NCBI RefSeq assembly: GCF_947623445.1
Contig: NC_135243.1
Span: 18,794,479 to 18,858,478 of the forward strand
Direction: 5' to 3'
Source of the DNA: Clavelina lepadiformis
Taxonomy: Eukaryota; Chordata; Ascidiacea; Aplousobranchia; Clavelinidae
Length of the DNA: 64,000 nt
Numbering within the stretch: the stretch's first letter is position 1; each line of letters starts with the position of its first letter. The notes under the pieces are model-generated. The model did no database searches. It had not been told where the DNA came from and was given only the letters and a program-made list of their open reading frames with translations. A program made the translations under genes and the position numbers. Positions 1-64,000 of the stretch are shown piece by piece.

Positions 1-340
1 TGGTGACCTTGAGATCGATCCCCCCTGGCCGGAAAGTTCCGAATTTCACAAAAACGCGACAGGTACTAAGAAATGCGATAAGACCCCCAAAACGTAAAAA
101 ATGCCGTATTTATGAAATGTTTCACGTCAATTCTGCTGAGTGTTGTCGGAAGATGTGTCACTTTTTTATTGCAGATTCTTAAAGAAGATTTCCTCCTCTT
201 CACGATGGTGACCTTGAGATCGATCCCCCCTGGCCGGAAAGTTCCGAATTTCACAAAAACGCGACAGGTACTAAGAAATGCGATAAGACCCCCAAAACGT
301 AAAAAATGCCGTATTTATGAAATGTTTCACGTCAATTCTG
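1..340. repeat. Tandem duplication, 205-bp period, possible repeated exon
   Basis: Bases 1-135 recur without visible change at 206-340, giving a period of 205 bp; the left copy is cut by the window edge. On the plus strand the unit holds an exon-like block at 175-267. It follows a pyrimidine run ending in gcag, stays open for 31 codons and stops at a clean donor (cag|gtacta); the copy at the left edge ends the same way at 62. Both ends are phase 0, so repeating the block would keep frame. It could be a duplicated exon of a gene lying to the left, or simply a satellite unit whose splice-like sites are chance. I do not recognise the peptide. Confidence 0.6.
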
Positions 341-649
341 ACGAACGATCAATTAAATAGACACTCAAACCACACAAGTAGTGACACACTTAAACTGTAA
401 AATCTTAGTATAAACAAAAGAATATAACAATATAAAAATATATAATCTCAATATAAAAACACGTATAAAAACACGAACACAAAAACACAAAAATTTGCTA
501 TTAATAACTACATATACGTGCGTGAGTGAAGTGAAAAGATGCGTCTATTATCGTATTTTACCTTTTAACATCTGAGTAAAAACAAGGTCTACGTTTAATG
601 CGTTGTTTAAAGGTTTGGAGAATGTAAAACATCATCGGTTACTAAACTG

Positions 650-2990
650 TTATTCTGAACTGCGTTCTGAATATTTTCCGGCACTATGTACACCCCTGGT
701 CGCAGCTGATAATTATAGTAGTCGTTATTTCCGGTTCCGGACTGCAGCATGCACGAAAGTGATGGCAGTTGTTTGTCGGATCTGTTGAGCAAGAATTTTG
801 CCCTTCATTCTCGCTCACACCTTCTTTGCGATTTTCTATCAAATAGTTTGCAGGAGGAATAACTTTTTTAACAACATAGGGGCCTGTCGTAACGCTTCTT
901 CATTTGAAACCTACGTTGTTCCAACGTTGATTGAATTGTTTGGTGAACCAATTTCATTCGATCTTGAAGATGAAGGATGTCTTCACACTTTGGAGTAAAA
1001 TTTGGTGCCTTACTAACAAGATCTGCAGGCAACCTAAGATTATTTCCAGTGAGCAAGTAATGAGGAGAAACTCCAGTTTCCTCGTGAACACTTGAATTGT
1101 AAGTAGCGCTAACCAAGAAGAGCGCGTCATCCCAAGAAGTTGGGTCAACCTGAACATAATTTTTTAAAATCGCAATTATGGTCTGATTGTTTCTTTCCAC
1201 AGCACCGTTTCCCATTGCGTGATACGGGCTGGTTCTTGTCTTTTTGCAGCCCATTAACCGTGAGAGCTCTTGAAAAAGAATACTTTCAAAATTCCGGCCC
1301 TGGTCGGAGTGAATTGTTTCTGGGACGCAATGTATCGTCACCCAACGGTGGTAAAGCAAATAAGCAGTATCTTTGGCATTTTGGAATTTCATTGGCCAAC
1401 ACTGCATGTATTTTGTGTAGGTGTCACATACGACAAGAATATAACGGTTGTCGTTTCCTGTTTCGGGTAGACCGCTTAATACGTCGATTTCAACTTTCTG
1501 CATAGGTGTATTTTCCTCTGATGGAACTAATGGGGCAAGAACAATCCGCCTTGGTACTTTTCTTAAATCGCACAAGCAACACTCTTTGCAGTATGTTTCG
1601 ACATCTTTGTGGCAAAATGGCCAGAAAAAACGCTCCTTTAACCTGGCAAATGTCCTTTTAACGCCCATATGTCCACCTCCGTGAATTAAATCGTGAACAG
1701 ACTTCAACACATCATTCTTCATTGTTGAGGGCACCAGCAACTGAGCATAAACTTCTTCCAGAGAATTCTCGATTTTTTTTTGAATGATGGTTGGCGTTCC
1801 TGGCTCATCCACTGAAACAGTCTTTTCAACACTGGATCTTTTTGCTGCGCCTTAATAGTGTTTTCGGTTGACCATCCAGATGCTTCTTTTGCTTTTGGGA
1901 TTCAGGCAAGCGTCTTGGTTGCTGGCGTATAGGGAGCGAGTCTCCAGTTTCGATTGAGTGTTCGACCAGTTCTGTTTGTCCAATATTGTACGGGTGCAGC
2001 GAAAATACATCACGATAGGAAGAGATTACGGAAAACAGCTTTTGGCGTTCAACTTCTGACAGTTCCAATTTGTCCAAACATAACTCATCGTGCAGTGCCG
2101 ACAACTCATCGTTGGAAAACTTGTTCTCTATGCAAGTCCTGATCCATAGTTTGAACCTGGTAGATTTCCCATGGTGGATTGCTGTGAGTTCCGTGTATGT
2201 CAGAAGCACGTCAAAAGTTTCTTGCACGTTGCCTGTGACAACGTCGAGCAATGTGACCATATTCCCCGCAGTTAAAACACTGAAGTCTTCTTCTCTCTTC
2301 CCGAGGTTTTCTTGCTGTCTTCATTTCTTTTCGAAGCTGGAAAATTTCGTCCTGAAGTTTTTCGACAGTTCTTTTTAATTGGGATACGTCCTGGTGATCT
2401 CCTGTAACCGCTGCTACTTCTGACGTCATTATACGTGGTTCATGATGCGTCCGTTCTGCGTTTTCAATAATGTTCTTTGCTGTGGCGTAAAAATCCGGTT
2501 GTGCATTTTTAAAGTTATCGCGTAAGATTTGAGAGGCTTGTTGACGATCTCTCAGTCCTCGAACAAGTAGGTTGTACAGCACACTGCTGCGCATTTCATG
2601 CTGTTCGTCGTTTGTATAAGCCATTTTTCCCAATTGAGCTATAGATTCAAGAAAGTTTCTTACAGATTCGTCAAAACCTTGAGTTCGCTGAACGGGTTGT
2701 TGCATGGCATGCTTTTGTGAAGATAGTCCTGAAACCGTGTCTTTTGCTTTTTGAATGAGTTCGTCATAACTAAGCTCGTAGAGTTCTTTACGACCATCGG
2801 TCATTGAGAATCTCATGTCTTCCGGCAAGCTTTGTAGAAATGCATGTTTCTTCATCGCATCCGATGCTTTAACGCTGTCGCAGAAGGATTCGAATTCTTT
2901 GAGAAAAGACGAAAAACTATTGCCACGCTGGTAACGAGGCGGAGAGTAAAAAAATTCAACTTCAGTAAAACTTGATAAAATCTTCTGTGC
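650..2990 (-). mobile_element. Broken Ty3/gypsy-type LTR retroelement (fossil)
   Basis: Read on the minus strand this is a Ty3/gypsy-like element in the usual gag-pol order. Recognised parts are a gag segment with a CCHC zinc knuckle (CFNCGEYGHIARRC) near 2.2-2.85 kb, a pol segment of the type that precedes reverse transcriptase near 1.85-2.2 kb, and an integrase near 0.87-1.8 kb with an N-terminal HHCC-type zinc-binding region and a core domain. The element is broken, with at least a few breaks, and I could not recognise a pair of terminal repeats, so its outer limits are approximate. Age cannot be measured from one copy without its terminal repeats; the damage suggests it is not recent. Confidence 0.85.
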
Positions 2991-3397
2991 CTCTAACTAA
3001 GAGGTCGTGCCGTGCTCGCCAGTGTTACGTTTTGTTGTTCTCACTCTTAGAATTACAGGCACATGTTTTATTTTAAAAGCTGTTAGGTCAACTTTTCGTT
3101 CACACAGCTCATTTCAGGAGCTCCAATACACAACTGTCAGTGCAACTACTTGTCGGACACACGTCGATAAAAAGACACATGTGCTTAATTAACCACGGAA
3201 ACGCACAATCGGCCGCAAGGGAGAAACGTAACAGATACAGGGTAAAAACAAGTGTAACAGAAACAACAGAAATCTTTTGCTGCCTTTGTATAATGAGGTA
3301 AGACACGGCTCGATGTTAATTCTCTATATCGCCGAACACTTCACAGTTCACATGCTTAACTTCCAAAGAATGTTCCTCATGTCCTGGGAATCCTATA

Positions 3398-3808
3398 ATG
3401 AGCGTAAATGTTCAAGGAAGGTTCATTTCCACGTCACAACTGCTTGTGATCGGATTGAGAAGACGTGATTCAAAGTCACTGTCAGAAAAGATTGTGGTTG
3501 CCAATCGTGAGTTAATTATACCCTGTGGAGAAGGAAAAATAAGATATAAACTTCAGGCAGGGATTTGTTACCTTGAGTTTGGCAAGGAAAAACGGCACTA
3601 TATTACCTACATCGTGCGTGAGGAAAGAGTAGTCCAGTGTGATGGTGGGGAAGTGGGGATAGTAGAATATGATGGTGTTCGTTCCAAGATCGATCGCTGT
3701 AGCTATATATTTTTTACGAAAAAATCAGCCAATATTCCAAAACATCATAAAGACGTCAATAAGAAAACTGCTTTCACGAAAGAAAACAAGTCTCAGCATA
3801 ATACATAA
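3398..3808 (+). CDS. Unknown protein fragment, weakly ubiquitin-protease-like
   Basis: An ATG-started frame of 136 codons, somewhat longer than chance frames expected at this base composition. Its second half has the pattern Y-K-L-x-A, then KRHYITYI, then QCDGGEV, then SYIFFTKK. This resembles the C-terminal histidine box of ubiquitin-specific proteases, where a GHY-x-x-Y segment is followed by a D-D/N-x-x-V and a final Y-I-L-F strand. No catalytic cysteine box is seen, so it would be at most a fragment, possibly a terminal exon or the remnant of a gene disturbed by the retroelement to its left. The likeness is from memory and is weak; it may be an unrelated tunicate protein. Confidence 0.3.
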   Translation: MSVNVQGRFISTSQLLVIGLRRRDSKSLSEKIVVANRELIIPCGEGKIRYKLQAGICYLEFGKEKRHYITYIVREERVVQCDGGEVGIVEYDGVRSKIDRCSYIFFTKKSANIPKHHKDVNKKTAFTKENKSQHNT

Positions 3809-3847
3809 ATCATTAAATGGCGAAAACTACCGAAATGTATCCTTGAC

Positions 3848-4239
3848 ATGGAGATAATCACAACAAATGAGCTGGAGGAATTTCAGCCACAGTACAACTT
3901 GGAAGGTGAGGCTGGTAAACACTGGAAGGATTTATCGACGGCCGTTCTGGACAATATTGCTCAATCACTTATTGACCTTATACAGTTTTCTGTAGAAAAT
4001 GCAAAGTCAAAGATGTTTGCTTATCGCCACTATCTCTTTTTACAGTGTTCAATGACAAAATTAAAGATTTACGAGTACGACTTTACGAAGTTAAGTACAC
4101 GGAGAAATATCTCAGTAGCAACCTTGCATCAAATCTCCTGGAGTTTGTTCGCAGCAGACTGTGTGTACAAGTACAACAAGTGAGGAAGCGATGGGTAGAC
4201 AGCTCTTTTATTTCCCATATCACTGTGGGCAACCTTTAA
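3848..4239 (+). CDS. Possible 3' exons of an unknown gene
   Basis: Two exon-like blocks, 3848-3905 and 4046-4239, are joined by a plausible 140-bp intron (donor gaag|gtgagg, acceptor ttttacag) in matching phase 1. The second block encodes a charged, probably helical C-terminus that ends at TAA 4237-4239. An AATAAA signal at 4239-4244 overlaps the stop. The first block is in the same frame as the open frame ending at 3808, so the two may belong to one gene through an intron I could not place. No family is recognised. Confidence 0.3.
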
Positions 4240-6010
4240 ATAAAGTATTTTGAAAAGTATCAGTGTAGCTGTAACGTTTACCTTGTATGAGTGTTAGAAA
4301 TAGAAGCCATAATTTACCTCACTCTGCACCTCTATCACTTGGACTACAATAGTGCTTCCAAGAAGTTGAATTTCCCAATCAAAACGTCTGTTAATGAAAT
4401 TAAGAGCTGTTCACAATCACATACAGTTCACAAAATGTACGATAGTATAAGTGCATACCAGCACTGGGACGTCTTTGTATATAAAGAAATTTATATGTAC
4501 TTCTTCATGTAGCACAGCGATGCCGTCAGTTCACTAGATTTTTCCATGGCATGTGCAGCCTCTGCCAGTCCCATGTTTGTGCATTCTTAGATGTTATTCT
4601 AATGATGATGTATCTGGTTGGCTCCACATTCTTTTATGTTCACTTTGTTTGTTTGCATTTAAAGTGCACAGTATCATAATTGTTGTGCCTGTTTAGTATT
4701 TATGCTTCACTATAAATACTACTTCTTAGTGTAACCATTGGTTTTGTTCAACGAGCATTACCTATTATCGAGGTATAATATGCCTATTGGGGAATGTCCT
4801 GATGAAAAAACCAAACGACCATGAAAGGGCTGCCTCAGGGGCATGGTTGGAAAATCCATCAACAGCAAATTATGATTTACACAAATAGATATATTGGTAT
4901 GTTCAATTTCAGTGATAATAATTGGAGTGATAATAATTAATGTGAGAAAACTTAAATATGGTAAAAGCACAAATGAAATCACAAAACATATGAGACTTGC
5001 ACAACAATAGAACATGCCTTCAATACCGACATATTGGAGCTTAACCACATTAAAATGATAAATCCTCTTCTTGTATGTTTTAAAGGGCTGAGTTGACTTT
5101 TAAAACAGTAATTGCAATACTTACCGTATTGATTAACTTTCAAACAATTTTAACTTATTTAGAGAAAAGGATGTTTACACCAAGAAGTACTTAAACAAAA
5201 CTTCCCATTTCTCTGTCATAAACTCAGTATTTTGTCAACCCTAAAACATATATGCAATTTGACAAATGCTTACTATTTACACTAAATAGGCCTATATAAC
5301 ATGTTAAGAATTCAGAGCCAAAAAACACTTGATAAGTAGGCTATTTCAACATCCTGGGCAGGTAAATGCATTTACTGAGTACATATAATACAATTACATG
5401 CACATTTATTTTGGAAATCAGTCAAATTACTACATCTATGCTTTTACTTAGGTTTGTAGACTGTTATCCATACAGTTGCTGACTTGATTATTGAGACAGT
5501 GCAAGTGCAACCTATTGCGATTTTGTTTTTTCAACTACATGCAACCTGTTATTAAGCTATAGCTAATGGGCTATGGTCTACAAAGAAGCTTCACTTCCAG
5601 ACTTCTGCATTGCATCAACCTAATAGGCCTAAAATGTCAGAAGAACCTGACATTTTAGCCCATCAGCATTCAGCAATTTTACCTTTTACCTAGGCCATGC
5701 AATTCATAATGCTAAATCAAAGAATTTTCTCATTAATACTAATAATAACGTTTGACTGCTGACATCGAAATACCGTAACCAAAAATACTTACATGCGATG
5801 TTAAAAACAGACAAGTCACGGCTAGGCATACCACATTAAAACCATTAGGCAGTTTACCATTAGCGCTTAAGAATAATTATTTAGTCTACTGTACATAGTT
5901 TATAAAAAAATAAACGGAAACCCTGCTGTCATTTTGGAAGCTATGATTCTGCTAGGATTCTGCCAGAATGACGGTGGTTATAATGGCACTTCTTCTGGCA
6001 TAAAATGGAG

Positions 6011-6018
6011 TGACGTCA
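6011..6018. promoter_or_regulatory. CRE-like palindrome TGACGTCA
   Basis: A perfect TGACGTCA, the binding site of CREB/ATF factors, lies 32 bp before a kappaB-like palindrome and about 1.6 kb upstream of the IL-17 start codon. Its use as a regulatory site is inferred from the motif and position only. Confidence 0.3.
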
Positions 6019-6049
6019 AAAAAAACACCTTTTAGGTCATGAGCTTTGC

Positions 6050-6060
6050 GGGGAATCCCC
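6050..6060. promoter_or_regulatory. kappaB-like palindrome GGGGAATCCCC
   Basis: Matches the NF-kappaB consensus GGGRNNYYCC as a perfect 11-bp palindrome, about 1.5 kb upstream of the IL-17 ATG. A second copy of its first ten bases follows at 6262. Roughly two matches to the loose consensus are expected by chance in a window of this size, so function is inferred from the repeat and the neighbour gene. Confidence 0.35.
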
Positions 6061-6261
6061 TGCTACAAAAGTAAAAATCTTTGTTCTTTTCGAACATATG
6101 TTTCTATTTTTTCCGTTTACAAACCCAAAAACTTTTAACATAGAATCAACGTAACTGCCTTTAATCCTCATCTGCCACAAAAATAAACACTATAATTCGT
6201 AAAAATAAACTCGAAAAATGGGACCACATCATGGAAACAAAAAAAATCATGAAAAAAAGAA

Positions 6262-6271
6262 GGGGAATCCC
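6262..6271. promoter_or_regulatory. kappaB-like site GGGGAATCCC
   Basis: Second kappaB-type match, about 210 bp after the palindrome at 6050 and about 1.3 kb upstream of the IL-17 ATG. The same ten bases occur again inside intron 1 of the second IL-17 gene (47345-47354). Confidence 0.35.
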
Positions 6272-7486
6272 AATATGGTGGCGTGTATAAGACGCCACAA
6301 GAAATATCCGAAAAAATTATAGTCTTCATTAAAAGCATAATCTTTCTATAATTAGTTGACTAAACACTTCCAAATCCAGTAAGCACATGTAGGACAATCC
6401 GCTTAAACCCAAATTGGATTGCGGCAGCGAATGACGAGTTATATAGTGGCGAATTTAAAGTAATTTGTAGGTGTATGTAGTTGGTGTTGTGTTGGATCCT
6501 CGGCAAAAACGACGTTATTGGCGGACAGAGAATATCTTCTCAAATCCAATACCTTTAACTTTGTCAAACGAATAAAGCTTGAGCAACCGGCTCGTAGCCG
6601 GCAACTGTAGCTACATTGGAGCAAGTGAAGCACTTTCCTTCTAACATTTTTGTAATTCTGGTACAAAACATTTTTAGTGTTAAACTATATTCAACAACTC
6701 ACTTGACCGGCAACGTGCTTGACACACTTGCCTCTGTAAAAAAATTACTTTGGTTACGGCCTTGTCGAGAATAATGAGATGTCATTTTGGCTGCGTCAAA
6801 AACACTTCGCGGCATATTTAGTTTACCACTGTTTTTTGGAATACTGTGTAAAGTTACAATTACCTACAGGCATGACCCTAAACGCACAAATTTAGAAAAA
6901 GTTAGTTTTCTCCACCTCTTTTGATTCTCTCTTGTGCGACGTTACGAAAGGGCAGTATAAGAGATAGTGAAATTTTCTGCATCAGATTGTACAATTATAC
7001 AGTAGCCTAACTTATACATTGGTCATCTGCTGGTTGGGTCACTTTGTTATTTGTTGCAGTATTGAGGACAGCTCTGTAATGAGTGGTTCACAGCCTACTT
7101 CAAACTGTTTAGCCTTGCTTTGTGCAATTTCGAGTGAGCAAACCCAGTCACAGGTTGCTTGCAATGCCGGATTATCGTTTTCATATAAAAAATCTGAAAC
7201 TGCAACTGCGATACAGCAACTGACGCAGCGCACGGTATGACTAAGAACCCAAAATTTTTGTTAAGCAACCGCAAAGCACATGCACGCTTTACGTGAAAGA
7301 ATTCGAAATGCTAATAGACCATACTTTAGTATCTGAAACCTTTTTTAATCCAAAGAAGTAGAGAAAGTTAAGAAACTGATTCATGGTTTCAGGGAAAGTA
7401 TTTTTATTTTTTGATTGTTTTAGGCTTTGTGTATATTTACCACAACATACGTCACAGTATTAAGAAATTTTCGGTTTGAACAGGCG

Positions 7487-7493
7487 TATAAAT
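7487..7493 (+). promoter_or_regulatory. Putative TATA box of IL-17 gene
   Basis: TATAAAT lies in a slightly GC-flanked context (gcgtataaatcccgc) 92 bp before the IL-17 start codon. This leaves room for a 5' leader of about 60 nt. Position and sequence are the only evidence. Confidence 0.4.
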
Positions 7494-7578
7494 CCCGCAC
7501 ATGAGCCTCTTTTCTCAAATCGCGATAACAGATAAATAGCATATTGATCAAGGTTGAATTAATAACAGGCTGGTAAGA

Positions 7579-10163
7579 ATGGATTTTGTTATTGTAGCAG
7601 GGCTTATTATTTTGATTTCACAGAGTGTTTGTGTGAAATCACAACAAGGACAAACGACTGTGGTCGCAAAGTTTGAAGAATATGACATACTACCGATACG
7701 GTAAAACAACTGGATTTTAAAAGTCACTCTGCTTTAAACAAAGATACCTTCTTTTATTAGCTGCTTTATCATTTGTTATCTAATTTAGCAGCATGTTATG
7801 GGTTTGTTTTGAGATAGGCTTCAGATGTTGCACGTTAACGTTAATTTACTTTACAGTAAATACTGTCCCTTCGATCCTGACATCGACATCGAATACGACA
7901 AAATAACCCGCTGCATGCAAAACAACAAAATATTCAGTGACCATATCGAAACAAGAGATCATACCGGTCTTCTTCCGGCATACATTCCACCAAGGATGTG
8001 CACTAAAGATCCAGTTTGGCTGGATAAAAGTAAAACGGAAGTCAGTAGGTTGAGCCTCAGTCCTTGGAAATGGGTAAAGAACACAGATGAGAATAGGTAA
8101 AGCATTCAAAACGTAAAATATGTAGCAACATAATAATTAGGGCGATTCAAAGTCAATTTTTTTTATAAAGTCAATTTTTCTGTTATTAGGTCAATTTTTT
8201 GTTGTTAGGTCAAATTACGGTATTGCACATAATTTTGTTGCATAAGATTTTCTTAACACTTCGCTTTTCAATATTCCTGAAAAGAAGATTGTTGATAGGT
8301 ATAAAGTATTTGTTAAGATTTCTATGTTGGCCATGTTACCGCCATGTGCTTTCTTGGTTGTGCATAGAGGTGAGTTCTATAGTTGCAGAATTTCCAACAG
8401 AGTTCAGTAAAACTCCAACGAATGAACTTTTTTGCAATATTTGTAATTGTGTGGTTAAAGTGTGTTTGTTACTGTGTGACAAGCGATTTCTAGTTGACAG
8501 TCATAGACAAACAGCAAAGCATCGAAAAAGGTTACAGTCTTCAACTCCACCAAAATCTCAGTCTTTTTTTAAATCGGCTTCCACGGACTTTACTGAATCA
8601 GTGACCAGAGCTTTCTTGTCGGCAAACATACCATCAAAATAATTATAAAACAAAGAACTGAAAGAGCTTTTCAGAGGTATTGGGAAAAATTTACCATCAG
8701 AGTTATCGTGTCGTCGTAAAATTGTGGAAAGGAAATCAACAGAATAAAGCAAATGATGCACGAAAAGAAAATCTTTTTAGTAGCAGATGAAAGTGAGATA
8801 TCCGGAAGTAAATATTTCAATGTTCTTGCTGGAGTAACTTGATGACTCTGGCAAAACCTACATGTTAGATTGCAAAGCACTTACACTTCAATTACTGAGA
8901 AATAGATGTTGCCCTGCAATTTCTCAATGTTGGTAGAAACTACTTTTATTTACTTTTGTCTGATGCTGCCAGATACATGGAATCTGCAGGAAATGCTTTG
9001 AAAATCATGTATCCCCATCTTTTTCACGTCACTTGTGTGGCCCATCTTTTGCATAACTGAGCATCGCATGTAAGAGCTAATTTTCCCAAGGTTGACAATC
9101 TTACTGCTTGTGTATAAGGAGCCACAGTGAAAAACGACACAAGGCAGTTAATGTTTGACACAATTGGAATGCCACCACAGCCTATCATTACACGATGGGC
9201 AAGTTGGTTGCAAGCAGCGTTTTATTATGCTGACAATCTTCCTATTGTAAAAGATATTGTGTCAGAATTTGAAGGTTCTGAGCTTTTAGTAGAACGAGCT
9301 AAGGACAGTGTTATTGCAAAAGATCTTGCTCAAGACTTGTTGAAAATTAAAACGCAGCACTATAGTTTCGCTGGCTCAGTATTGAAAATGGAGGAAAAGA
9401 AATATACAATGAAAGCAGCTTATACTGATTTGACTAATCTTGACTTCGGTCACGACAGCTGTGGCACCGTAAATTGCGTAAACAAGGCTGAGAAAGAATG
9501 ATTTGACAGACTTAGTCAGCATGAACCGTCCGGAATTTGCTCCCTCTGTCTACGGCTTGCTACAAGGTTGCCAACCAACAACCGCTTCAGTGGAACGGAG
9601 TTTTTCAATGCTCAATAAGTTATTGGCCAATGACAGAAACTTCCTACCAGAAAATGTAAAATACTATATCTGTCAACATCACAACTTAAGTACTAAAAAA
9701 GTGAATTTTCTCTTTTTTCTTATATTCTAGTTCTTTTTTATATTTTGCTGAATAAGATCAACAAAATCAATTTTTTAACAAAATATAGTCAATTTTTAAA
9801 GTTTTTCAGGGTAATAAAGAATCGCCCTAATGATAACATATACAAAACATATTCACGCTTTCAGACTATTGACGTAACAACATTATGTTCATTAGCTTCG
9901 TACTGTTTAGTTATCACTGAAATTAAACGAGTTATTTATCGAAATATTGATTTTGTAGGGTTCCACGCCAGGTATTAGAAGCCGAATGTTTATGCAATTC
10001 GTGCCTGGACGAAGACGGAAAAGAGATGGATGGTGTGACAAGCGTCAGTGTAAAAGTACCTTACCGAGTAACAAAGTATGATCGCGGTGGGAAGGCGGTT
10101 GTTACATATGTGAATATTGCGATTGGATGCACTTGTCGGTTTCCAGAATATATTTCTGAGTAA
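7579..10163 (+). CDS. IL17: Interleukin-17 family cytokine (first copy)
   Basis: A secreted IL-17-type cystine-knot cytokine, which would act outside the cell on IL-17 receptors. Exons are 7579-7700, 7857-8096 and 9959-10163, with all introns in phase 2; they give 188 residues. Residues 1-21 form a hydrophobic signal peptide. The family signature is clear: SPWKW near residue 110, NTDENRVPRQVLEA, then CLCNSC at 131-136 and the closing GCTCRFP at 177-183, which are the conserved cysteines of the fold. Length fits the family. A TATA box lies 92 bp upstream, kappaB-like sites lie further upstream, and an AATAAA follows at 10298. Intron 2 is enlarged by a hAT transposon (8138-9829) read in the same direction. 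Coding parts show no damage. Confidence 0.93.
8138..9829 (+). mobile_element. Decayed hAT DNA transposon in IL-17 intron 2
   Basis: A 1692-bp element bounded by the inverted repeat TAGGGCGATTC / GAATCGCCCTA. Flanking 8-mers ATAATAAT and ATGATAAC agree at 6 of 8 bases, as expected for an old hAT target duplication. GTCAATTTTT-type motifs recur just inside both ends. Coding remnants run on the plus strand: a CxxC...HxxTxxH zinc finger near 8.43-8.53 kb resembling the CGGBP1 finger, catalytic-region pieces near 8.9-9.5 kb, and the hAT C-terminal dimerisation region near 9.5-9.7 kb (TTASVERSFSMLNKLLAND). The transposase frame is interrupted by several stops and frame changes between 8.64 and 9.13 kb and again near 9.5 kb, so the copy cannot make a full transposase. 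It lies wholly inside the intron and leaves the splice sites intact. Confidence 0.9.
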
Positions 10164-10297
10164 ATTTGTACGAAGCGATGTTAATCTTCACACCCTTCAC
10201 ATTTTTTTTTATGGAATTATAGTTTCATGATTATTGAATTGCGTTACTAATGCAAATTGATTACCTGTGGTATTATATACGATAATTTGCTGTAAAT

Positions 10298-10303
10298 AAT
10301 AAA
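10298..10303 (+). other. Polyadenylation signal AATAAA (IL-17)
   Basis: Canonical AATAAA 135 bp after the IL-17 stop codon, the first one on this strand, so it is the likely 3' end of the transcript. Confidence 0.55.
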
Positions 10304-12345
10304 TGCTTGATACTTGTCTTCAACTGTATCTTACATTCATTGCGTTTAAAGTTTACATGCTAGTTGAAAGTAGACCATGTGTTGCCCAAACTGAAATTTG
10401 AGAAGAAATAAATAAACCGATTTCATGTTTAAAAAGAAAACGGTTTGACGTCAAACAGCATGACCGATACGCTCAACTAAAAAGAAAAATATTTATCAAC
10501 TCGGTGGAGGTTGCAAACGCGTAAACACTTATCTTCAAATGCGAAAAACAGAAAAACATTTGAATTTTTTGTTCCAGAGAAAAAGTAAAAGAGTTTAAGA
10601 GTACATAGAGGAAGGCAATATTTGAATTGCTTGAGGAATAGGGATCTATTAATTACTATAAAAAATATATTATCACATGACTATCAAAGGAAGAAAATCA
10701 TAAATATCTTGATATAACCAACAGTGTATTGAAGCAAAAATGAAAATTTTTCGTCATTTCGCTTTGGCTGTAGTGTAAAATGCAGGATGCGCATGCAAGC
10801 TCAGATATTTGTAAGGAGAGAGGTTTTCAGAGAGGTTGTATTCGCATCTCACAAAGACTCTCGTGCAATATCAAGATGTCCATTAAACTGTGATCAGCTA
10901 ATAACTTAAAAACCGATAGCGCAGAATCCTGCAATAGGCCGAACCTGTCTCACATTTTTCAAGTGTGCTTGCTGCTCGCATGACGTGTTGCTTTATACGT
11001 TCGTGACATGGTACACTTTCAACAGGTATAGTAAGTCATTGCGTACTTACGAAAGTGTTTTCTTGTCAAATATTAATATTAAAAATTGTAAAATTTTCTT
11101 GAAAGTATGGGCTATGAACCACCACTTGATACTTTGTTTCATGGTTTTCTATTGGTGAAAAGTTTATCTTTTCGGTTGTGCTTACGTAGGTCATTCCATC
11201 AAACCAGCATGTGCGTAATTGGTTGATTGCAATATGCAGGCTCTGCGTCTGTCAGTGATGTGATAACTCTGTCTGACGTAAACAAGCAACGATCATTTCC
11301 TTAAACTTCCATACATCAAGCTATCGTCATTGTCAAGCGCTGTAAATTTCTTCGTGACGTCACAGTTTTGGAGTTAAAATCGTGAACTATTTTTGTAATT
11401 TCTTAACTACAGTATTATAATTTTTTGAAAAAATTCTTTCATCAATTTGTTCATTAATTAGTGGTGCTCTTTGATAAGAACTTAATTAAAAAACAACTTA
11501 TTTCTGCACAACAACCGACAGTACGGATGGTAAGGATAACATTGTTTAGATTGCTTTGATTAATCATGTATGACGATAATTTGAAAATATTTGGTGATTA
11601 ACGACGGCGACATAATTTTGCGTTTCATCTTACATAAATTGGGAATATTTTGTCATTTATAGATGCTTATAACTATATGTTAGCCTAACCAACAACTTGT
11701 ATGCACTTGCGCATCGTGAATTTTACCCAATGCACTACCGTATAGTATCCTATGATGCAATACCCTATACGAGGAGATTGCCTACGGTGGCAAACACGCC
11801 CGATTGGTTTGAACCTCATGATACACGAATAAAGATGACGTTATGGCGTCATAATGCGTTTATGTCACGTAGTACAACAAAACGATAAAGAAAAAACGTT
11901 CATCTAAAACGGTAAAGTGGAGACACAGAGGGTAGAATTTCAATATCTTACAAAACAAAAGTTTTCCAGAAAATAAAGCTTAACTCGAATATTTTTCGAA
12001 GACAAAATATAGATTTTTTCGGTTAAAGACGTGTAGCGATTGGTTTCGTGCTGGCATATTGCGTGCCTAACCCTATCCTACATCCTACAGCCATTACTTA
12101 TTTGAAAGCAGAAACATTTGCCATGCCAAACTGTAAACGGTTCTTATTACCGCCGCTTCAAAAAATGCTTTTTTGCTCTATCGCACAAAAATTGAGATAA
12201 AAAGTATTCCAGCAGAAATCATTAATCAGAATAATTGTAATTCCTTTTTTTCAAAAATTATTAGAGTTCATTTTACGATTGTTAGAATTGCATTTCGCAA
12301 TTGCTGCATAACTTTCTCACAGCTAAGAGTGGCTTAAGCATTAAA
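10304..12345. other. Intergenic stretch, nothing supported
   Basis: AT-rich sequence with no convincing exon. A 63-codon frame at 11697-11888 has no family likeness and is of a length expected by chance. The promoter of the next gene should lie at the right end, but I see no clear TATA box. Confidence 0.5.
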
Positions 12346-14462
12346 ATGAAATTTTTTGGTGTTGCACTTACACTCATCCTGTCTTGCTGTAATGCACAAA
12401 TCAGACGTCAAGCGACCTGCGAAATTGATGTTGAAGCTGGTGAAGTTGTTGCAGTTCTTCCAGGAAAACGGGGTCCTTCAGGTGCTCCTGGAATTAAAGG
12501 AACAAAGGGAGAGCCAGGGGACTGTAAAAAGTGGATTACAGCGGTTGAAAGCCTTGAGCAAAGGTTATCAGATTTGCAAAATGAACTTTGGATAAGAGGT
12601 AAAACTATTTTTTCGGAGTTAACATAAACCATATTTTACAATTTACAGTTTTTAAACGTTACAGTAAAGTAAGGCCTTCTAAAAATGTACCTCAGCAACG
12701 AACGTCAAGTAGCTTAAAATACTATTGCGCAATGGGAATCTGCTCAGAGCTACATTACAAACTATGGATCCAACCGCTTGAAACATGTCAATTAAAATTG
12801 GTTTCAAATAGCCTGGTAGCAAAAGCATTTCACTGTATTTTAACCGAATGGCAAAGGAATCTGAGTTTCATGGTGATTATAGATTGGTCGACATGGACTG
12901 CTTGGGGAGAGTGCTCTACTCAAAGAAGTTGCGGAATAGGAAGTCGATCTCGTTCTCGAACGTGCTTGTTTTCTCGAAATGGCGGTCCCTGCGAAGGGTC
13001 TGACGTTGAAACTGGAGAGTGTCGCGTTCCATCGTGTGATGGTAAGCAATGTTTTACAATCGCAAAAAAATTTTTGAAAACCTTTGCAGCACAGTGAGAA
13101 TATTTTTGTTGTAATACTGGATGACAATTAGAACCTATTTTAAATGGGAATAAAGACCTAACCAGAAGCAACTCACTTCTTTACAGTGTCAGTCAGACTT
13201 CTGAACGGTACATTTGGGCCAGTTTTCATATACGATGACAGTAATTCTGAGGCGCCAAAATGGAGGGGAGTGTGCGAGGTAATTTTAAGCTGTGATGACA
13301 GTAATACATAATGCGACATTTAAAGACGCATATATGCAACAATATGTTGTTTCTTTATTGATAAAAAGCGCTTTTGTGGATATTATCACTTTTATTAAAA
13401 GTAAATTTCTGAAAAATACCTTATTCAGTATTTTATATTTTGTTTTAAATGTTTATGTTTTCCTTTTTTTATTTCGAAATTAGCTTTTTAAGCAACTTTT
13501 TCGAAAAAAGTGGCAGTAGAAAAACAATTCTGAACTCTAATTTCTTCATTTAAATAGTGTTATATTTGTTTTTGCTGCTTTATTTGCAGTATCAAAGTTT
13601 AAGTTTAGCTGAAAAAACTGGTATCCTGAAAACAGTTTGCAGAAGCAAAGATCTTTCACTGGCGTATATTCGTCCCATTGTAAACAAACTCTTTACCGAC
13701 CAGGTAGACTGCCATTTACGTTAGTATTCTTATATTCCATGCACGAATACTTCATGTTTCTCTTTAAGTGGGCGACATTGTTTACAGATTTATTTGAGCC
13801 CAAAACGTTGTAGCGACAACGAGGACCACTTGATGCAGTGTGAGCATGATGGATGGAAATATCATATTGACTGTCGGCGCCAGCTGCAAGTGTTTTGTAC
13901 TGGTACGTGTCATTCTAAAGAACTAAATCTACAGACATTGGTTCGGTATGGCGGGGTAAGGCTGCAGGTTCGAAACCAATTTTGATTTCATAATTACAGC
14001 TTTGTACCGTTATTTTCACTCAGATGTACAACACTTCCATCTCCCCAGCAATCAAGTAACTTGGACCATTGTAAAGCTATTTTGTGAAAGCTTAGGTCGA
14101 CGAATGTGCTCAATAACCGAGATATTTCCATTTAATGACAGAGTTCCTATCATCACCGGAATTATTCCTGGTGATCATTGGGCTCCAATAAGGTAACAAA
14201 TTAATGCCTTTATTTAGCGACATAACGAGAAAAAATAATAGTCTTAACTATCTTAGTTATTGCATTTTTACTATTTCTTGTTGGAAGTTTTACTGAATAC
14301 ATATTTCTCGGCAGTGGAGAAGAGAAAGATTGGGTTCAAGTTGGAAGTAGCCGAAACTTCAACGGCTTAACCCATTCTGAGACTCACAGCTTTGGCGTTC
14401 CAACATGGGGAGAAGTGATAAGCAATCGTCCGTATAGAGGCAATTTCTACTGTTGCCTGTAG
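12346..14462 (+). CDS. Secreted collagen-stalk / TSP1 / SRCR-like protein
   Basis: Seven exons (12346-12598, 12883-13041, 13187-13278, 13590-13703, 13788-13902, 14000-14192, 14315-14462) agree in phase and give 357 residues. In order: signal peptide (1-17), six collagen triplets at 40-59 (GKR GPS GAP GIK GTK GEP), a short coiled-coil-like stretch (65-81), a thrombospondin type 1 repeat (85-138; WSTWTAWGEC, CGIGSRSRSRTC) on one phase 1-1 exon, an SRCR-like domain (139-245; VRLLNG, TVCRS, CSDNEDHLMQC, final FC), and a C-terminal domain (246-357) with the spaced pattern FCESLGRRMCS, HWAP, WVQVG, WG and FYCC. The layout suggests an oligomeric extracellular recognition or matrix protein. I cannot name the last domain; similar W/C-rich ends occur in other marine invertebrate secreted proteins as I recall. 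Function is inferred from domains only. Confidence 0.85.
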
Positions 14463-15338
14463 CCGGTCATATCAACAGATTTATGAATTCTTGTTTCCCC
14501 GTGGAAATCCATATGTAAAAACGTCTCACACAACTCTTGCAGATTACTTAAGAAATTAATTTTATTTGGATTAGATGTTTATAGGGGAATTTCCTGTAGC
14601 TATATTTTGTACAAATTATTGTGCATTTGTATGTTTTTTATCTTTGTTTGCTATGAACTATTGTACTTGTGAATGTTGTTTAATATATGCAGTACAACCA
14701 ACGCATAAAATGTAATCAAGCAAATTAACAAGTTATGCATTATGAAACTCGAGTAGGTAATATCCTATAATCATATTTTACCAGTAAAGCGTTACAATAA
14801 ACAAGGACTGTGAGATTACATATATCAACTAAATCTATTCCAAGTAGTTTGAAAAACACAATGACATATCTATATGAGTATACGTAACAGGTACATGATA
14901 TCGTTATCTGATTTTATTCTCCTTCATTATAGGCTACTGGAATGTATTTCAAACAAGAAAAATAAGCGATGTATATATTTCACCATCAAATTAATTGCAT
15001 CCTTTTCAGACGCAATTTGTTTACAGAATAAGTGATCTTCAAATGCATATCAGTGAACATAAAGTACTTTGCAAGAATGTAATTTAGTGATTGTGTTTAC
15101 TGTAATTACAGTGAATCATTGAATTGCTGATCCCTGTTCTGTTCTTGCACTCATGCAGAACATGATCCAGCTTTGAAGTTAAAGTAGAGATATAGGCCCA
15201 CACATGAACAACTGTACATGTTTGTGTTTAATAAATGCAGTATTTCTGGAGCTGAACAAGAAAAATTAAAGAAATAACTATTGCAGTTTTATGGCCAAGT
15301 AAATTTCAAGATGAATGAGAATTTGAAGAAATTCAAAA
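14463..15338. other. 3' UTR and intergenic, no gene
   Basis: Contains the likely 3' end of the upstream gene (AATAAA at 14796-14801) and AT-rich spacer. No exon is supported. Confidence 0.5.
14584..14594. promoter_or_regulatory. kappaB-like site GGGGAATTTCC
   Basis: A close match to the NF-kappaB consensus, 122 bp after the stop codon of the collagen/TSP1/SRCR gene and probably inside its 3' untranslated region (AATAAA at 14796-14801). Possibly chance. Confidence 0.2.
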
Positions 15339-16097
15339 ATGTCAGGCAATTACAGTGACGTGGTCTTCCTTGATGTGACTAACTCATCGAAGTTGGTTGC
15401 GTTTAATGAAAGTTACATGCATCAAGGACGTCCCCACAACAACATTCGCTCAGCTGAAGAACTTCTAATTATCTTGCTGATGATCAAAAGCGTTTTTCTA
15501 ATGAGTGCTGCTCTGGTATATCAGAGTAAATTTGGAACGTCCAACTTAAAAGTTAAAAACATCGTTTGTACTATCCCAGCACTATCCTTATTGCTCAAAC
15601 CACCGATCTTTGAAGTCGAGAATCACGCAAGAGACCCAAAGCGATTCGTTATGCAGAATCTTCTTATGCACCTATTTTGTATTGGCAGTTTCAGATAAGA
15701 TGTTTGTATACATGCTTATATATACGTGCTATGGATTCCCGTCTACAAACGTGGTTCTATGTCTCATGTGCGCTCAGGCTTGATGCAGATAGTAGCCAAA
15801 GGCATAATGATTGAAATTACTGTACTAGCCATACTTGAAGCTATTTTGATGGCAATTCAGCCAACGGAAGGAATCTTCTACGTTGGCATCATTAACTGCT
15901 TCGGTACAATCGTCAGCACTGTAGCTCTCAGTATGTCGTTTGCTGATTGCACACAAAAGTTTGCCCATATCTGCTCTAGAATACCGCCCCATGCGAAACA
16001 CAACGTGTGCCAGTTCTGGACGACAACACGACCTAGCGGCTGCTTCACCTTTGCCCCGATATCCGTCCATATGGCCGACAAACTACCTGACTCATAA
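15339..16097 (+). pseudogene. Decayed seven-pass membrane protein gene (paralogue of 19825-21889)
   Basis: Two frames resemble the two ends of the intact gene at 19825-21889. The first (15339-15698) starts with ATG, carries an N-glycosylation-type NYS near its start, and matches membrane passes 1-3 (for example NLKVKNIVCTIPALSLLLKP against KLKRTNVMCLVSTLLLLFES). It ends in a stop with no splice donor. The second (from about 15726) matches passes 6-7, including the shared SFAD motif after the last pass. About 80-100 residues corresponding to passes 4-5 and the paralogue's intron are absent, with only about 30 bp between the frames and no splice sites. The simplest reading is an internal deletion that made a pseudogene. 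A short product with three passes cannot be excluded. Confidence 0.7.
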
Positions 16098-17314
16098 GGC
16101 GGAGGTTCGCGATCGAGTGCTTCCGCGCAGAATACCCAGCAAGCACGTGCAATGAGTGAACTCACAGGATTTTAACGTTTTTGTCACTCTGACAAGACCT
16201 AAATTTCAGGAAAATATACCGGCATGGACTCGTGTGTGATACAATGTTTGTAACATATGATTGTTCAGTTAATGTAGCTGTTCCCTTGAACACTTTTGGC
16301 TTTAATTAGTACCAACATTGAGTTCCACCTTTTTACCATACACACTGCACAGTTCACAACGTGTTTTAAGGCCGCCCGATCCCGTCATGTGAGATGAGTT
16401 ATCGACTATAGGCTTATGAGCCCTAAAGGACATGGACAGGCATGAATGCACACATTACAATTACGTGTTTACGATCGTGATTCTGACGAGAAAACAACCG
16501 GCCAAATCATACAGTTAGGTAACGCGTCATTTTGTGTCACTGTAGCAATTCTTCACTCTGTAAACTTGTCAACGCTTTATTACACGTATAGGCGACTATT
16601 CTGTCGTGATATTCTTTATGAGAGACGGTGAAGTTTCACTTGAGGTCATACAAGGGTTACATTAAATTTCCAGCTTCTTTTAATGGTTTCTGTTTGTGCG
16701 ATCGGGTTATGCAAACATATGACAAAAAGATATTTGGTGTTTGTGACGCACTTGTAAATTCCTCGTCATCCAACATAGCAAAACTTAATTTTTTGTTGTA
16801 TAGGTGTGTCTTCCAGTGAATACTTTATAAATAAATTATCTTCCGAGCTGCAGTTTTCACCTCTAGCTCTTTTTCTTCGCTTAGAACGCTGCTACACCTT
16901 GCATCCCAAAACGAATACAATACTAGTGAGCGCAGAGGTCACGTAAAGTGCACGAAGCAAACTATAAAACTTGTCAAATATTCTTTGATCAGTAAATGTT
17001 TGCCTTAGCAACATTTTGAGTGATTTTAATGTTCGTTCAAGCTAAACAGATCTTATAACGACACAAGGTGGATCAAAAGGGTATAAATTCAGCATAGACA
17101 AGGGCACTAATAGTTGAACGTGTATGGTATTGCAAGAAGGTTTCATTGTTAAATGTCGGAAGAGTATATTCTTGTATGTATACGATATAAGTGTGATGTT
17201 TCTTATATACTACATAAAGACCGTTTCCGATATGGATTAACGCAATTTTTGTTGATTTATTTTTTCAAGTGAAGGCTTTGAAAAAATAAATACAAGTAGT
17301 GGTAAATAAAAAGC
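16098..17314. other. Intergenic stretch upstream of SRD5A
   Basis: No exon is supported. Short frames at 16446-16819 are no longer than chance. A pyrimidine run ending in tttttcaag about 40 bp before the SRD5A ATG could be a 3' splice site for a leader. Confidence 0.45.
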
Positions 17315-18406
17315 ATGACGGATACAATGCTTGGTCGAATGTGCTTGATTTTTTGGCCAGAGCTCGATGAGAAAAAACGTGTCGACTTACTGGCAACTGT
17401 AATGTTAGATTGGGCATTAATAACTCCTCTGGTCATTATGGGTGGATTGCTGCCTTATGGAAGGTATACTTATCGCCAAAAGATGGTATATGTTGACTCT
17501 AAAATAGGATGGGTTTTGCAGGTAATGTCCAGGGCAACGACCCCATGCATGCAATAATTACTGCCTTATAGCAAAATTTTAGAAAACAAAAAGTTTTAGC
17601 AAAAAATACACTATAAAATTGTCCAACATATATTGCAGTTTGCTAGTTCACGAAAAGTTTGTTTTTGTTTCAGGAGTCTCCGTCGTTTTTGATTCCACTA
17701 CACGCTGTCTGGACTGCTCGGAACAATCTTCCGTCTCTACCTGCCCTTATTCTTTTGGCCGCTTTCCTTATTCACTACGGATACCGTGTGCTGGTGTATA
17801 GTTTGAAAATTAGAGGAGGAAAACCATCCCCTCTTTCTTTTGTTTTTTTAGCAGCTTTGTTCTGTGCATGCAACGGTTACATGCAGGTAATAAGCGTTTA
17901 CAAAAGTGAAAATGTTACTATAGCTATATATTATACGTGTGAAAGATGTTAAAACGTTTTTAACTTTAAGGTTTAAACAGCGATTTACTTCAAGCAAATA
18001 AGCGTTTTAATCATTACAGGCAAATTTTCTTTTACACTACTCGTCCTATCCTATGTCGTGGATGACCGAATGGAACTTCATGGTTGGAATTGTTTTGTTT
18101 GCGATTGGGCTTTACACAAACATACGCTGCGACAATATTTTGCGAAACTTGAGAAAACCGGGTGAAACTGGTTACAAAATACCACGTGGCTGGGTCTTTG
18201 ACTACGTCTCGGGTGGAAATTATTTTGGAGAATCATTAGAATGGACTGGCTGGGCTTTGGCGTGCTGGTCAGTGCAAGGCTTTTCTTTTGCTGTATTTGC
18301 TACAACGTTTTTGTTATGTAGAAGCGTTGAACATCACAAATGGTATCATTCGAACTTTCGTACGTATCCCAAAGATAGGAAAATCTTCATTCCGTTTGTG
18401 TGGTAA
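17315..18406 (+). CDS. SRD5A: 3-oxo-5-alpha-steroid 4-dehydrogenase (steroid 5-alpha-reductase)
   Basis: An ER membrane enzyme that reduces the 4,5 double bond of 3-oxo-4-ene steroids with NADPH. Exons 17315-17521, 17674-17886 and 18020-18406, all phase 0, give 268 residues, close to the roughly 255-260 of vertebrate type 1 and 2 enzymes. Several hydrophobic segments are spread over the length. The active-site Gln-Glu pair of the family is present as Q69-E70, split exactly by intron 1, followed by SPSF as in the vertebrate proteins. The conserved HYGYR (active-site tyrosine), GYKIPRG, YVSGGNYFGE, EWTGWALA, HHKWY and final IPFVW motifs are all present. AATAAA follows at 18548. No damage is seen. 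Closest to types 1/2 rather than type 3 by these motifs. Confidence 0.95.
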
Positions 18407-18547
18407 ACACCTGCAAAAACATCCAAATAATTATCATGTATAATTTATTTCGTTAATTTATTTCAGTTGTATTCAACTATTCACGTATGTTTTCCGTGTA
18501 AAAACTTGTCTTGATTTAAACTTTGTTGTTTTTGCTTTCTTTGAATC

Positions 18548-18553
18548 AATAAA
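18548..18553 (+). other. Polyadenylation signal AATAAA (SRD5A)
   Basis: Canonical signal 142 bp after the stop codon of the steroid 5-alpha-reductase gene. Confidence 0.6.
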
Positions 18554-19824
18554 ATTGAGACATCCATTACATATGAGCTTTATTACATCGGTTTTGCAAA
18601 AAAACTATAAAACAAACCCAAACTATAAAAATATGCACATTTTTAACCTTTTATGTGGAAAGCTATGCTAACAACACGATAAAAATTGTAAAAATACTAG
18701 TTACTAATTACTAATTCATTGGATTGCATGTACATATTGTTGAAGGTGATAAGATGTCTTTACACATGTAGAAGACTTTTTGACAATATATACAACAAAG
18801 ACAAGCATAACCCCTAGTTCTTTTCCATGTGGTTCTTGAAACTTGGTGTGTTGCTTGTTGCAAAACTTGGTCAGTTGTGGGAAACGTAGTTGGGCTGAAA
18901 ATTAAAAGTTAAACTATTTTGAGTTTAGCCGGCAAGCAAAAATATTTAGGCTATAAGCCCGGCGACTTCCAGGCGCTTAAAAGCGGTTTCATCTTTGTAG
19001 CAAGAATGCAACTTTGCACCAAGATTTCTATTCGGTTGATTTTATTCACGCTTGACTGGCTACGCAAATGGCATTTTCTCATGAAGACTGCCTTGAACTT
19101 TTCTGAGAAGTTGTAACCAAACATACTTAAGGCAGACATGTCTCTAATCGTCACTGCAACGTTTTTACGCCGTATAGCGTTCAAATGGCTGCAGCCAATA
19201 TCTTACAACGGAAATGCTTTGGCATATTTCACTCGTTTTCTACACACGCACATTTTATACTCTTGCGATAATGACTGTTGCGAAATCTTGCGAACTAATT
19301 TTGAGGTCAATTTTTGAAAAGTTGATTTACAGAGTAAACAAAGATAAGCATCGGGCATGCGATTTAGTACTGCACAATTTCCTCGTGTAAGCCCCCGAAG
19401 CAACAACGATTTCGCGAAATACTCGCTATTAGTTTCATCAGCAGCATGGGTCTAAGTCTGAGCAAGTGTTTAGTTAGACAAATGTTTCAAGTAGGCAAGG
19501 CTAGGCAATTTTCATTTTCAGTAGTGACTTAATAAAGAAAATATGTTAACTAATTGTGAATTTGCAAATCAATTTTATAAAATATGCATGACTACATTGT
19601 CTTAAAAATAAACAACACTGATGACAAGTTTTCTCGTCTTCATAGATTAGCTAGGCTACTGTAGAAGTCAAGTAAGCCTTATAAAACTGAACAGCTGCTG
19701 GTAAAATTAAATTTGGACTTACTGTAAATAAAGGAACGTAGATCAGTAAGAGTAATTGCTAAGAAATTTTGTCCTGCAATTAAACGTTGGATGTTGTTTG
19801 AAAAGGAATTAATACAGAGTCGAC
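18554..19824. other. Intergenic stretch
   Basis: No supported exon. Overlapping frames on both strands near 18.92-19.18 kb are open but show no splice-site logic or family motif. A weak 3' splice-like site (aatacag) sits 7 bp before the next gene's start codon. Confidence 0.45.
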
Positions 19825-21889
19825 ATGGAACACGAAACTGTCACCAGCATCAACTCAAACTTCCCAGTACATTCGATTTACTACACGAATAATAGTTACA
19901 ATACAGCGTCAAGTAAGAATGGCAGCCAGGTCTGGTCGACACAGGGTATACCCGAAAAGTCGTCTATCAGCAAGCGATCGGAATTTGCCATGGCCGGGCT
20001 ATTATCATGTTTTAGCCTTTATCTGGTCGGCGTAACTGTCTGGTACAACGTCAAGCATTTTCAGAAAAAACTAAAGCGAACAAATGTAATGTGTTTGGTG
20101 TCAACCTTGCTACTGCTTTTCGAAAGTTGTTGGTTCCAGCTGGAAATACAGATGAAGGATGCTCAAGATTCATTTTGCACTGTTTATTCCGTAACCAACG
20201 TTTTCATTTCCACAATCAACAAAACTATAATCTATGTCATTTTTTGGATGAGGCAGAGCTCTTTCTACAGAACTCGGGCACTGAGCTCTATCGGCCCCAA
20301 GAAATTTGCCATCCTTAACAAAAGCTTGATAGCAGCAATCATTGTTTTTGCTATGACACAAATAACTGTTTTAAGTTGCATTCCATTGTATGGAACCGAT
20401 AACGGATGCAAGTACGGGAAGCCAACAGGATTTCTTAAGATATTTTCCGTGGCTGTGTTTACTATCATAACCCTTTTTCAGGTAAGGTTAAAATCAGAAT
20501 TATTTCTACAGAATTTCTTTTAGGTATAGTTTGTCAGTTATCTATCAATTATATGGTCATATTTGGTTGTAACAAACAAATGAAACAAGATTATTTTTAA
20601 TAACATTTATGTTCAAAAAAACGTTGAAGAACCTGTTTTGCAAATGTAGCCTATACCAACATTTTCAGAGATATTGTAACGTAAAGTAATAATTTTTCCC
20701 TGACAATTGATGATCTGCATTAGAGACACTTGAAAATTAGTTTCAGCGTCCCCCCGTTCTATGCAAAATCATTTTAAGCTTTCAAAAGATTTCTTGTAAA
20801 AGGTAGTATTATTCTGACCAATTATAAGAATTACTAATAAAACGCATTATTTATAAAATTAAATAATGATTAGAATAAAAGTTTTTTGCAAGTAACAATT
20901 TTAATAATTAACAAAGTGCATGTGATTCTGGAAAATTAATTCGCGCAACATAAGCCTATTTAATTATTTATAGTTTTGCTTAAAAATATAGCGTTCTTTC
21001 AATAAACATACGCGTATATAGGGTATACAACATATCGACGTTTTAAAGCATTTATAATAATTACTAAAAGAGATATAATAAGAATTTCCAAGAAATTCTA
21101 ATGTACACTTTCTTCAGAAAACGTATAAACGCCTCTGAAAGTAATAATTTTGAACTACAAACACAAAGTTATAGTCAAATATACTTTTTTATCTTGAATC
21201 ATTTATCTTAGATGGTATGTTCCTATAGCTATATTAGATAACTTTAATTAAGTTGCAATTTGCAAAGAAAAGTTACACTTTATCCAAACATTCCGGATCA
21301 GGCAACACGATATTCAAACTACAGTATCGGGTTCCGATAAAGTTCATGTACAAATAAACACCGACATATTTTGAGGAACTGCTTGTCGTGGCTTTGGCCG
21401 GTTGGCGTGGAACAAAAAAAAATGTCGACATTTTCAGCTTGCGCAAACCTTTTATAACTTATTCAACAAACTAACTCGAATTCAGGCAACCATATATCAA
21501 ATAAATTTTCTGATACCATTTTTCAGATATTTCTACTAATTCCCATTCTATACCCGATTGTGAAACACTTAAAGGCAGCCGGAAAACTACAATCAAATTC
21601 CAGATTGGGGTCCGTCATGATACGTCTCTGCGTCTGTACAGCTATTTGTGTGATTACCGACATTATTTTCGTAGGCGTAATAGCCCAACAACACGACAAT
21701 TTAATGCCGTTTAGTTTTATTCCAATCTGTTATTCCTTTAACATGTTTATTAACGTCGTGTGTATGATCGTCTCCTTCGCTGATTACAAAATTCGTTTCT
21801 TTCCTTTCCTTAAATCCAAGGTTACTCCAACTCCTGGGCAAAGCCAGCAAATGTGCGTTTATAAGATCCACGCCACATCTGCTGTTTAA
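19825..21889 (+). CDS. Seven-pass membrane receptor-like protein, unassigned family
   Basis: Two exons (19825-20481 and 21527-21889) joined in phase 0 across a 1045-bp intron give 339 residues. The N-terminal 50 residues are polar with N-glycosylation sites (NNS, NGS). Seven hydrophobic segments follow, at about 52-74, 90-110, 123-145, 165-188, 203-228, 248-270 and 280-305, then a short polar tail. A basic FW-M-RQ-SSFYR motif follows the third pass. This topology is that of a receptor, but I see no rhodopsin-type DRY or NPxxY motif and cannot place it in a named GPCR class. It is related to the decayed gene at 15339-16097, with the SRD5A gene between them. A tunicate-expanded receptor family is an inference. 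Confidence 0.8.
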
Positions 21890-23357
21890 GCCTGGAAGTT
21901 GTTTTCAGCGTAGTAGTAAAGACAAACAAGGAGGGTTGCTAAACGAGTTTTATTCCTATTACAGAAAAATAGCACTGTTTATATGGTTGTTTATAAAAGT
22001 TTGTTTTTGAAATTAATATGTAAGAAATCTTCTTACTCTCAAACGTACTTTATTCGAAATCGTGTGCTCTGCATGGTTAATTAGTCTTTCAAAGTCACAT
22101 AATTTTCAGCCTATATGTATACTGTATATATAGCCAAGGTAAGTATATCCATCAGTTGCAAGAGTTTTGCTTGTATTGCGTGCTTTTTAGCGTTAACGGA
22201 ACCTGCTGATATTCGAACACGATTGATAGTTTATGATAGTTTATTTATCCAGAGTTAAAATTTATTTACAGTGCCGAAGATAGTCTCCATTTGTGGTTCA
22301 TGTACTAGTGTGGCACATAACAAAATAAACAGTGGATGCTTCCTTAATAAAATGTTTCACCCACTTTATCGTTTAGCGGGGGGGTATTTAAAGAGTATAG
22401 TTTTAAGGAAAATACCGTTAAGTGCCGTTGCCAAATGCCAATTTAAGCTAAGTTCTTTGAACCGTCCTTCTTAGCATAGTCTACCAATTCAAAATTTGCA
22501 TAATACCTGTATCTCATCTTATGCCCGTGAATCTGTTGACTAATTTCAGTGTTAGATTGGCTTGAACTGATGCCAGGGCCAAAAATGGACATTTGACAGG
22601 CTGGTTATACTGTTAGTTTTGTTGAACGTCAAAGCTGATCGAACATAGTTTAAAAGGATTGGCCTGCTAGAAAAGTATTATTTGGAGTGACAAATGATCT
22701 GCTAAAAAACAAACGCTAATCGCTATTATTTTGCACCTGGAATATCTACCTTAATAATAACGCCGAAATAAAAGCTTCAATTAAAGGTCTTTAATAATTT
22801 GTAGAGATCAGTTTCAAACTATTCCCAGTCAAGAAAGCTCTCTCAGCCGATATTGTTGTGGCGCTGAGAAACATAAAATGTACATTAAATAATTATTCTT
22901 GTTACAGCTTACCGTGTACTTTTATATAAAAAACGTAGGCCTACATTGAAAGCACAATAAGAGTTAGGAAAAAGCGTAATTTGTACAAAACAAGAACTTT
23001 GAAATGGTATTTACATTAAATATCTTTGCATGGTTATGATAGCAATAAAGTTGTCATATTAATGGATATGTCGTGCATTGCAGCCAGGTTTACGCGTCAA
23101 TGGACGTCTAAAGAGAACGGCAGCTGTCCCCAAAAATTTTAATGAATTCCCGTCGGCACTTACGTCAGTTTTGTGACTAAAAACTACATGGAAAATGAAA
23201 TGGTGGTTTCCATCGACACGTTTTGAATAAAAATAACAAAGAATCGTACTTTGGAAATAAAAATTTGTGCTGCGAACGTGAAAAATTTATTAAAGATTTA
23301 TCGCCACGCAAAAAGTTGGCTGTTTAGCTGTCAACACTTTTAACTCCAATTGGTCAG
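21890..23357. other. Intergenic stretch
   Basis: 3' untranslated and spacer sequence. A 67-codon frame at 22271-22474 follows a splice-acceptor-like tttacag but has no other support. Confidence 0.45.
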
Positions 23358-24029
23358 CAATTGCGAAGAGCTCTGGTAGCATTTGTGATCTACGCGCCAT
23401 TTCTGAGTTTAGCATTTTTTACCTTATTTCTTACTTCTACTTTTCGGACAATGATCGGCATTAAATTTTGCGGTAACTCGTTTGCTTACTCCCACCTAAA
23501 ATACTTCTCAAAAATTGTAAAAAATCCAAATGTATATCAGTCAGGTGAACAAAACATTCTTATTTCTCAAACTACAAAACCAATGTTGCTGAGGTATATT
23601 CAGTACCTGAAAGATTGGGTATGCTTATTGCTGTCGAAATGCACAGCTACAATTCTGATTGTGCTGATTTTTCGTTTCCAAAACCTATCGGTCTATGCTT
23701 TCTGAGCACTGCACTTTTCCGAACGCAAACATCAGCTTCGCATCTGACAGCCGGCCTACGCCTTATTAAACCATCAAGGCAATCTATCTTGTTACGCCAG
23801 GGCTCTAGCATACAAATCATGGCGTCATATCAACTTCTTTCGGCAAGTTCAGGAGTATAGAACTACGCCTGAAAAGTGGACGAGGAAACGCAATTGTAGG
23901 TCTACTAAAAAGTAGTGAGCTCATAATTTCAAAAAGCTGTGCGGGCAGAGCATGATTGAAAAGAAAAGGGATGAACTGTTCAAGACATACGAGCATGGAG
24001 CTCCTAGACTGATAGGTTATAACTTATAA
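23358..24029 (+). CDS. Tentative unknown protein, three exons
   Basis: Three blocks fit together in phase: 23358-23618 (acceptor ggtcag, donor gattgg|gtatgc), 23751-23899 (acceptor ctgacag, donor tgtag|gtctac) and 23951-24029, ending in TAA. Block 1 begins with a hydrophobic segment of about 22 residues followed by a polar region. Block 2 carries WRHINFFRQVQEYR and EKWTRKRNC, and block 3 KKRDELFKTYEHG. A first exon with a start codon is not seen. The last intron would be only about 51 bp. The amino-acid make-up looks coding, but no family is recognised; the fit could be partly chance because splice sites were chosen to keep the frame. Confidence 0.4.
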
Positions 24030-25210
24030 GCTATTGCCTGTCAGAAGCTGGGTAATGGACTAACCGTACAATCATTCACTAGTTTTTATTTCTGCAAAGG
24101 TAGCCTCATTAACCTATCTCTTCCAAATCTTTAGAATCGGCCCTAACTACTACCATAGTCACGGGAAAAAACGGATCAGCGTTAGTTGTGATGTACACAA
24201 AAGAACAATAATCATGTATTGGATAATCAACAACACTAATCGTCTTTCAAACGAAACAGTATAGTAACTTTACTTTTTATATTCATGCACAACTATACGT
24301 TCACAGACGTATGTCATTCTACCTAGCGCGAAAGTTACTGGCAGCAAAGTAAAAAACGTGAAGTGTTTTTTTCTGCCAAAACTCAGTTTCAAAACAAAAG
24401 CGAAACGCAACAGATATGGCGCAGGTATAGTGATAGCGTAATGAGTTGGTGTCATAAGATACTTGACAGTTGAAAGTGTCGAGAACACGTTTCGATGTGT
24501 CGAAGCACATAAATACGACAGAAAGGAATGAAAATAAAGTATTTATCCCAGGGAGCGCTTCACCTTCATTTCACTTTTGGCAACATGCAACCAAAACATG
24601 TCAAGTTATTTCGGACGAGAAAATAATTGGTATTTTAGAGTCAGTAATCACTGGTGTTATCACAAAAATTTAAAATATACACTATTCAGGAAAGATTGCT
24701 ACTTATTTTAAAACTTGAAGTACAGTCCTAACAGCATTTAGTGCGCTATCAGGCATAGCATACCTATAGAAAACGAAAGAAATCATCAACATAAAACTTT
24801 GCTGCCATCTTGTGCCAAATGAAAACGACGAAGTTGGTTTAACACAAAGTTGGAATTACTCATGATACGACAATGAATAGAAAGACTCGGCCCAGCAAAC
24901 TTGAACTTAAATTATTGCAATAAAGACTTGAATAACACAAATAGTGAACAAGAATAACTTAGAATAAAGTGAGTTTTGTGATGGGACATTGAGCCATTTA
25001 AAACGCTTATTAAAGAGTTGCTTTAATATGGCTAATGGCAATGATTGTGATTTGAGTTTAAGAGTGATCATGGTTGGTATCAGAACGAAGGATTAATCGG
25101 ATACAAACTAGTGATCGGCGGTGATCTAGTCGCCGAATGACCGCCGAAATATTTGATAAATCCCCATATGACATACGACGGGAGTGAAATAGCACTGATA
25201 GCCTGGATAT
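24030..25210. other. Spacer between convergent genes
   Basis: Nothing supported. This is the 3' side of both the tentative plus-strand gene and the minus-strand VPS26 gene. Confidence 0.45.
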
Positions 25211-28200
25211 CTATGCCCCGAACCTCTGAGTGGATTCTTCTATTCCTTTCGCAGCAGAACGTCTTGGTACGTCACCCTTTCGCCACAATATAATTTCCTG
25301 TAAACATAAAAGAAATCGATATAATTACCTGTGCGAAAACAAGCTTGTTCATTTTTAAAAGTAGATAAACTTGTTAACAAACTTGTTGCTTAAAATATCT
25401 CCTGTCTTCTTCGTCGATGAGCACAAGGTTTAAAAAATATCGAACGGAAAACTTCTTGTTGACATCTCTCATCGATGGCGTCAGCTCATAACCAGCAAGA
25501 AACAGACGAATTGGAATCGATTCGCCTGCGTTGAATAATAAACAAGAAAGACAATTAATTACAAAAAGTTTAACCTGGTCGATTTTTTAATGCCACTTGC
25601 GATGCAGTGAATACTGCTCATTGCTGACGAAAACGAAATTGGAAACCGTATACCAGGGGTGTCCAACCCGTGGTCCGCGCGGTATTTGTCGAAATGACTT
25701 ATATTATCAACCAAATGGCCTACCTAATTTATGGCGAACTTACATTCCGAGAAATTGGCATTTATTGTTTGTTTACTAATTTCTGACAGCCATATAGAAA
25801 ACTCGCTTCGCATTGCTACATCGTCCATCTCACCGAATATTGCCAAACTTGTTAGAGAAAAACAGTGCCAAACTTCACATTGAAATGTCGACGTGTAGTA
25901 AAAACTTTTTTGAAATTACTATAATTTGGTATGTTTATTGTTTTTATAATTGTAAAAGAGGATAATACGTATTTCTGCGATTAGAATTTTGGTGTGTTGG
26001 TTTTAATTAGAAATTAGCAGTAAACACTCAAGTGGACCGCGCAATCATTCGTAAATCGCATGTGGCCTTTTGGCCAAAAAGGTTGGACACCCCTGCCGTA
26101 TACTAACAGGTTTTGTAAATTTATGAATAGAGTTAAAACAGCAGATTAACGTCCAGACTAAATGACTTATTAAAGGACAAAGGTCTTATTAAAAATTTAT
26201 AACAATTAACTATCTATGCTGTATTGGGAAATGGATATGGAAATACCCAACAGGTTTCGTTCCTTTATATATATCTAAATCCAACCTTTAACTGGGGCAC
26301 CATCCATGATCTCAAACTTGGCAATTGTGTCATCTTCATGATACATATTTGGTCCATTTCCAGTTGACTCTCGTTTAATGATGTGTACCTCCATGTGTTT
26401 GATTTTCACTCGGACCAGGAGGAAATAAATCTTGCCTATGATTGCATCTTTTAAATGATACCTACAGAATAGACGTGTTATGTGATTGGGAAGCAGCTTA
26501 TTCAGTCATAACTTAACAAAGTGCTGAGCTAATTAAATTAGAAAAACGTGAGAACACACAATTTGAATAAAACTGTACATTTTAAAACTTAAAAACATTT
26601 TAGCAGTTTTGCAAAGAGAATGACCAAATAGGGTTCAATTGAAGTTAAATTAAGGTTAGGTTTAACTTGCTGTGTTATAACACAAAAGTTATGGTAAACA
26701 AGAAACTGCAAAAAAAACCTTCAAACGCACAATTTGTTTCCGTAGAAAAAGTGACAATGTTTTTGAAAACATTACAAAAGCTTTGTGCATTTACAGCAAT
26801 TATGTTAGAAGCAAAGTACCAGAAGAATAAACTACAGTAGAAGCTTGATTTCGCTTAATACAAAACTTCGGAATAACAAAAAGCAATATCACTGATCCCA
26901 AAAACTATTTAATTAATCTCACTAACTTCAAATTACTCAAAAGTTTGAATAGTTTAAAGTGATTTAATTCGTGCCCGGTGCTTAGCACCATATAAAATTA
27001 ATCTACCCCTTTCAATTCTAGTTAATCAGCTTCCATTGCACTAGTTCAGTGTTTCTCAACCTTTTTAGCCCACGGACTATTTTCCCATTAGCATAAGTAT
27101 TCGCGGACTCAGGTAATAGGAACAAAAATAAGTTAGTTCAACACTAAACAGTAAGATAAAAAAAGCAGAAGTCATTTGTATATTGGGCACATATGCACTA
27201 TAAATCTTGTTCTTGAAGTTAAACTTGTTTCACAAGTTTGTCGAAATCAAGAATTATGGTCGTCAATGCACATCTGATATCATCTTCCGGTTGAAGTTGG
27301 TTCCGGTACTTGGTTTTAACCATAGCCAATGTTGAAAATCCAGCTTCACACAAGTATGTAGTCGGAACAGGCAAAAGAGCTATTATTGTTTGTTTGCAGA
27401 GGTCAGAAAGATTAGGTTCCTTCGACAGAACATTCGCCCAAAACTGAGTCAGAAAAACAATTTTGAACTTGTCTCTCCACATCTGTCAACTTTTTTAAAA
27501 CCCTTTTTACTTCCCATAATAGACGGAGCGCCATCAGCGCAAACAGACACACAGTCAGACCACTCAAGCTTATGTTCTTTAAAGAACGAATTCACTTTCT
27601 TAAATATTTGTTCTCCAGTGGTATTTTTGGCAAGTGCACGGTAAAGCAAAAACTGCTCCTCATAGCCATTTGTGTCAACATATCGCACAAACACCATGAG
27701 CTGTGCATCATTTCCGATATCGGGAAAGAAACAAAAAAGGGGCTGACTCCTTTTAAAAAAGAGAAAAAAGAAGGTCATTCGCGCGACAGGAGTTGGAAGG
27801 AGAAGGGAACAAAAGAATTAAGGATTTGGATTGCCACCAGCGTAACAAGAGAAATAAACAAGGCTCTTTGTCAGACTATTCTAAATTATCCAACACACCA
27901 AGGTATCTCTTGCGACCCCTACTTTTTGAGGCGAAAAGCCGTCGCGAAAATTATGACCTATGCCTAATTATATACGGTAATTAATGGGCTTGCGGACTCA
28001 CAAAAACCTTACGCGGACTCCAATGAGTCCGCGGACTCGGGGTTGAGAAACACTGCACTAGTTAAAAGCAAAGTGTTAACTGTTACTGTTATCAAATTAA
28101 TGGCCTACTTTTGCTTGTTGTATTCAAATTCTATATGGAGACAATCCTCAATGCCAACTTCCATCTTAATGCTGCTGTGGTTCTCAGGATATGTGCTGAG

Positions 28201-30068
28201 CGTATGTACAACGAACTCAAGTTCCTCAGTTAAGTCAGTTAGTCTTCTTCCAACTGTTACTTTAAGAAAGTATCTGCGAACCAAAATGCTGTGTATGAAG
28301 AAGTGCGTACTAATGAAAGATTTTAACAGAGATACACAAATGCACTCGAATCATATTCCACATTCAATGTGACAGAAAACTCCTCGCATGCATTTCACCC
28401 ACTTTTGATGTGAAATCAATTCTTTAAAAGTCTGAGTAATTAAATTTTGTATTATACATTTATTTTAACATATGTATAAGATATGTTAAAGCAAAATTTA
28501 AATTATACTAACCTTACTCAGGACATTTTTTTATAAAGACTGGTACGGCTTTTTATAAAGCTTAACAATTTCTAAAATATTAATGAGCAACAACCAACCT
28601 CAGTCGTACATTACTGCCGAAGTAGGACTCGTACGGCTTTTCAACATGAGGAAATTCAAAGGAGAAAACTTTGCTCTGCATCAAGGACCCAGGACTGGCA
28701 AGTTGTTTAGTTAAGGTGGTGAAATCATGCACATTTGTTCGATCATATAAGATTTCTATAACAAACGTATAACAAAGAGGAAAGCTGGAAGCAGGATTAC
28801 GAACAAAGTGTCAAAAAAATCACCAATTTCAGCTGCAATTTATCTTAGTTTTAAACTAAAATCACAAATTAGCCACAACTGCGTAGTTGAAACTATTATT
28901 AGTTATTGCATGGTTTGGATTAAGGGAAATATGTTTAAAACATTTTAGAAAACTATTGCAGATATAACTACGAAGTTATACTTCAGTGAAATTAGTTGTT
29001 GTCAATGCCAAAGATCTCTCATGTTTCTCAGTAAGATCTTGTAATAAGTTGTGGAAGTTGTAAAAATTTCACAACAAACAAAATACACTGTTATTTTATG
29101 TTCACCTATTTGTCCTATCAGTTCCACTTTGATTCCTTTGTGGTCCAGTTTTGCACCAGATTTAAGGTTGACGCTCACTGCTCCAGAAACTGTCTCTCCA
29201 TCGTAATAAATACACATTTCAGAGCTCTTGCTGTCTGACACTTTATGACGAACCTTTTTTCTAAAAAAGTGGGACACAAAGGTTGTCATTCTTTGCTGAT
29301 CCTAATGTTATTCCCTTTTGTCAGTTATACACAATTTGTATTAATATATGTCTCTTTCTATATCAATGGTACTGGTACTGCAAATATACATACACAGATA
29401 CACCATATATACACATGATATAACACCTAAATTATAAATATCAATATTGTGAAGTTTACCGACTCATTCCTGCAATCTTAAGCTTAGCAAAACAACACAT
29501 CAAAAACATAATAAGAAAACAAATATGAGCTTCTGTAAAGTAGGAAAATATTTCAACATTCCTTGATCTTGGCAGAAAACATATGATGGTAGACCTTGAA
29601 AAATCTATCTAATTCAAGAAAAGTTAATATTAAGCTAAATTAAATGACTAATCAAACTGACTTATATTATTATGTTGGCATGTATGTTAAGCTTTGTTTA
29701 ATAATAAAATAATATAATTATAAAATAATAGGCTATATTAATGATAATAACACTAACTTACACTTGTTAACATAAAAACACTAATAGAAATTCGTGAGAG
29801 CATAAGTATTAAATATACCGATATACTAATATACTAATTTTATAACAATGCTGTATGTCACAAAGAACATAGACCACTGTAAACTGAGTAAGCACTAGTA
29901 CTTTTATAAAAATATTAACTTTTCTTCTTAACAAGCTAGTAGCTACGAGAAAATGTACCAGATGTTAAAATTGCAATAATACTTCAAACAAAAAATGCCA
30001 TACCTTTTGTCTGATCCATCTAGCAGTATTTCCACAGACTCTATCGCTCCGTATCCAAAAAAGTTCAT
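25211..30068 (-). CDS. VPS26: VPS26 retromer subunit
   Basis: An arrestin-fold subunit of retromer, which recycles receptors from endosomes to the Golgi or plasma membrane. Seven exons on the minus strand (30004-30068, 29106-29260, 28599-28755, 28109-28273, 26286-26461, 25383-25525, 25211-25297) agree in phase and give 315 residues. Signatures run in order: MNFFGYG start, IYYDGETVSG, GIKVELIGQIE, FEFPHVEKPYESY, VVHTLSTYPE, MEVGIEDCLHIEFEYNK, GKIYFLLVRVKIKHME, ESIPIRLFLAGYELTP and ILWRKGD. The acidic tail of vertebrate VPS26 is replaced by a short basic/acidic end of about 20 residues. Intron 6's donor (caa|gtttgt) is unusual but needed by the frame. Introns 4 and 5 carry hAT insertions. A 3' splice-like site lies 9 nt before the ATG. 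Confidence 0.95.
25654..26095. mobile_element. Non-autonomous hAT element in VPS26 intron 5
   Basis: A 442-bp element with 15-bp inverted ends, CAGGGGTGTCCAACC and its complement, and a perfect 8-bp target duplication CCGTATAC on both sides (25646-25653 and 26096-26103). The CAGGGGTGTCCAA end is typical of MER5/Charlie-like hAT elements. No transposase is coded inside. The intact duplication suggests a fairly recent insertion. Confidence 0.92.
27047..28055 (-). mobile_element. Internally deleted hAT (ZBED-like transposase) in VPS26 intron 4
   Basis: A 1009-bp element with 15-bp inverted ends CAGTGTTTCTCAACC and a perfect 8-bp target duplication CACTAGTT (27039-27046 and 28056-28063). Remnants of a transposase of the ZBED5/SCAND3-like hAT type run on the minus strand. 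There is a catalytic-region piece (VCADGAPSIMGSKKGF, near 27.5-27.7 kb) and the C-terminal dimerisation region (LPVPTTYLCEAGFSTLA, near 27.22-27.45 kb). The N-terminal half and the middle are missing and the two pieces lie in different frames, so it is non-autonomous. Short GCGGACTC motifs repeat near the right end. Confidence 0.93.
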
Positions 30069-30076
30069 CTTTGCCT

Positions 30077-30079
30077 TCT
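30077..30079 (-). promoter_or_regulatory. 3' splice-like site just before VPS26 ATG
   Basis: On the minus strand ttcatttcattag is followed by a 9-nt leader (aaggcaaag) and then the VPS26 ATG. Such a short leader fits either a 5' UTR intron or a spliced-leader trans-splice acceptor, which tunicates use for many genes. Inferred from sequence only. Confidence 0.4.
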
Positions 30080-30884
30080 AATGAAATGAATATAATTCTG
30101 AAATGGCCAACACTTTATCTAAACTAAAACATGGTGTTTCACATTCCACATAAACTTATATACGACCCGAAACCTAAACTAGAAAAGGCTTTTATTTTAC
30201 TTTCAACTATGTGACAGTTTAACTCAACCTGTAATGTGTATATAAATGGGTAGAGCTTTTTTATCACCCATTGGAATGTGAAAGAGCAAATCTCTACTTC
30301 TAAATTGTGGAAAAAAGTTTCATCAAGCTTGCCAGCCTATAGGTGCAAAACCACTTGAGCATAATTATTTTCTCTTTTGAACTCTCAAGGATGGTAAGAA
30401 CGCTTTACCATATAAATGATGCATTTTACTAAGCTTCCAAAAATAAATACATATATAAAAAAGGTTTTTTTTCAACTCAACCATTTGTATAGTACTTGTA
30501 CGGGGTGCTAACTACGAGATCTAGGCAGCAACTCAAACCTTTTTTGTGTGGTCCGCTCCTGCCTTTTTCTTGGATAAGAAAACACTGTGAACGATACATA
30601 TAGCACGGAATCAAGAAAAAAACCCAACATTTTTTGATTGTTTTGAGATTAAAATTATGAAATGAAACAACTTTTGTAAAAATGATAGTAACTAATTACA
30701 GTTTAAAAAAAATTTTTGCATTCCAATGAACAAATGCGATTACTTTTGAAAATGTGCCGAAAAGAAAACACTAGTTTGCTAAAAAGAGCAGCACCATATG
30801 ATAATTTCTTGTGACCATTATCACATATTTAGGTAGTTAGGCGTCTTTAGTTTCTCAGGTGTATCATACAAACTTTCCATACAG

Positions 30885-31177
30885 GCATGATGTAAATCTG
30901 GACTGCAGAGTATGGCAGTTTTCGCTGAGAATTTGGTGGGTGCAGAAGCAAAATACTGGTGTACAAGGAAGCATCCGGTGTGCATTCCAACAAATGGCCA
31001 AAACCTGTCTGGCATTTGCAGTAGGCAAGGTGTGGCCTTCTACAATAGAAAATGATGAAAAAAATAGTACATTCTCTTTAGAGAGATCGCTTTTCTCCCG
31101 GTGTGCAATACCGTTTCGGTAAAAAAGTCTCGGGTGCGCTCCTGCCATATACTCTGCAGTCTGGACGTAAATCATGT
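30885..31177. repeat. Imperfect inverted repeat, about 290 bp end to end
   Basis: The left arm at 30885-30918 and the right arm at 31142-31177 are inverted copies of about 34 bp sharing the core GACTGCAGAGTAT, with a few differences and small gaps. The 220 bp between them does not pair. It could be a small foldback or MITE-type element; no clear target duplication was found. Confidence 0.5.
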
Positions 31178-32040
31178 CTCCTGCCTAACCCAAACAAGGT
31201 CAACCGGCCGGCCTTGGGTTGCACATTATAGAATAGGCCAATAAGCATTGATCCCTAAAAGATTTGAATTTGACTTATACACATTTTCCAAATCCCCGGC
31301 GCCATTTTGCACAGAAGCAAGTCATGCAACCCATAGGCAATATGCCTACTTAAAGATAAGCAGTTAGGTTAGTAAAAATTGTTATGCAAAAAGTCGATTA
31401 AAGCCATTCAGCGTGTAACAGAAGTCAACTTTAGATTAGAAGGAAGATTTAGGTTAGGTTTAAGCCCAACTGGGAAGTACATAAATTTTCAAAAAGAACT
31501 CATGCATGCAAAAACGCAAACTTTAGCATGATGGTGTACACTGAAACTTCAGTTTTTCTTTGTTTATTATAATTTGGCACAAAAACAGAAAAGTTTGGTG
31601 TACAAGTTGATGATGAATCTTCTGTGTGCAGCTGCCACACTTTCCACTTACTGACTATGGGGTTTAGGTTACTACGCTGTAACATTTAAGTTCTACATGT
31701 TAGTAAGAACCATGAAAAATCGCTTTAAATGGGCCAATTTTCCGACGTTTTTATAATGAAACCAACTACTTATTCTGTCATTTCTTTATCAATTTTCATT
31801 TCAAAACGCAAAATCAAGCCCTAGCCTACACATTGATATTGGTGGAAATGAATTTAAACGCATAATGTCAATTCAAAAACTTTCATCTTAAAAGGTATGA
31901 CATGTTAAACTATAAGTATGATTTTGTTACAGAAGGCAAAAATAAACTGCTGCAGTAGTATTCTTGGTGTGGGAAAAACTCCTTGCAATAGAAAGTATAA
32001 GCCGCTGTTTCAGTGATAATGTATTTAACTATGTATGTAT

Positions 32041-32667
32041 TCATCATGATAATAAAGTTTTCAACAATGTACAAGTTATTCAATGTATGTATGTATTCAA
32101 ATTGATAATGTATAAAACGAATGTCAATAAAATGAAAACAATTCTGATTACATTTGTACTGAAATTCCCACCTATAGTGGTTGTGTACCACGTCCATATC
32201 CACCATTTATTAATTGAATAAAATGAAATGTGCCTTGTAATTAGCGTTGAATTGAATTTAAAAATTAGTCAACAAATACTACTAATAATCATTGGAAATG
32301 ACTAATAGCTAGCCTTGAATTGCAGCCAATAATTAGTCAACAAAACAAACTAATGAAAACGGGACAATTTAGCACTGTTTTTAGACTAATTATTATCCTC
32401 TTGTTGACTAACTGTTAGAATTTATTTTTTACAGTGTATTCATCGTGATAATAATGTTTTCAATAACGTACAAGTAATTCAATGTATGTATGAAATTCAA
32501 ATTAATAATGTATAAAACGAATGTCAATAAAATGAAAACAATTCTGCTTACATTTGTACTGAAATTCCTACCTATAGTGGTTGTGTACCACGTCCATATC
32601 CACCATTTATTAATTGAAGAAAATGAAATGTGCTGAGTAATTAGCGTTGAATTGAATTAAAAATTAG
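32041..32667. repeat. 228-bp direct duplication with small intervening element
   Basis: Bases 32041-32268 recur at 32440-32667, about 399 bp apart, with roughly one difference per ten to fifteen bases. The spacer between the copies holds TTAGTCAACAA twice (32265 and 32333) and its inverse TTGTTGACTAA once (32401-32411). A short palindromic element may therefore have entered near the junction. No coding content is recognised. Confidence 0.75.
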
Positions 32668-34463
32668 TGGCAGCATATAGCCTAGCTAAGCCTTAGTCCT
32701 GTAACTCCTGTTAGCCTATGTAGTGTAAGGTAAAGTACCTTAATTTCCTTGTGTCACCAAACTCTTCTTGGCTAAATTACTTATTTTGTTTATAAAACCG
32801 TTTCCCATTGCTTTAACATTCATATTATTGTTAACTAGGCCTAATCAAATTAATTTCAGTATAGCGCTTGTTGATTATATGATTTTGATTAGCCTGTACG
32901 ACATTTATTAACATATCTCTAGTCCAATCCAACTAACCCAGTAAGCCAAGAATACTTCAAAACTAGATTTACTTCACAATAAAAAGTACACGCTTGCATG
33001 GTAGGAGTATTAATAGACATCACATGAAACATCTATTTTATAACATCATCATTGGTCGAAACATGATCGAAACATATCAAAGTGAAACCGATTAACCGAA
33101 TGACTGTGAATGTACAAAATGCACACCTTCTTCATATCGATTTTTGTGCACTATATTAGCTTTTATAAGTATTTATACAAAATAAAAAATACTTTTCAAC
33201 ACTTTACTGAAGTTGTGTCTCTTTCGAGTACAAACTAAAACAAAGTTTGAAACAAATTAGTCTACTATACGACGCAATACAGAAAGCAATAATAAAAATA
33301 ATGAAATTCTAACTGAAAACGAGGTAGCGTGGGTGGGTGAAGTAGGCAAGTCTTTTGCAGTAGCATTTTATTTATATTTCACGTATTATTTATTTCTAGT
33401 TGTCAATAGCCTTAACCCTATCCTAACCAGGCTCGCGAGTTTACAAAAAAACTAGGTGTGGCCGACCCCGCACACGCATTTTCAATCGTTAATTACAAGA
33501 AAACTATACGTCGTAAACTGATCGGATTTTGACAGGTTAGTAGAAAAATCATCTGGCTTCCTGTATACATCATAATTGTAAAACTAAAGAAAGTGAATTT
33601 TGTGTAAATTAAGTATTTCTAAAAGTGACACATTTCTAGAAATTCTTCTTGTTACGCCGCGTCCCCGCTGTGCGGAAAACCAGCTGACCGCGAGAAGAGA
33701 ACGAAAGAGAATAGTTAGTCGAGTTATTGGTGCGTAAATGAGTAATACGCTTCAATGCGAAGAGCAGAGCAAAGCAGAGGAAAATTATGAAAATATCGCA
33801 ATATCTTAAAAATTACAAAATCCAACTTTATCAAACAAACATGGACAGATAGCTGAACATTTTTTAGGAAAAGTCACCAAATTTCAAGTTTCTACAGCAA
33901 ACAATGCAACTGTACGCCACGTTTTGCTATGACAGTGTGCGGGAGAAGCCAAGCCTAGTTAGAATAGGGTTAATATAAGTGCTTAATTCTTAGTGTGTTG
34001 CTGTTCCCCTTGAGTCCTTACAGGTACAACTCCATTGGGCGTGCAAACCCCCCCGCCAAAACTTTCGTTTGCAGCCCTCAGCAATCTCTCCTCCAACTCT
34101 GCTAAGCACAATCACGGAGGAGTGCTGTCACATGGGGTTCTACAGCGAGCATACTTTATTGGGACGCGCGTAATAACATCATCAACTAGATAATACCATA
34201 CCTAGAACAAGATCAAAACTGTCTGATATATATGATCAACTGAAAAGGTATAACTACGCCAGTATAACAACAGCAGAGTAATACATTGCACTGATTACTA
34301 CCATATTCTTTGTAACAATTTCATCACTATCGTGTTACCATCGCCAGAGGTGTATCCTCATGTTTACAATTCCAACACATGATTTAAAGCATTAATTTTA
34401 TAAATTCAAAAAGGAAGTAGGCTATGTCCTACACATCCCATATGATCCCATATTATTCATGTG

Positions 34464-34567
34464 GAATATGATCTTATTCAGGCGAAATATGATCTTATTC
34501 AGGCGAAATTTGATAGTATTCAGACGTAATATGATATTGATCAGTCCAAATATGATCATATTCCGAT
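34464..34567. repeat. 21-bp minisatellite, five units
   Basis: Five consecutive units of 20-21 bp built on GAAATATGATCTTATTCAGGC start at 34464, 34484, 34505, 34526 and 34547. The first two are nearly identical and later ones diverge; a more diverged copy may precede them. Because 21 is a multiple of three, every frame keeps phase, which explains the repetitive open frame on the minus strand. Confidence 0.85.
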
Positions 34568-35729
34568 GCTGATTTAAAGCATAGGTTGATAGTATTATAT
34601 GTTTCATCATATTATGCTTTTGATATTGATATTATCTTGATAGTTTAGTGTTGGTGATAACAAACTACTGTTGATACAATGAAAGCGTTGTAATTATTGC
34701 TGTATGGATGCTTTTCAACGGTTTGACGTTTTCACATGTTGTAACAAATACGGTGTTCTTACTCGTTTCGAGTTGATATCATTCAGCTGTTGTTCTTGTC
34801 AGGTCGTTTTTGTTATTATTCTTGCGTTGGTGCAATTCAATTGATGCTATTAATATGGGCGTCCTTTTTTCGAAATGCCACAGGGGCGAGATAACGTGTA
34901 ATTGTTAAAATTATCCCTTATTCCTACGACATTCTGGTACAGATCTGATGATATCATAATGTTACTAGTGTTCTATATCAACACTGCTCGAATCCTCGAC
35001 ACAACATACCATGCTTGCTGCGATTGTTTTGAGATGTGTAACGATAACATTTGCTGGATATTACTGCACGATGAGTGACCATTGGAGTACACCGGTGGAG
35101 ACTACTGTCTCGTTTCGGGTCAGAACAAGAGATGGTGATTTCGAAGAATCTGAAAAAAATCTCTTTTGGATGCACTTGCGTTAGGGAAAGGCAGTAAATG
35201 CCGTATTTGAGCTAATAGCTTACTCTTTTTTTCAAGAATTTTAATTTAAAGTGCACAATTTAAATTTTTACAGTGGATTTATTAGCCTATACTCTTCCTT
35301 TCGCTGAAAATCTTGTACCTACATGTTATAGCAAGTTATACAGATTTTTGACAAATGTTAAACAACTGTTTTTTATTTTGATTAAGCATAATTTTTAACT
35401 GTAAGTTACTTAGGTGTTAATTATTGTACTTCCAGATAGCTTGAAATAAAAAAGTAACTTGCACGTTTTGAATTCATCACTAAGCATGCAAGCATAGCCT
35501 ATGCTGTCTTACTTGAAATTGGAATATCCGTGCGTTACGCTAGATTGAGTTTGTTTGAGGGATTTACAATAACTGTTTTAAGTTATTCTTTCTTCAATCC
35601 ATTAATCAAAATGGAATAGACTAATTACTGATCTCTAGCTGCGCATTTTACACTCTATGTTCTCTAAAAACATGTTATTTATCAATAGGCCTATAGAATC
35701 AGATCCTCAGTGTTGCTCATCACACACTT

Positions 35730-35735
35730 TTTATT
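35730..35735 (-). other. Polyadenylation signal AATAAA (ZP gene)
   Basis: AATAAA on the minus strand, about 96 bp beyond the stop codon of the ZP-domain gene. Confidence 0.5.
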
Positions 35736-35830
35736 GTTGGTAAACAATGCAATCCTCAATATATACTTAGCATATAAGACTGCAAGACTGAGAATGTGAC
35801 TGCAAGAGGTAAATACGCTTTCTAAAAACG

Positions 35831-38800
35831 TCACATACGCGCGAGATAAACGTGACCACTAGATGGGTTATTGCGCTGAAACTCTTGTAAATGGCACCTT
35901 GTCGAAGTTACGCAAGTTTCTTCGGACACAGTTGTAACAGAATGACAAGATGAAAGGTTATGGTGTCTCTTGGTTAATGAGTTTTGACTGAACCATTCTG
36001 GAAAGTGTTCTGGATGTTGACGATAAACCATTGCTGTTATTATGACGATGATGATGATCACTCCAATAGACACCAGTACACCCAAAACAATATACTCAGT
36101 TTTGATACCTTCTGCTAAAACAAAATATGGATTATTGTTTGGAACTGTATTAATAATGCATCAAGCTTAATAGTTTGAAAGCCGAATTAAACTACATTAG
36201 ACATGGTTATAAGCACCAGAAGCGTGGTCTCTTTGTCTAACTTATAATAAACCGAACCAAGTAAAAAAGAAACTAAACTACATAAAAACTCGCCTTTTCT
36301 TCTGCTATTAATTTCCTGTTTAAGTTTGTTCTGCGAAATCTTTCGAAATGTTTCGTTTTCCTTGATCGTAAATGTATCTGGAAACATTGGTAAGGTTTCT
36401 TTGTCGGTTAAAAAAAATGGCCCGATTGTAAGCCGAACATCGGAGGAGATTGTTTCATTCTTAGTAGAACGACGTTCACGGTTTTCAAAGTCGGAAACAT
36501 TTTGCAAACATGCTGGTCTGCAGAGCTGCAAAGAAGTATGTGTGCTGTTGAAGGCTAATTAATAAAAGTACCTGTTTTACACACTCTAGATGCCCGAAGA
36601 GTACATCATCACTTTCACACTATGTCTCGTTCCATTCTATGATTGTTAAAGGCCATAACCGTACTTACGTTACAGGAAAGTAATTCAAACGCAGTTAAAA
36701 CTTTAACCCTAAATTATCACCGTTCAACAAAGCATTGAAACACACAAAACATACTTCGTCAAATCTAGTTACATTGCATATACTGACTATGCAATGCAAA
36801 TAGACTGGGTCGTCAGGGTTGTGGGTCCACAAAAACAACTGAAAAGAGAACCGGGCGCGGTTGCTACTTCCACTCTCCTCGATGGTGACCGAAGGATCGA
36901 ATTCGTTCGCGCAGCTATACGTAAATATAAGATATCTGTCACAAAATTCCATATGTATATTTCCAATAAAACATAAGTGGTCTAAGGATGCTAAAAGGAA
37001 TTGTAAAAGTCTCCAAAGGAAACCCAATAATACATTTATATGCGTAAGGTATTGTAACATCTAACCAGCTGCAGTTTTTACAGTTGACAGTAAAGCCTTA
37101 CCCGTCATTTAAAAGGGAATGTGTAAAAAGCGGATTTTCCTGTGTCGGATTTGCTCCATTACTTGCCCTGCAAGACTGCAAGCTTACGACAAGATCAACG
37201 TGTGAGGAACTTATCAAAGAGATTTTAGCGTACACACGTTGCCCCGAAACTAGTAGGCTGTTTTGGGGCTGAAGCACCGACTGATCGTCGAATTGGGGCT
37301 TTGCATATAATTTCATGTCCAAGGTAAATTTTCCATAACCCACCTCAACTTCTGGACGGCTGAAAAGCATGAATAAGTAAAATTACCACAAGTATAACAA
37401 GGCCATAAATAAGAAAGATCTAAATGTTTTCTTGTATTTCATGAAAGTTTTATAAACGTTTTACAAACAGTGTCGTGAAAAAAGATCATATTGGTCATGT
37501 AAAGGTCAAATTATAATCGACTAATCGCATTTGGGTGAGTTTAATTCCTCAAATGTTTTGCTTCATAACATATTTCACGTTTGGGGCAAATATAAATTTG
37601 AGCAGCGAAATTCTGACCATCGCTATTGTGCAATGACTCACGTAGTTATCGTCAACTGTTAACACAATGGCGCTTTCACAACTAACGGCCGCAAATTAAA
37701 TTACCGACGTCATATCGCGATTCCATCAACCAATATCTCAAACCATAGCAGATTACTACAAACTTGTTACTGGGTATGGAATCATAGCTTCATGTTTGTG
37801 CACAACAACTGATGATTAATGACCTTTCCATGTATACGGTGTTCAGAAAAGGTTTATTGTGATAAACTGCTTTATACTGTTGAAATGGAGTTCGCTAACC
37901 AACGTGGTCTTAACAACCTCATAAAATAATAAACTACAACAACGTATTTTGTTCGCGGCAGTAAAACAATTTCCTTCCAAAGGGTGTCAGGCACAAAATC
38001 GCCCGAAAGCATTAAAACGAATCATCAGAAACTGACAAGACAAACAAAAAGACGTGCATAACCCAAACAAATTTCTGACGGAGCATGGGAAAACCTGCAA
38101 AGCGTCACTGTTTGTTTTAAGGTTAAAACATTTATAGACAATGACGTTTCTCGCTCTAGGCAGGAACATATTACTTTTGCAATCAAGCTTGCAATAAGAA
38201 GCCTTACTTTTCTACCCCAGTAATGCCATCTTCGAATGATATGTTGTATTTAGATGGATACACGCAAGTCCAGTCGAGTAGTACAGTAAGCTCTCTGTTG
38301 CCCATTGACGTGTTTCGCGTCGTGTCTAAGTACAAGCGGTTGTGGTAAACGTAGTTAGCGTCTTCCTGAATAAAACATTAAAACATACGATAGCGAGTAC
38401 GCACACGTTTCTATCGATCTAAAATTGTTTCTAAACTGTACACAGTCAGCTTCACAGTGACTGCGCTGATATTTGCATCTATATATGAAATCCAAAGTAT
38501 TTACATGGAGGATTATTCAAGTAATTGAATTTTATTGTATGTCATAAAAGCAAACCGATTGCATCGTAGTCCCACAGCCCACAAAAGGTTGCTTCAGGGT
38601 AACGACGAGGTTGTCTCCTTTGTCCTCAGAGATGCAGTCTGTCTGGGTGAAACCTCCGTGCCCAAGGTAGACAAAATTACGATCGACAAATTCCACTTCT
38701 TGAATTATCAAAGATTTCATCACGGTAAGGATAATGTTCTTTCCCAAGCAATCTACGTCTGGCAGTCCTACAAAAAATTGTCGTTACAGATTTTTGGTAT

Positions 38801-41100
38801 TTTTATTTCTTTTTTCTGAAAACTCATACATTAGCGAAAGGTAGCCAATAGATATCAATATATTTTCAAAAGACATGAAGGTCACATGTTTGGTCTCCTA
38901 AACCTCATCGATTTCCCAGTAAATCGTATATAAAAGTTTATTAGTTAACTTGTTAAAAAGATCTGTTTTTACCGTAGTTTCAACATTACAAGTACTATAT
39001 ATATGAAATTCTTTAGGCTTAATTAACTTGGTCACGATACTACATTGAAATCGCAGTACAACATTGCCTTGATTAAAGCTTGTGTTTTTGTTTTGCTACG
39101 TCAAATCGCGGTAACATTCCCTGTGATAAATAAATACATGTGTACACAAGCTGCGTGATAGGATTAGCTCTAGTATAGGTAACTTGTGATTGTGGACAAT
39201 ATAAAAGTTTGTTTTTCGTGGAAAACTAACCGGTGGCGCCAAGAAGGATTATATCAAACAGTTGCATGCTACGCTTCTTATGAATTCTTTGTACTTTGTG
39301 ATTGTAATCGTCCGCTGGTGTTAGGAAACGTAAATTAACCGTTGAAGAGCTACATCCGCCGGTTTATCAACTTTTAAAGCATGATGCTGTGAAATGCTTA
39401 AGTACAAAGTATCTTAATTATACGCTTTAAAAATAATTTCCCTTGCCAAAGAGTTGATGAAGAAACATTTTTATTTCTGGCGCGGTGCTTTGTATAGCCT
39501 ATAATCGGGTTTTAATGTCCACGTTACAGCGACCAGCAGCAAAAGTATTTTCTTTATACATTCGTAATCCATAATTAGCCTGGAGGCAATAAATATTTTT
39601 GATAAAGAGTTTGAAACCTGAATGTGTTTTAATCTTTGACCATTGATCGCATTCTTAACCAGATTGGGTCACTCTTGTACAATTTCATGTCACTGTTTAA
39701 TTGTTGTAACATTTTCTACACAAATTTATAAGAAGAATTGTACGTTCAGCGGATCGAAGTTCTAAAAAAGCCTTTGTGGTTAATTTATAATTAACGGGAT
39801 ATGTTTTATAAACAAAAATGGTTTATTGCCAACATTTTATTTTATGAAGATTACAATAGATATTTCAATTAATAGCTGTGCAGTTCTACCTTACATCGAT
39901 GAATACACGAGTACATGAGCCTATATAGGCTAACAACTCTGACGTAGTCTACGTAGGATAAATTTACCATATGCCATGGTATCGTTCATTTGTAATAGTT
40001 CTAGTCTATACGTTAATTAAACAACTTTCAAACTAAAGAAAGAATTTCTATAAGAACTAAAGTATACATGAACCTTAAAGTTACTTCCACTTTACGGCTG
40101 ATTTTGTAGTTATTAAACAATATATCTTTTTAACAGATTGATGTATATAAGTGGCAAAGCGAGTTTTATATACAGGTTTACTTTATACGGCTAAATATAC
40201 AAAAGAATGTAAAAAACCGCTGGCTCTGAAACCATTTACGACGTAAGGCAAGACAGCCTTTGTGTAATTCCATTCAAAAATAAAATACTCCTGTTTCATG
40301 CTTTCTAGGCAGAAGCATAAAAGTTCTTATATACTGTAGATGCATCGTTGTTGACAATATGTTTACTCTCAATCTATACGGAATTGTGACATGCGTTATA
40401 TTCCCGAATAAGTTTCTAAAATAATGAACCCTTCGCGAGCAATTAACTTTTGTTCAAGCACCACAAGTTGTCATCATAACAACTGACAATTAATTTCTAG
40501 CGTTCCAAAAGTACAAATTTTAACAATTTATTGCTTAATTACCTTTAAAACGGCGAAGTCTCGTTCACGTGTTTATAATTTGTGTTAAACGAAAGTTTAA
40601 TAATGTCTATTATATGGTGTAGACTTTATAAACCACCAATACTTTTGCTTATTGAAATTTTTTAATTCAAATTTACACTGGTTATCACAGATCGAAAATA
40701 TTATTACATTTATGTTAACAATAGCATGCAATTTGGCATATTGTCAGCTTAACTGTAATTGCAGGTTGGTCCTTGATAACCATCTACGCAAAGACACTCA
40801 AATCCTGGCCGAAACAAGGGTTTTTCCACACAGGTCCCGTTGTTTTTGCACAGATCCGGCGAACACACTAAATGCAAGCAACAAAAGTGAACAAATATAC
40901 TTCTAGTACGGATGTTGTTTTCACAGTGCTCGACAACTTGGAGTGCACCAGATACAAATACCGTAATTTCTTACACGTTTCAGTGTATGTTAGTCACGTG
41001 CAAGATTTTAATATTATATACCTGTGTCCTGTGCTAGCGAGGTTTCGAATAGAGCCAGAAGCATTAAAAACTTGACAGAAATAAAGCGTGGGGCGAGCAT
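35831..41100 (-). CDS. EGF / zona pellucida (ZP) domain transmembrane protein
   Basis: Exons on the minus strand: 41022-41100, 40754-40867, 39231-39314, 38556-38767, 38208-38365, 37102-37359, 36773-36914, 36279-36525 and 35831-36111. They agree in phase and give about 524 residues. In order: signal peptide (1-23), one EGF domain (28-63; CKNNGTC, CLCVDGYQGPTC) on a phase 1-1 exon, a linker exon, a ZP module (about 95-360; VDCLGKNIILTV, GCGTTMQ, LQSCRAS, LLNDGC, FLWTHNPDDPVYLHC), a furin-type site RERR at 365-368, a transmembrane helix (about 439-459) and a cytoplasmic tail of about 65 residues. ZP modules polymerise into extracellular filaments after furin cleavage, so this could be an egg-coat or apical-matrix protein. 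Uncertain points are the donor at 36279, the last acceptor, and whether more exons lie between 39.3 and 40.7 kb. Confidence 0.85.
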
Positions 41101-41804
41101 TGTGTTTTGTGTTGAATACAGCTTATTCCTTATCCTATAGCATCTTATACAGTTGTACGACAAACACACCCTACATGAAAGAAAACAACAGAATAAACGT
41201 CGATTAAACGGTTATGTCGGCCTATCACAAACAAAGTAAAATTGTTGCTTTTTGATAAAAACTTTTCCTTTCATACGTAATGTGATTTTTAGAAATTTGC
41301 CCACTCAATTATTTGCATTTTTAAGATCAGTGTGCATATCTCCGTGACGTATGTAGAATACTCTTTGGACGACGTAACGCTTTTCGTCTCCAGGCAAATG
41401 CATGGTGACGACATATGATCGTGTTTGTTTCGCTAACTTGTCTCTAATCCGACAAAGAAAACCCGACAAGTGGTATAAACGTTAAAAATAAACAACAAAT
41501 CTCATAAAAAAAACTATATCTGGCCCAAACATGAAGGTATCTAAAGATAACTTATCGATTTTCAAAATTGACAGACTTTCTCTTTAGATGTGCTCATTTA
41601 TGGGCACACTATTACTTATCTATGACTTTACATAAATTGGTCGATTAGTACCTAACAAGTTGGTAATTAAATGTCACTTAGGTCTTAGGACATTTGTAAA
41701 TTGTAGCCAAAAACATAAGAAGCTATAGAAGGTTACTTTGGAATATAAGATATATTTCTATCTGTGTTTTTGCTTTCTGTTCGGCTTGTTTTCGAATATT
41801 AATC

Positions 41805-41914
41805 GACTTGAGTTGACTCGAGTCGCTTGTACTAAAAGACTTGACTTGAGTCTTAAAAGGTAAATGACTTGACTTGAATTACGAATCGAGTTCGATGACT
41901 TGGTTACAACTCTA
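41805..41914. repeat. GACTTGAGTC-type repeat, probable DNA-transposon relic
   Basis: A run of GACTTGAG, GACTCGAGTC and ACTTGACTTGA words ends in GGTTACAACTCTA. Similar sequence words are, as I recall, common in dispersed repeats of aquatic animals. No matching opposite end or target duplication was found. Confidence 0.45.
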
Positions 41915-42568
41915 CCTATAAGATGAAAACTTATATTCTAACATTTCTAAGTTTACTCGTCGTTTTTACGTTTTATGTAAAATACGTTCGATTACTTCAC
42001 AATTTTAAGTCGTATTTTAATCACTCTTTAATTCGATGTTTTAACCTTTCCACAATAAATCTCACATTAAGGTAAATACTTCCCTGTTTTAATCACAAAT
42101 TAAGCAAGTGTGGCGGCCTATATACATATACATATACAGTGCATAAAGTAAGTTTTAAGTTCAAACTATATAGCATAATGATGGATTTCTATTACTCAAA
42201 ATAATAAAATACACTAATTAATTAATAATTTACCCAGACATTTTCTAACCAGCGCCTTGTTGTTAATAGCCTACTGCATGTTACCCAGAAATTCCGTATT
42301 TTGCACACGCTTGAGTCCTCAAGTAACACACGAATTGTGCGCTCCCGACGTAATTGAAACTTGTTTTAAGTGAAATGTATCTGACCTGTTGTAATTATAT
42401 AGCAACGCAGCTTTCTCTTGCAGTGACGAGTAGATAATTCAAAAATATAATTCTTGTCTGAATTCTGTAAAATTATTCCCTTTACCAGTATAGCATAGTA
42501 CGTTATTTTACTGTAAATAACGAGCTGCTTCTAGCAGTATTCACTTTAAGCGACGTTAGGCATTTGAC

Positions 42569-42703
42569 AAAAGGTCCCTGTGGAGCAGCATCCCAAACTC
42601 CTCCCACATACTGGAAGAGTGCCCGTTCTTAGGTCCGCCTTGCTCTCTCGCTGTCTTGGACAGTCCTTCTCTGCAAAACTATCTTAGTACATGCGATTTT
42701 TAA
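42569..42703 (+). mobile_element. Possible LINE relic (C-terminal tail of a reverse transcriptase ORF)
   Basis: A short frame in a GC-richer patch reads SSHILEECPFLGPPCSLAVL and ends in a stop 44 codons on. The H-x-L-x-E-C-P pattern is common at the C-terminal end of LINE polyproteins. Nothing else of a LINE is visible around it, so at most a small relic remains. Low certainty. Confidence 0.3.
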
Positions 42704-45700
42704 CTTGCGCATTGTACCATATTTCTCGATACGAATATATGTAAATATATATAAGAAGGTCAAGTACGAAGATTCTCTTCAAGTTAACCTGTTATAACTA
42801 TACTTTTACTTAAGTGGTTACATAATCTTCAAAGCAAGTAAGCAACTTCATCCTGTCCAAACATCTATCTATGTTAACAAACAAACGTAAAAAACAAACC
42901 TATAGATTTTTAAAATGCAGCTTATCGTAAATCGTAAGAGTTACACAAACATGTTACTGAAATTGTACGACCTTTTAAAACAGGCACTGCTAGAATCGTT
43001 ATCGCAATGACATAGCGCCAGCTAACGACAGATTCCTTGCCTTTAGACTGTTTAAAGTATCCTGAAAAATACTGATTTACAAGTTGTGAGATTTTTTTGA
43101 ACTTAAATAAGTAACCTTTTTTGGCAAATTTATTTGACTTTACTCTAAACATGTTAATTTTCTGGAGATCTATTTGCAAATTTTTTTGAGGCACACAATT
43201 GTCTTCTGATGCTCTATGTTCACTTATGCCATGGTCAACTGTTTTAACTAAATGAAACAATTATAGTTTTCCTTCTATCCGCAACTATGGCTTACAAAGT
43301 GTTATCGTTCATATTTTCTATAAGTATACATAATTGGTATAATGAAAACCTTATACTGCAGCATAAAACGTGTTAAATGGTGGCCATTATATCATATTTC
43401 TAAGTTTGCAAACTTTAGCGCATAAAAACACTGGTGTATTGAAGGGGGATCACCGTCCCTTACTTTTTCTTGCTTCGTTTCATTTTATCCCCATTTTTAT
43501 ATACATTTGGAATTCCTGTGCACCGTAAACCGCAAGACAATAAAATGGCGGCGGTTGGTCATTTCCCTTTGTTGGTATATTACCACAAGGCTGGTTGGCC
43601 ATCTCTCCGGATCAGTCATTTACCTCCTTCTTTGGAATTACCCTACTAGCAAGCATAGCAAAAATCGTAATTTTGGAAACGTTTTTTCCAAAACAAATGT
43701 GCATAATATTACTTTTTATACGGTTTTACTGTGTTCATTTGTCACCAAATATCATGTTTGGTGATTCTTTGTGTATTAACCATGCTGACAGGCGTGTTAA
43801 TGTAGCACTGCACTTTGAAATGTTTTAAGCGTATATTAAGATGTATTCCACCCAGAGTGCTGCGGCCATTCTTGTACACAATGTGTGACTGCATGTTTGG
43901 TATCAATATAATTTATCGATATGCCATCTGTGACTCCTTTCATTGATTTTAGTAAGTTTTCTACACACGTACATGGTTTACGTTTCCGTTACCTACAACT
44001 CTCCTGAGGCATGTTATGCTGTCGCCAACTTCCAATCTCACACCTTAGTTATAGTTGATTACGCTGTGATTTTGTGGACAAGAGTTTTACTTTTTATTCT
44101 ACGTTTTGTTCTCTGTAAGATGGACTGGTGTTTGTATTGGTGAATAATGAGGAACATTGTTTTTATTGCGCATCAGTGAAGAAATTAAAAACTATTAAAA
44201 GTTCGAAGAGCAAACGTTGACTATGTGACGAGCCTTATAAGCGAGGAGAGCCAGGAAAGGAGAATTTAGCGTGACGCATTCACCTAATTTTAAACTTTTG
44301 TATCTACGGGATTTATGCGGGGTGGCAGTTTACTGGAAGACCCAGATCCGGTTATAACCGCAAAAAAAGGAAGAAAACAAACTTGCTTTGATAAAACCTA
44401 AAACCAAATTTGTCCAGTTCCTAGTTGGATGGTTTAATGCGAGTTCAAACGAAGCAATCTCATATTACAACGAGGTATTAATACGAGATAGTAATTATTT
44501 GTTTTTTGTGATTACGGTTTAACCAAATTTTTGGTCTCATTGTTGTCAAAATTACCGTTCTGCCAGAGCATATCTATATTAATATGTATTTGATGCTGAG
44601 TCAAATTCGCCAAAACGTGAAACAAGTTTGATATTTTGACTCAGAATTTGTAACTTTTGTCAGACAAGTATGTCAACTTCAATAACGTGGTGTTTTGCAA
44701 AGAGAAACATTTTGGATTAATTTTACTTGTAAGGCTTTATTGGCAGTTGTGTAGCGGGTTGATGTTTTATTTTTCCTTGCATTTATCTTTCTTTTTCGCT
44801 CGCTGCTGTGACAAGAAGAAGAAAAAGGAAGATAAAAGTTATAGACAGAAATTATTATCGATAAAATGAGATTGCGAGAAGCGTGTGAAAGCGACCGATA
44901 GAAGCACCTTGCGGCATTTCCCGGAACAGTTATGCTATATCAAATGATTTGCATGGAATTCAAACCGAAAACATATAGTCCACCACGTTCTGTGGTTAAA
45001 AAAATTCCGCCAGCAACCGTGCGTAATAATAGCATGGGCGGCACCATGGGCAAAAATTATTAATGTTACGCACGATTTACGATATGTAAAGAGATAGTGA
45101 AAAGGCCTTTAAACAATCTTTCACAAACACAAACAAACCGCATATCCCCTACTTCTAACACGTGCGGCTCGCCAGTAAAATTTAGCAAATTGATTTGTGA
45201 AAAATGGAAAGTGAATTTTATCTGAAAGATTTTACGCTATTTTCACCCGAAAAATATGACTAACCTAAGATGATCGACGATAGCAAGCACAGTTTTTTTT
45301 GTATTATTGCAGCTTTGCAAAAGTCTGTTTATTTTTTTACTCAAAAAAATGTTGGACTTGATATTGGGCTTTTCATGAAAATGTTTCATGACAAAGATTT
45401 CTTTAGTTTATTTGATTCAACAAAGCGTTTATGGCAGCGTTTTTGTGAAGGGGTCGAAGGTCGGGGGACTAGAAGCTGTCAATCATTTGCAAGATGAGTT
45501 GCATGACTTAGTAAACTCATCTTTGAACTTAAATCTATCAATTCAAAACATTATCGGACGATGATTGCATCACTTAACGAGTTAAACTGCTCTGTATTAC
45601 TTACATTAGTGGATTACGTCAAAGGTCTCCTTGCAAATGCTTGTGCAAGGAAAATAAATGGGTTTAGATAAAGGAAATCTGTATGTATTAAATGTAAACT

Positions 45701-46311
45701 TTAAGTTAAAATTCCCCTTCAAGGTAAAGTCTCACTCTCGCTCTCCAACTATCTATACTCTGCACTGGTTTCAAAATGAACAATGCACTTAAACAATAAC
45801 TTAGGGCATTTCATATATTATCTTTTGAAAACGAAAGCTGCATGAATACATTTTATACAAGACGATAAATAAATAACATATTTTCACTCGAAGCTGTGCA
45901 GGAAAGTGTAGTGCACACGATTTATGTACTAGAATTGATAAACAACACATTTTAAAGTTGTTCAGACGAATCGATTTTAACGTTGAAACATAAAAAACAT
46001 TGTTTACACACGGAAAAAACACAAATACTTAATAAAAAATAAAGATAAATAAAAGTATTAAAAATCCCAGCGACCAATTTGAGAACAAAATCATTTATAA
46101 AACTAATAAAAGTATCGTCCATTACAAATTGCAAAAGCTGAATGCGTTTTGTCAACATGATTCTGTGTGAAAAGGTTGATGCTTATGGTTGTAATAAACA
46201 TTGGAAGTCTACAAACGTTTATAAATACAACAAACAAATATCCACTAAAGTCGATGTGATTGATATAAGTTAATAGTTAACAAAAATTGTGCGATTGATT
46301 GATATGAGCGA

Positions 46312-48086
46312 TTACTTCTTATACTGTTCTTTAACACAGATGCATCCAACATTTATTTTTTCGTGTTCTATTGTGGTTGTTGAATTGACCGTTACGGTAA
46401 AAGGAAAATTAATTTTCACAGGCTCGCTCAAATACCCGGGCATCTCCTTATAAACACCATCGTCATCATCTAGTTGAACACATTTCTTACAAATACAGCA
46501 TGCTCGGTGAATGATTTTGGGAGTCCTGGTACGGTTTGTTTCTTTTCTACAAAAATAAATACGATTTAGAAAAGAAGATAGCACCTAACATTTTTCAACA
46601 TCTAAAGTAAAAGTTCCACAACTTGGAACCCTTGAGCTATTGTTAAGTACTGCCTCACGCCAAACTCAACGACGCTTGTCATCGTATTCGCAGACAATGG
46701 TTTTTAAGGCATTTTAACGGACAACAATGGTCTCTTAATTTTTTTCCAGTAGTGTCTAAAACTTGACTGCAACTGACAGCTATTTTTGCATACTCAGATA
46801 AAATGACAGTGGTTTGTTAAAATGTCTTCGGTGCCGTTATAATTCAACATTGAAACTGCTCAGGCCAAAGGTGCATCATATCATCTCATTTGTCATTTTT
46901 AAATTTTTCCGGGTATTAATTTGGTACATTAGATAGATTAGCAAAACAAATGTAACAAATCATGTTTGGCATTACAAAGATTTACTTACATCAAAATCCA
47001 TGGTGAAGTACTGAGAAAATTTCCTGGATGTTTGGAGTGATTTTCACGAGAACACTGACTTTGCACATCGCAACTTTCTGCCTATAATTTTTAATAAACG
47101 TTAATAAATTGAAGGCATAAAAACGCGATGCTGCATGTTAAAATACAGTTTTCCAGCAAGTATTTCGTTTAAATAACAGCATAGTAACACAGCTAAATCA
47201 CGTACATCTTCCACAATCTTAGAAAACGCCTGTGTTCGGTTCATGTTCTCATGTAGATTTTTATGAAGCCTGAAAAAGAGTTTATTGCAGTTTAGCATTT
47301 GAATCCTACTGTCAAAATTTCACTCCAAATCATCTATCACATCCGGGGAATCCCGGTATTAGCAAGCACACTCTTCTACAGTGAACGTGATACCATCAGT
47401 TACATAACACCTCATAAATCATTAACTTTTATGTCAACAAAAGTTCGAAGAATCTTTAAATTTTTTATGTAAATTTTAGTATTTCGAAAATTACGTCTAT
47501 TTGAAAATAAAATATGCATACTTAAAGCATTGAAACAGGAACTACGACCAAATAATCGCTATTTGAAAAAATAAAAGTACAATTAGGTTTGGTAAACGTG
47601 CAACAAAAATAACATTGTGTTTATTTGCACGTGATACTTTCAGGAACTATGATTCTGTTAATAATTAACTTTTCGGCGTAGTTTGACCAACTAAATACAA
47701 TAAGCTTCTACGGCCTAAACTTGCAAACAGATCAGAAACCTAAACAAAATGGCGCGAGATCAAAGATTTATAAAGAAGTATTATTCAATTTACTTTTGAA
47801 GAGATTACCTGGTATAGCCTATATTGGAAGCATGATCAAATGCTTGCAACATTTTGTAATAAATGGTCACAAATACTACTGCACTTAAGAAAACTTAAAA
47901 AAGATAAAAAGCATGATGCTTTGCCTACCTAGGCCTGGCTGTCAAAGTTGGAGATTCATCAGGTGCAATGGTCGTGTGAAATGGTGAAGGCTTGGCGGGA
48001 AATCCAGAGACCGCTCGCGCTAGTAACAAACTTGCGAATGAGAAGCAGACTGCTGATATCTGCACGATAATTGTAAATGTGTTCAT
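46312..48086 (-). CDS. IL17: Interleukin-17 family cytokine (second copy)
   Basis: Four exons on the minus strand (47929-48086, 47206-47269, 46990-47081, 46312-46546) agree in phase and give 182 residues. A long hydrophobic N-terminus (about 1-28) is a signal peptide. The family signature is SPWIL at 100-104, RTRTPKIIHRACCICKKC at 110-127 and the closing GCICV at 172-176. N-glycosylation-type sites (NHS, NST) are present. Compared with the first IL-17 it lies on the other strand and has one more exon. Its phase 2 intron falls right after SPWIL, whereas the first gene's falls about eight residues later, so the two are not a recent copy of each other. A kappaB-like site lies in intron 1. Confidence 0.93.
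47345..47354. promoter_or_regulatory. kappaB-like site GGGGAATCCC in IL-17 intron 1
   Basis: The same ten bases as the sites at 6050 and 6262 upstream of the first IL-17. Here it sits in intron 1 of the second IL-17, where it could act as an intronic enhancer element. Inference from motif and position. Confidence 0.3.
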
Positions 48087-49495
48087 TTCACGCGTGCTCT
48101 ACTGCAATACATACAGCAGGTAAAGGATGAAGCATAGTTTATCTTCGTTAATTAGAGTTGGCAACGTATTTTCCACTTTGAAGAACTGTTATTAACGCTA
48201 AAAGAGCCCATCTAAATATTTTGCAATGTTAGCTCATAATTTCGTCGTTCACTTGTAATTGTTATTATCATATAACGTCGCCCCTAGTGTGATAAACGTT
48301 GTCGACGTCTGTCCTAAATTACGATAATCCAAGATTTAAAAAGAAACAAAAGCCCCGCGATGGGAAGCTTAGTTAAAATAAAGCATTCGCAGCAACAGCT
48401 AGTTGTCTAGTTGCTTTTAAGTATTCTACCTGAAACATGTTGAAATTATTCTCGAAGCTGAATGCAGTTCTTTGTTCAACCTTTTCCGTGAAATGAATTT
48501 CCTTGCATCTTTCCTTGCTTTTATAATCGCTTTCGCTTTCAAGATTATCTGGGGGAATGCCATTACGTTTGTTGATTGTCCTTCATATATTTTTCCTATT
48601 TATTTTTGAAACTTAAAATAAGACCATCGTCAAACCATCCGATACCCAACCGGTCGCTCGTAAAGTTTGATGACCGAGAACTTTTTTGTGGCTGGAATCG
48701 AGAACCTTACGACCGAGAACCTTTTTTGCGTGACTAAAGTGACGCATAGCAATTTTACCGAAAGCAGTTCCGCTTCTTTAATTTAAGCCGGGTCGCAATT
48801 TTATGAGGTTATGCAGTGACATCATAAGTAATACATTTAATGCCGCTAATACTCATCTCTCAAGGTTTTTTCCATATAATATTAAGTGCAGCGCCTATCC
48901 GTTGGAAGTTTTTGTAAGCTATGCAGTCCATATCTGAGTCTATTAACCACCGCGACATTAATAACAATACGACCAAGCAAGGCATTAAAAGCTTTTGTGG
49001 AGGTAAGACGCTTCTGTACTGGACAGATTAGTTTTGCAGACGGTTTTAAACCAACTGTATTTTAACAAAGTTTCTGTTAGAGCCCTCAAAAATTACACAA
49101 ATATGTTTCAATCATCCATCTTCTTGGATAAAAGATTGGACAAATGTAATTAAATAATAACATAAAATGTTGTATGAAAATCTGGCTTTTCTGAAATTCT
49201 GGATGTTCCGAAATTCTGAAGTTCAAATAGAAAAACGTTTCACGATTAAACACGCTTTTCAGACTGTTTCCTATGGTCCCCCACAAATGTTTTTCCCGAA
49301 AGCCGAAATGGGACTCTTAGTAGGCGTTTGAGTATTTACCTATTCTTTTTTCCAAGTTCATTTCTCATATATTGAACGACAAAAAAATTAGTCATTTGTT
49401 TAAAGCTGCCATTCCAGATGATAGATCCCTGCTGTAATGTCAGTATTGTCACTTATTTCAGACAAAGGTATTGCCTTAGACACCTGATTCACAGT
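48087..49495. other. Upstream region of second IL-17, no gene
   Basis: No exon is supported. The words GACCGAGAAC and CTTTTTTG occur twice near 48.67-48.73 kb, and a near-kappaB sequence GGGGAATGCC lies near 48.55 kb. Confidence 0.45.
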
Positions 49496-50647
49496 CTACT
49501 CCAGGTCAAATCCATGTTGTTTCCAAATAGCACTTAAATTTTCCCACAATAAGGTGGAGGAGTAGATTTTGAAATCAACGTCAGTTTTCACTCCGACGGG
49601 GGATAAGGTCGAGTAACTTCTATGTGTATGGGATCGGGGTGGAGGTCCTTTTTGAGAGGTTTTTAAATGTTGTCTGAAAACAAGAAGATTTTTTGAAAAA
49701 AACATTCGCAAAAACAAACCAGACCGCTTCCGTTTTCTGTTTATACTGGTGAAATCAATCTCTACTGAAGCTAATTGTTTTAAGGTAAAACCAATTCGGT
49801 ACAAAAAGACTTGCTCTCGTTATAGTTAGGTACTTTTTAACATTGTACCGGAAGTAATACTATCTTTTTCGATTCAAATAATATCGGGCGATTTTGTTAG
49901 GGAATTACTAAGAAATGTTTTTGTCGGTGAAGATCAAGTAGCGTTTTTGTTACAGCTAAATAATTATGACAATAAATTAAACTTATGACTATAAATTGTC
50001 AAGGGTTTCTGGGATGTGGTGGTGACTGACAAGTGTAACCGCCAAATAAGGAAACTGGAAGCCAATCAAAAGTCCCTAATTTCTATCATCCTCGGTTTGG
50101 TCGTAAACAGTTTGGTCCGGTACAGGCTGGAGAAAGTTAATACCGTCGAAAGGAATTTGTAATGAACTGAAACGGATGATATCATTTCCCTACAAACTCC
50201 ATCGTGATACAGCTAGTAGTCGTTTATAAAAGGCGTCATCTACTCGTCCAAAACAAGTGACAGAGACCGACATTTCAAGCATCAAAAGTCTTCCATTAAT
50301 GAGTTTTTAGATTTTTGAGTTACTTCAATGGAAACCAGTTGCGATGCCAAGGTTGGTAAAAGTTGTTGATTTTTTAGGTAGAAGTTGTCACAACGGTCTC
50401 AGATAAACGGACTTATGAGGAAGAGGAAGAGGAAGAGGATTCGGAAGAGGCGAACAAAGAAAAAAGAAACGAGGAATTTTTTTATAAACATAAGCAAGAA
50501 TAAAAATTTGAACAAATTTACACGATTGTGTGTTGATCATCGTCCAGGTTTCCATGCTTTGTTAGCTTATTGAGATCGCTGGGGTCAACTCCTGACGCTT
50601 GTCATCGGAAAACGATTTTCTGCTCTGCTCTTATCCGCTCCTGACAT
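49496..50647 (-). CDS. Tentative small unknown protein with two possible 3' ends
   Basis: Five minus-strand exons (50590-50647, 50324-50397, 50144-50189, 49725-49764, 49496-49673) agree in phase and give 131 residues starting MSGADKSRAENRF. The acceptor of exon 2 is preceded by a 30-base run of TTCCTC repeats. Exon 4 ends in a basic INRKRKR stretch; exon 5 carries GPPPRSHTHRSYSTL and ends WKQHGFDLE. Exon 3 can also be read on without splicing to a TAG at 50076, giving an acidic end (PDQTVYDQTEDDRN) that also looks coding, so alternative ends are possible. The intron before exon 5 is only 51 bp. No known domain, no signal peptide and no membrane segment; probably intracellular. I do not recognise the family. 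Confidence 0.45.
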
Positions 50648-53600
50648 GCTAACAGCTTGTTCTGCATTTACTTAACAGAATACCTTTGAGTGCTGCGTGC
50701 TTGCATCGTCTGTTTGACAAACATTGACAGCGCAAATACCCGTTTCATTTATATGCTGGTTCTGCAAATTTCTACTCTTGAATTTACTTCATAATAAATG
50801 ATAATGACTTCTTGCCAATTAAGTCAGTACTGTATGTAAATACATTTTGTCATATGTAATCCATTACTTTCTCTCTTTTTGCTCATGGAGGGATACAGTG
50901 TATAAACTAGATGATTTCCGAAGCAAGCATTTCAAGGGTATATACGCAAGGAGAGTATTGGACATTCAGAAAACTAACTTTGGAAATCTTCGAAAAACGT
51001 TGTAAGTTTTGTTGCCACTTGATTCAGTATATCGCCTTAAAAGGAATAACGATAATGAGCTTTTTGCATTATTTTAAGGCGTTTAACGTCTATTTCACAC
51101 ATTATGGAAATCCGCGATAAAGCAAGCGTTGAAGTGGCAGTGATGTGATATTCCACAAGGTAATTGCGTATAAGTTAGCTGAACCAGAATTTCCCGCCGT
51201 ACAACCTTCTGTAAATTGCAAGCTTCTGCGTTTGGTATATGCTGCTTAATTGTTTACATTTACGCGAAAGATTTTATGTAAAATATGAAGTTTGTTTATG
51301 GGCATCACAAAACATCATTATATATGATTTAAATTTCATATTCCAAAGTATTTGACTTTAAACCCTGACAGTTTTCTTTTTGATGGAATCAAAAAACCTT
51401 TCCCGTTAACAAATATCCGTTTTACAAACCTGCGGTTGGACATCCAAAAACAGAAAATTATTTCAACACTCCTCGTATATGAGGCCAAGATAAGGATTGC
51501 TATGCTGTACCAACAAATCAAAAAATTTAGCCTGTCTAAATTCCACATTTTCAGATCATGATTGTGCCAATGCTAAAGTTTTTTGTTGTCGTCATTTTAA
51601 AACTAACTTTGAAATAGAAGAGAAGTAGGTAGAACAGTGAAAATGTTTTCGTATCTATTTTGTACACGATGATTGTGTAAGATTAGTGCTGGATTAACTT
51701 AAATTAACTTAAATTTAGATTCGCGTTTCATTGTTTCCCTCGGTAAATTTCGTGACTGGCGTATGGACATGATATTTTGAATTTACGCGAGAATTGAAGC
51801 AATTGTGCTGTCTAATAACGCATTACGTCAACCATACGCTCAATATGCAACCTGGAGACGGGATACCTGTCGTCTCAGACAAAAATTCACTTTCAGATCT
51901 GCAAAGTCATTTAATGTTTTTTTTTAAACAAACTGGTAGACCGCAAATAACCTAATTTCAAGTTATATTTTAGAAATAATAGTCGCAAATTTTTAGCAGA
52001 AAGTTTGCCGGTATCCTCTTCGAAGTGCAATGGTTTCGTGGCTTATTGAAATGAGAGAAGTAATGCCCTAATCTCAGCGAAAATTGGTGCAAAACCTCCG
52101 GACTTTCCCCACTTAAAGCAAATGAGTTTCAAGATACTGCAATCCGTCTAAGAATTAGAACTTTTTAGTAGAAGGGACTTTCCTAAAGCACTATAACTAT
52201 CATGAGAAAGTTGCAGTCCAAAATATGTGGTTTTAAACATTTTGATAATCTGCGCGGGCCCGTAGATATTTAGGGGATTCGTGATCTGCTAGAAATAATG
52301 ACAGACGCCGCAATGTGTCAAGCCAACGTTTTGCGATCGCTATTGATCAACAAAGCAGACGTTGCGGCTTGACTGCGTGACGAAGAAGCGTAGACACTTT
52401 TGCCTTGTTTCGAAGTAGAATTTAGACGCAAAAACTATGCATGTAGGCTTTTTATATCGCGATCCTAAATACGATTGGGTCTAGAAATACCTTAACAATG
52501 CTTATCTTAGTCATTGCCATCAAATTGCCGTAGCAAGCGAAGAAAGCGTTAAACTATTTGGTTGTAAACTTACCATCTGGAAATGTGGTCGCAGGCGATT
52601 AAGTAAGCATGGAATCACTTTTTCTTACCTACGCACAGAGTACGCCTTACAAACGTATGTAGTCATAACGATGACGATATTTCTGTTTTGGTGTGTGTTG
52701 TTTTCTTGTAGGCCAATACTTGTCTCTTCGGGTATTGACACAGGCTGTTTAGTCACCTCGCCAACAATCTACTACAATCTACTACAATCGACAGGTTAAT
52801 GCAATGGATTTACAAACACGCCTTAACTCAGCTAAAGGTTACCCAACGTTGTCTGATGCCACAAAGACCTTGCAGAAAGCCAACCAACTGTTCAAGTAAC
52901 TAAACAACTGGATGATACAATGCCGTAATGGGCTCAGTCGACTTTAGACCACTATTAAGTGTGCATTTCTGTTCGGCTTTTGAAGTATAAAAACGCTCGT
53001 TGAACTCTCTATCGAAACCGCAATTGAAAATTAAAGGTGTCATAACCACAGTAGTAGGCCATATAATTACCACACGTAATCTTAAGCCAACGTAGTTTAA
53101 ATGTGTTACAATAGCCTGAAGAGGTACGCTAAACCATCGCTAAAATTTAGTAAAAAATAATTAGTACGTTGTGGGTGTGAAATAAGTGTAGGTGTTAACC
53201 AAGGTATTCTATAATTTCAAGATTTTTGGAATATACGCACCAAAGCAGCCGATGTCACACTTATGCCCGCGCTTACATTTCTAATCCTAATTCTAATTTC
53301 TAACTCCGAAGCGAAAAGAACCAAGTATCGATCGTCTTTGGGTACCTGTTACTTAACCGCTCCTGTCGTCGATAAGGATATTTTAAGCCATTCTAGTAAT
53401 GTTTACGCACGTGTAGCAATGTGACAGCGTGTGAAAGTCAATTCGTCTAGCAAGTTGTCTGAAATCTATTTGTCATGCTCCATGCTAAATTTACTCATGG
53501 ATGTACCAGTATTTTAGCAGTACCGGATTCTGATGTTTAAAAAGAATCATACTATAACAAAATTCTTAGTATCAGTTATAAGAGTTTATGGACGTAAAGC

Positions 53601-55490
53601 AAAGAGAGGCGATTGGTTGATAAACATTCTTTGCCTTAGGCGAAGCACGTTCCATCTAATTGAGCAAAACTTTGTAGACCAGAAATTTTTTATGATAAAA
53701 AATAGTATAATGGAAAATTTTACCTCTCTATGACGCAATACTTAGCAAAAATAAACAGTGAGATAGAGTGTAATGTGTGACCTGAAGATTATGCGACTAA
53801 CACATGATCTCGCAACTATTTGAAGGTGTATCCCAGAATACAAAAATATCATGTCATGTAGAACAATATGATGAATGAAAAGATTCGGTGTCAAATTGTT
53901 GCTATAATTTCATAACAATTGTTACCCATTTCGGCTTTTAGTGATTTTAGAATTAACAATGATTACTTTTTCTTTTGTCATTTGAAAATAATTTAGAAGA
54001 TTTTAATGGTGCTATCCCAGCTATTTTTATACGTGTTGCAATGACCGTTTGCAGATCGGAAGACTAAAAATAGCCCTATAGAAAATCTTACGATAGACTT
54101 TCAAACGCCTTTAAGCCTTAAATCAGCTCTATTGCAGTAATTGTTTACTATTTTTAGAAAACAGAAGAAAGCACACACTCCAAAGTGTGCAATATATGAA
54201 GTGAGGCATCCCTTTGGCTTTCTTACATCAACGCAATGCAGTACCACTCGGTAATCGTTGTCAAAACATCTGTTACCCACAAAAATGTTGTTCAAGATAA
54301 TCTTTTGTAAACACCTAGTACGTTAACTAACGTCACACGTGAAAACGCTTATACGACGTGAAATGTTACCTTTAAGCGCTATGTTGCTATAGAAATGGTG
54401 ACTACTTGTACCAGGCACAAAAATTAAAAAGTTTTATTTCAAACTATGTATTTAAATGTTGTTTGAAAATGCTGGTTCTATTCCCTTTTAGCAACACTTC
54501 GATTCAAATTTCATCATAAGAGATGTACATGTATTGCAGTTTAAGAATTACCTTTGCCCAGCAATTACTGTAATTTCACCCACAATGGTTTTCTCCTATT
54601 ACAAATCATTTCTAAGCTAATCTTGAAAACATTAAATTGCTATGAATTTTTGATCACAAAAGTACCAGAAATTCCCGTTTTGTTATCTTCTTGTTCGATT
54701 AAGATTTAAATTCTATCCAGTTTTGAATTACAAAATATATTTTTCAGAAAAATACCACACACTATTTTAGCTTGGGCTGTCTGGAAATTTCCTATTTTTT
54801 TCCAAATTTTCCGAAATATTTTAGAAACTTAAGTAGTTCCGGTTCTAGGGTGTTTCATATCAAAATTTTAACATTTTTCTCTCATTAAACAAATGACCTT
54901 CTTAAAGGTAATTTTTCCAGGATCCTCCTTGTTAAATTCATCCAAAATTACTTTTCCTTTAAAAATCTACTTTCCTTAGTACAAATACACCAATCGTAAG
55001 CTAGCATAGGGCTAAATTACGAAAAAAATTCCTGTTATACATTTAAATACGGTTTATTTATACCTACTAGTTGTAGCCCAAAAAAAGCATTTTGTTCATG
55101 CTTGGCCCAAATACCTGGGTCGTCCCTATTGTTTCTTTCATTTTGGCGTGGTAACACTCGGTATCTACGTCATAATTAAGTGATGAGTTTGCGTTTTGTT
55201 TGCAACTTACTTATGGCAATAACTGTTTAATCACTACATATCAGTACAAATTTTTTACCAGTATAGTTACTGAGAACTAATCTTTGATTTAAGGCAAACT
55301 TTTGTCTAGAGTTGCCCCTCACTTTGAATTTTTGTGTTGGTTATCTGTATCTTTCTATCTTTGCTGTTTTCAATCTCGTTCAACTTTTTTTCGGTAGTCT
55401 TTTATAACACTGCAACTTTTCTTATGTAACACTGCAAATTAAACTTAGTTCACAAACACAGAGGTGGTTTACGAATACAAGAAAGGACAA
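50648..55490. other. Gene-poor stretch
   Basis: No supported gene. A frame at 51352-51561 (+) and a short exon-like piece with a good donor near 54.2 kb (-) look faintly coding but stand alone. A hairpin near 52.3 kb is listed separately. Confidence 0.45.
52317..52373. repeat. Hairpin with GTCAAGCC arms
   Basis: GTCAAGCCAACGT at 52317-52329 pairs with ACGTTGCGGCTTGAC at 52359-52373 except for a 2-base bulge, enclosing a 29-base loop that itself contains GCGATCGC. It could be a structured RNA or a small element core; nothing else supports either. Confidence 0.4.
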
Positions 55491-55496
55491 TTTATT
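55491..55496 (-). other. Polyadenylation signal AATAAA (Ly6 gene)
   Basis: AATAAA on the minus strand, 177 bp beyond the stop codon of the Ly6-type gene. Confidence 0.5.
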
Positions 55497-55672
55497 GTAA
55501 ATGAATGCTCGTATGGTATAGTTGGCAATACTGGCTACGGGTTTGGTGAAGTCTGAACCTATTGCATGCATTTAGGCCTTGCTTATCAAGAGCGGTTAAT
55601 TTCATACACATTGACATGTCATCAGTAAACACTACTCTTCTAGAACTTAAAATGATTTTTTCAACATTGACT

Positions 55673-56589
55673 TCAATAATTGTGGATATTGTCTATAACA
55701 AAAATGCATGCAAACACTGAACCTAAGCCGCTCAAGAAAACCAGTGGATTAATTCGAGCCAAAGCAGCGTGATTGAGCAGGTCAGAGTTGCATAAACCGT
55801 CGGAACAGCACTTGGTACATTCTGTCTTGTTGTTTGACGTCATACAGTCAAGCTCTTTGCTATCTTCTGTGCAGATGTCCCCGCATCCCCTGGCATATGT
55901 CACAATTCCATCTTCATCATATTTCCAAGTCTAAGATATTTGGCAATATCCGTAGATTTATGACTGTTAATTAAATTTTAAAAAATGAAGAATTTCTAAT
56001 AAGCAACTATGCATTTCTGTTACCCAACAATGCTGTCCGTCACATTCAACCGTGGTTCCATTTTCCTCATTTTGCTCTGAATCGCAAATTTCCGTAGAAT
56101 TGCAGCTGTAGCAAGCAACAACCTACAAAAATGGTATGCATAAGTTCTTTAATGTAACATGTTGATTGCCTTTCTGCGTTCTGATCATACAGTCCATAAT
56201 CCGATACTTTCAAACACCAAGAGCTTACAGTGCTGTTGCTGTTGTCTTCCGCTTCTCCATCTTCCTGAGTAAGTGCGGTTCGTACCAACGTTGCCAGCAC
56301 TGTGACATAAGCAAAAAAAATTTGTATTTGTCGGACAGAAAAGAAAAACTTTGTGTTAAAACGGAATGTATCAAAACCTAAAAGAGCGACGTGTGTTGAG
56401 CCAACACAACACCGCTTACTGAAATAGTATTTTCTTGGTTGAGGTAGCATTGCTATAATCAAATAAGGAATCTTTGTTAACGCTTTATAAAGGTTTTGAA
56501 TATGTCCGAATGCATTACAACAAAAAATAAGGAGTCAAAATGTTAATCTTACCTATAGCAATACAGAAGAATAAGCGAATGTATTTCAT
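55673..56589 (-). CDS. Ly6/uPAR three-finger domain protein, probably GPI-anchored
   Basis: Four minus-strand exons (56553-56589, 56229-56299, 56024-56122, 55673-55930) agree in phase and give 154 residues. In order: signal peptide (1-23), an acidic stretch with NST glycosylation sites (24-36), and a three-finger domain (38-118) with CYSC, CDSE, HCW, GCGDIC, LDC and the family-closing CTKCCSDGLCN. The last 30 residues are hydrophobic, as in GPI-attachment signals. Twelve cysteines are present, against the usual eight to ten. If the intron after exon 2 were kept, the frame would run on for some time with a different cysteine-containing sequence. Partner and role are unknown; the family acts at the cell surface. 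Confidence 0.85.
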
Positions 56590-59500
56590 TTTTTCAAGGC
56601 TTATACTCTTCTCTCAACAATATGTAATACTAATGTTCCTGTACAGAGAAAAAAAACAACCATGTCACTCGTAAACAAACTGGCACTTGTTCAGTAAAAG
56701 TGTAAAGTCGCGTCAAAACAACTAGAATGGAAACATTTGCGCCACTTGCTCCACTACATGTATCCACTGTATTTAGCAATATTTGAAAATCCAAACGATG
56801 CCTAATAGCTGCAGCGTAGAAAATTCACTTTCGTTTTATAACGCATTTTTTGCCCGCGTCCACTTGACGTAATTGGACCGGGTTTATAACTTTTATTTAG
56901 TCTTCTTGTCACCTCCTCGAAGCTAAGATCGATCAATTGTTTTCAAACTACAGTAATTGATTGCCGGACACACAACCTACATTAAAGAAAGCTGTGGTTT
57001 GCCCTTACCTTGCCACAACCCAAACAGCGTCTTTTGTGTTACTGCTGTCGATAATTCAGTTGCGAAGCGCAATTTTGTTTCGTTTCACCAATCAAACACT
57101 AACCATTCCACTTGAGGACACTTGATCGATTTCAGAAAAAAATTCTATCGAGGTGGCTCACCACTTTACTGTGCTTATGCTTGTAAAGGTAAGTACTTAA
57201 ACATGGAAAAGAAAGAAACGTGAAATTGCATTACAACGTTTTCATTTTTAACGCAACAGCAGTTTACAAGCCTACGTTTACAAGAAAAACGTGCGAACGT
57301 GCATCATACTAAAATGCCCTCAACTTAAAACAAATGGAGTTTGCGGCTTTGTAGGTTTTACGATATGTTTTTCTGCCTCTTCTTAAACCCCTTATCGCGC
57401 TCGAAGTTGACGTCAAGTCCTTCACCAAGAGGTAGTCTAAGTACTTTCGACTGTTGCAGTGTTTTTGAAATAACTAATAAACGCATGAAGACCTTGAGGC
57501 CCGATGAAACGATTTTAACATTAGCAAATTAATTGTAAACTTAAGCATTCTTCTGACAGAGCAATTGTAAAAACTCTGTTGTTGTTGGATGTGAAAGAAA
57601 TCTGTTAAAACTACTGTTTACCGAAATACTCCTTGTTTACCGTTGGTGGGCGCTGGTAGTACAACAAAATTCGCATTTTGAAAAGCAAACATCGATTTAT
57701 ATGTAGTTACAATCTTTCCGGCAGTCGTGACATTTCAGGCGTGTTAAAAATTAAATTCAAAACTTATCTATATGGGCAATCTTTACTTGAGTAACGAAAG
57801 AATAAAGAAATAAATGACCTGATTACTTTTAGCCTGTTGCTATGCAATTTAACGGAAATATTTGCTGTTTTGAACACATCTCGGACTTATAAAACCGTGC
57901 CGATATAAGAACATTATTTGTGCAAACAGACAAATGCACAGTTTGTGGTTGGATATGTAGCGTGAAATGTGTTCGTAAAGGTCGTGGCAGCCAAAAGGAT
58001 ATTTTGATCATACTTCTCTGACCTTTAACCTCCTCACGCTTAATGAATGTGAAAGAGGAAATTTCAAAAATAGCGGAAGAATCGACGGGTGAAAAATAAA
58101 CTCGCTTGATGTCCACACGCACACAATCGCAATAAATTTTCGATTATTTACTTGACGGTTACTTGATCTTTTCTTCATATTTACTTGACACTAAAAGCAA
58201 ATAGTTAGCTATATGCAGAACACGAAGCTTCAGGTGAAAACAATAAATTTATCACAAGCATTTCTCTTGTATTTAATTTAAAAATTGTGATTGTTAAGTT
58301 TTTAAATTCCGCAATCCTCCCAAAGCAGTCATCATCATATATTACTACATGGATAACATGTTTCACATGGTTGAAATAATTGGATAACAACATAGTTTTG
58401 TGATGATATTACTTAATTAGATTTTGCATCGCATTTATAGAGACTTAAGAAACATTTTAATGATTTTCTACGTTTATTTTTTAGCTAAAAACCGATATTT
58501 ATAGCTGCAAATACAGAGAACTGTGATTCAGACGGGTTTATGAGACACAATATTTATCGAGCGGTAAATCATGATACGTAATGCGCCTTTCCGTGATTTA
58601 TAAAGGTCGCCTTTTACTTGACAAGTCCAAACTTTAAAGCGGTCTATTAACCTGACCCGATTTATGGTATGTTTGATGCGCGATAAAATACTGACTGCGC
58701 CAAACTCTGGTTGCAATTGAGCATTACAGATTGGCTTCGTGATATATTCTATAGAACAGAAAAAATTAGAAGTAAGTTTACAGTATAAGTAAAGTAAAGT
58801 TTAACAGCCTGGAAAAATGGAGAATTTCTTAAGTATACGAACTAGATGTATAAGACTGCTGTAAGGAAAAGGGCGAGTTAAAATTTGCGTTTGTAAAAAG
58901 TTAGCTTATTTGCTGGTTTGTTTTTCGACCAACATCCAACAAGCTGAAAGTAACCTCTGAGAAACCATTAATGGTAAAGGTTTCAAAAATCTTTGTTTAA
59001 AATAAATTGACCTATGGTATGCATTTTAAGCCAAAGCTGTGATTAGTAGGCTAATAAGCTTATAGGGTGGCAATATATAGTGATAATCTTGATGTTTTGT
59101 TCTTTACCGAGTAAAATGTATACAAGTTATTTTTGATCGAGTAGATCTTAACTGCAATGCCTGTAAGGCGAGTCAATAATGCCAGAAACCGGGAGATGTA
59201 CCTATTGCGAAGTTGCTCGGTTTTTCATTTACACATGAAACGTATAGTCAACAGCATCAAACCATCTATTTCAAAGCAGATTTCAATTTTACGGCAACCA
59301 ACCTATACAATTTCAAACCCTTAGACAAATAACATGGTGTCGGAGTTGCTGCTCGTTAAAACTCTATTTGGTGAACCGTACTAGGCTGAGAGTGGTGACT
59401 ATAGGTTACACGTTAACTTAGAACAATGATTAGCCATCTATGTAGCCCGATTATCCTGCGCTTCCCAAGAGGAAAGCACGTAAACATATTTGGACATGTC

Positions 59501-62500
59501 TATGCATGCCGTCGCGTAGTGTTTGATACTGTCATGAACTACTTGACACTGCTAACCTCCAAAATAGAGATGGTGCAATACAGGGTCCTTAACCAAGCTT
59601 TGTATGAGTGGAGAATCTGTTTGTTTGCCAAAAAAAGAAGCCAGTTCCTTTATCAATACACCTAAGTTCCAATCCATTGTATCTTCATAAATGTCAGTAG
59701 AAATACGATGCTTGATAGTATGAGGCCACCATTGACAAACTAACGGCAATTTGTAGCAAAGGTTAACCAGGTACCGAGAACATTTTGTGAATCTTTTTGC
59801 ATTTACAAATCTTTTATCGTACTGTTGCTATAGCATATCGTATCGTACCGCATTATGACAGCTAATGAGTGACCAGCAGATAATAAGAAATTGGCAAATT
59901 ATCTGATACTTGTCGTGATAGTGATAATGTGTCCAGTTATGTCCACTTGGGTCAGTTCCGGGGCAGATAAGTAAGTTTACATTGAACCGTGATTGTGTTT
60001 AAACTGGTTTTGGCGATGGACCATATTGGCTCAGATGACACTTGCGGCACCGGGAATAATATAATACAGATATGATGTGCAATTACATTTGTTACGAAGG
60101 CTTATCAAAGCCTAATAAGTAATAGGAAACGGTGTAAGGTGCCGTTGTCTACCTTTATTTCATAAATAAATGATGACTGATGTAGCCAGAAAGTTAGAAA
60201 TTGACGAAAAGTATTTCTTTTCAGAAAAGGTCCGTTAGAAGCTTGTTTGCTGCAATTGTGAAATTACACTATTTTGAAATTTGTTCTTGCTGGCATTTTT
60301 GCCCAACATATTTTAGAAATTTAGTTTTAAATCAGCGCAATAAAGCTTTGTTTTATATTTTTTACATATAGAAACGTGAATTTGTTTGAATTTGATCAAA
60401 ACTTAAAAACTAAATTTTTACAAGCACGAAAGAAGTTAGAGTACAGGTAATTTAAGAAGTTCTTTATTTCCTAAATATTATTTTATTCCGGAACACAGAA
60501 AGGGTCCTGTTATCACTATGTTGCAAGGTAAGTAGCATAATTAAGCTATTAAACCTTCTGTAAAGATGTTATGAAATAATACTAAGTATCGGCTATGCTA
60601 TAAGTAATATAATTAAAATAAATAGTGTTGCTTTATGTTATAAAGTCACACAACTGACAACTGCAAGTGAAGTTTAATAAAGATATATAATAAGTATGCG
60701 TGTTTGTAGTAACTTTTTAAGTAATGTGAAAATACATTTGATAAAAAACTTTCACTTTTGATTTAGTCAAACCACAGTTAGCTTTCAGATTATCGTTATC
60801 GGTTTTAATCTGCCAGAACGTTAGTTACGTATTCCAACGCTTTATAATTCATTCGAGCGCACAAAAGTTGTAGCTTTTACTGACTATGACGCTTGTATCA
60901 TCACCGTCTATTCATTGCCACAAACCGAAAATGTTTTCTCATACCAACACCCTTTGTCTGAGAAGGCCCTGCCCCTGCCCTTCTGGTTCTTAGTTTGCGG
61001 TTGCGTGCGACGCGGAAGATTTCGTTGTTGGAAGTTATGCGCTTGTGATGCTCTTGCAATTTGTTTAAGGATTACAAATTAAAATAGCATTTGCTTGGCG
61101 ATGGAAAATATCTTGACAAGTAGGCTATTTCACTTTTTAAATTATTTTTAATAAGTTTGATAAATTTGACCGTGATGTTTATGAAGTTATCGTCTAAAGT
61201 TAAAATACATTGCCTGAGATTTTAGATAAAGCTTGGGTATAGGGTAATTTTCCTCAGGTTGGTCTTAAAAGCTTGAGTCAGGAGCTAGTACAAAGTATCT
61301 GTTGTGCAATGAGTTATTTGGATGAAGCTGGAAGTTTATTTACGTTCCGCTAAACTCAGCATCCGATTAAAAATAACAATATGCTGTGTGTGTTCGTATA
61401 TTTATCGGGGTTAATTGTTTTTCAATTTTCGCTTCGGTCTACTTGTTTCCAATATTTTCATTTTAGATTTAGTGGCAGCGCTAACAATTATTCATTTTTA
61501 TGGAGTTGTTTCATGTAGTTTTATGCTGCACATTTTACGCCGTTGGGGTTTGCGCTTTTTCCTGGTCGTTGTTTGTTTGCGAAGTTAATAATAATGGTTG
61601 GTATATTATTGTGTTGCTCCCTCGCAAGCAATGACGGAAGTTAAACGACGTGATACACTAATCGTTTCGGTAAAAATTTTGAATGACTTTGTCTGAACAT
61701 TCCGTTAGAAGGCGCTATAAACTTATTGTACTGCATTGTGCAAATGTTAATAAAATTCAACTTCCTAAAACAAAAATACGATAGATAAAACTGGTAAAAT
61801 TTTTATTGTCATAATTGCTAACATGCACCCAAATATTTAAAAGCGTAACGTAATGACATTATGCCTTTAACTTACTGTAATGCTCGACTCAAAATTTTGC
61901 AGAAATTTGTGTTCACAATTATAGCTTAATTAAATAAATCACAGAAGTCTTCATCCTGGCTGACGTACATGCTTTTGTACGAAATAAACAAAATTTTGCA
62001 AAATAAACAAACTGTACAGTATGCAATAAAATCTTCCGCGGAAAAGTACATCATTATTTGCGTAATAAGTAAGTCATATGTATAGTGCATTTATGGATAG
62101 GGCATATATGTACAGTGCATTTATTTATTTATGGTCGTGTTGAAAACCTTTGGTAGGGTGCAATATATTCACCTTGTCTAACAAATTCTTGACGTAAAGA
62201 AAACCATGTAAGGTTTTGTGTTGTGGGGGGTAATTTTTAAGGGTTGCAAACCTGCTATTGCTTTTGAAATTACCCAGAGGGCAAAGCTACAAAGGTGAAC
62301 ATTTCTATCTGGTATTTGACATATTTATAGTCAATCGCTATATGTGGGGCTTAGGCACAATTGACTCCTTGCTTATGGTACTTGTAAAACATGTCAAAAA
62401 CATGGATGAAAAGAAACCCCACGCGCTTAGAAGAGGTTTACAAAATTACTAGTAATAACGTGTTCGCACGCTATGAGATATCACCCAAATATTTTGTCTC

Positions 62501-64000
62501 ATTTTGTTTGCGAAAAAGAGTAATTTTTTTATTATTTTTTTAAATGAATAGAAAAAAAAATGCAAAAGCCGGTTAACAATTGTATCGATGTCTTTACGTT
62601 TATATTAGTCATAAAAAATCATAACTTTTTCAATTTGGATTCTTTCAGTCGACTTTCACTTTATTTTTTTTTTTTAGAAAAACAAAAGTTTTTTTTAAGT
62701 TTTCAAGACCGATGACTTATATATATTTCACATAAAATACAAGAACCATTCGACGGCGTGTCGTGCACTTTCGACGAATACGAGTTCATTGTCATCCATT
62801 GAAATTTGCTTTCACGATGGATTTGGTCAATGCTTGATTTATTGTCAAAACTTCCGCTGCAGAGTGAATGCACTCGAAGTACCTTCAAACACAGCGTTGA
62901 ATTATCAATTGCTCCGGGCTATAGTGCTTTGTTAAACTTGGTTTACCAAGAGCCATTTAGGTTCAGGTCGCAGATGGACAAAGGTTTGAAGTCAAAAATA
63001 TCGTTTTTTTTTCTGTAGCCAGCGAAAGCGCTTCTGAAAGAAAATCGGATGCTTATAGGTTCTGTGTATTCAACCAGGATCATATTGAGAAAGAAAGAGT
63101 TTCTTGTGTTTATTAGAGAACATTTATAGAAATGTACAGATATGCTTTAAGGATAATAGTGTTGAAAAACATTGTGACGACTTACCGTATACTATAAGCT
63201 AACCATATCATTAGCTCTTGGTTTTTTATTTGTTCGCTTATCGTGGGATATTAACCACATGGCGTTTCCGTACAAAAATGATAAGAAATATTTTGCAATT
63301 TCTAATAAAACAAGGCAACGATACAAGAAACAATACAAGTCGGCATATGTTTTTCAGGTTAATAAAAGCATCAGTCTAACTACTTGAGCCATAGTTTACC
63401 TAAGCTCTACTTACGGTGACAAAGTCAAACCCCGTAGCAAACCAAGGCTTAAGACACAATTCTTCGTCTGGTGCTTACTTGGCGATAAGAATGTGTATCT
63501 TATATGGACGTATAGATAAGACTGAGTGAAAGAAAGCCGGCCAAGTGCCCATTTATTCATGCGGTTTATCACGTGCCGTGAAGTTGAGTTAAGACACAAA
63601 CTGTAATTCGTCATAATCAACTGCTAAGTCTATTTACTTTTTCCTTATACTTCAGAAAACAAGAGCAGTTAAGTTTACAGCTGAAAACATTTACAGCGTT
63701 TCATTTGAAGTCTAAAACATACCTCAAGTTGTATTTCAAATGTACGTCAAGTCACTGGTTCGTGCTAACAGTCGTACGTGCAGTAGGCCATAATTTAGAA
63801 GTCACATCGTCAAGTGATTAATGGGGAAAACCTTTTAAAACGCTTACATATTTCATTAAAGGTACTATTAAGTACTTGTACGAAGCTTAAAACGCTTATT
63901 ATTGCATACTTAATATTCAGCTTGCGGATGTTCTTATTAGTCGGGACGGTTTTCGAGCAGAGAGCCAGCAAAAACCGTTATCTTCTGCTGCTATTTAATT
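56590..64000. other. Gene-poor right end
   Basis: No gene I can support in about 7.4 kb. Overlapping open frames lie at 59426-59665 (+) and 59552-59827 (-), and others at 57829-58122 (-), 62258-62452 (+), 62703-62888 (-) and 62806-63018 (+). The last might join a block at 63019 through a 35-bp intron, which is too short to trust. These lengths are expected by chance at this base composition, so none is called. Confidence 0.45.

Follow-up and report, generated by a model that had tools for sequence, protein, structure and literature searches.

Two IL-17 genes on opposite strands of chromosome 4 of Clavelina lepadiformis and the position of their last intron

Two genes of the IL-17 family, here called A and B, lie about 36 kb apart on opposite strands of chromosome 4 of the ascidian Clavelina lepadiformis. 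Are they old paralogues, a local duplicate pair or unrelated arrivals in one region? Both are contained in the window analysed, which comprises 64,000 nucleotides of the forward strand (NC_135243.1, positions 18,794,479 to 18,858,478) and to which all positions below refer. We lean slightly, and tentatively, towards gene B being an old, fast-evolving paralogue and gene A a representative of the main class of a 12-gene ascidian IL-17 family.

Structure of the two genes and the region between them

Profile searches confirmed the two IL-17 genes that a sequence-only reading of the window had proposed, with start codons at 7579 (+) for gene A and 48086 (-) for gene B. The matches to Pfam IL17 (PF06083) scored 73.2 bits for A and 47.2 bits for B (the latter with an initial model of 179 aa), which rules out a chance match at a curated cut-off of 24. 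Hand-spliced at GT/AG, the predicted model of gene A has three exons, introns of phase 2 and 2 and 188 aa, and that of gene B four exons, introns of phase 2, 0 and 2 and 182 aa, in agreement with the exon numbers given by the earlier reading (Table 1). The SPW, CxCxxC and GCxC motifs that it had named were found in this order in both genes. Both N-termini are hydrophobic and, judged by eye, candidate signal peptides; gene B also has an SPF close to its N-terminus. From what is typical of their families, A and B most likely each encode a small secreted cystine-knot dimer that would act via SEFIR-bearing IL-17 receptors, of which the same genome appears to encode many candidates.

Table 1. Positions of the predicted exons of genes A and B and of associated features in the window
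Feature	Position	Strand	Remarks
Gene A exon 1	7579..7700	+	Start codon and hydrophobic leader; phase 2 donor
Gene A exon 2	7857..8096	+	Ends ...SPWKWVKNTDEN(R); Arg codon AG/G split by last intron
Transposon remnant, in gene A intron 2	8133..9834	+	16-nt inverted end repeats (94%)
Gene A exon 3	9959..10163	+	VPRQVLEAECLCNSC...GCTCRFPEYISE; Cys-rich C-terminal portion of IL-17 domain
Gene B exon 4	46312..46546	-	KETNRTRTPKIIHRACCICKKC...GCICVKEQYKK
Gene B last intron	46547..46989	-	443 nt; GTAAGT...TTTTTGTAG
Gene B exon 3	46990..47081	-	Ends ...STSPWIL(I); codon 3 after Trp (AT/A) split by last intron, phase 2
Gene B exon 2	47206..47269	-	Followed by phase 0 intron
Gene B exon 1	47929..48086	-	Start codon and hydrophobic leader; phase 2 donor

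The transposon remnant, whose frames are broken and whose end parts have diverged copies at other sites of the genome, is confined entirely to the intron of gene A. A genome search found no second copy of introns 2 and 3 of gene B; these introns thus give no sign of recent mobility, and for these two a mobile intron was rejected. No direct repeats of at least 30 nt were detected inside 7000-11000 or inside 45500-49000 when each stretch was compared with itself. The genes between A and B are unrelated to them, as had been read from the sequence, and include a TSP1-domain frame, a steroid 5-alpha-reductase-like frame, ZP-domain frames and a piece of Vps26. Comparison of an IL-17F fragment with plasmids gave a single, meaningless match.

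The last-intron site across the IL-17 family

The genome contains 12 matches to the IL17 profile on five chromosomes, all above the cut-off; single-protein searches with B and with A (E values up to 10) yielded no additional IL-17 loci. All 12 genes were modelled, every model being a prediction and the first intron of the C3 gene the weakest part. In 11 of these models, including that of A, the last intron is located 10 codons after SP[WYF] in phase 2. Gene B, with its last intron at +3 in phase 2, exactly 21 nt upstream of the common site, is the sole exception and hence the odd one of the family. The earlier reading had noted the phase 2 intron near SPW and put its shift at about eight residues; the distance is seven codons. 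The phase 0 intron of gene B is likewise absent from the 11 other models. Exon number varies from two to four within the family, so that it is a weak argument for separating A from B.

The linker between SPW and Pro is 11 residues long in every one of the 12 genes, and the intron shift in B consequently requires no gap. Since the shift leaves the linker motif in place on either side, the intron site appears to have moved, rather than an intron having turned into exon. Sliding of the boundary with intron sequence becoming exon in B is also disfavoured by the seven residues concerned, KETNRTR, which fit the family profile with a score reached by only 8 of 2894 stop-free 7-mers derived from introns. 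The figure is 5 of 150 for 7-mers with a final Arg, and 86 of 2894 if only the first six residues are considered. In A, as in the main class, the last coding intron splits the tenth codon after the SPW Trp; in B it lies at codon 3, within the stretch in which vertebrate IL-17A/F genes also appear to carry it. The intron site would have moved relative to the coding sequence by a loss and a gain, or by a codon-preserving slide.

For vertebrates, an offset of 2-5 codons after Trp was calculated from published third-exon lengths (217-247 bp), protein lengths and domain starts of nine IL-17A/F genes (PMC8276262), that is, from ranges and not from gene sequence; it did not change when two fugu genes were added. 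An offset of 3 fits nine of nine genes and an offset of 10 five of nine. Without zebrafish A/F2, offsets of 2-9 fit, and 10 as well if a tolerance of one residue is allowed, so that the exclusion of +10 in vertebrates is largely due to this one gene. One gene of Xenopus tropicalis is compatible with neither offset 3 nor offset 10. The +3 site of gene B falls inside the calculated range, itself largely dependent on this zebrafish gene; B may have its last intron where vertebrate IL-17A/F have theirs, in contrast to the +10 site of A.

Competing accounts of the origin of gene B

A and B have a DG..KEM.G..S..VK stretch in common and are 34-37% identical in the IL-17 domain, compared with 91-95% in the recent copies of this genome (C9a/b and C7c/d). 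This rules out a fresh tandem copy, as the sequence-only reading had concluded. Its further proposal of old paralogues was to be checked by a tree, and with Clavelina as the one tunicate sampled the outcome was divided. A and B were weakly supported sisters in six of eight data/model trees (bootstrap 59-86, SH-aLRT 84-88), while neither of the two free trees built without the linker columns joined them; for one linker-free set, the tree constrained to join A and B scored above the free tree by 0.69 log units. IL-17 proteins diverge very fast, and the short domain alignments of 75-93 columns gave trees too weak to settle the history of these genes. The domain trees were the same whether the B row started at the N-terminal SPF or at the correct cut. 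No grouping was rejected by AU tests in any run. An arrangement of the 11 genes in one clade against B plus human IL-17A/F was neither supported nor rejected (p 0.10-0.49), and in four free 14-row trees B was not directly joined to human IL-17A/F.

It is quite possible, though we rate it somewhat short of an even chance, that B arose on chromosome 4 by local duplication of A or of an ancestor of A and has since diverged. In that case B would have evolved fast, its last intron would have shifted 21 nt upstream and one intron would have been gained, and the likeness of its last-intron site to that of vertebrates would be coincidence or miscalculation. This account agrees with the predominance of trees with A and B as sisters, with the end branch of B, the longest in the trees (2.6-4.5), and with A being the best genome match of B (50.4 bits versus 35.0 for the next). 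On C2 and C7, neighbouring IL-17 genes are mutual best matches within their own clusters, as are the two genes of the close C9 pair, and opposite-strand local pairs are also present there. It has to cope with the two linker-free trees and with the best match of A itself, which is C9c on a different chromosome (72 bits, rising to 106 when the entire length is compared), and it needs an intron move inside one local pair. We consider it unlikely that B has kept the last-intron site of vertebrate IL-17A/F by descent, with the 11 remaining genes forming a tunicate radiation in which the intron moved once.

An error at one splice site of the B model is improbable. An in-frame AG exactly 21 nt downstream (ACCAG/GACTCCC) would place the acceptor at the site of the other 11 genes and deprive B of seven residues, but the better pyrimidine tract (TATTTTTGTAG) precedes the upstream acceptor, which is also the only one to give B the linker of 11 residues seen throughout the family and adds residues that match the family profile. 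Independent transposition or transfer of A and B, the other origin that the sequence-only reading had allowed, is very improbable. Their low identity, their opposite strands and the transposon remnant in intron 2 of A could be taken in its favour; the two genes nevertheless belong to one family, with motifs and intron phase in common, their best links lie within their own genome, and the transposon does not extend beyond the intron. An old, fast-evolving B is favoured by its intron site and not proven, and the weak sequence trees mostly point the opposite way; the age of B and the direction of the intron shift are points that we infer.

Comparison with other IL-17 systems

Four Ciona intestinalis genes (IL-17-1, -2, -3 and 203738) have two introns each, like A, and are located on one chromosome (PMC4517768, Table 1), whereas the 12 genes of Clavelina are spread over five. 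The Ciona IL-17D-like protein XP_004227512.1 (179 aa, domain 96-173, four introns; PMC4517768, Table 1) is near B in size and layout and also has more introns than its kin, although B has three. The IL-17 genes of C. intestinalis likewise fall into two classes, which speaks for an old B. Vertebrate IL-17A/F have the SPW, R-x-P and GCxC core of A and B; their first exon of 9-39 bp puts the first intron much earlier than in either gene (PMC8276262). IL-17 ligands are expanded in both Clavelina and the sea urchin, two invertebrate deuterostomes. The sea urchin has 35 ligand genes and two receptors of 16-17 exons (PMC5457136), in contrast to the 12 ligands of Clavelina and its 13 IL-17-receptor-like genes, which each form a single open frame.

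Across the 12 genes, the last-intron site is a discrete character with two states, one of them possibly vertebrate-like, and could be scored with a few more tunicate or amphioxus genomes. If B holds the vertebrate-like site by descent, old chordate IL-17 lineages would become separable and an ascidian counterpart of mammalian IL-17A/F would be pointed out. If this reading fails, B would be an ordinary fast-evolving duplicate whose intron has moved. If it holds, the position of the intron would serve as a rare kind of marker, assigning chordate IL-17 genes to deep lineages that sequence fails to tell apart, in an animal with multiplied IL-17 receptor genes whose coding frames are intron-free.

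IL-17 genes of the window and of the genome

Both genes, A and B, matched the Pfam IL17 family above its cut-off (B as a first model, three residues shorter), and no other family was found in either protein at E values up to 0.1. The two IL-17 genes read from the sequence are thus real, and their unequal exon numbers were borne out by models spliced at GT/AG sites (see table). Three to seven IL-17 genes are reported from Ciona, and intron number is known to vary among invertebrate IL-17 genes (accessible parts of PMC8353272 and PMC4517768), so that a second gene and an unequal exon count are ordinary. Among papers containing both Clavelina and interleukin, no title dealt with IL-17 in Clavelina.

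The IL17 profile matched 12 times in the whole genome (209 Mb in 95 contigs, the window being part of contig C4), always above the cut-off: A and B on C4, three on C9, four on C7, two on C2 and one on C3. Genome searches with the single proteins A and B added no locus to these 12. Gene models, built for every locus, have two exons in the four C7 genes, three in A and six others, and four in B. The C7 genes carry SPY or SPF in place of SPW and an additional cysteine pair, and C7d has GFHC where GCxC is expected; in two domain trees of 14 rows these four were closest to human IL-17A/F, weakly. Two pairs lie on opposite strands, C9a/C9b (94.7% identical, about 43 kb between) and C7c/C7d (91%, about 15 kb), so nothing is unusual in this genome about IL-17 duplicates on opposite strands and tens of kilobases apart. 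A and B are unlike these fresh copies, and the sequence-only reading was right that they are no fresh tandem copy.

Features of the window and of other parts of the genome
Feature	Position	Strand	Remarks
Gene A	ATG 7579	+	3 exons, 188 residues
Gene B	ATG 48086	-	4 exons, 182 residues
Broken DNA transposon remnant	8133-9834	+	A intron 2; 16-nt inverted ends
Retroelement pieces	868-2996	-	integrase zinc-binding and core domains, CCHC zinc knuckle
TSP1 domain	12603-13097	+	collagen-like stretch just upstream, below its cut-off
Steroid 5-alpha-reductase-like	18011-18406	+	
Vps26 piece	29002-29301	-	
ZP domain	36695-37382	-	
Three open frames	15327-15698, 19813-20523, 21458-21889	+	membrane-spanning by eye
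Four 2-exon IL-17 genes	C7:18.065-18.088 Mb		
Receptor-like genes (13)	C3:19.49-19.51 Mb, C3:20.26-20.27 Mb, C1:23.37 Mb, C4:3.72 Mb		C3 9, C1 3, C4 1

Setting and candidate receptors

Judged by eye, the transposon remnant within gene A looks hAT-like. Among the 40 candidates scored of 107, the matches listed from elsewhere (76-97%) were confined to 236 bases at its start and 300 at its end, and none covered the middle part. The three membrane-like frames, which had no Pfam match at E values up to 0.01, may represent two receptor-like genes in tandem.

Members of the IL-17 family belong to the cystine-knot cytokines, and their dimers act through receptors whose cytoplasmic part holds a SEFIR domain (accessible parts of PMC8353272 and PMC4517768). 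The genome holds at least 17 SEFIR matches; for 13 of these, one uninterrupted reading frame of 395-832 residues holds the domain, preceded by a hydrophobic segment. Pfam, run on nine of the 13, placed SEFIR above the cut-off in all nine and matched the receptor's fibronectin-like domain 1 in five, above the cut-off in two. Three C3 genes with short ectodomains may have an upstream exon. These single open frames differ from the multi-exon receptor genes of snakehead (10-18 exons), mussel (up to 11, in the accessible part of the source) and sea urchin (16-17; PMC5457136).

The displaced last intron of gene B

In 11 of the 12 genes the last intron is in phase 2 within codon 10 past the aromatic residue of the SP[WYF] motif, right before x-Pro, and splits an Arg codon (nine genes) or a Leu codon (two). 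In B it is likewise in phase 2, within codon 3 past the Trp. As the stretch from SP[WYF] to Pro comprises 11 residues in all 12 genes, the shift is exactly 7 codons (21 nt), gap-free. A further intron of B, in phase 0, is absent from the other 11 models. B is thus the exception in this family, of which A is a typical member. The displacement noticed earlier is real, its size of about eight residues slightly misdescribed, and it can be explained in part. Among the papers listed on IL-17 together with intron phase or the SPW motif, no title concerned the last-intron site.

If the seven extra residues of B exon 4 (KETNRTR) had once been intron sequence, they should be unlike the family linker. 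They were scored against the linkers of the other 11 genes, with stop-free 7-mers from 18 family introns as control; the C9b introns, the first C3 intron and the transposon within the gene A intron were set aside. KETNRTR scored 5.1, which is low for a real linker (C9a/b 4.3, remaining genes 9.0-17.1). Only 8 of 2894 intron 7-mers scored as high, 5 of 150 among those ending in Arg, and 86 of 2894 when the first six residues alone were compared. Because such a score is rare among intron 7-mers, the codons were probably inherited and the intron shifted against them, although an exonised intron later shaped by selection could still give such residues.

Direction of the shift and origin of gene B

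The majority of 11 genes within one genome suggests that B is the derived state. Some outside evidence points the opposite way, to a vertebrate-like site in B. We calculated the vertebrate site from nine IL-17A/F rows (zebrafish, medaka, chicken and human), using the third-exon range of 217-247 bp, 4-exon genes excepted (accessible part of PMC8276262), and protein lengths and domain starts (accessible part of PMC4517768), and assuming a single common phase 2 site and a Trp six residues past the domain start. Offsets of 2-5 codons past the Trp are compatible with all nine rows in these partial data; offset 3 of B fits nine and offset 10 of A five, with human and chicken exactly at the lower limit of 217 bp. 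The calculation leans heavily on zebrafish A/F2: without that gene the admissible offsets run from 2 to 9, and 10 enters with one residue of slack. With all nine rows, three residues of slack put the upper limit at 8. Among five further rows from the same partial sources, the two fugu genes do not change the range of 2-5, either offset (3 or 10) suits two genes of Xenopus tropicalis, and neither suits one long-tailed Xenopus gene. Coding exons of 27, 203 and 238 bases in human IL17A would give exactly 3.

Kinship was examined in eight sets, i.e. four alignments (the domain of the 12 genes; the domain of these plus human A and F, 14 rows; the region past residue 22 of the 12; the post-linker part of the 14) under two models. 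A and B were sisters in six (bootstrap 59-86, SH-aLRT 84-88), which leans weakly against the old paralogy proposed earlier; in the two linker-free sets the free trees left them unjoined, but in one of these a tree holding them together gained 0.69 log units over the unconstrained one. B had the longest end branch in every tree (2.6-4.5 changes per column). No grouping put to an AU test was rejected, whether it favoured the pair or opposed it (p 0.09-0.55), and such short proteins therefore do not discriminate between them.

B, the single member of this ascidian IL-17 family set apart by its intron site, is slightly favoured as an old paralogue that retained a vertebrate-like last-intron site. 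Our confidence in this stays below one half, mainly because the best BLASTP match of B is A (50.4 bits, runner-up 35.0); that of A is C9c (72.0 bits, 106 over the full length). A fast-evolving local duplicate, which this match and the ordinary arrangement of the pair support, carries nearly the same weight. Ciona has a 179-aa IL-17D-like gene with four introns alongside four 2-intron genes (accessible part of PMC4517768), and on this comparison two structural classes of IL-17 genes may be old among ascidians.
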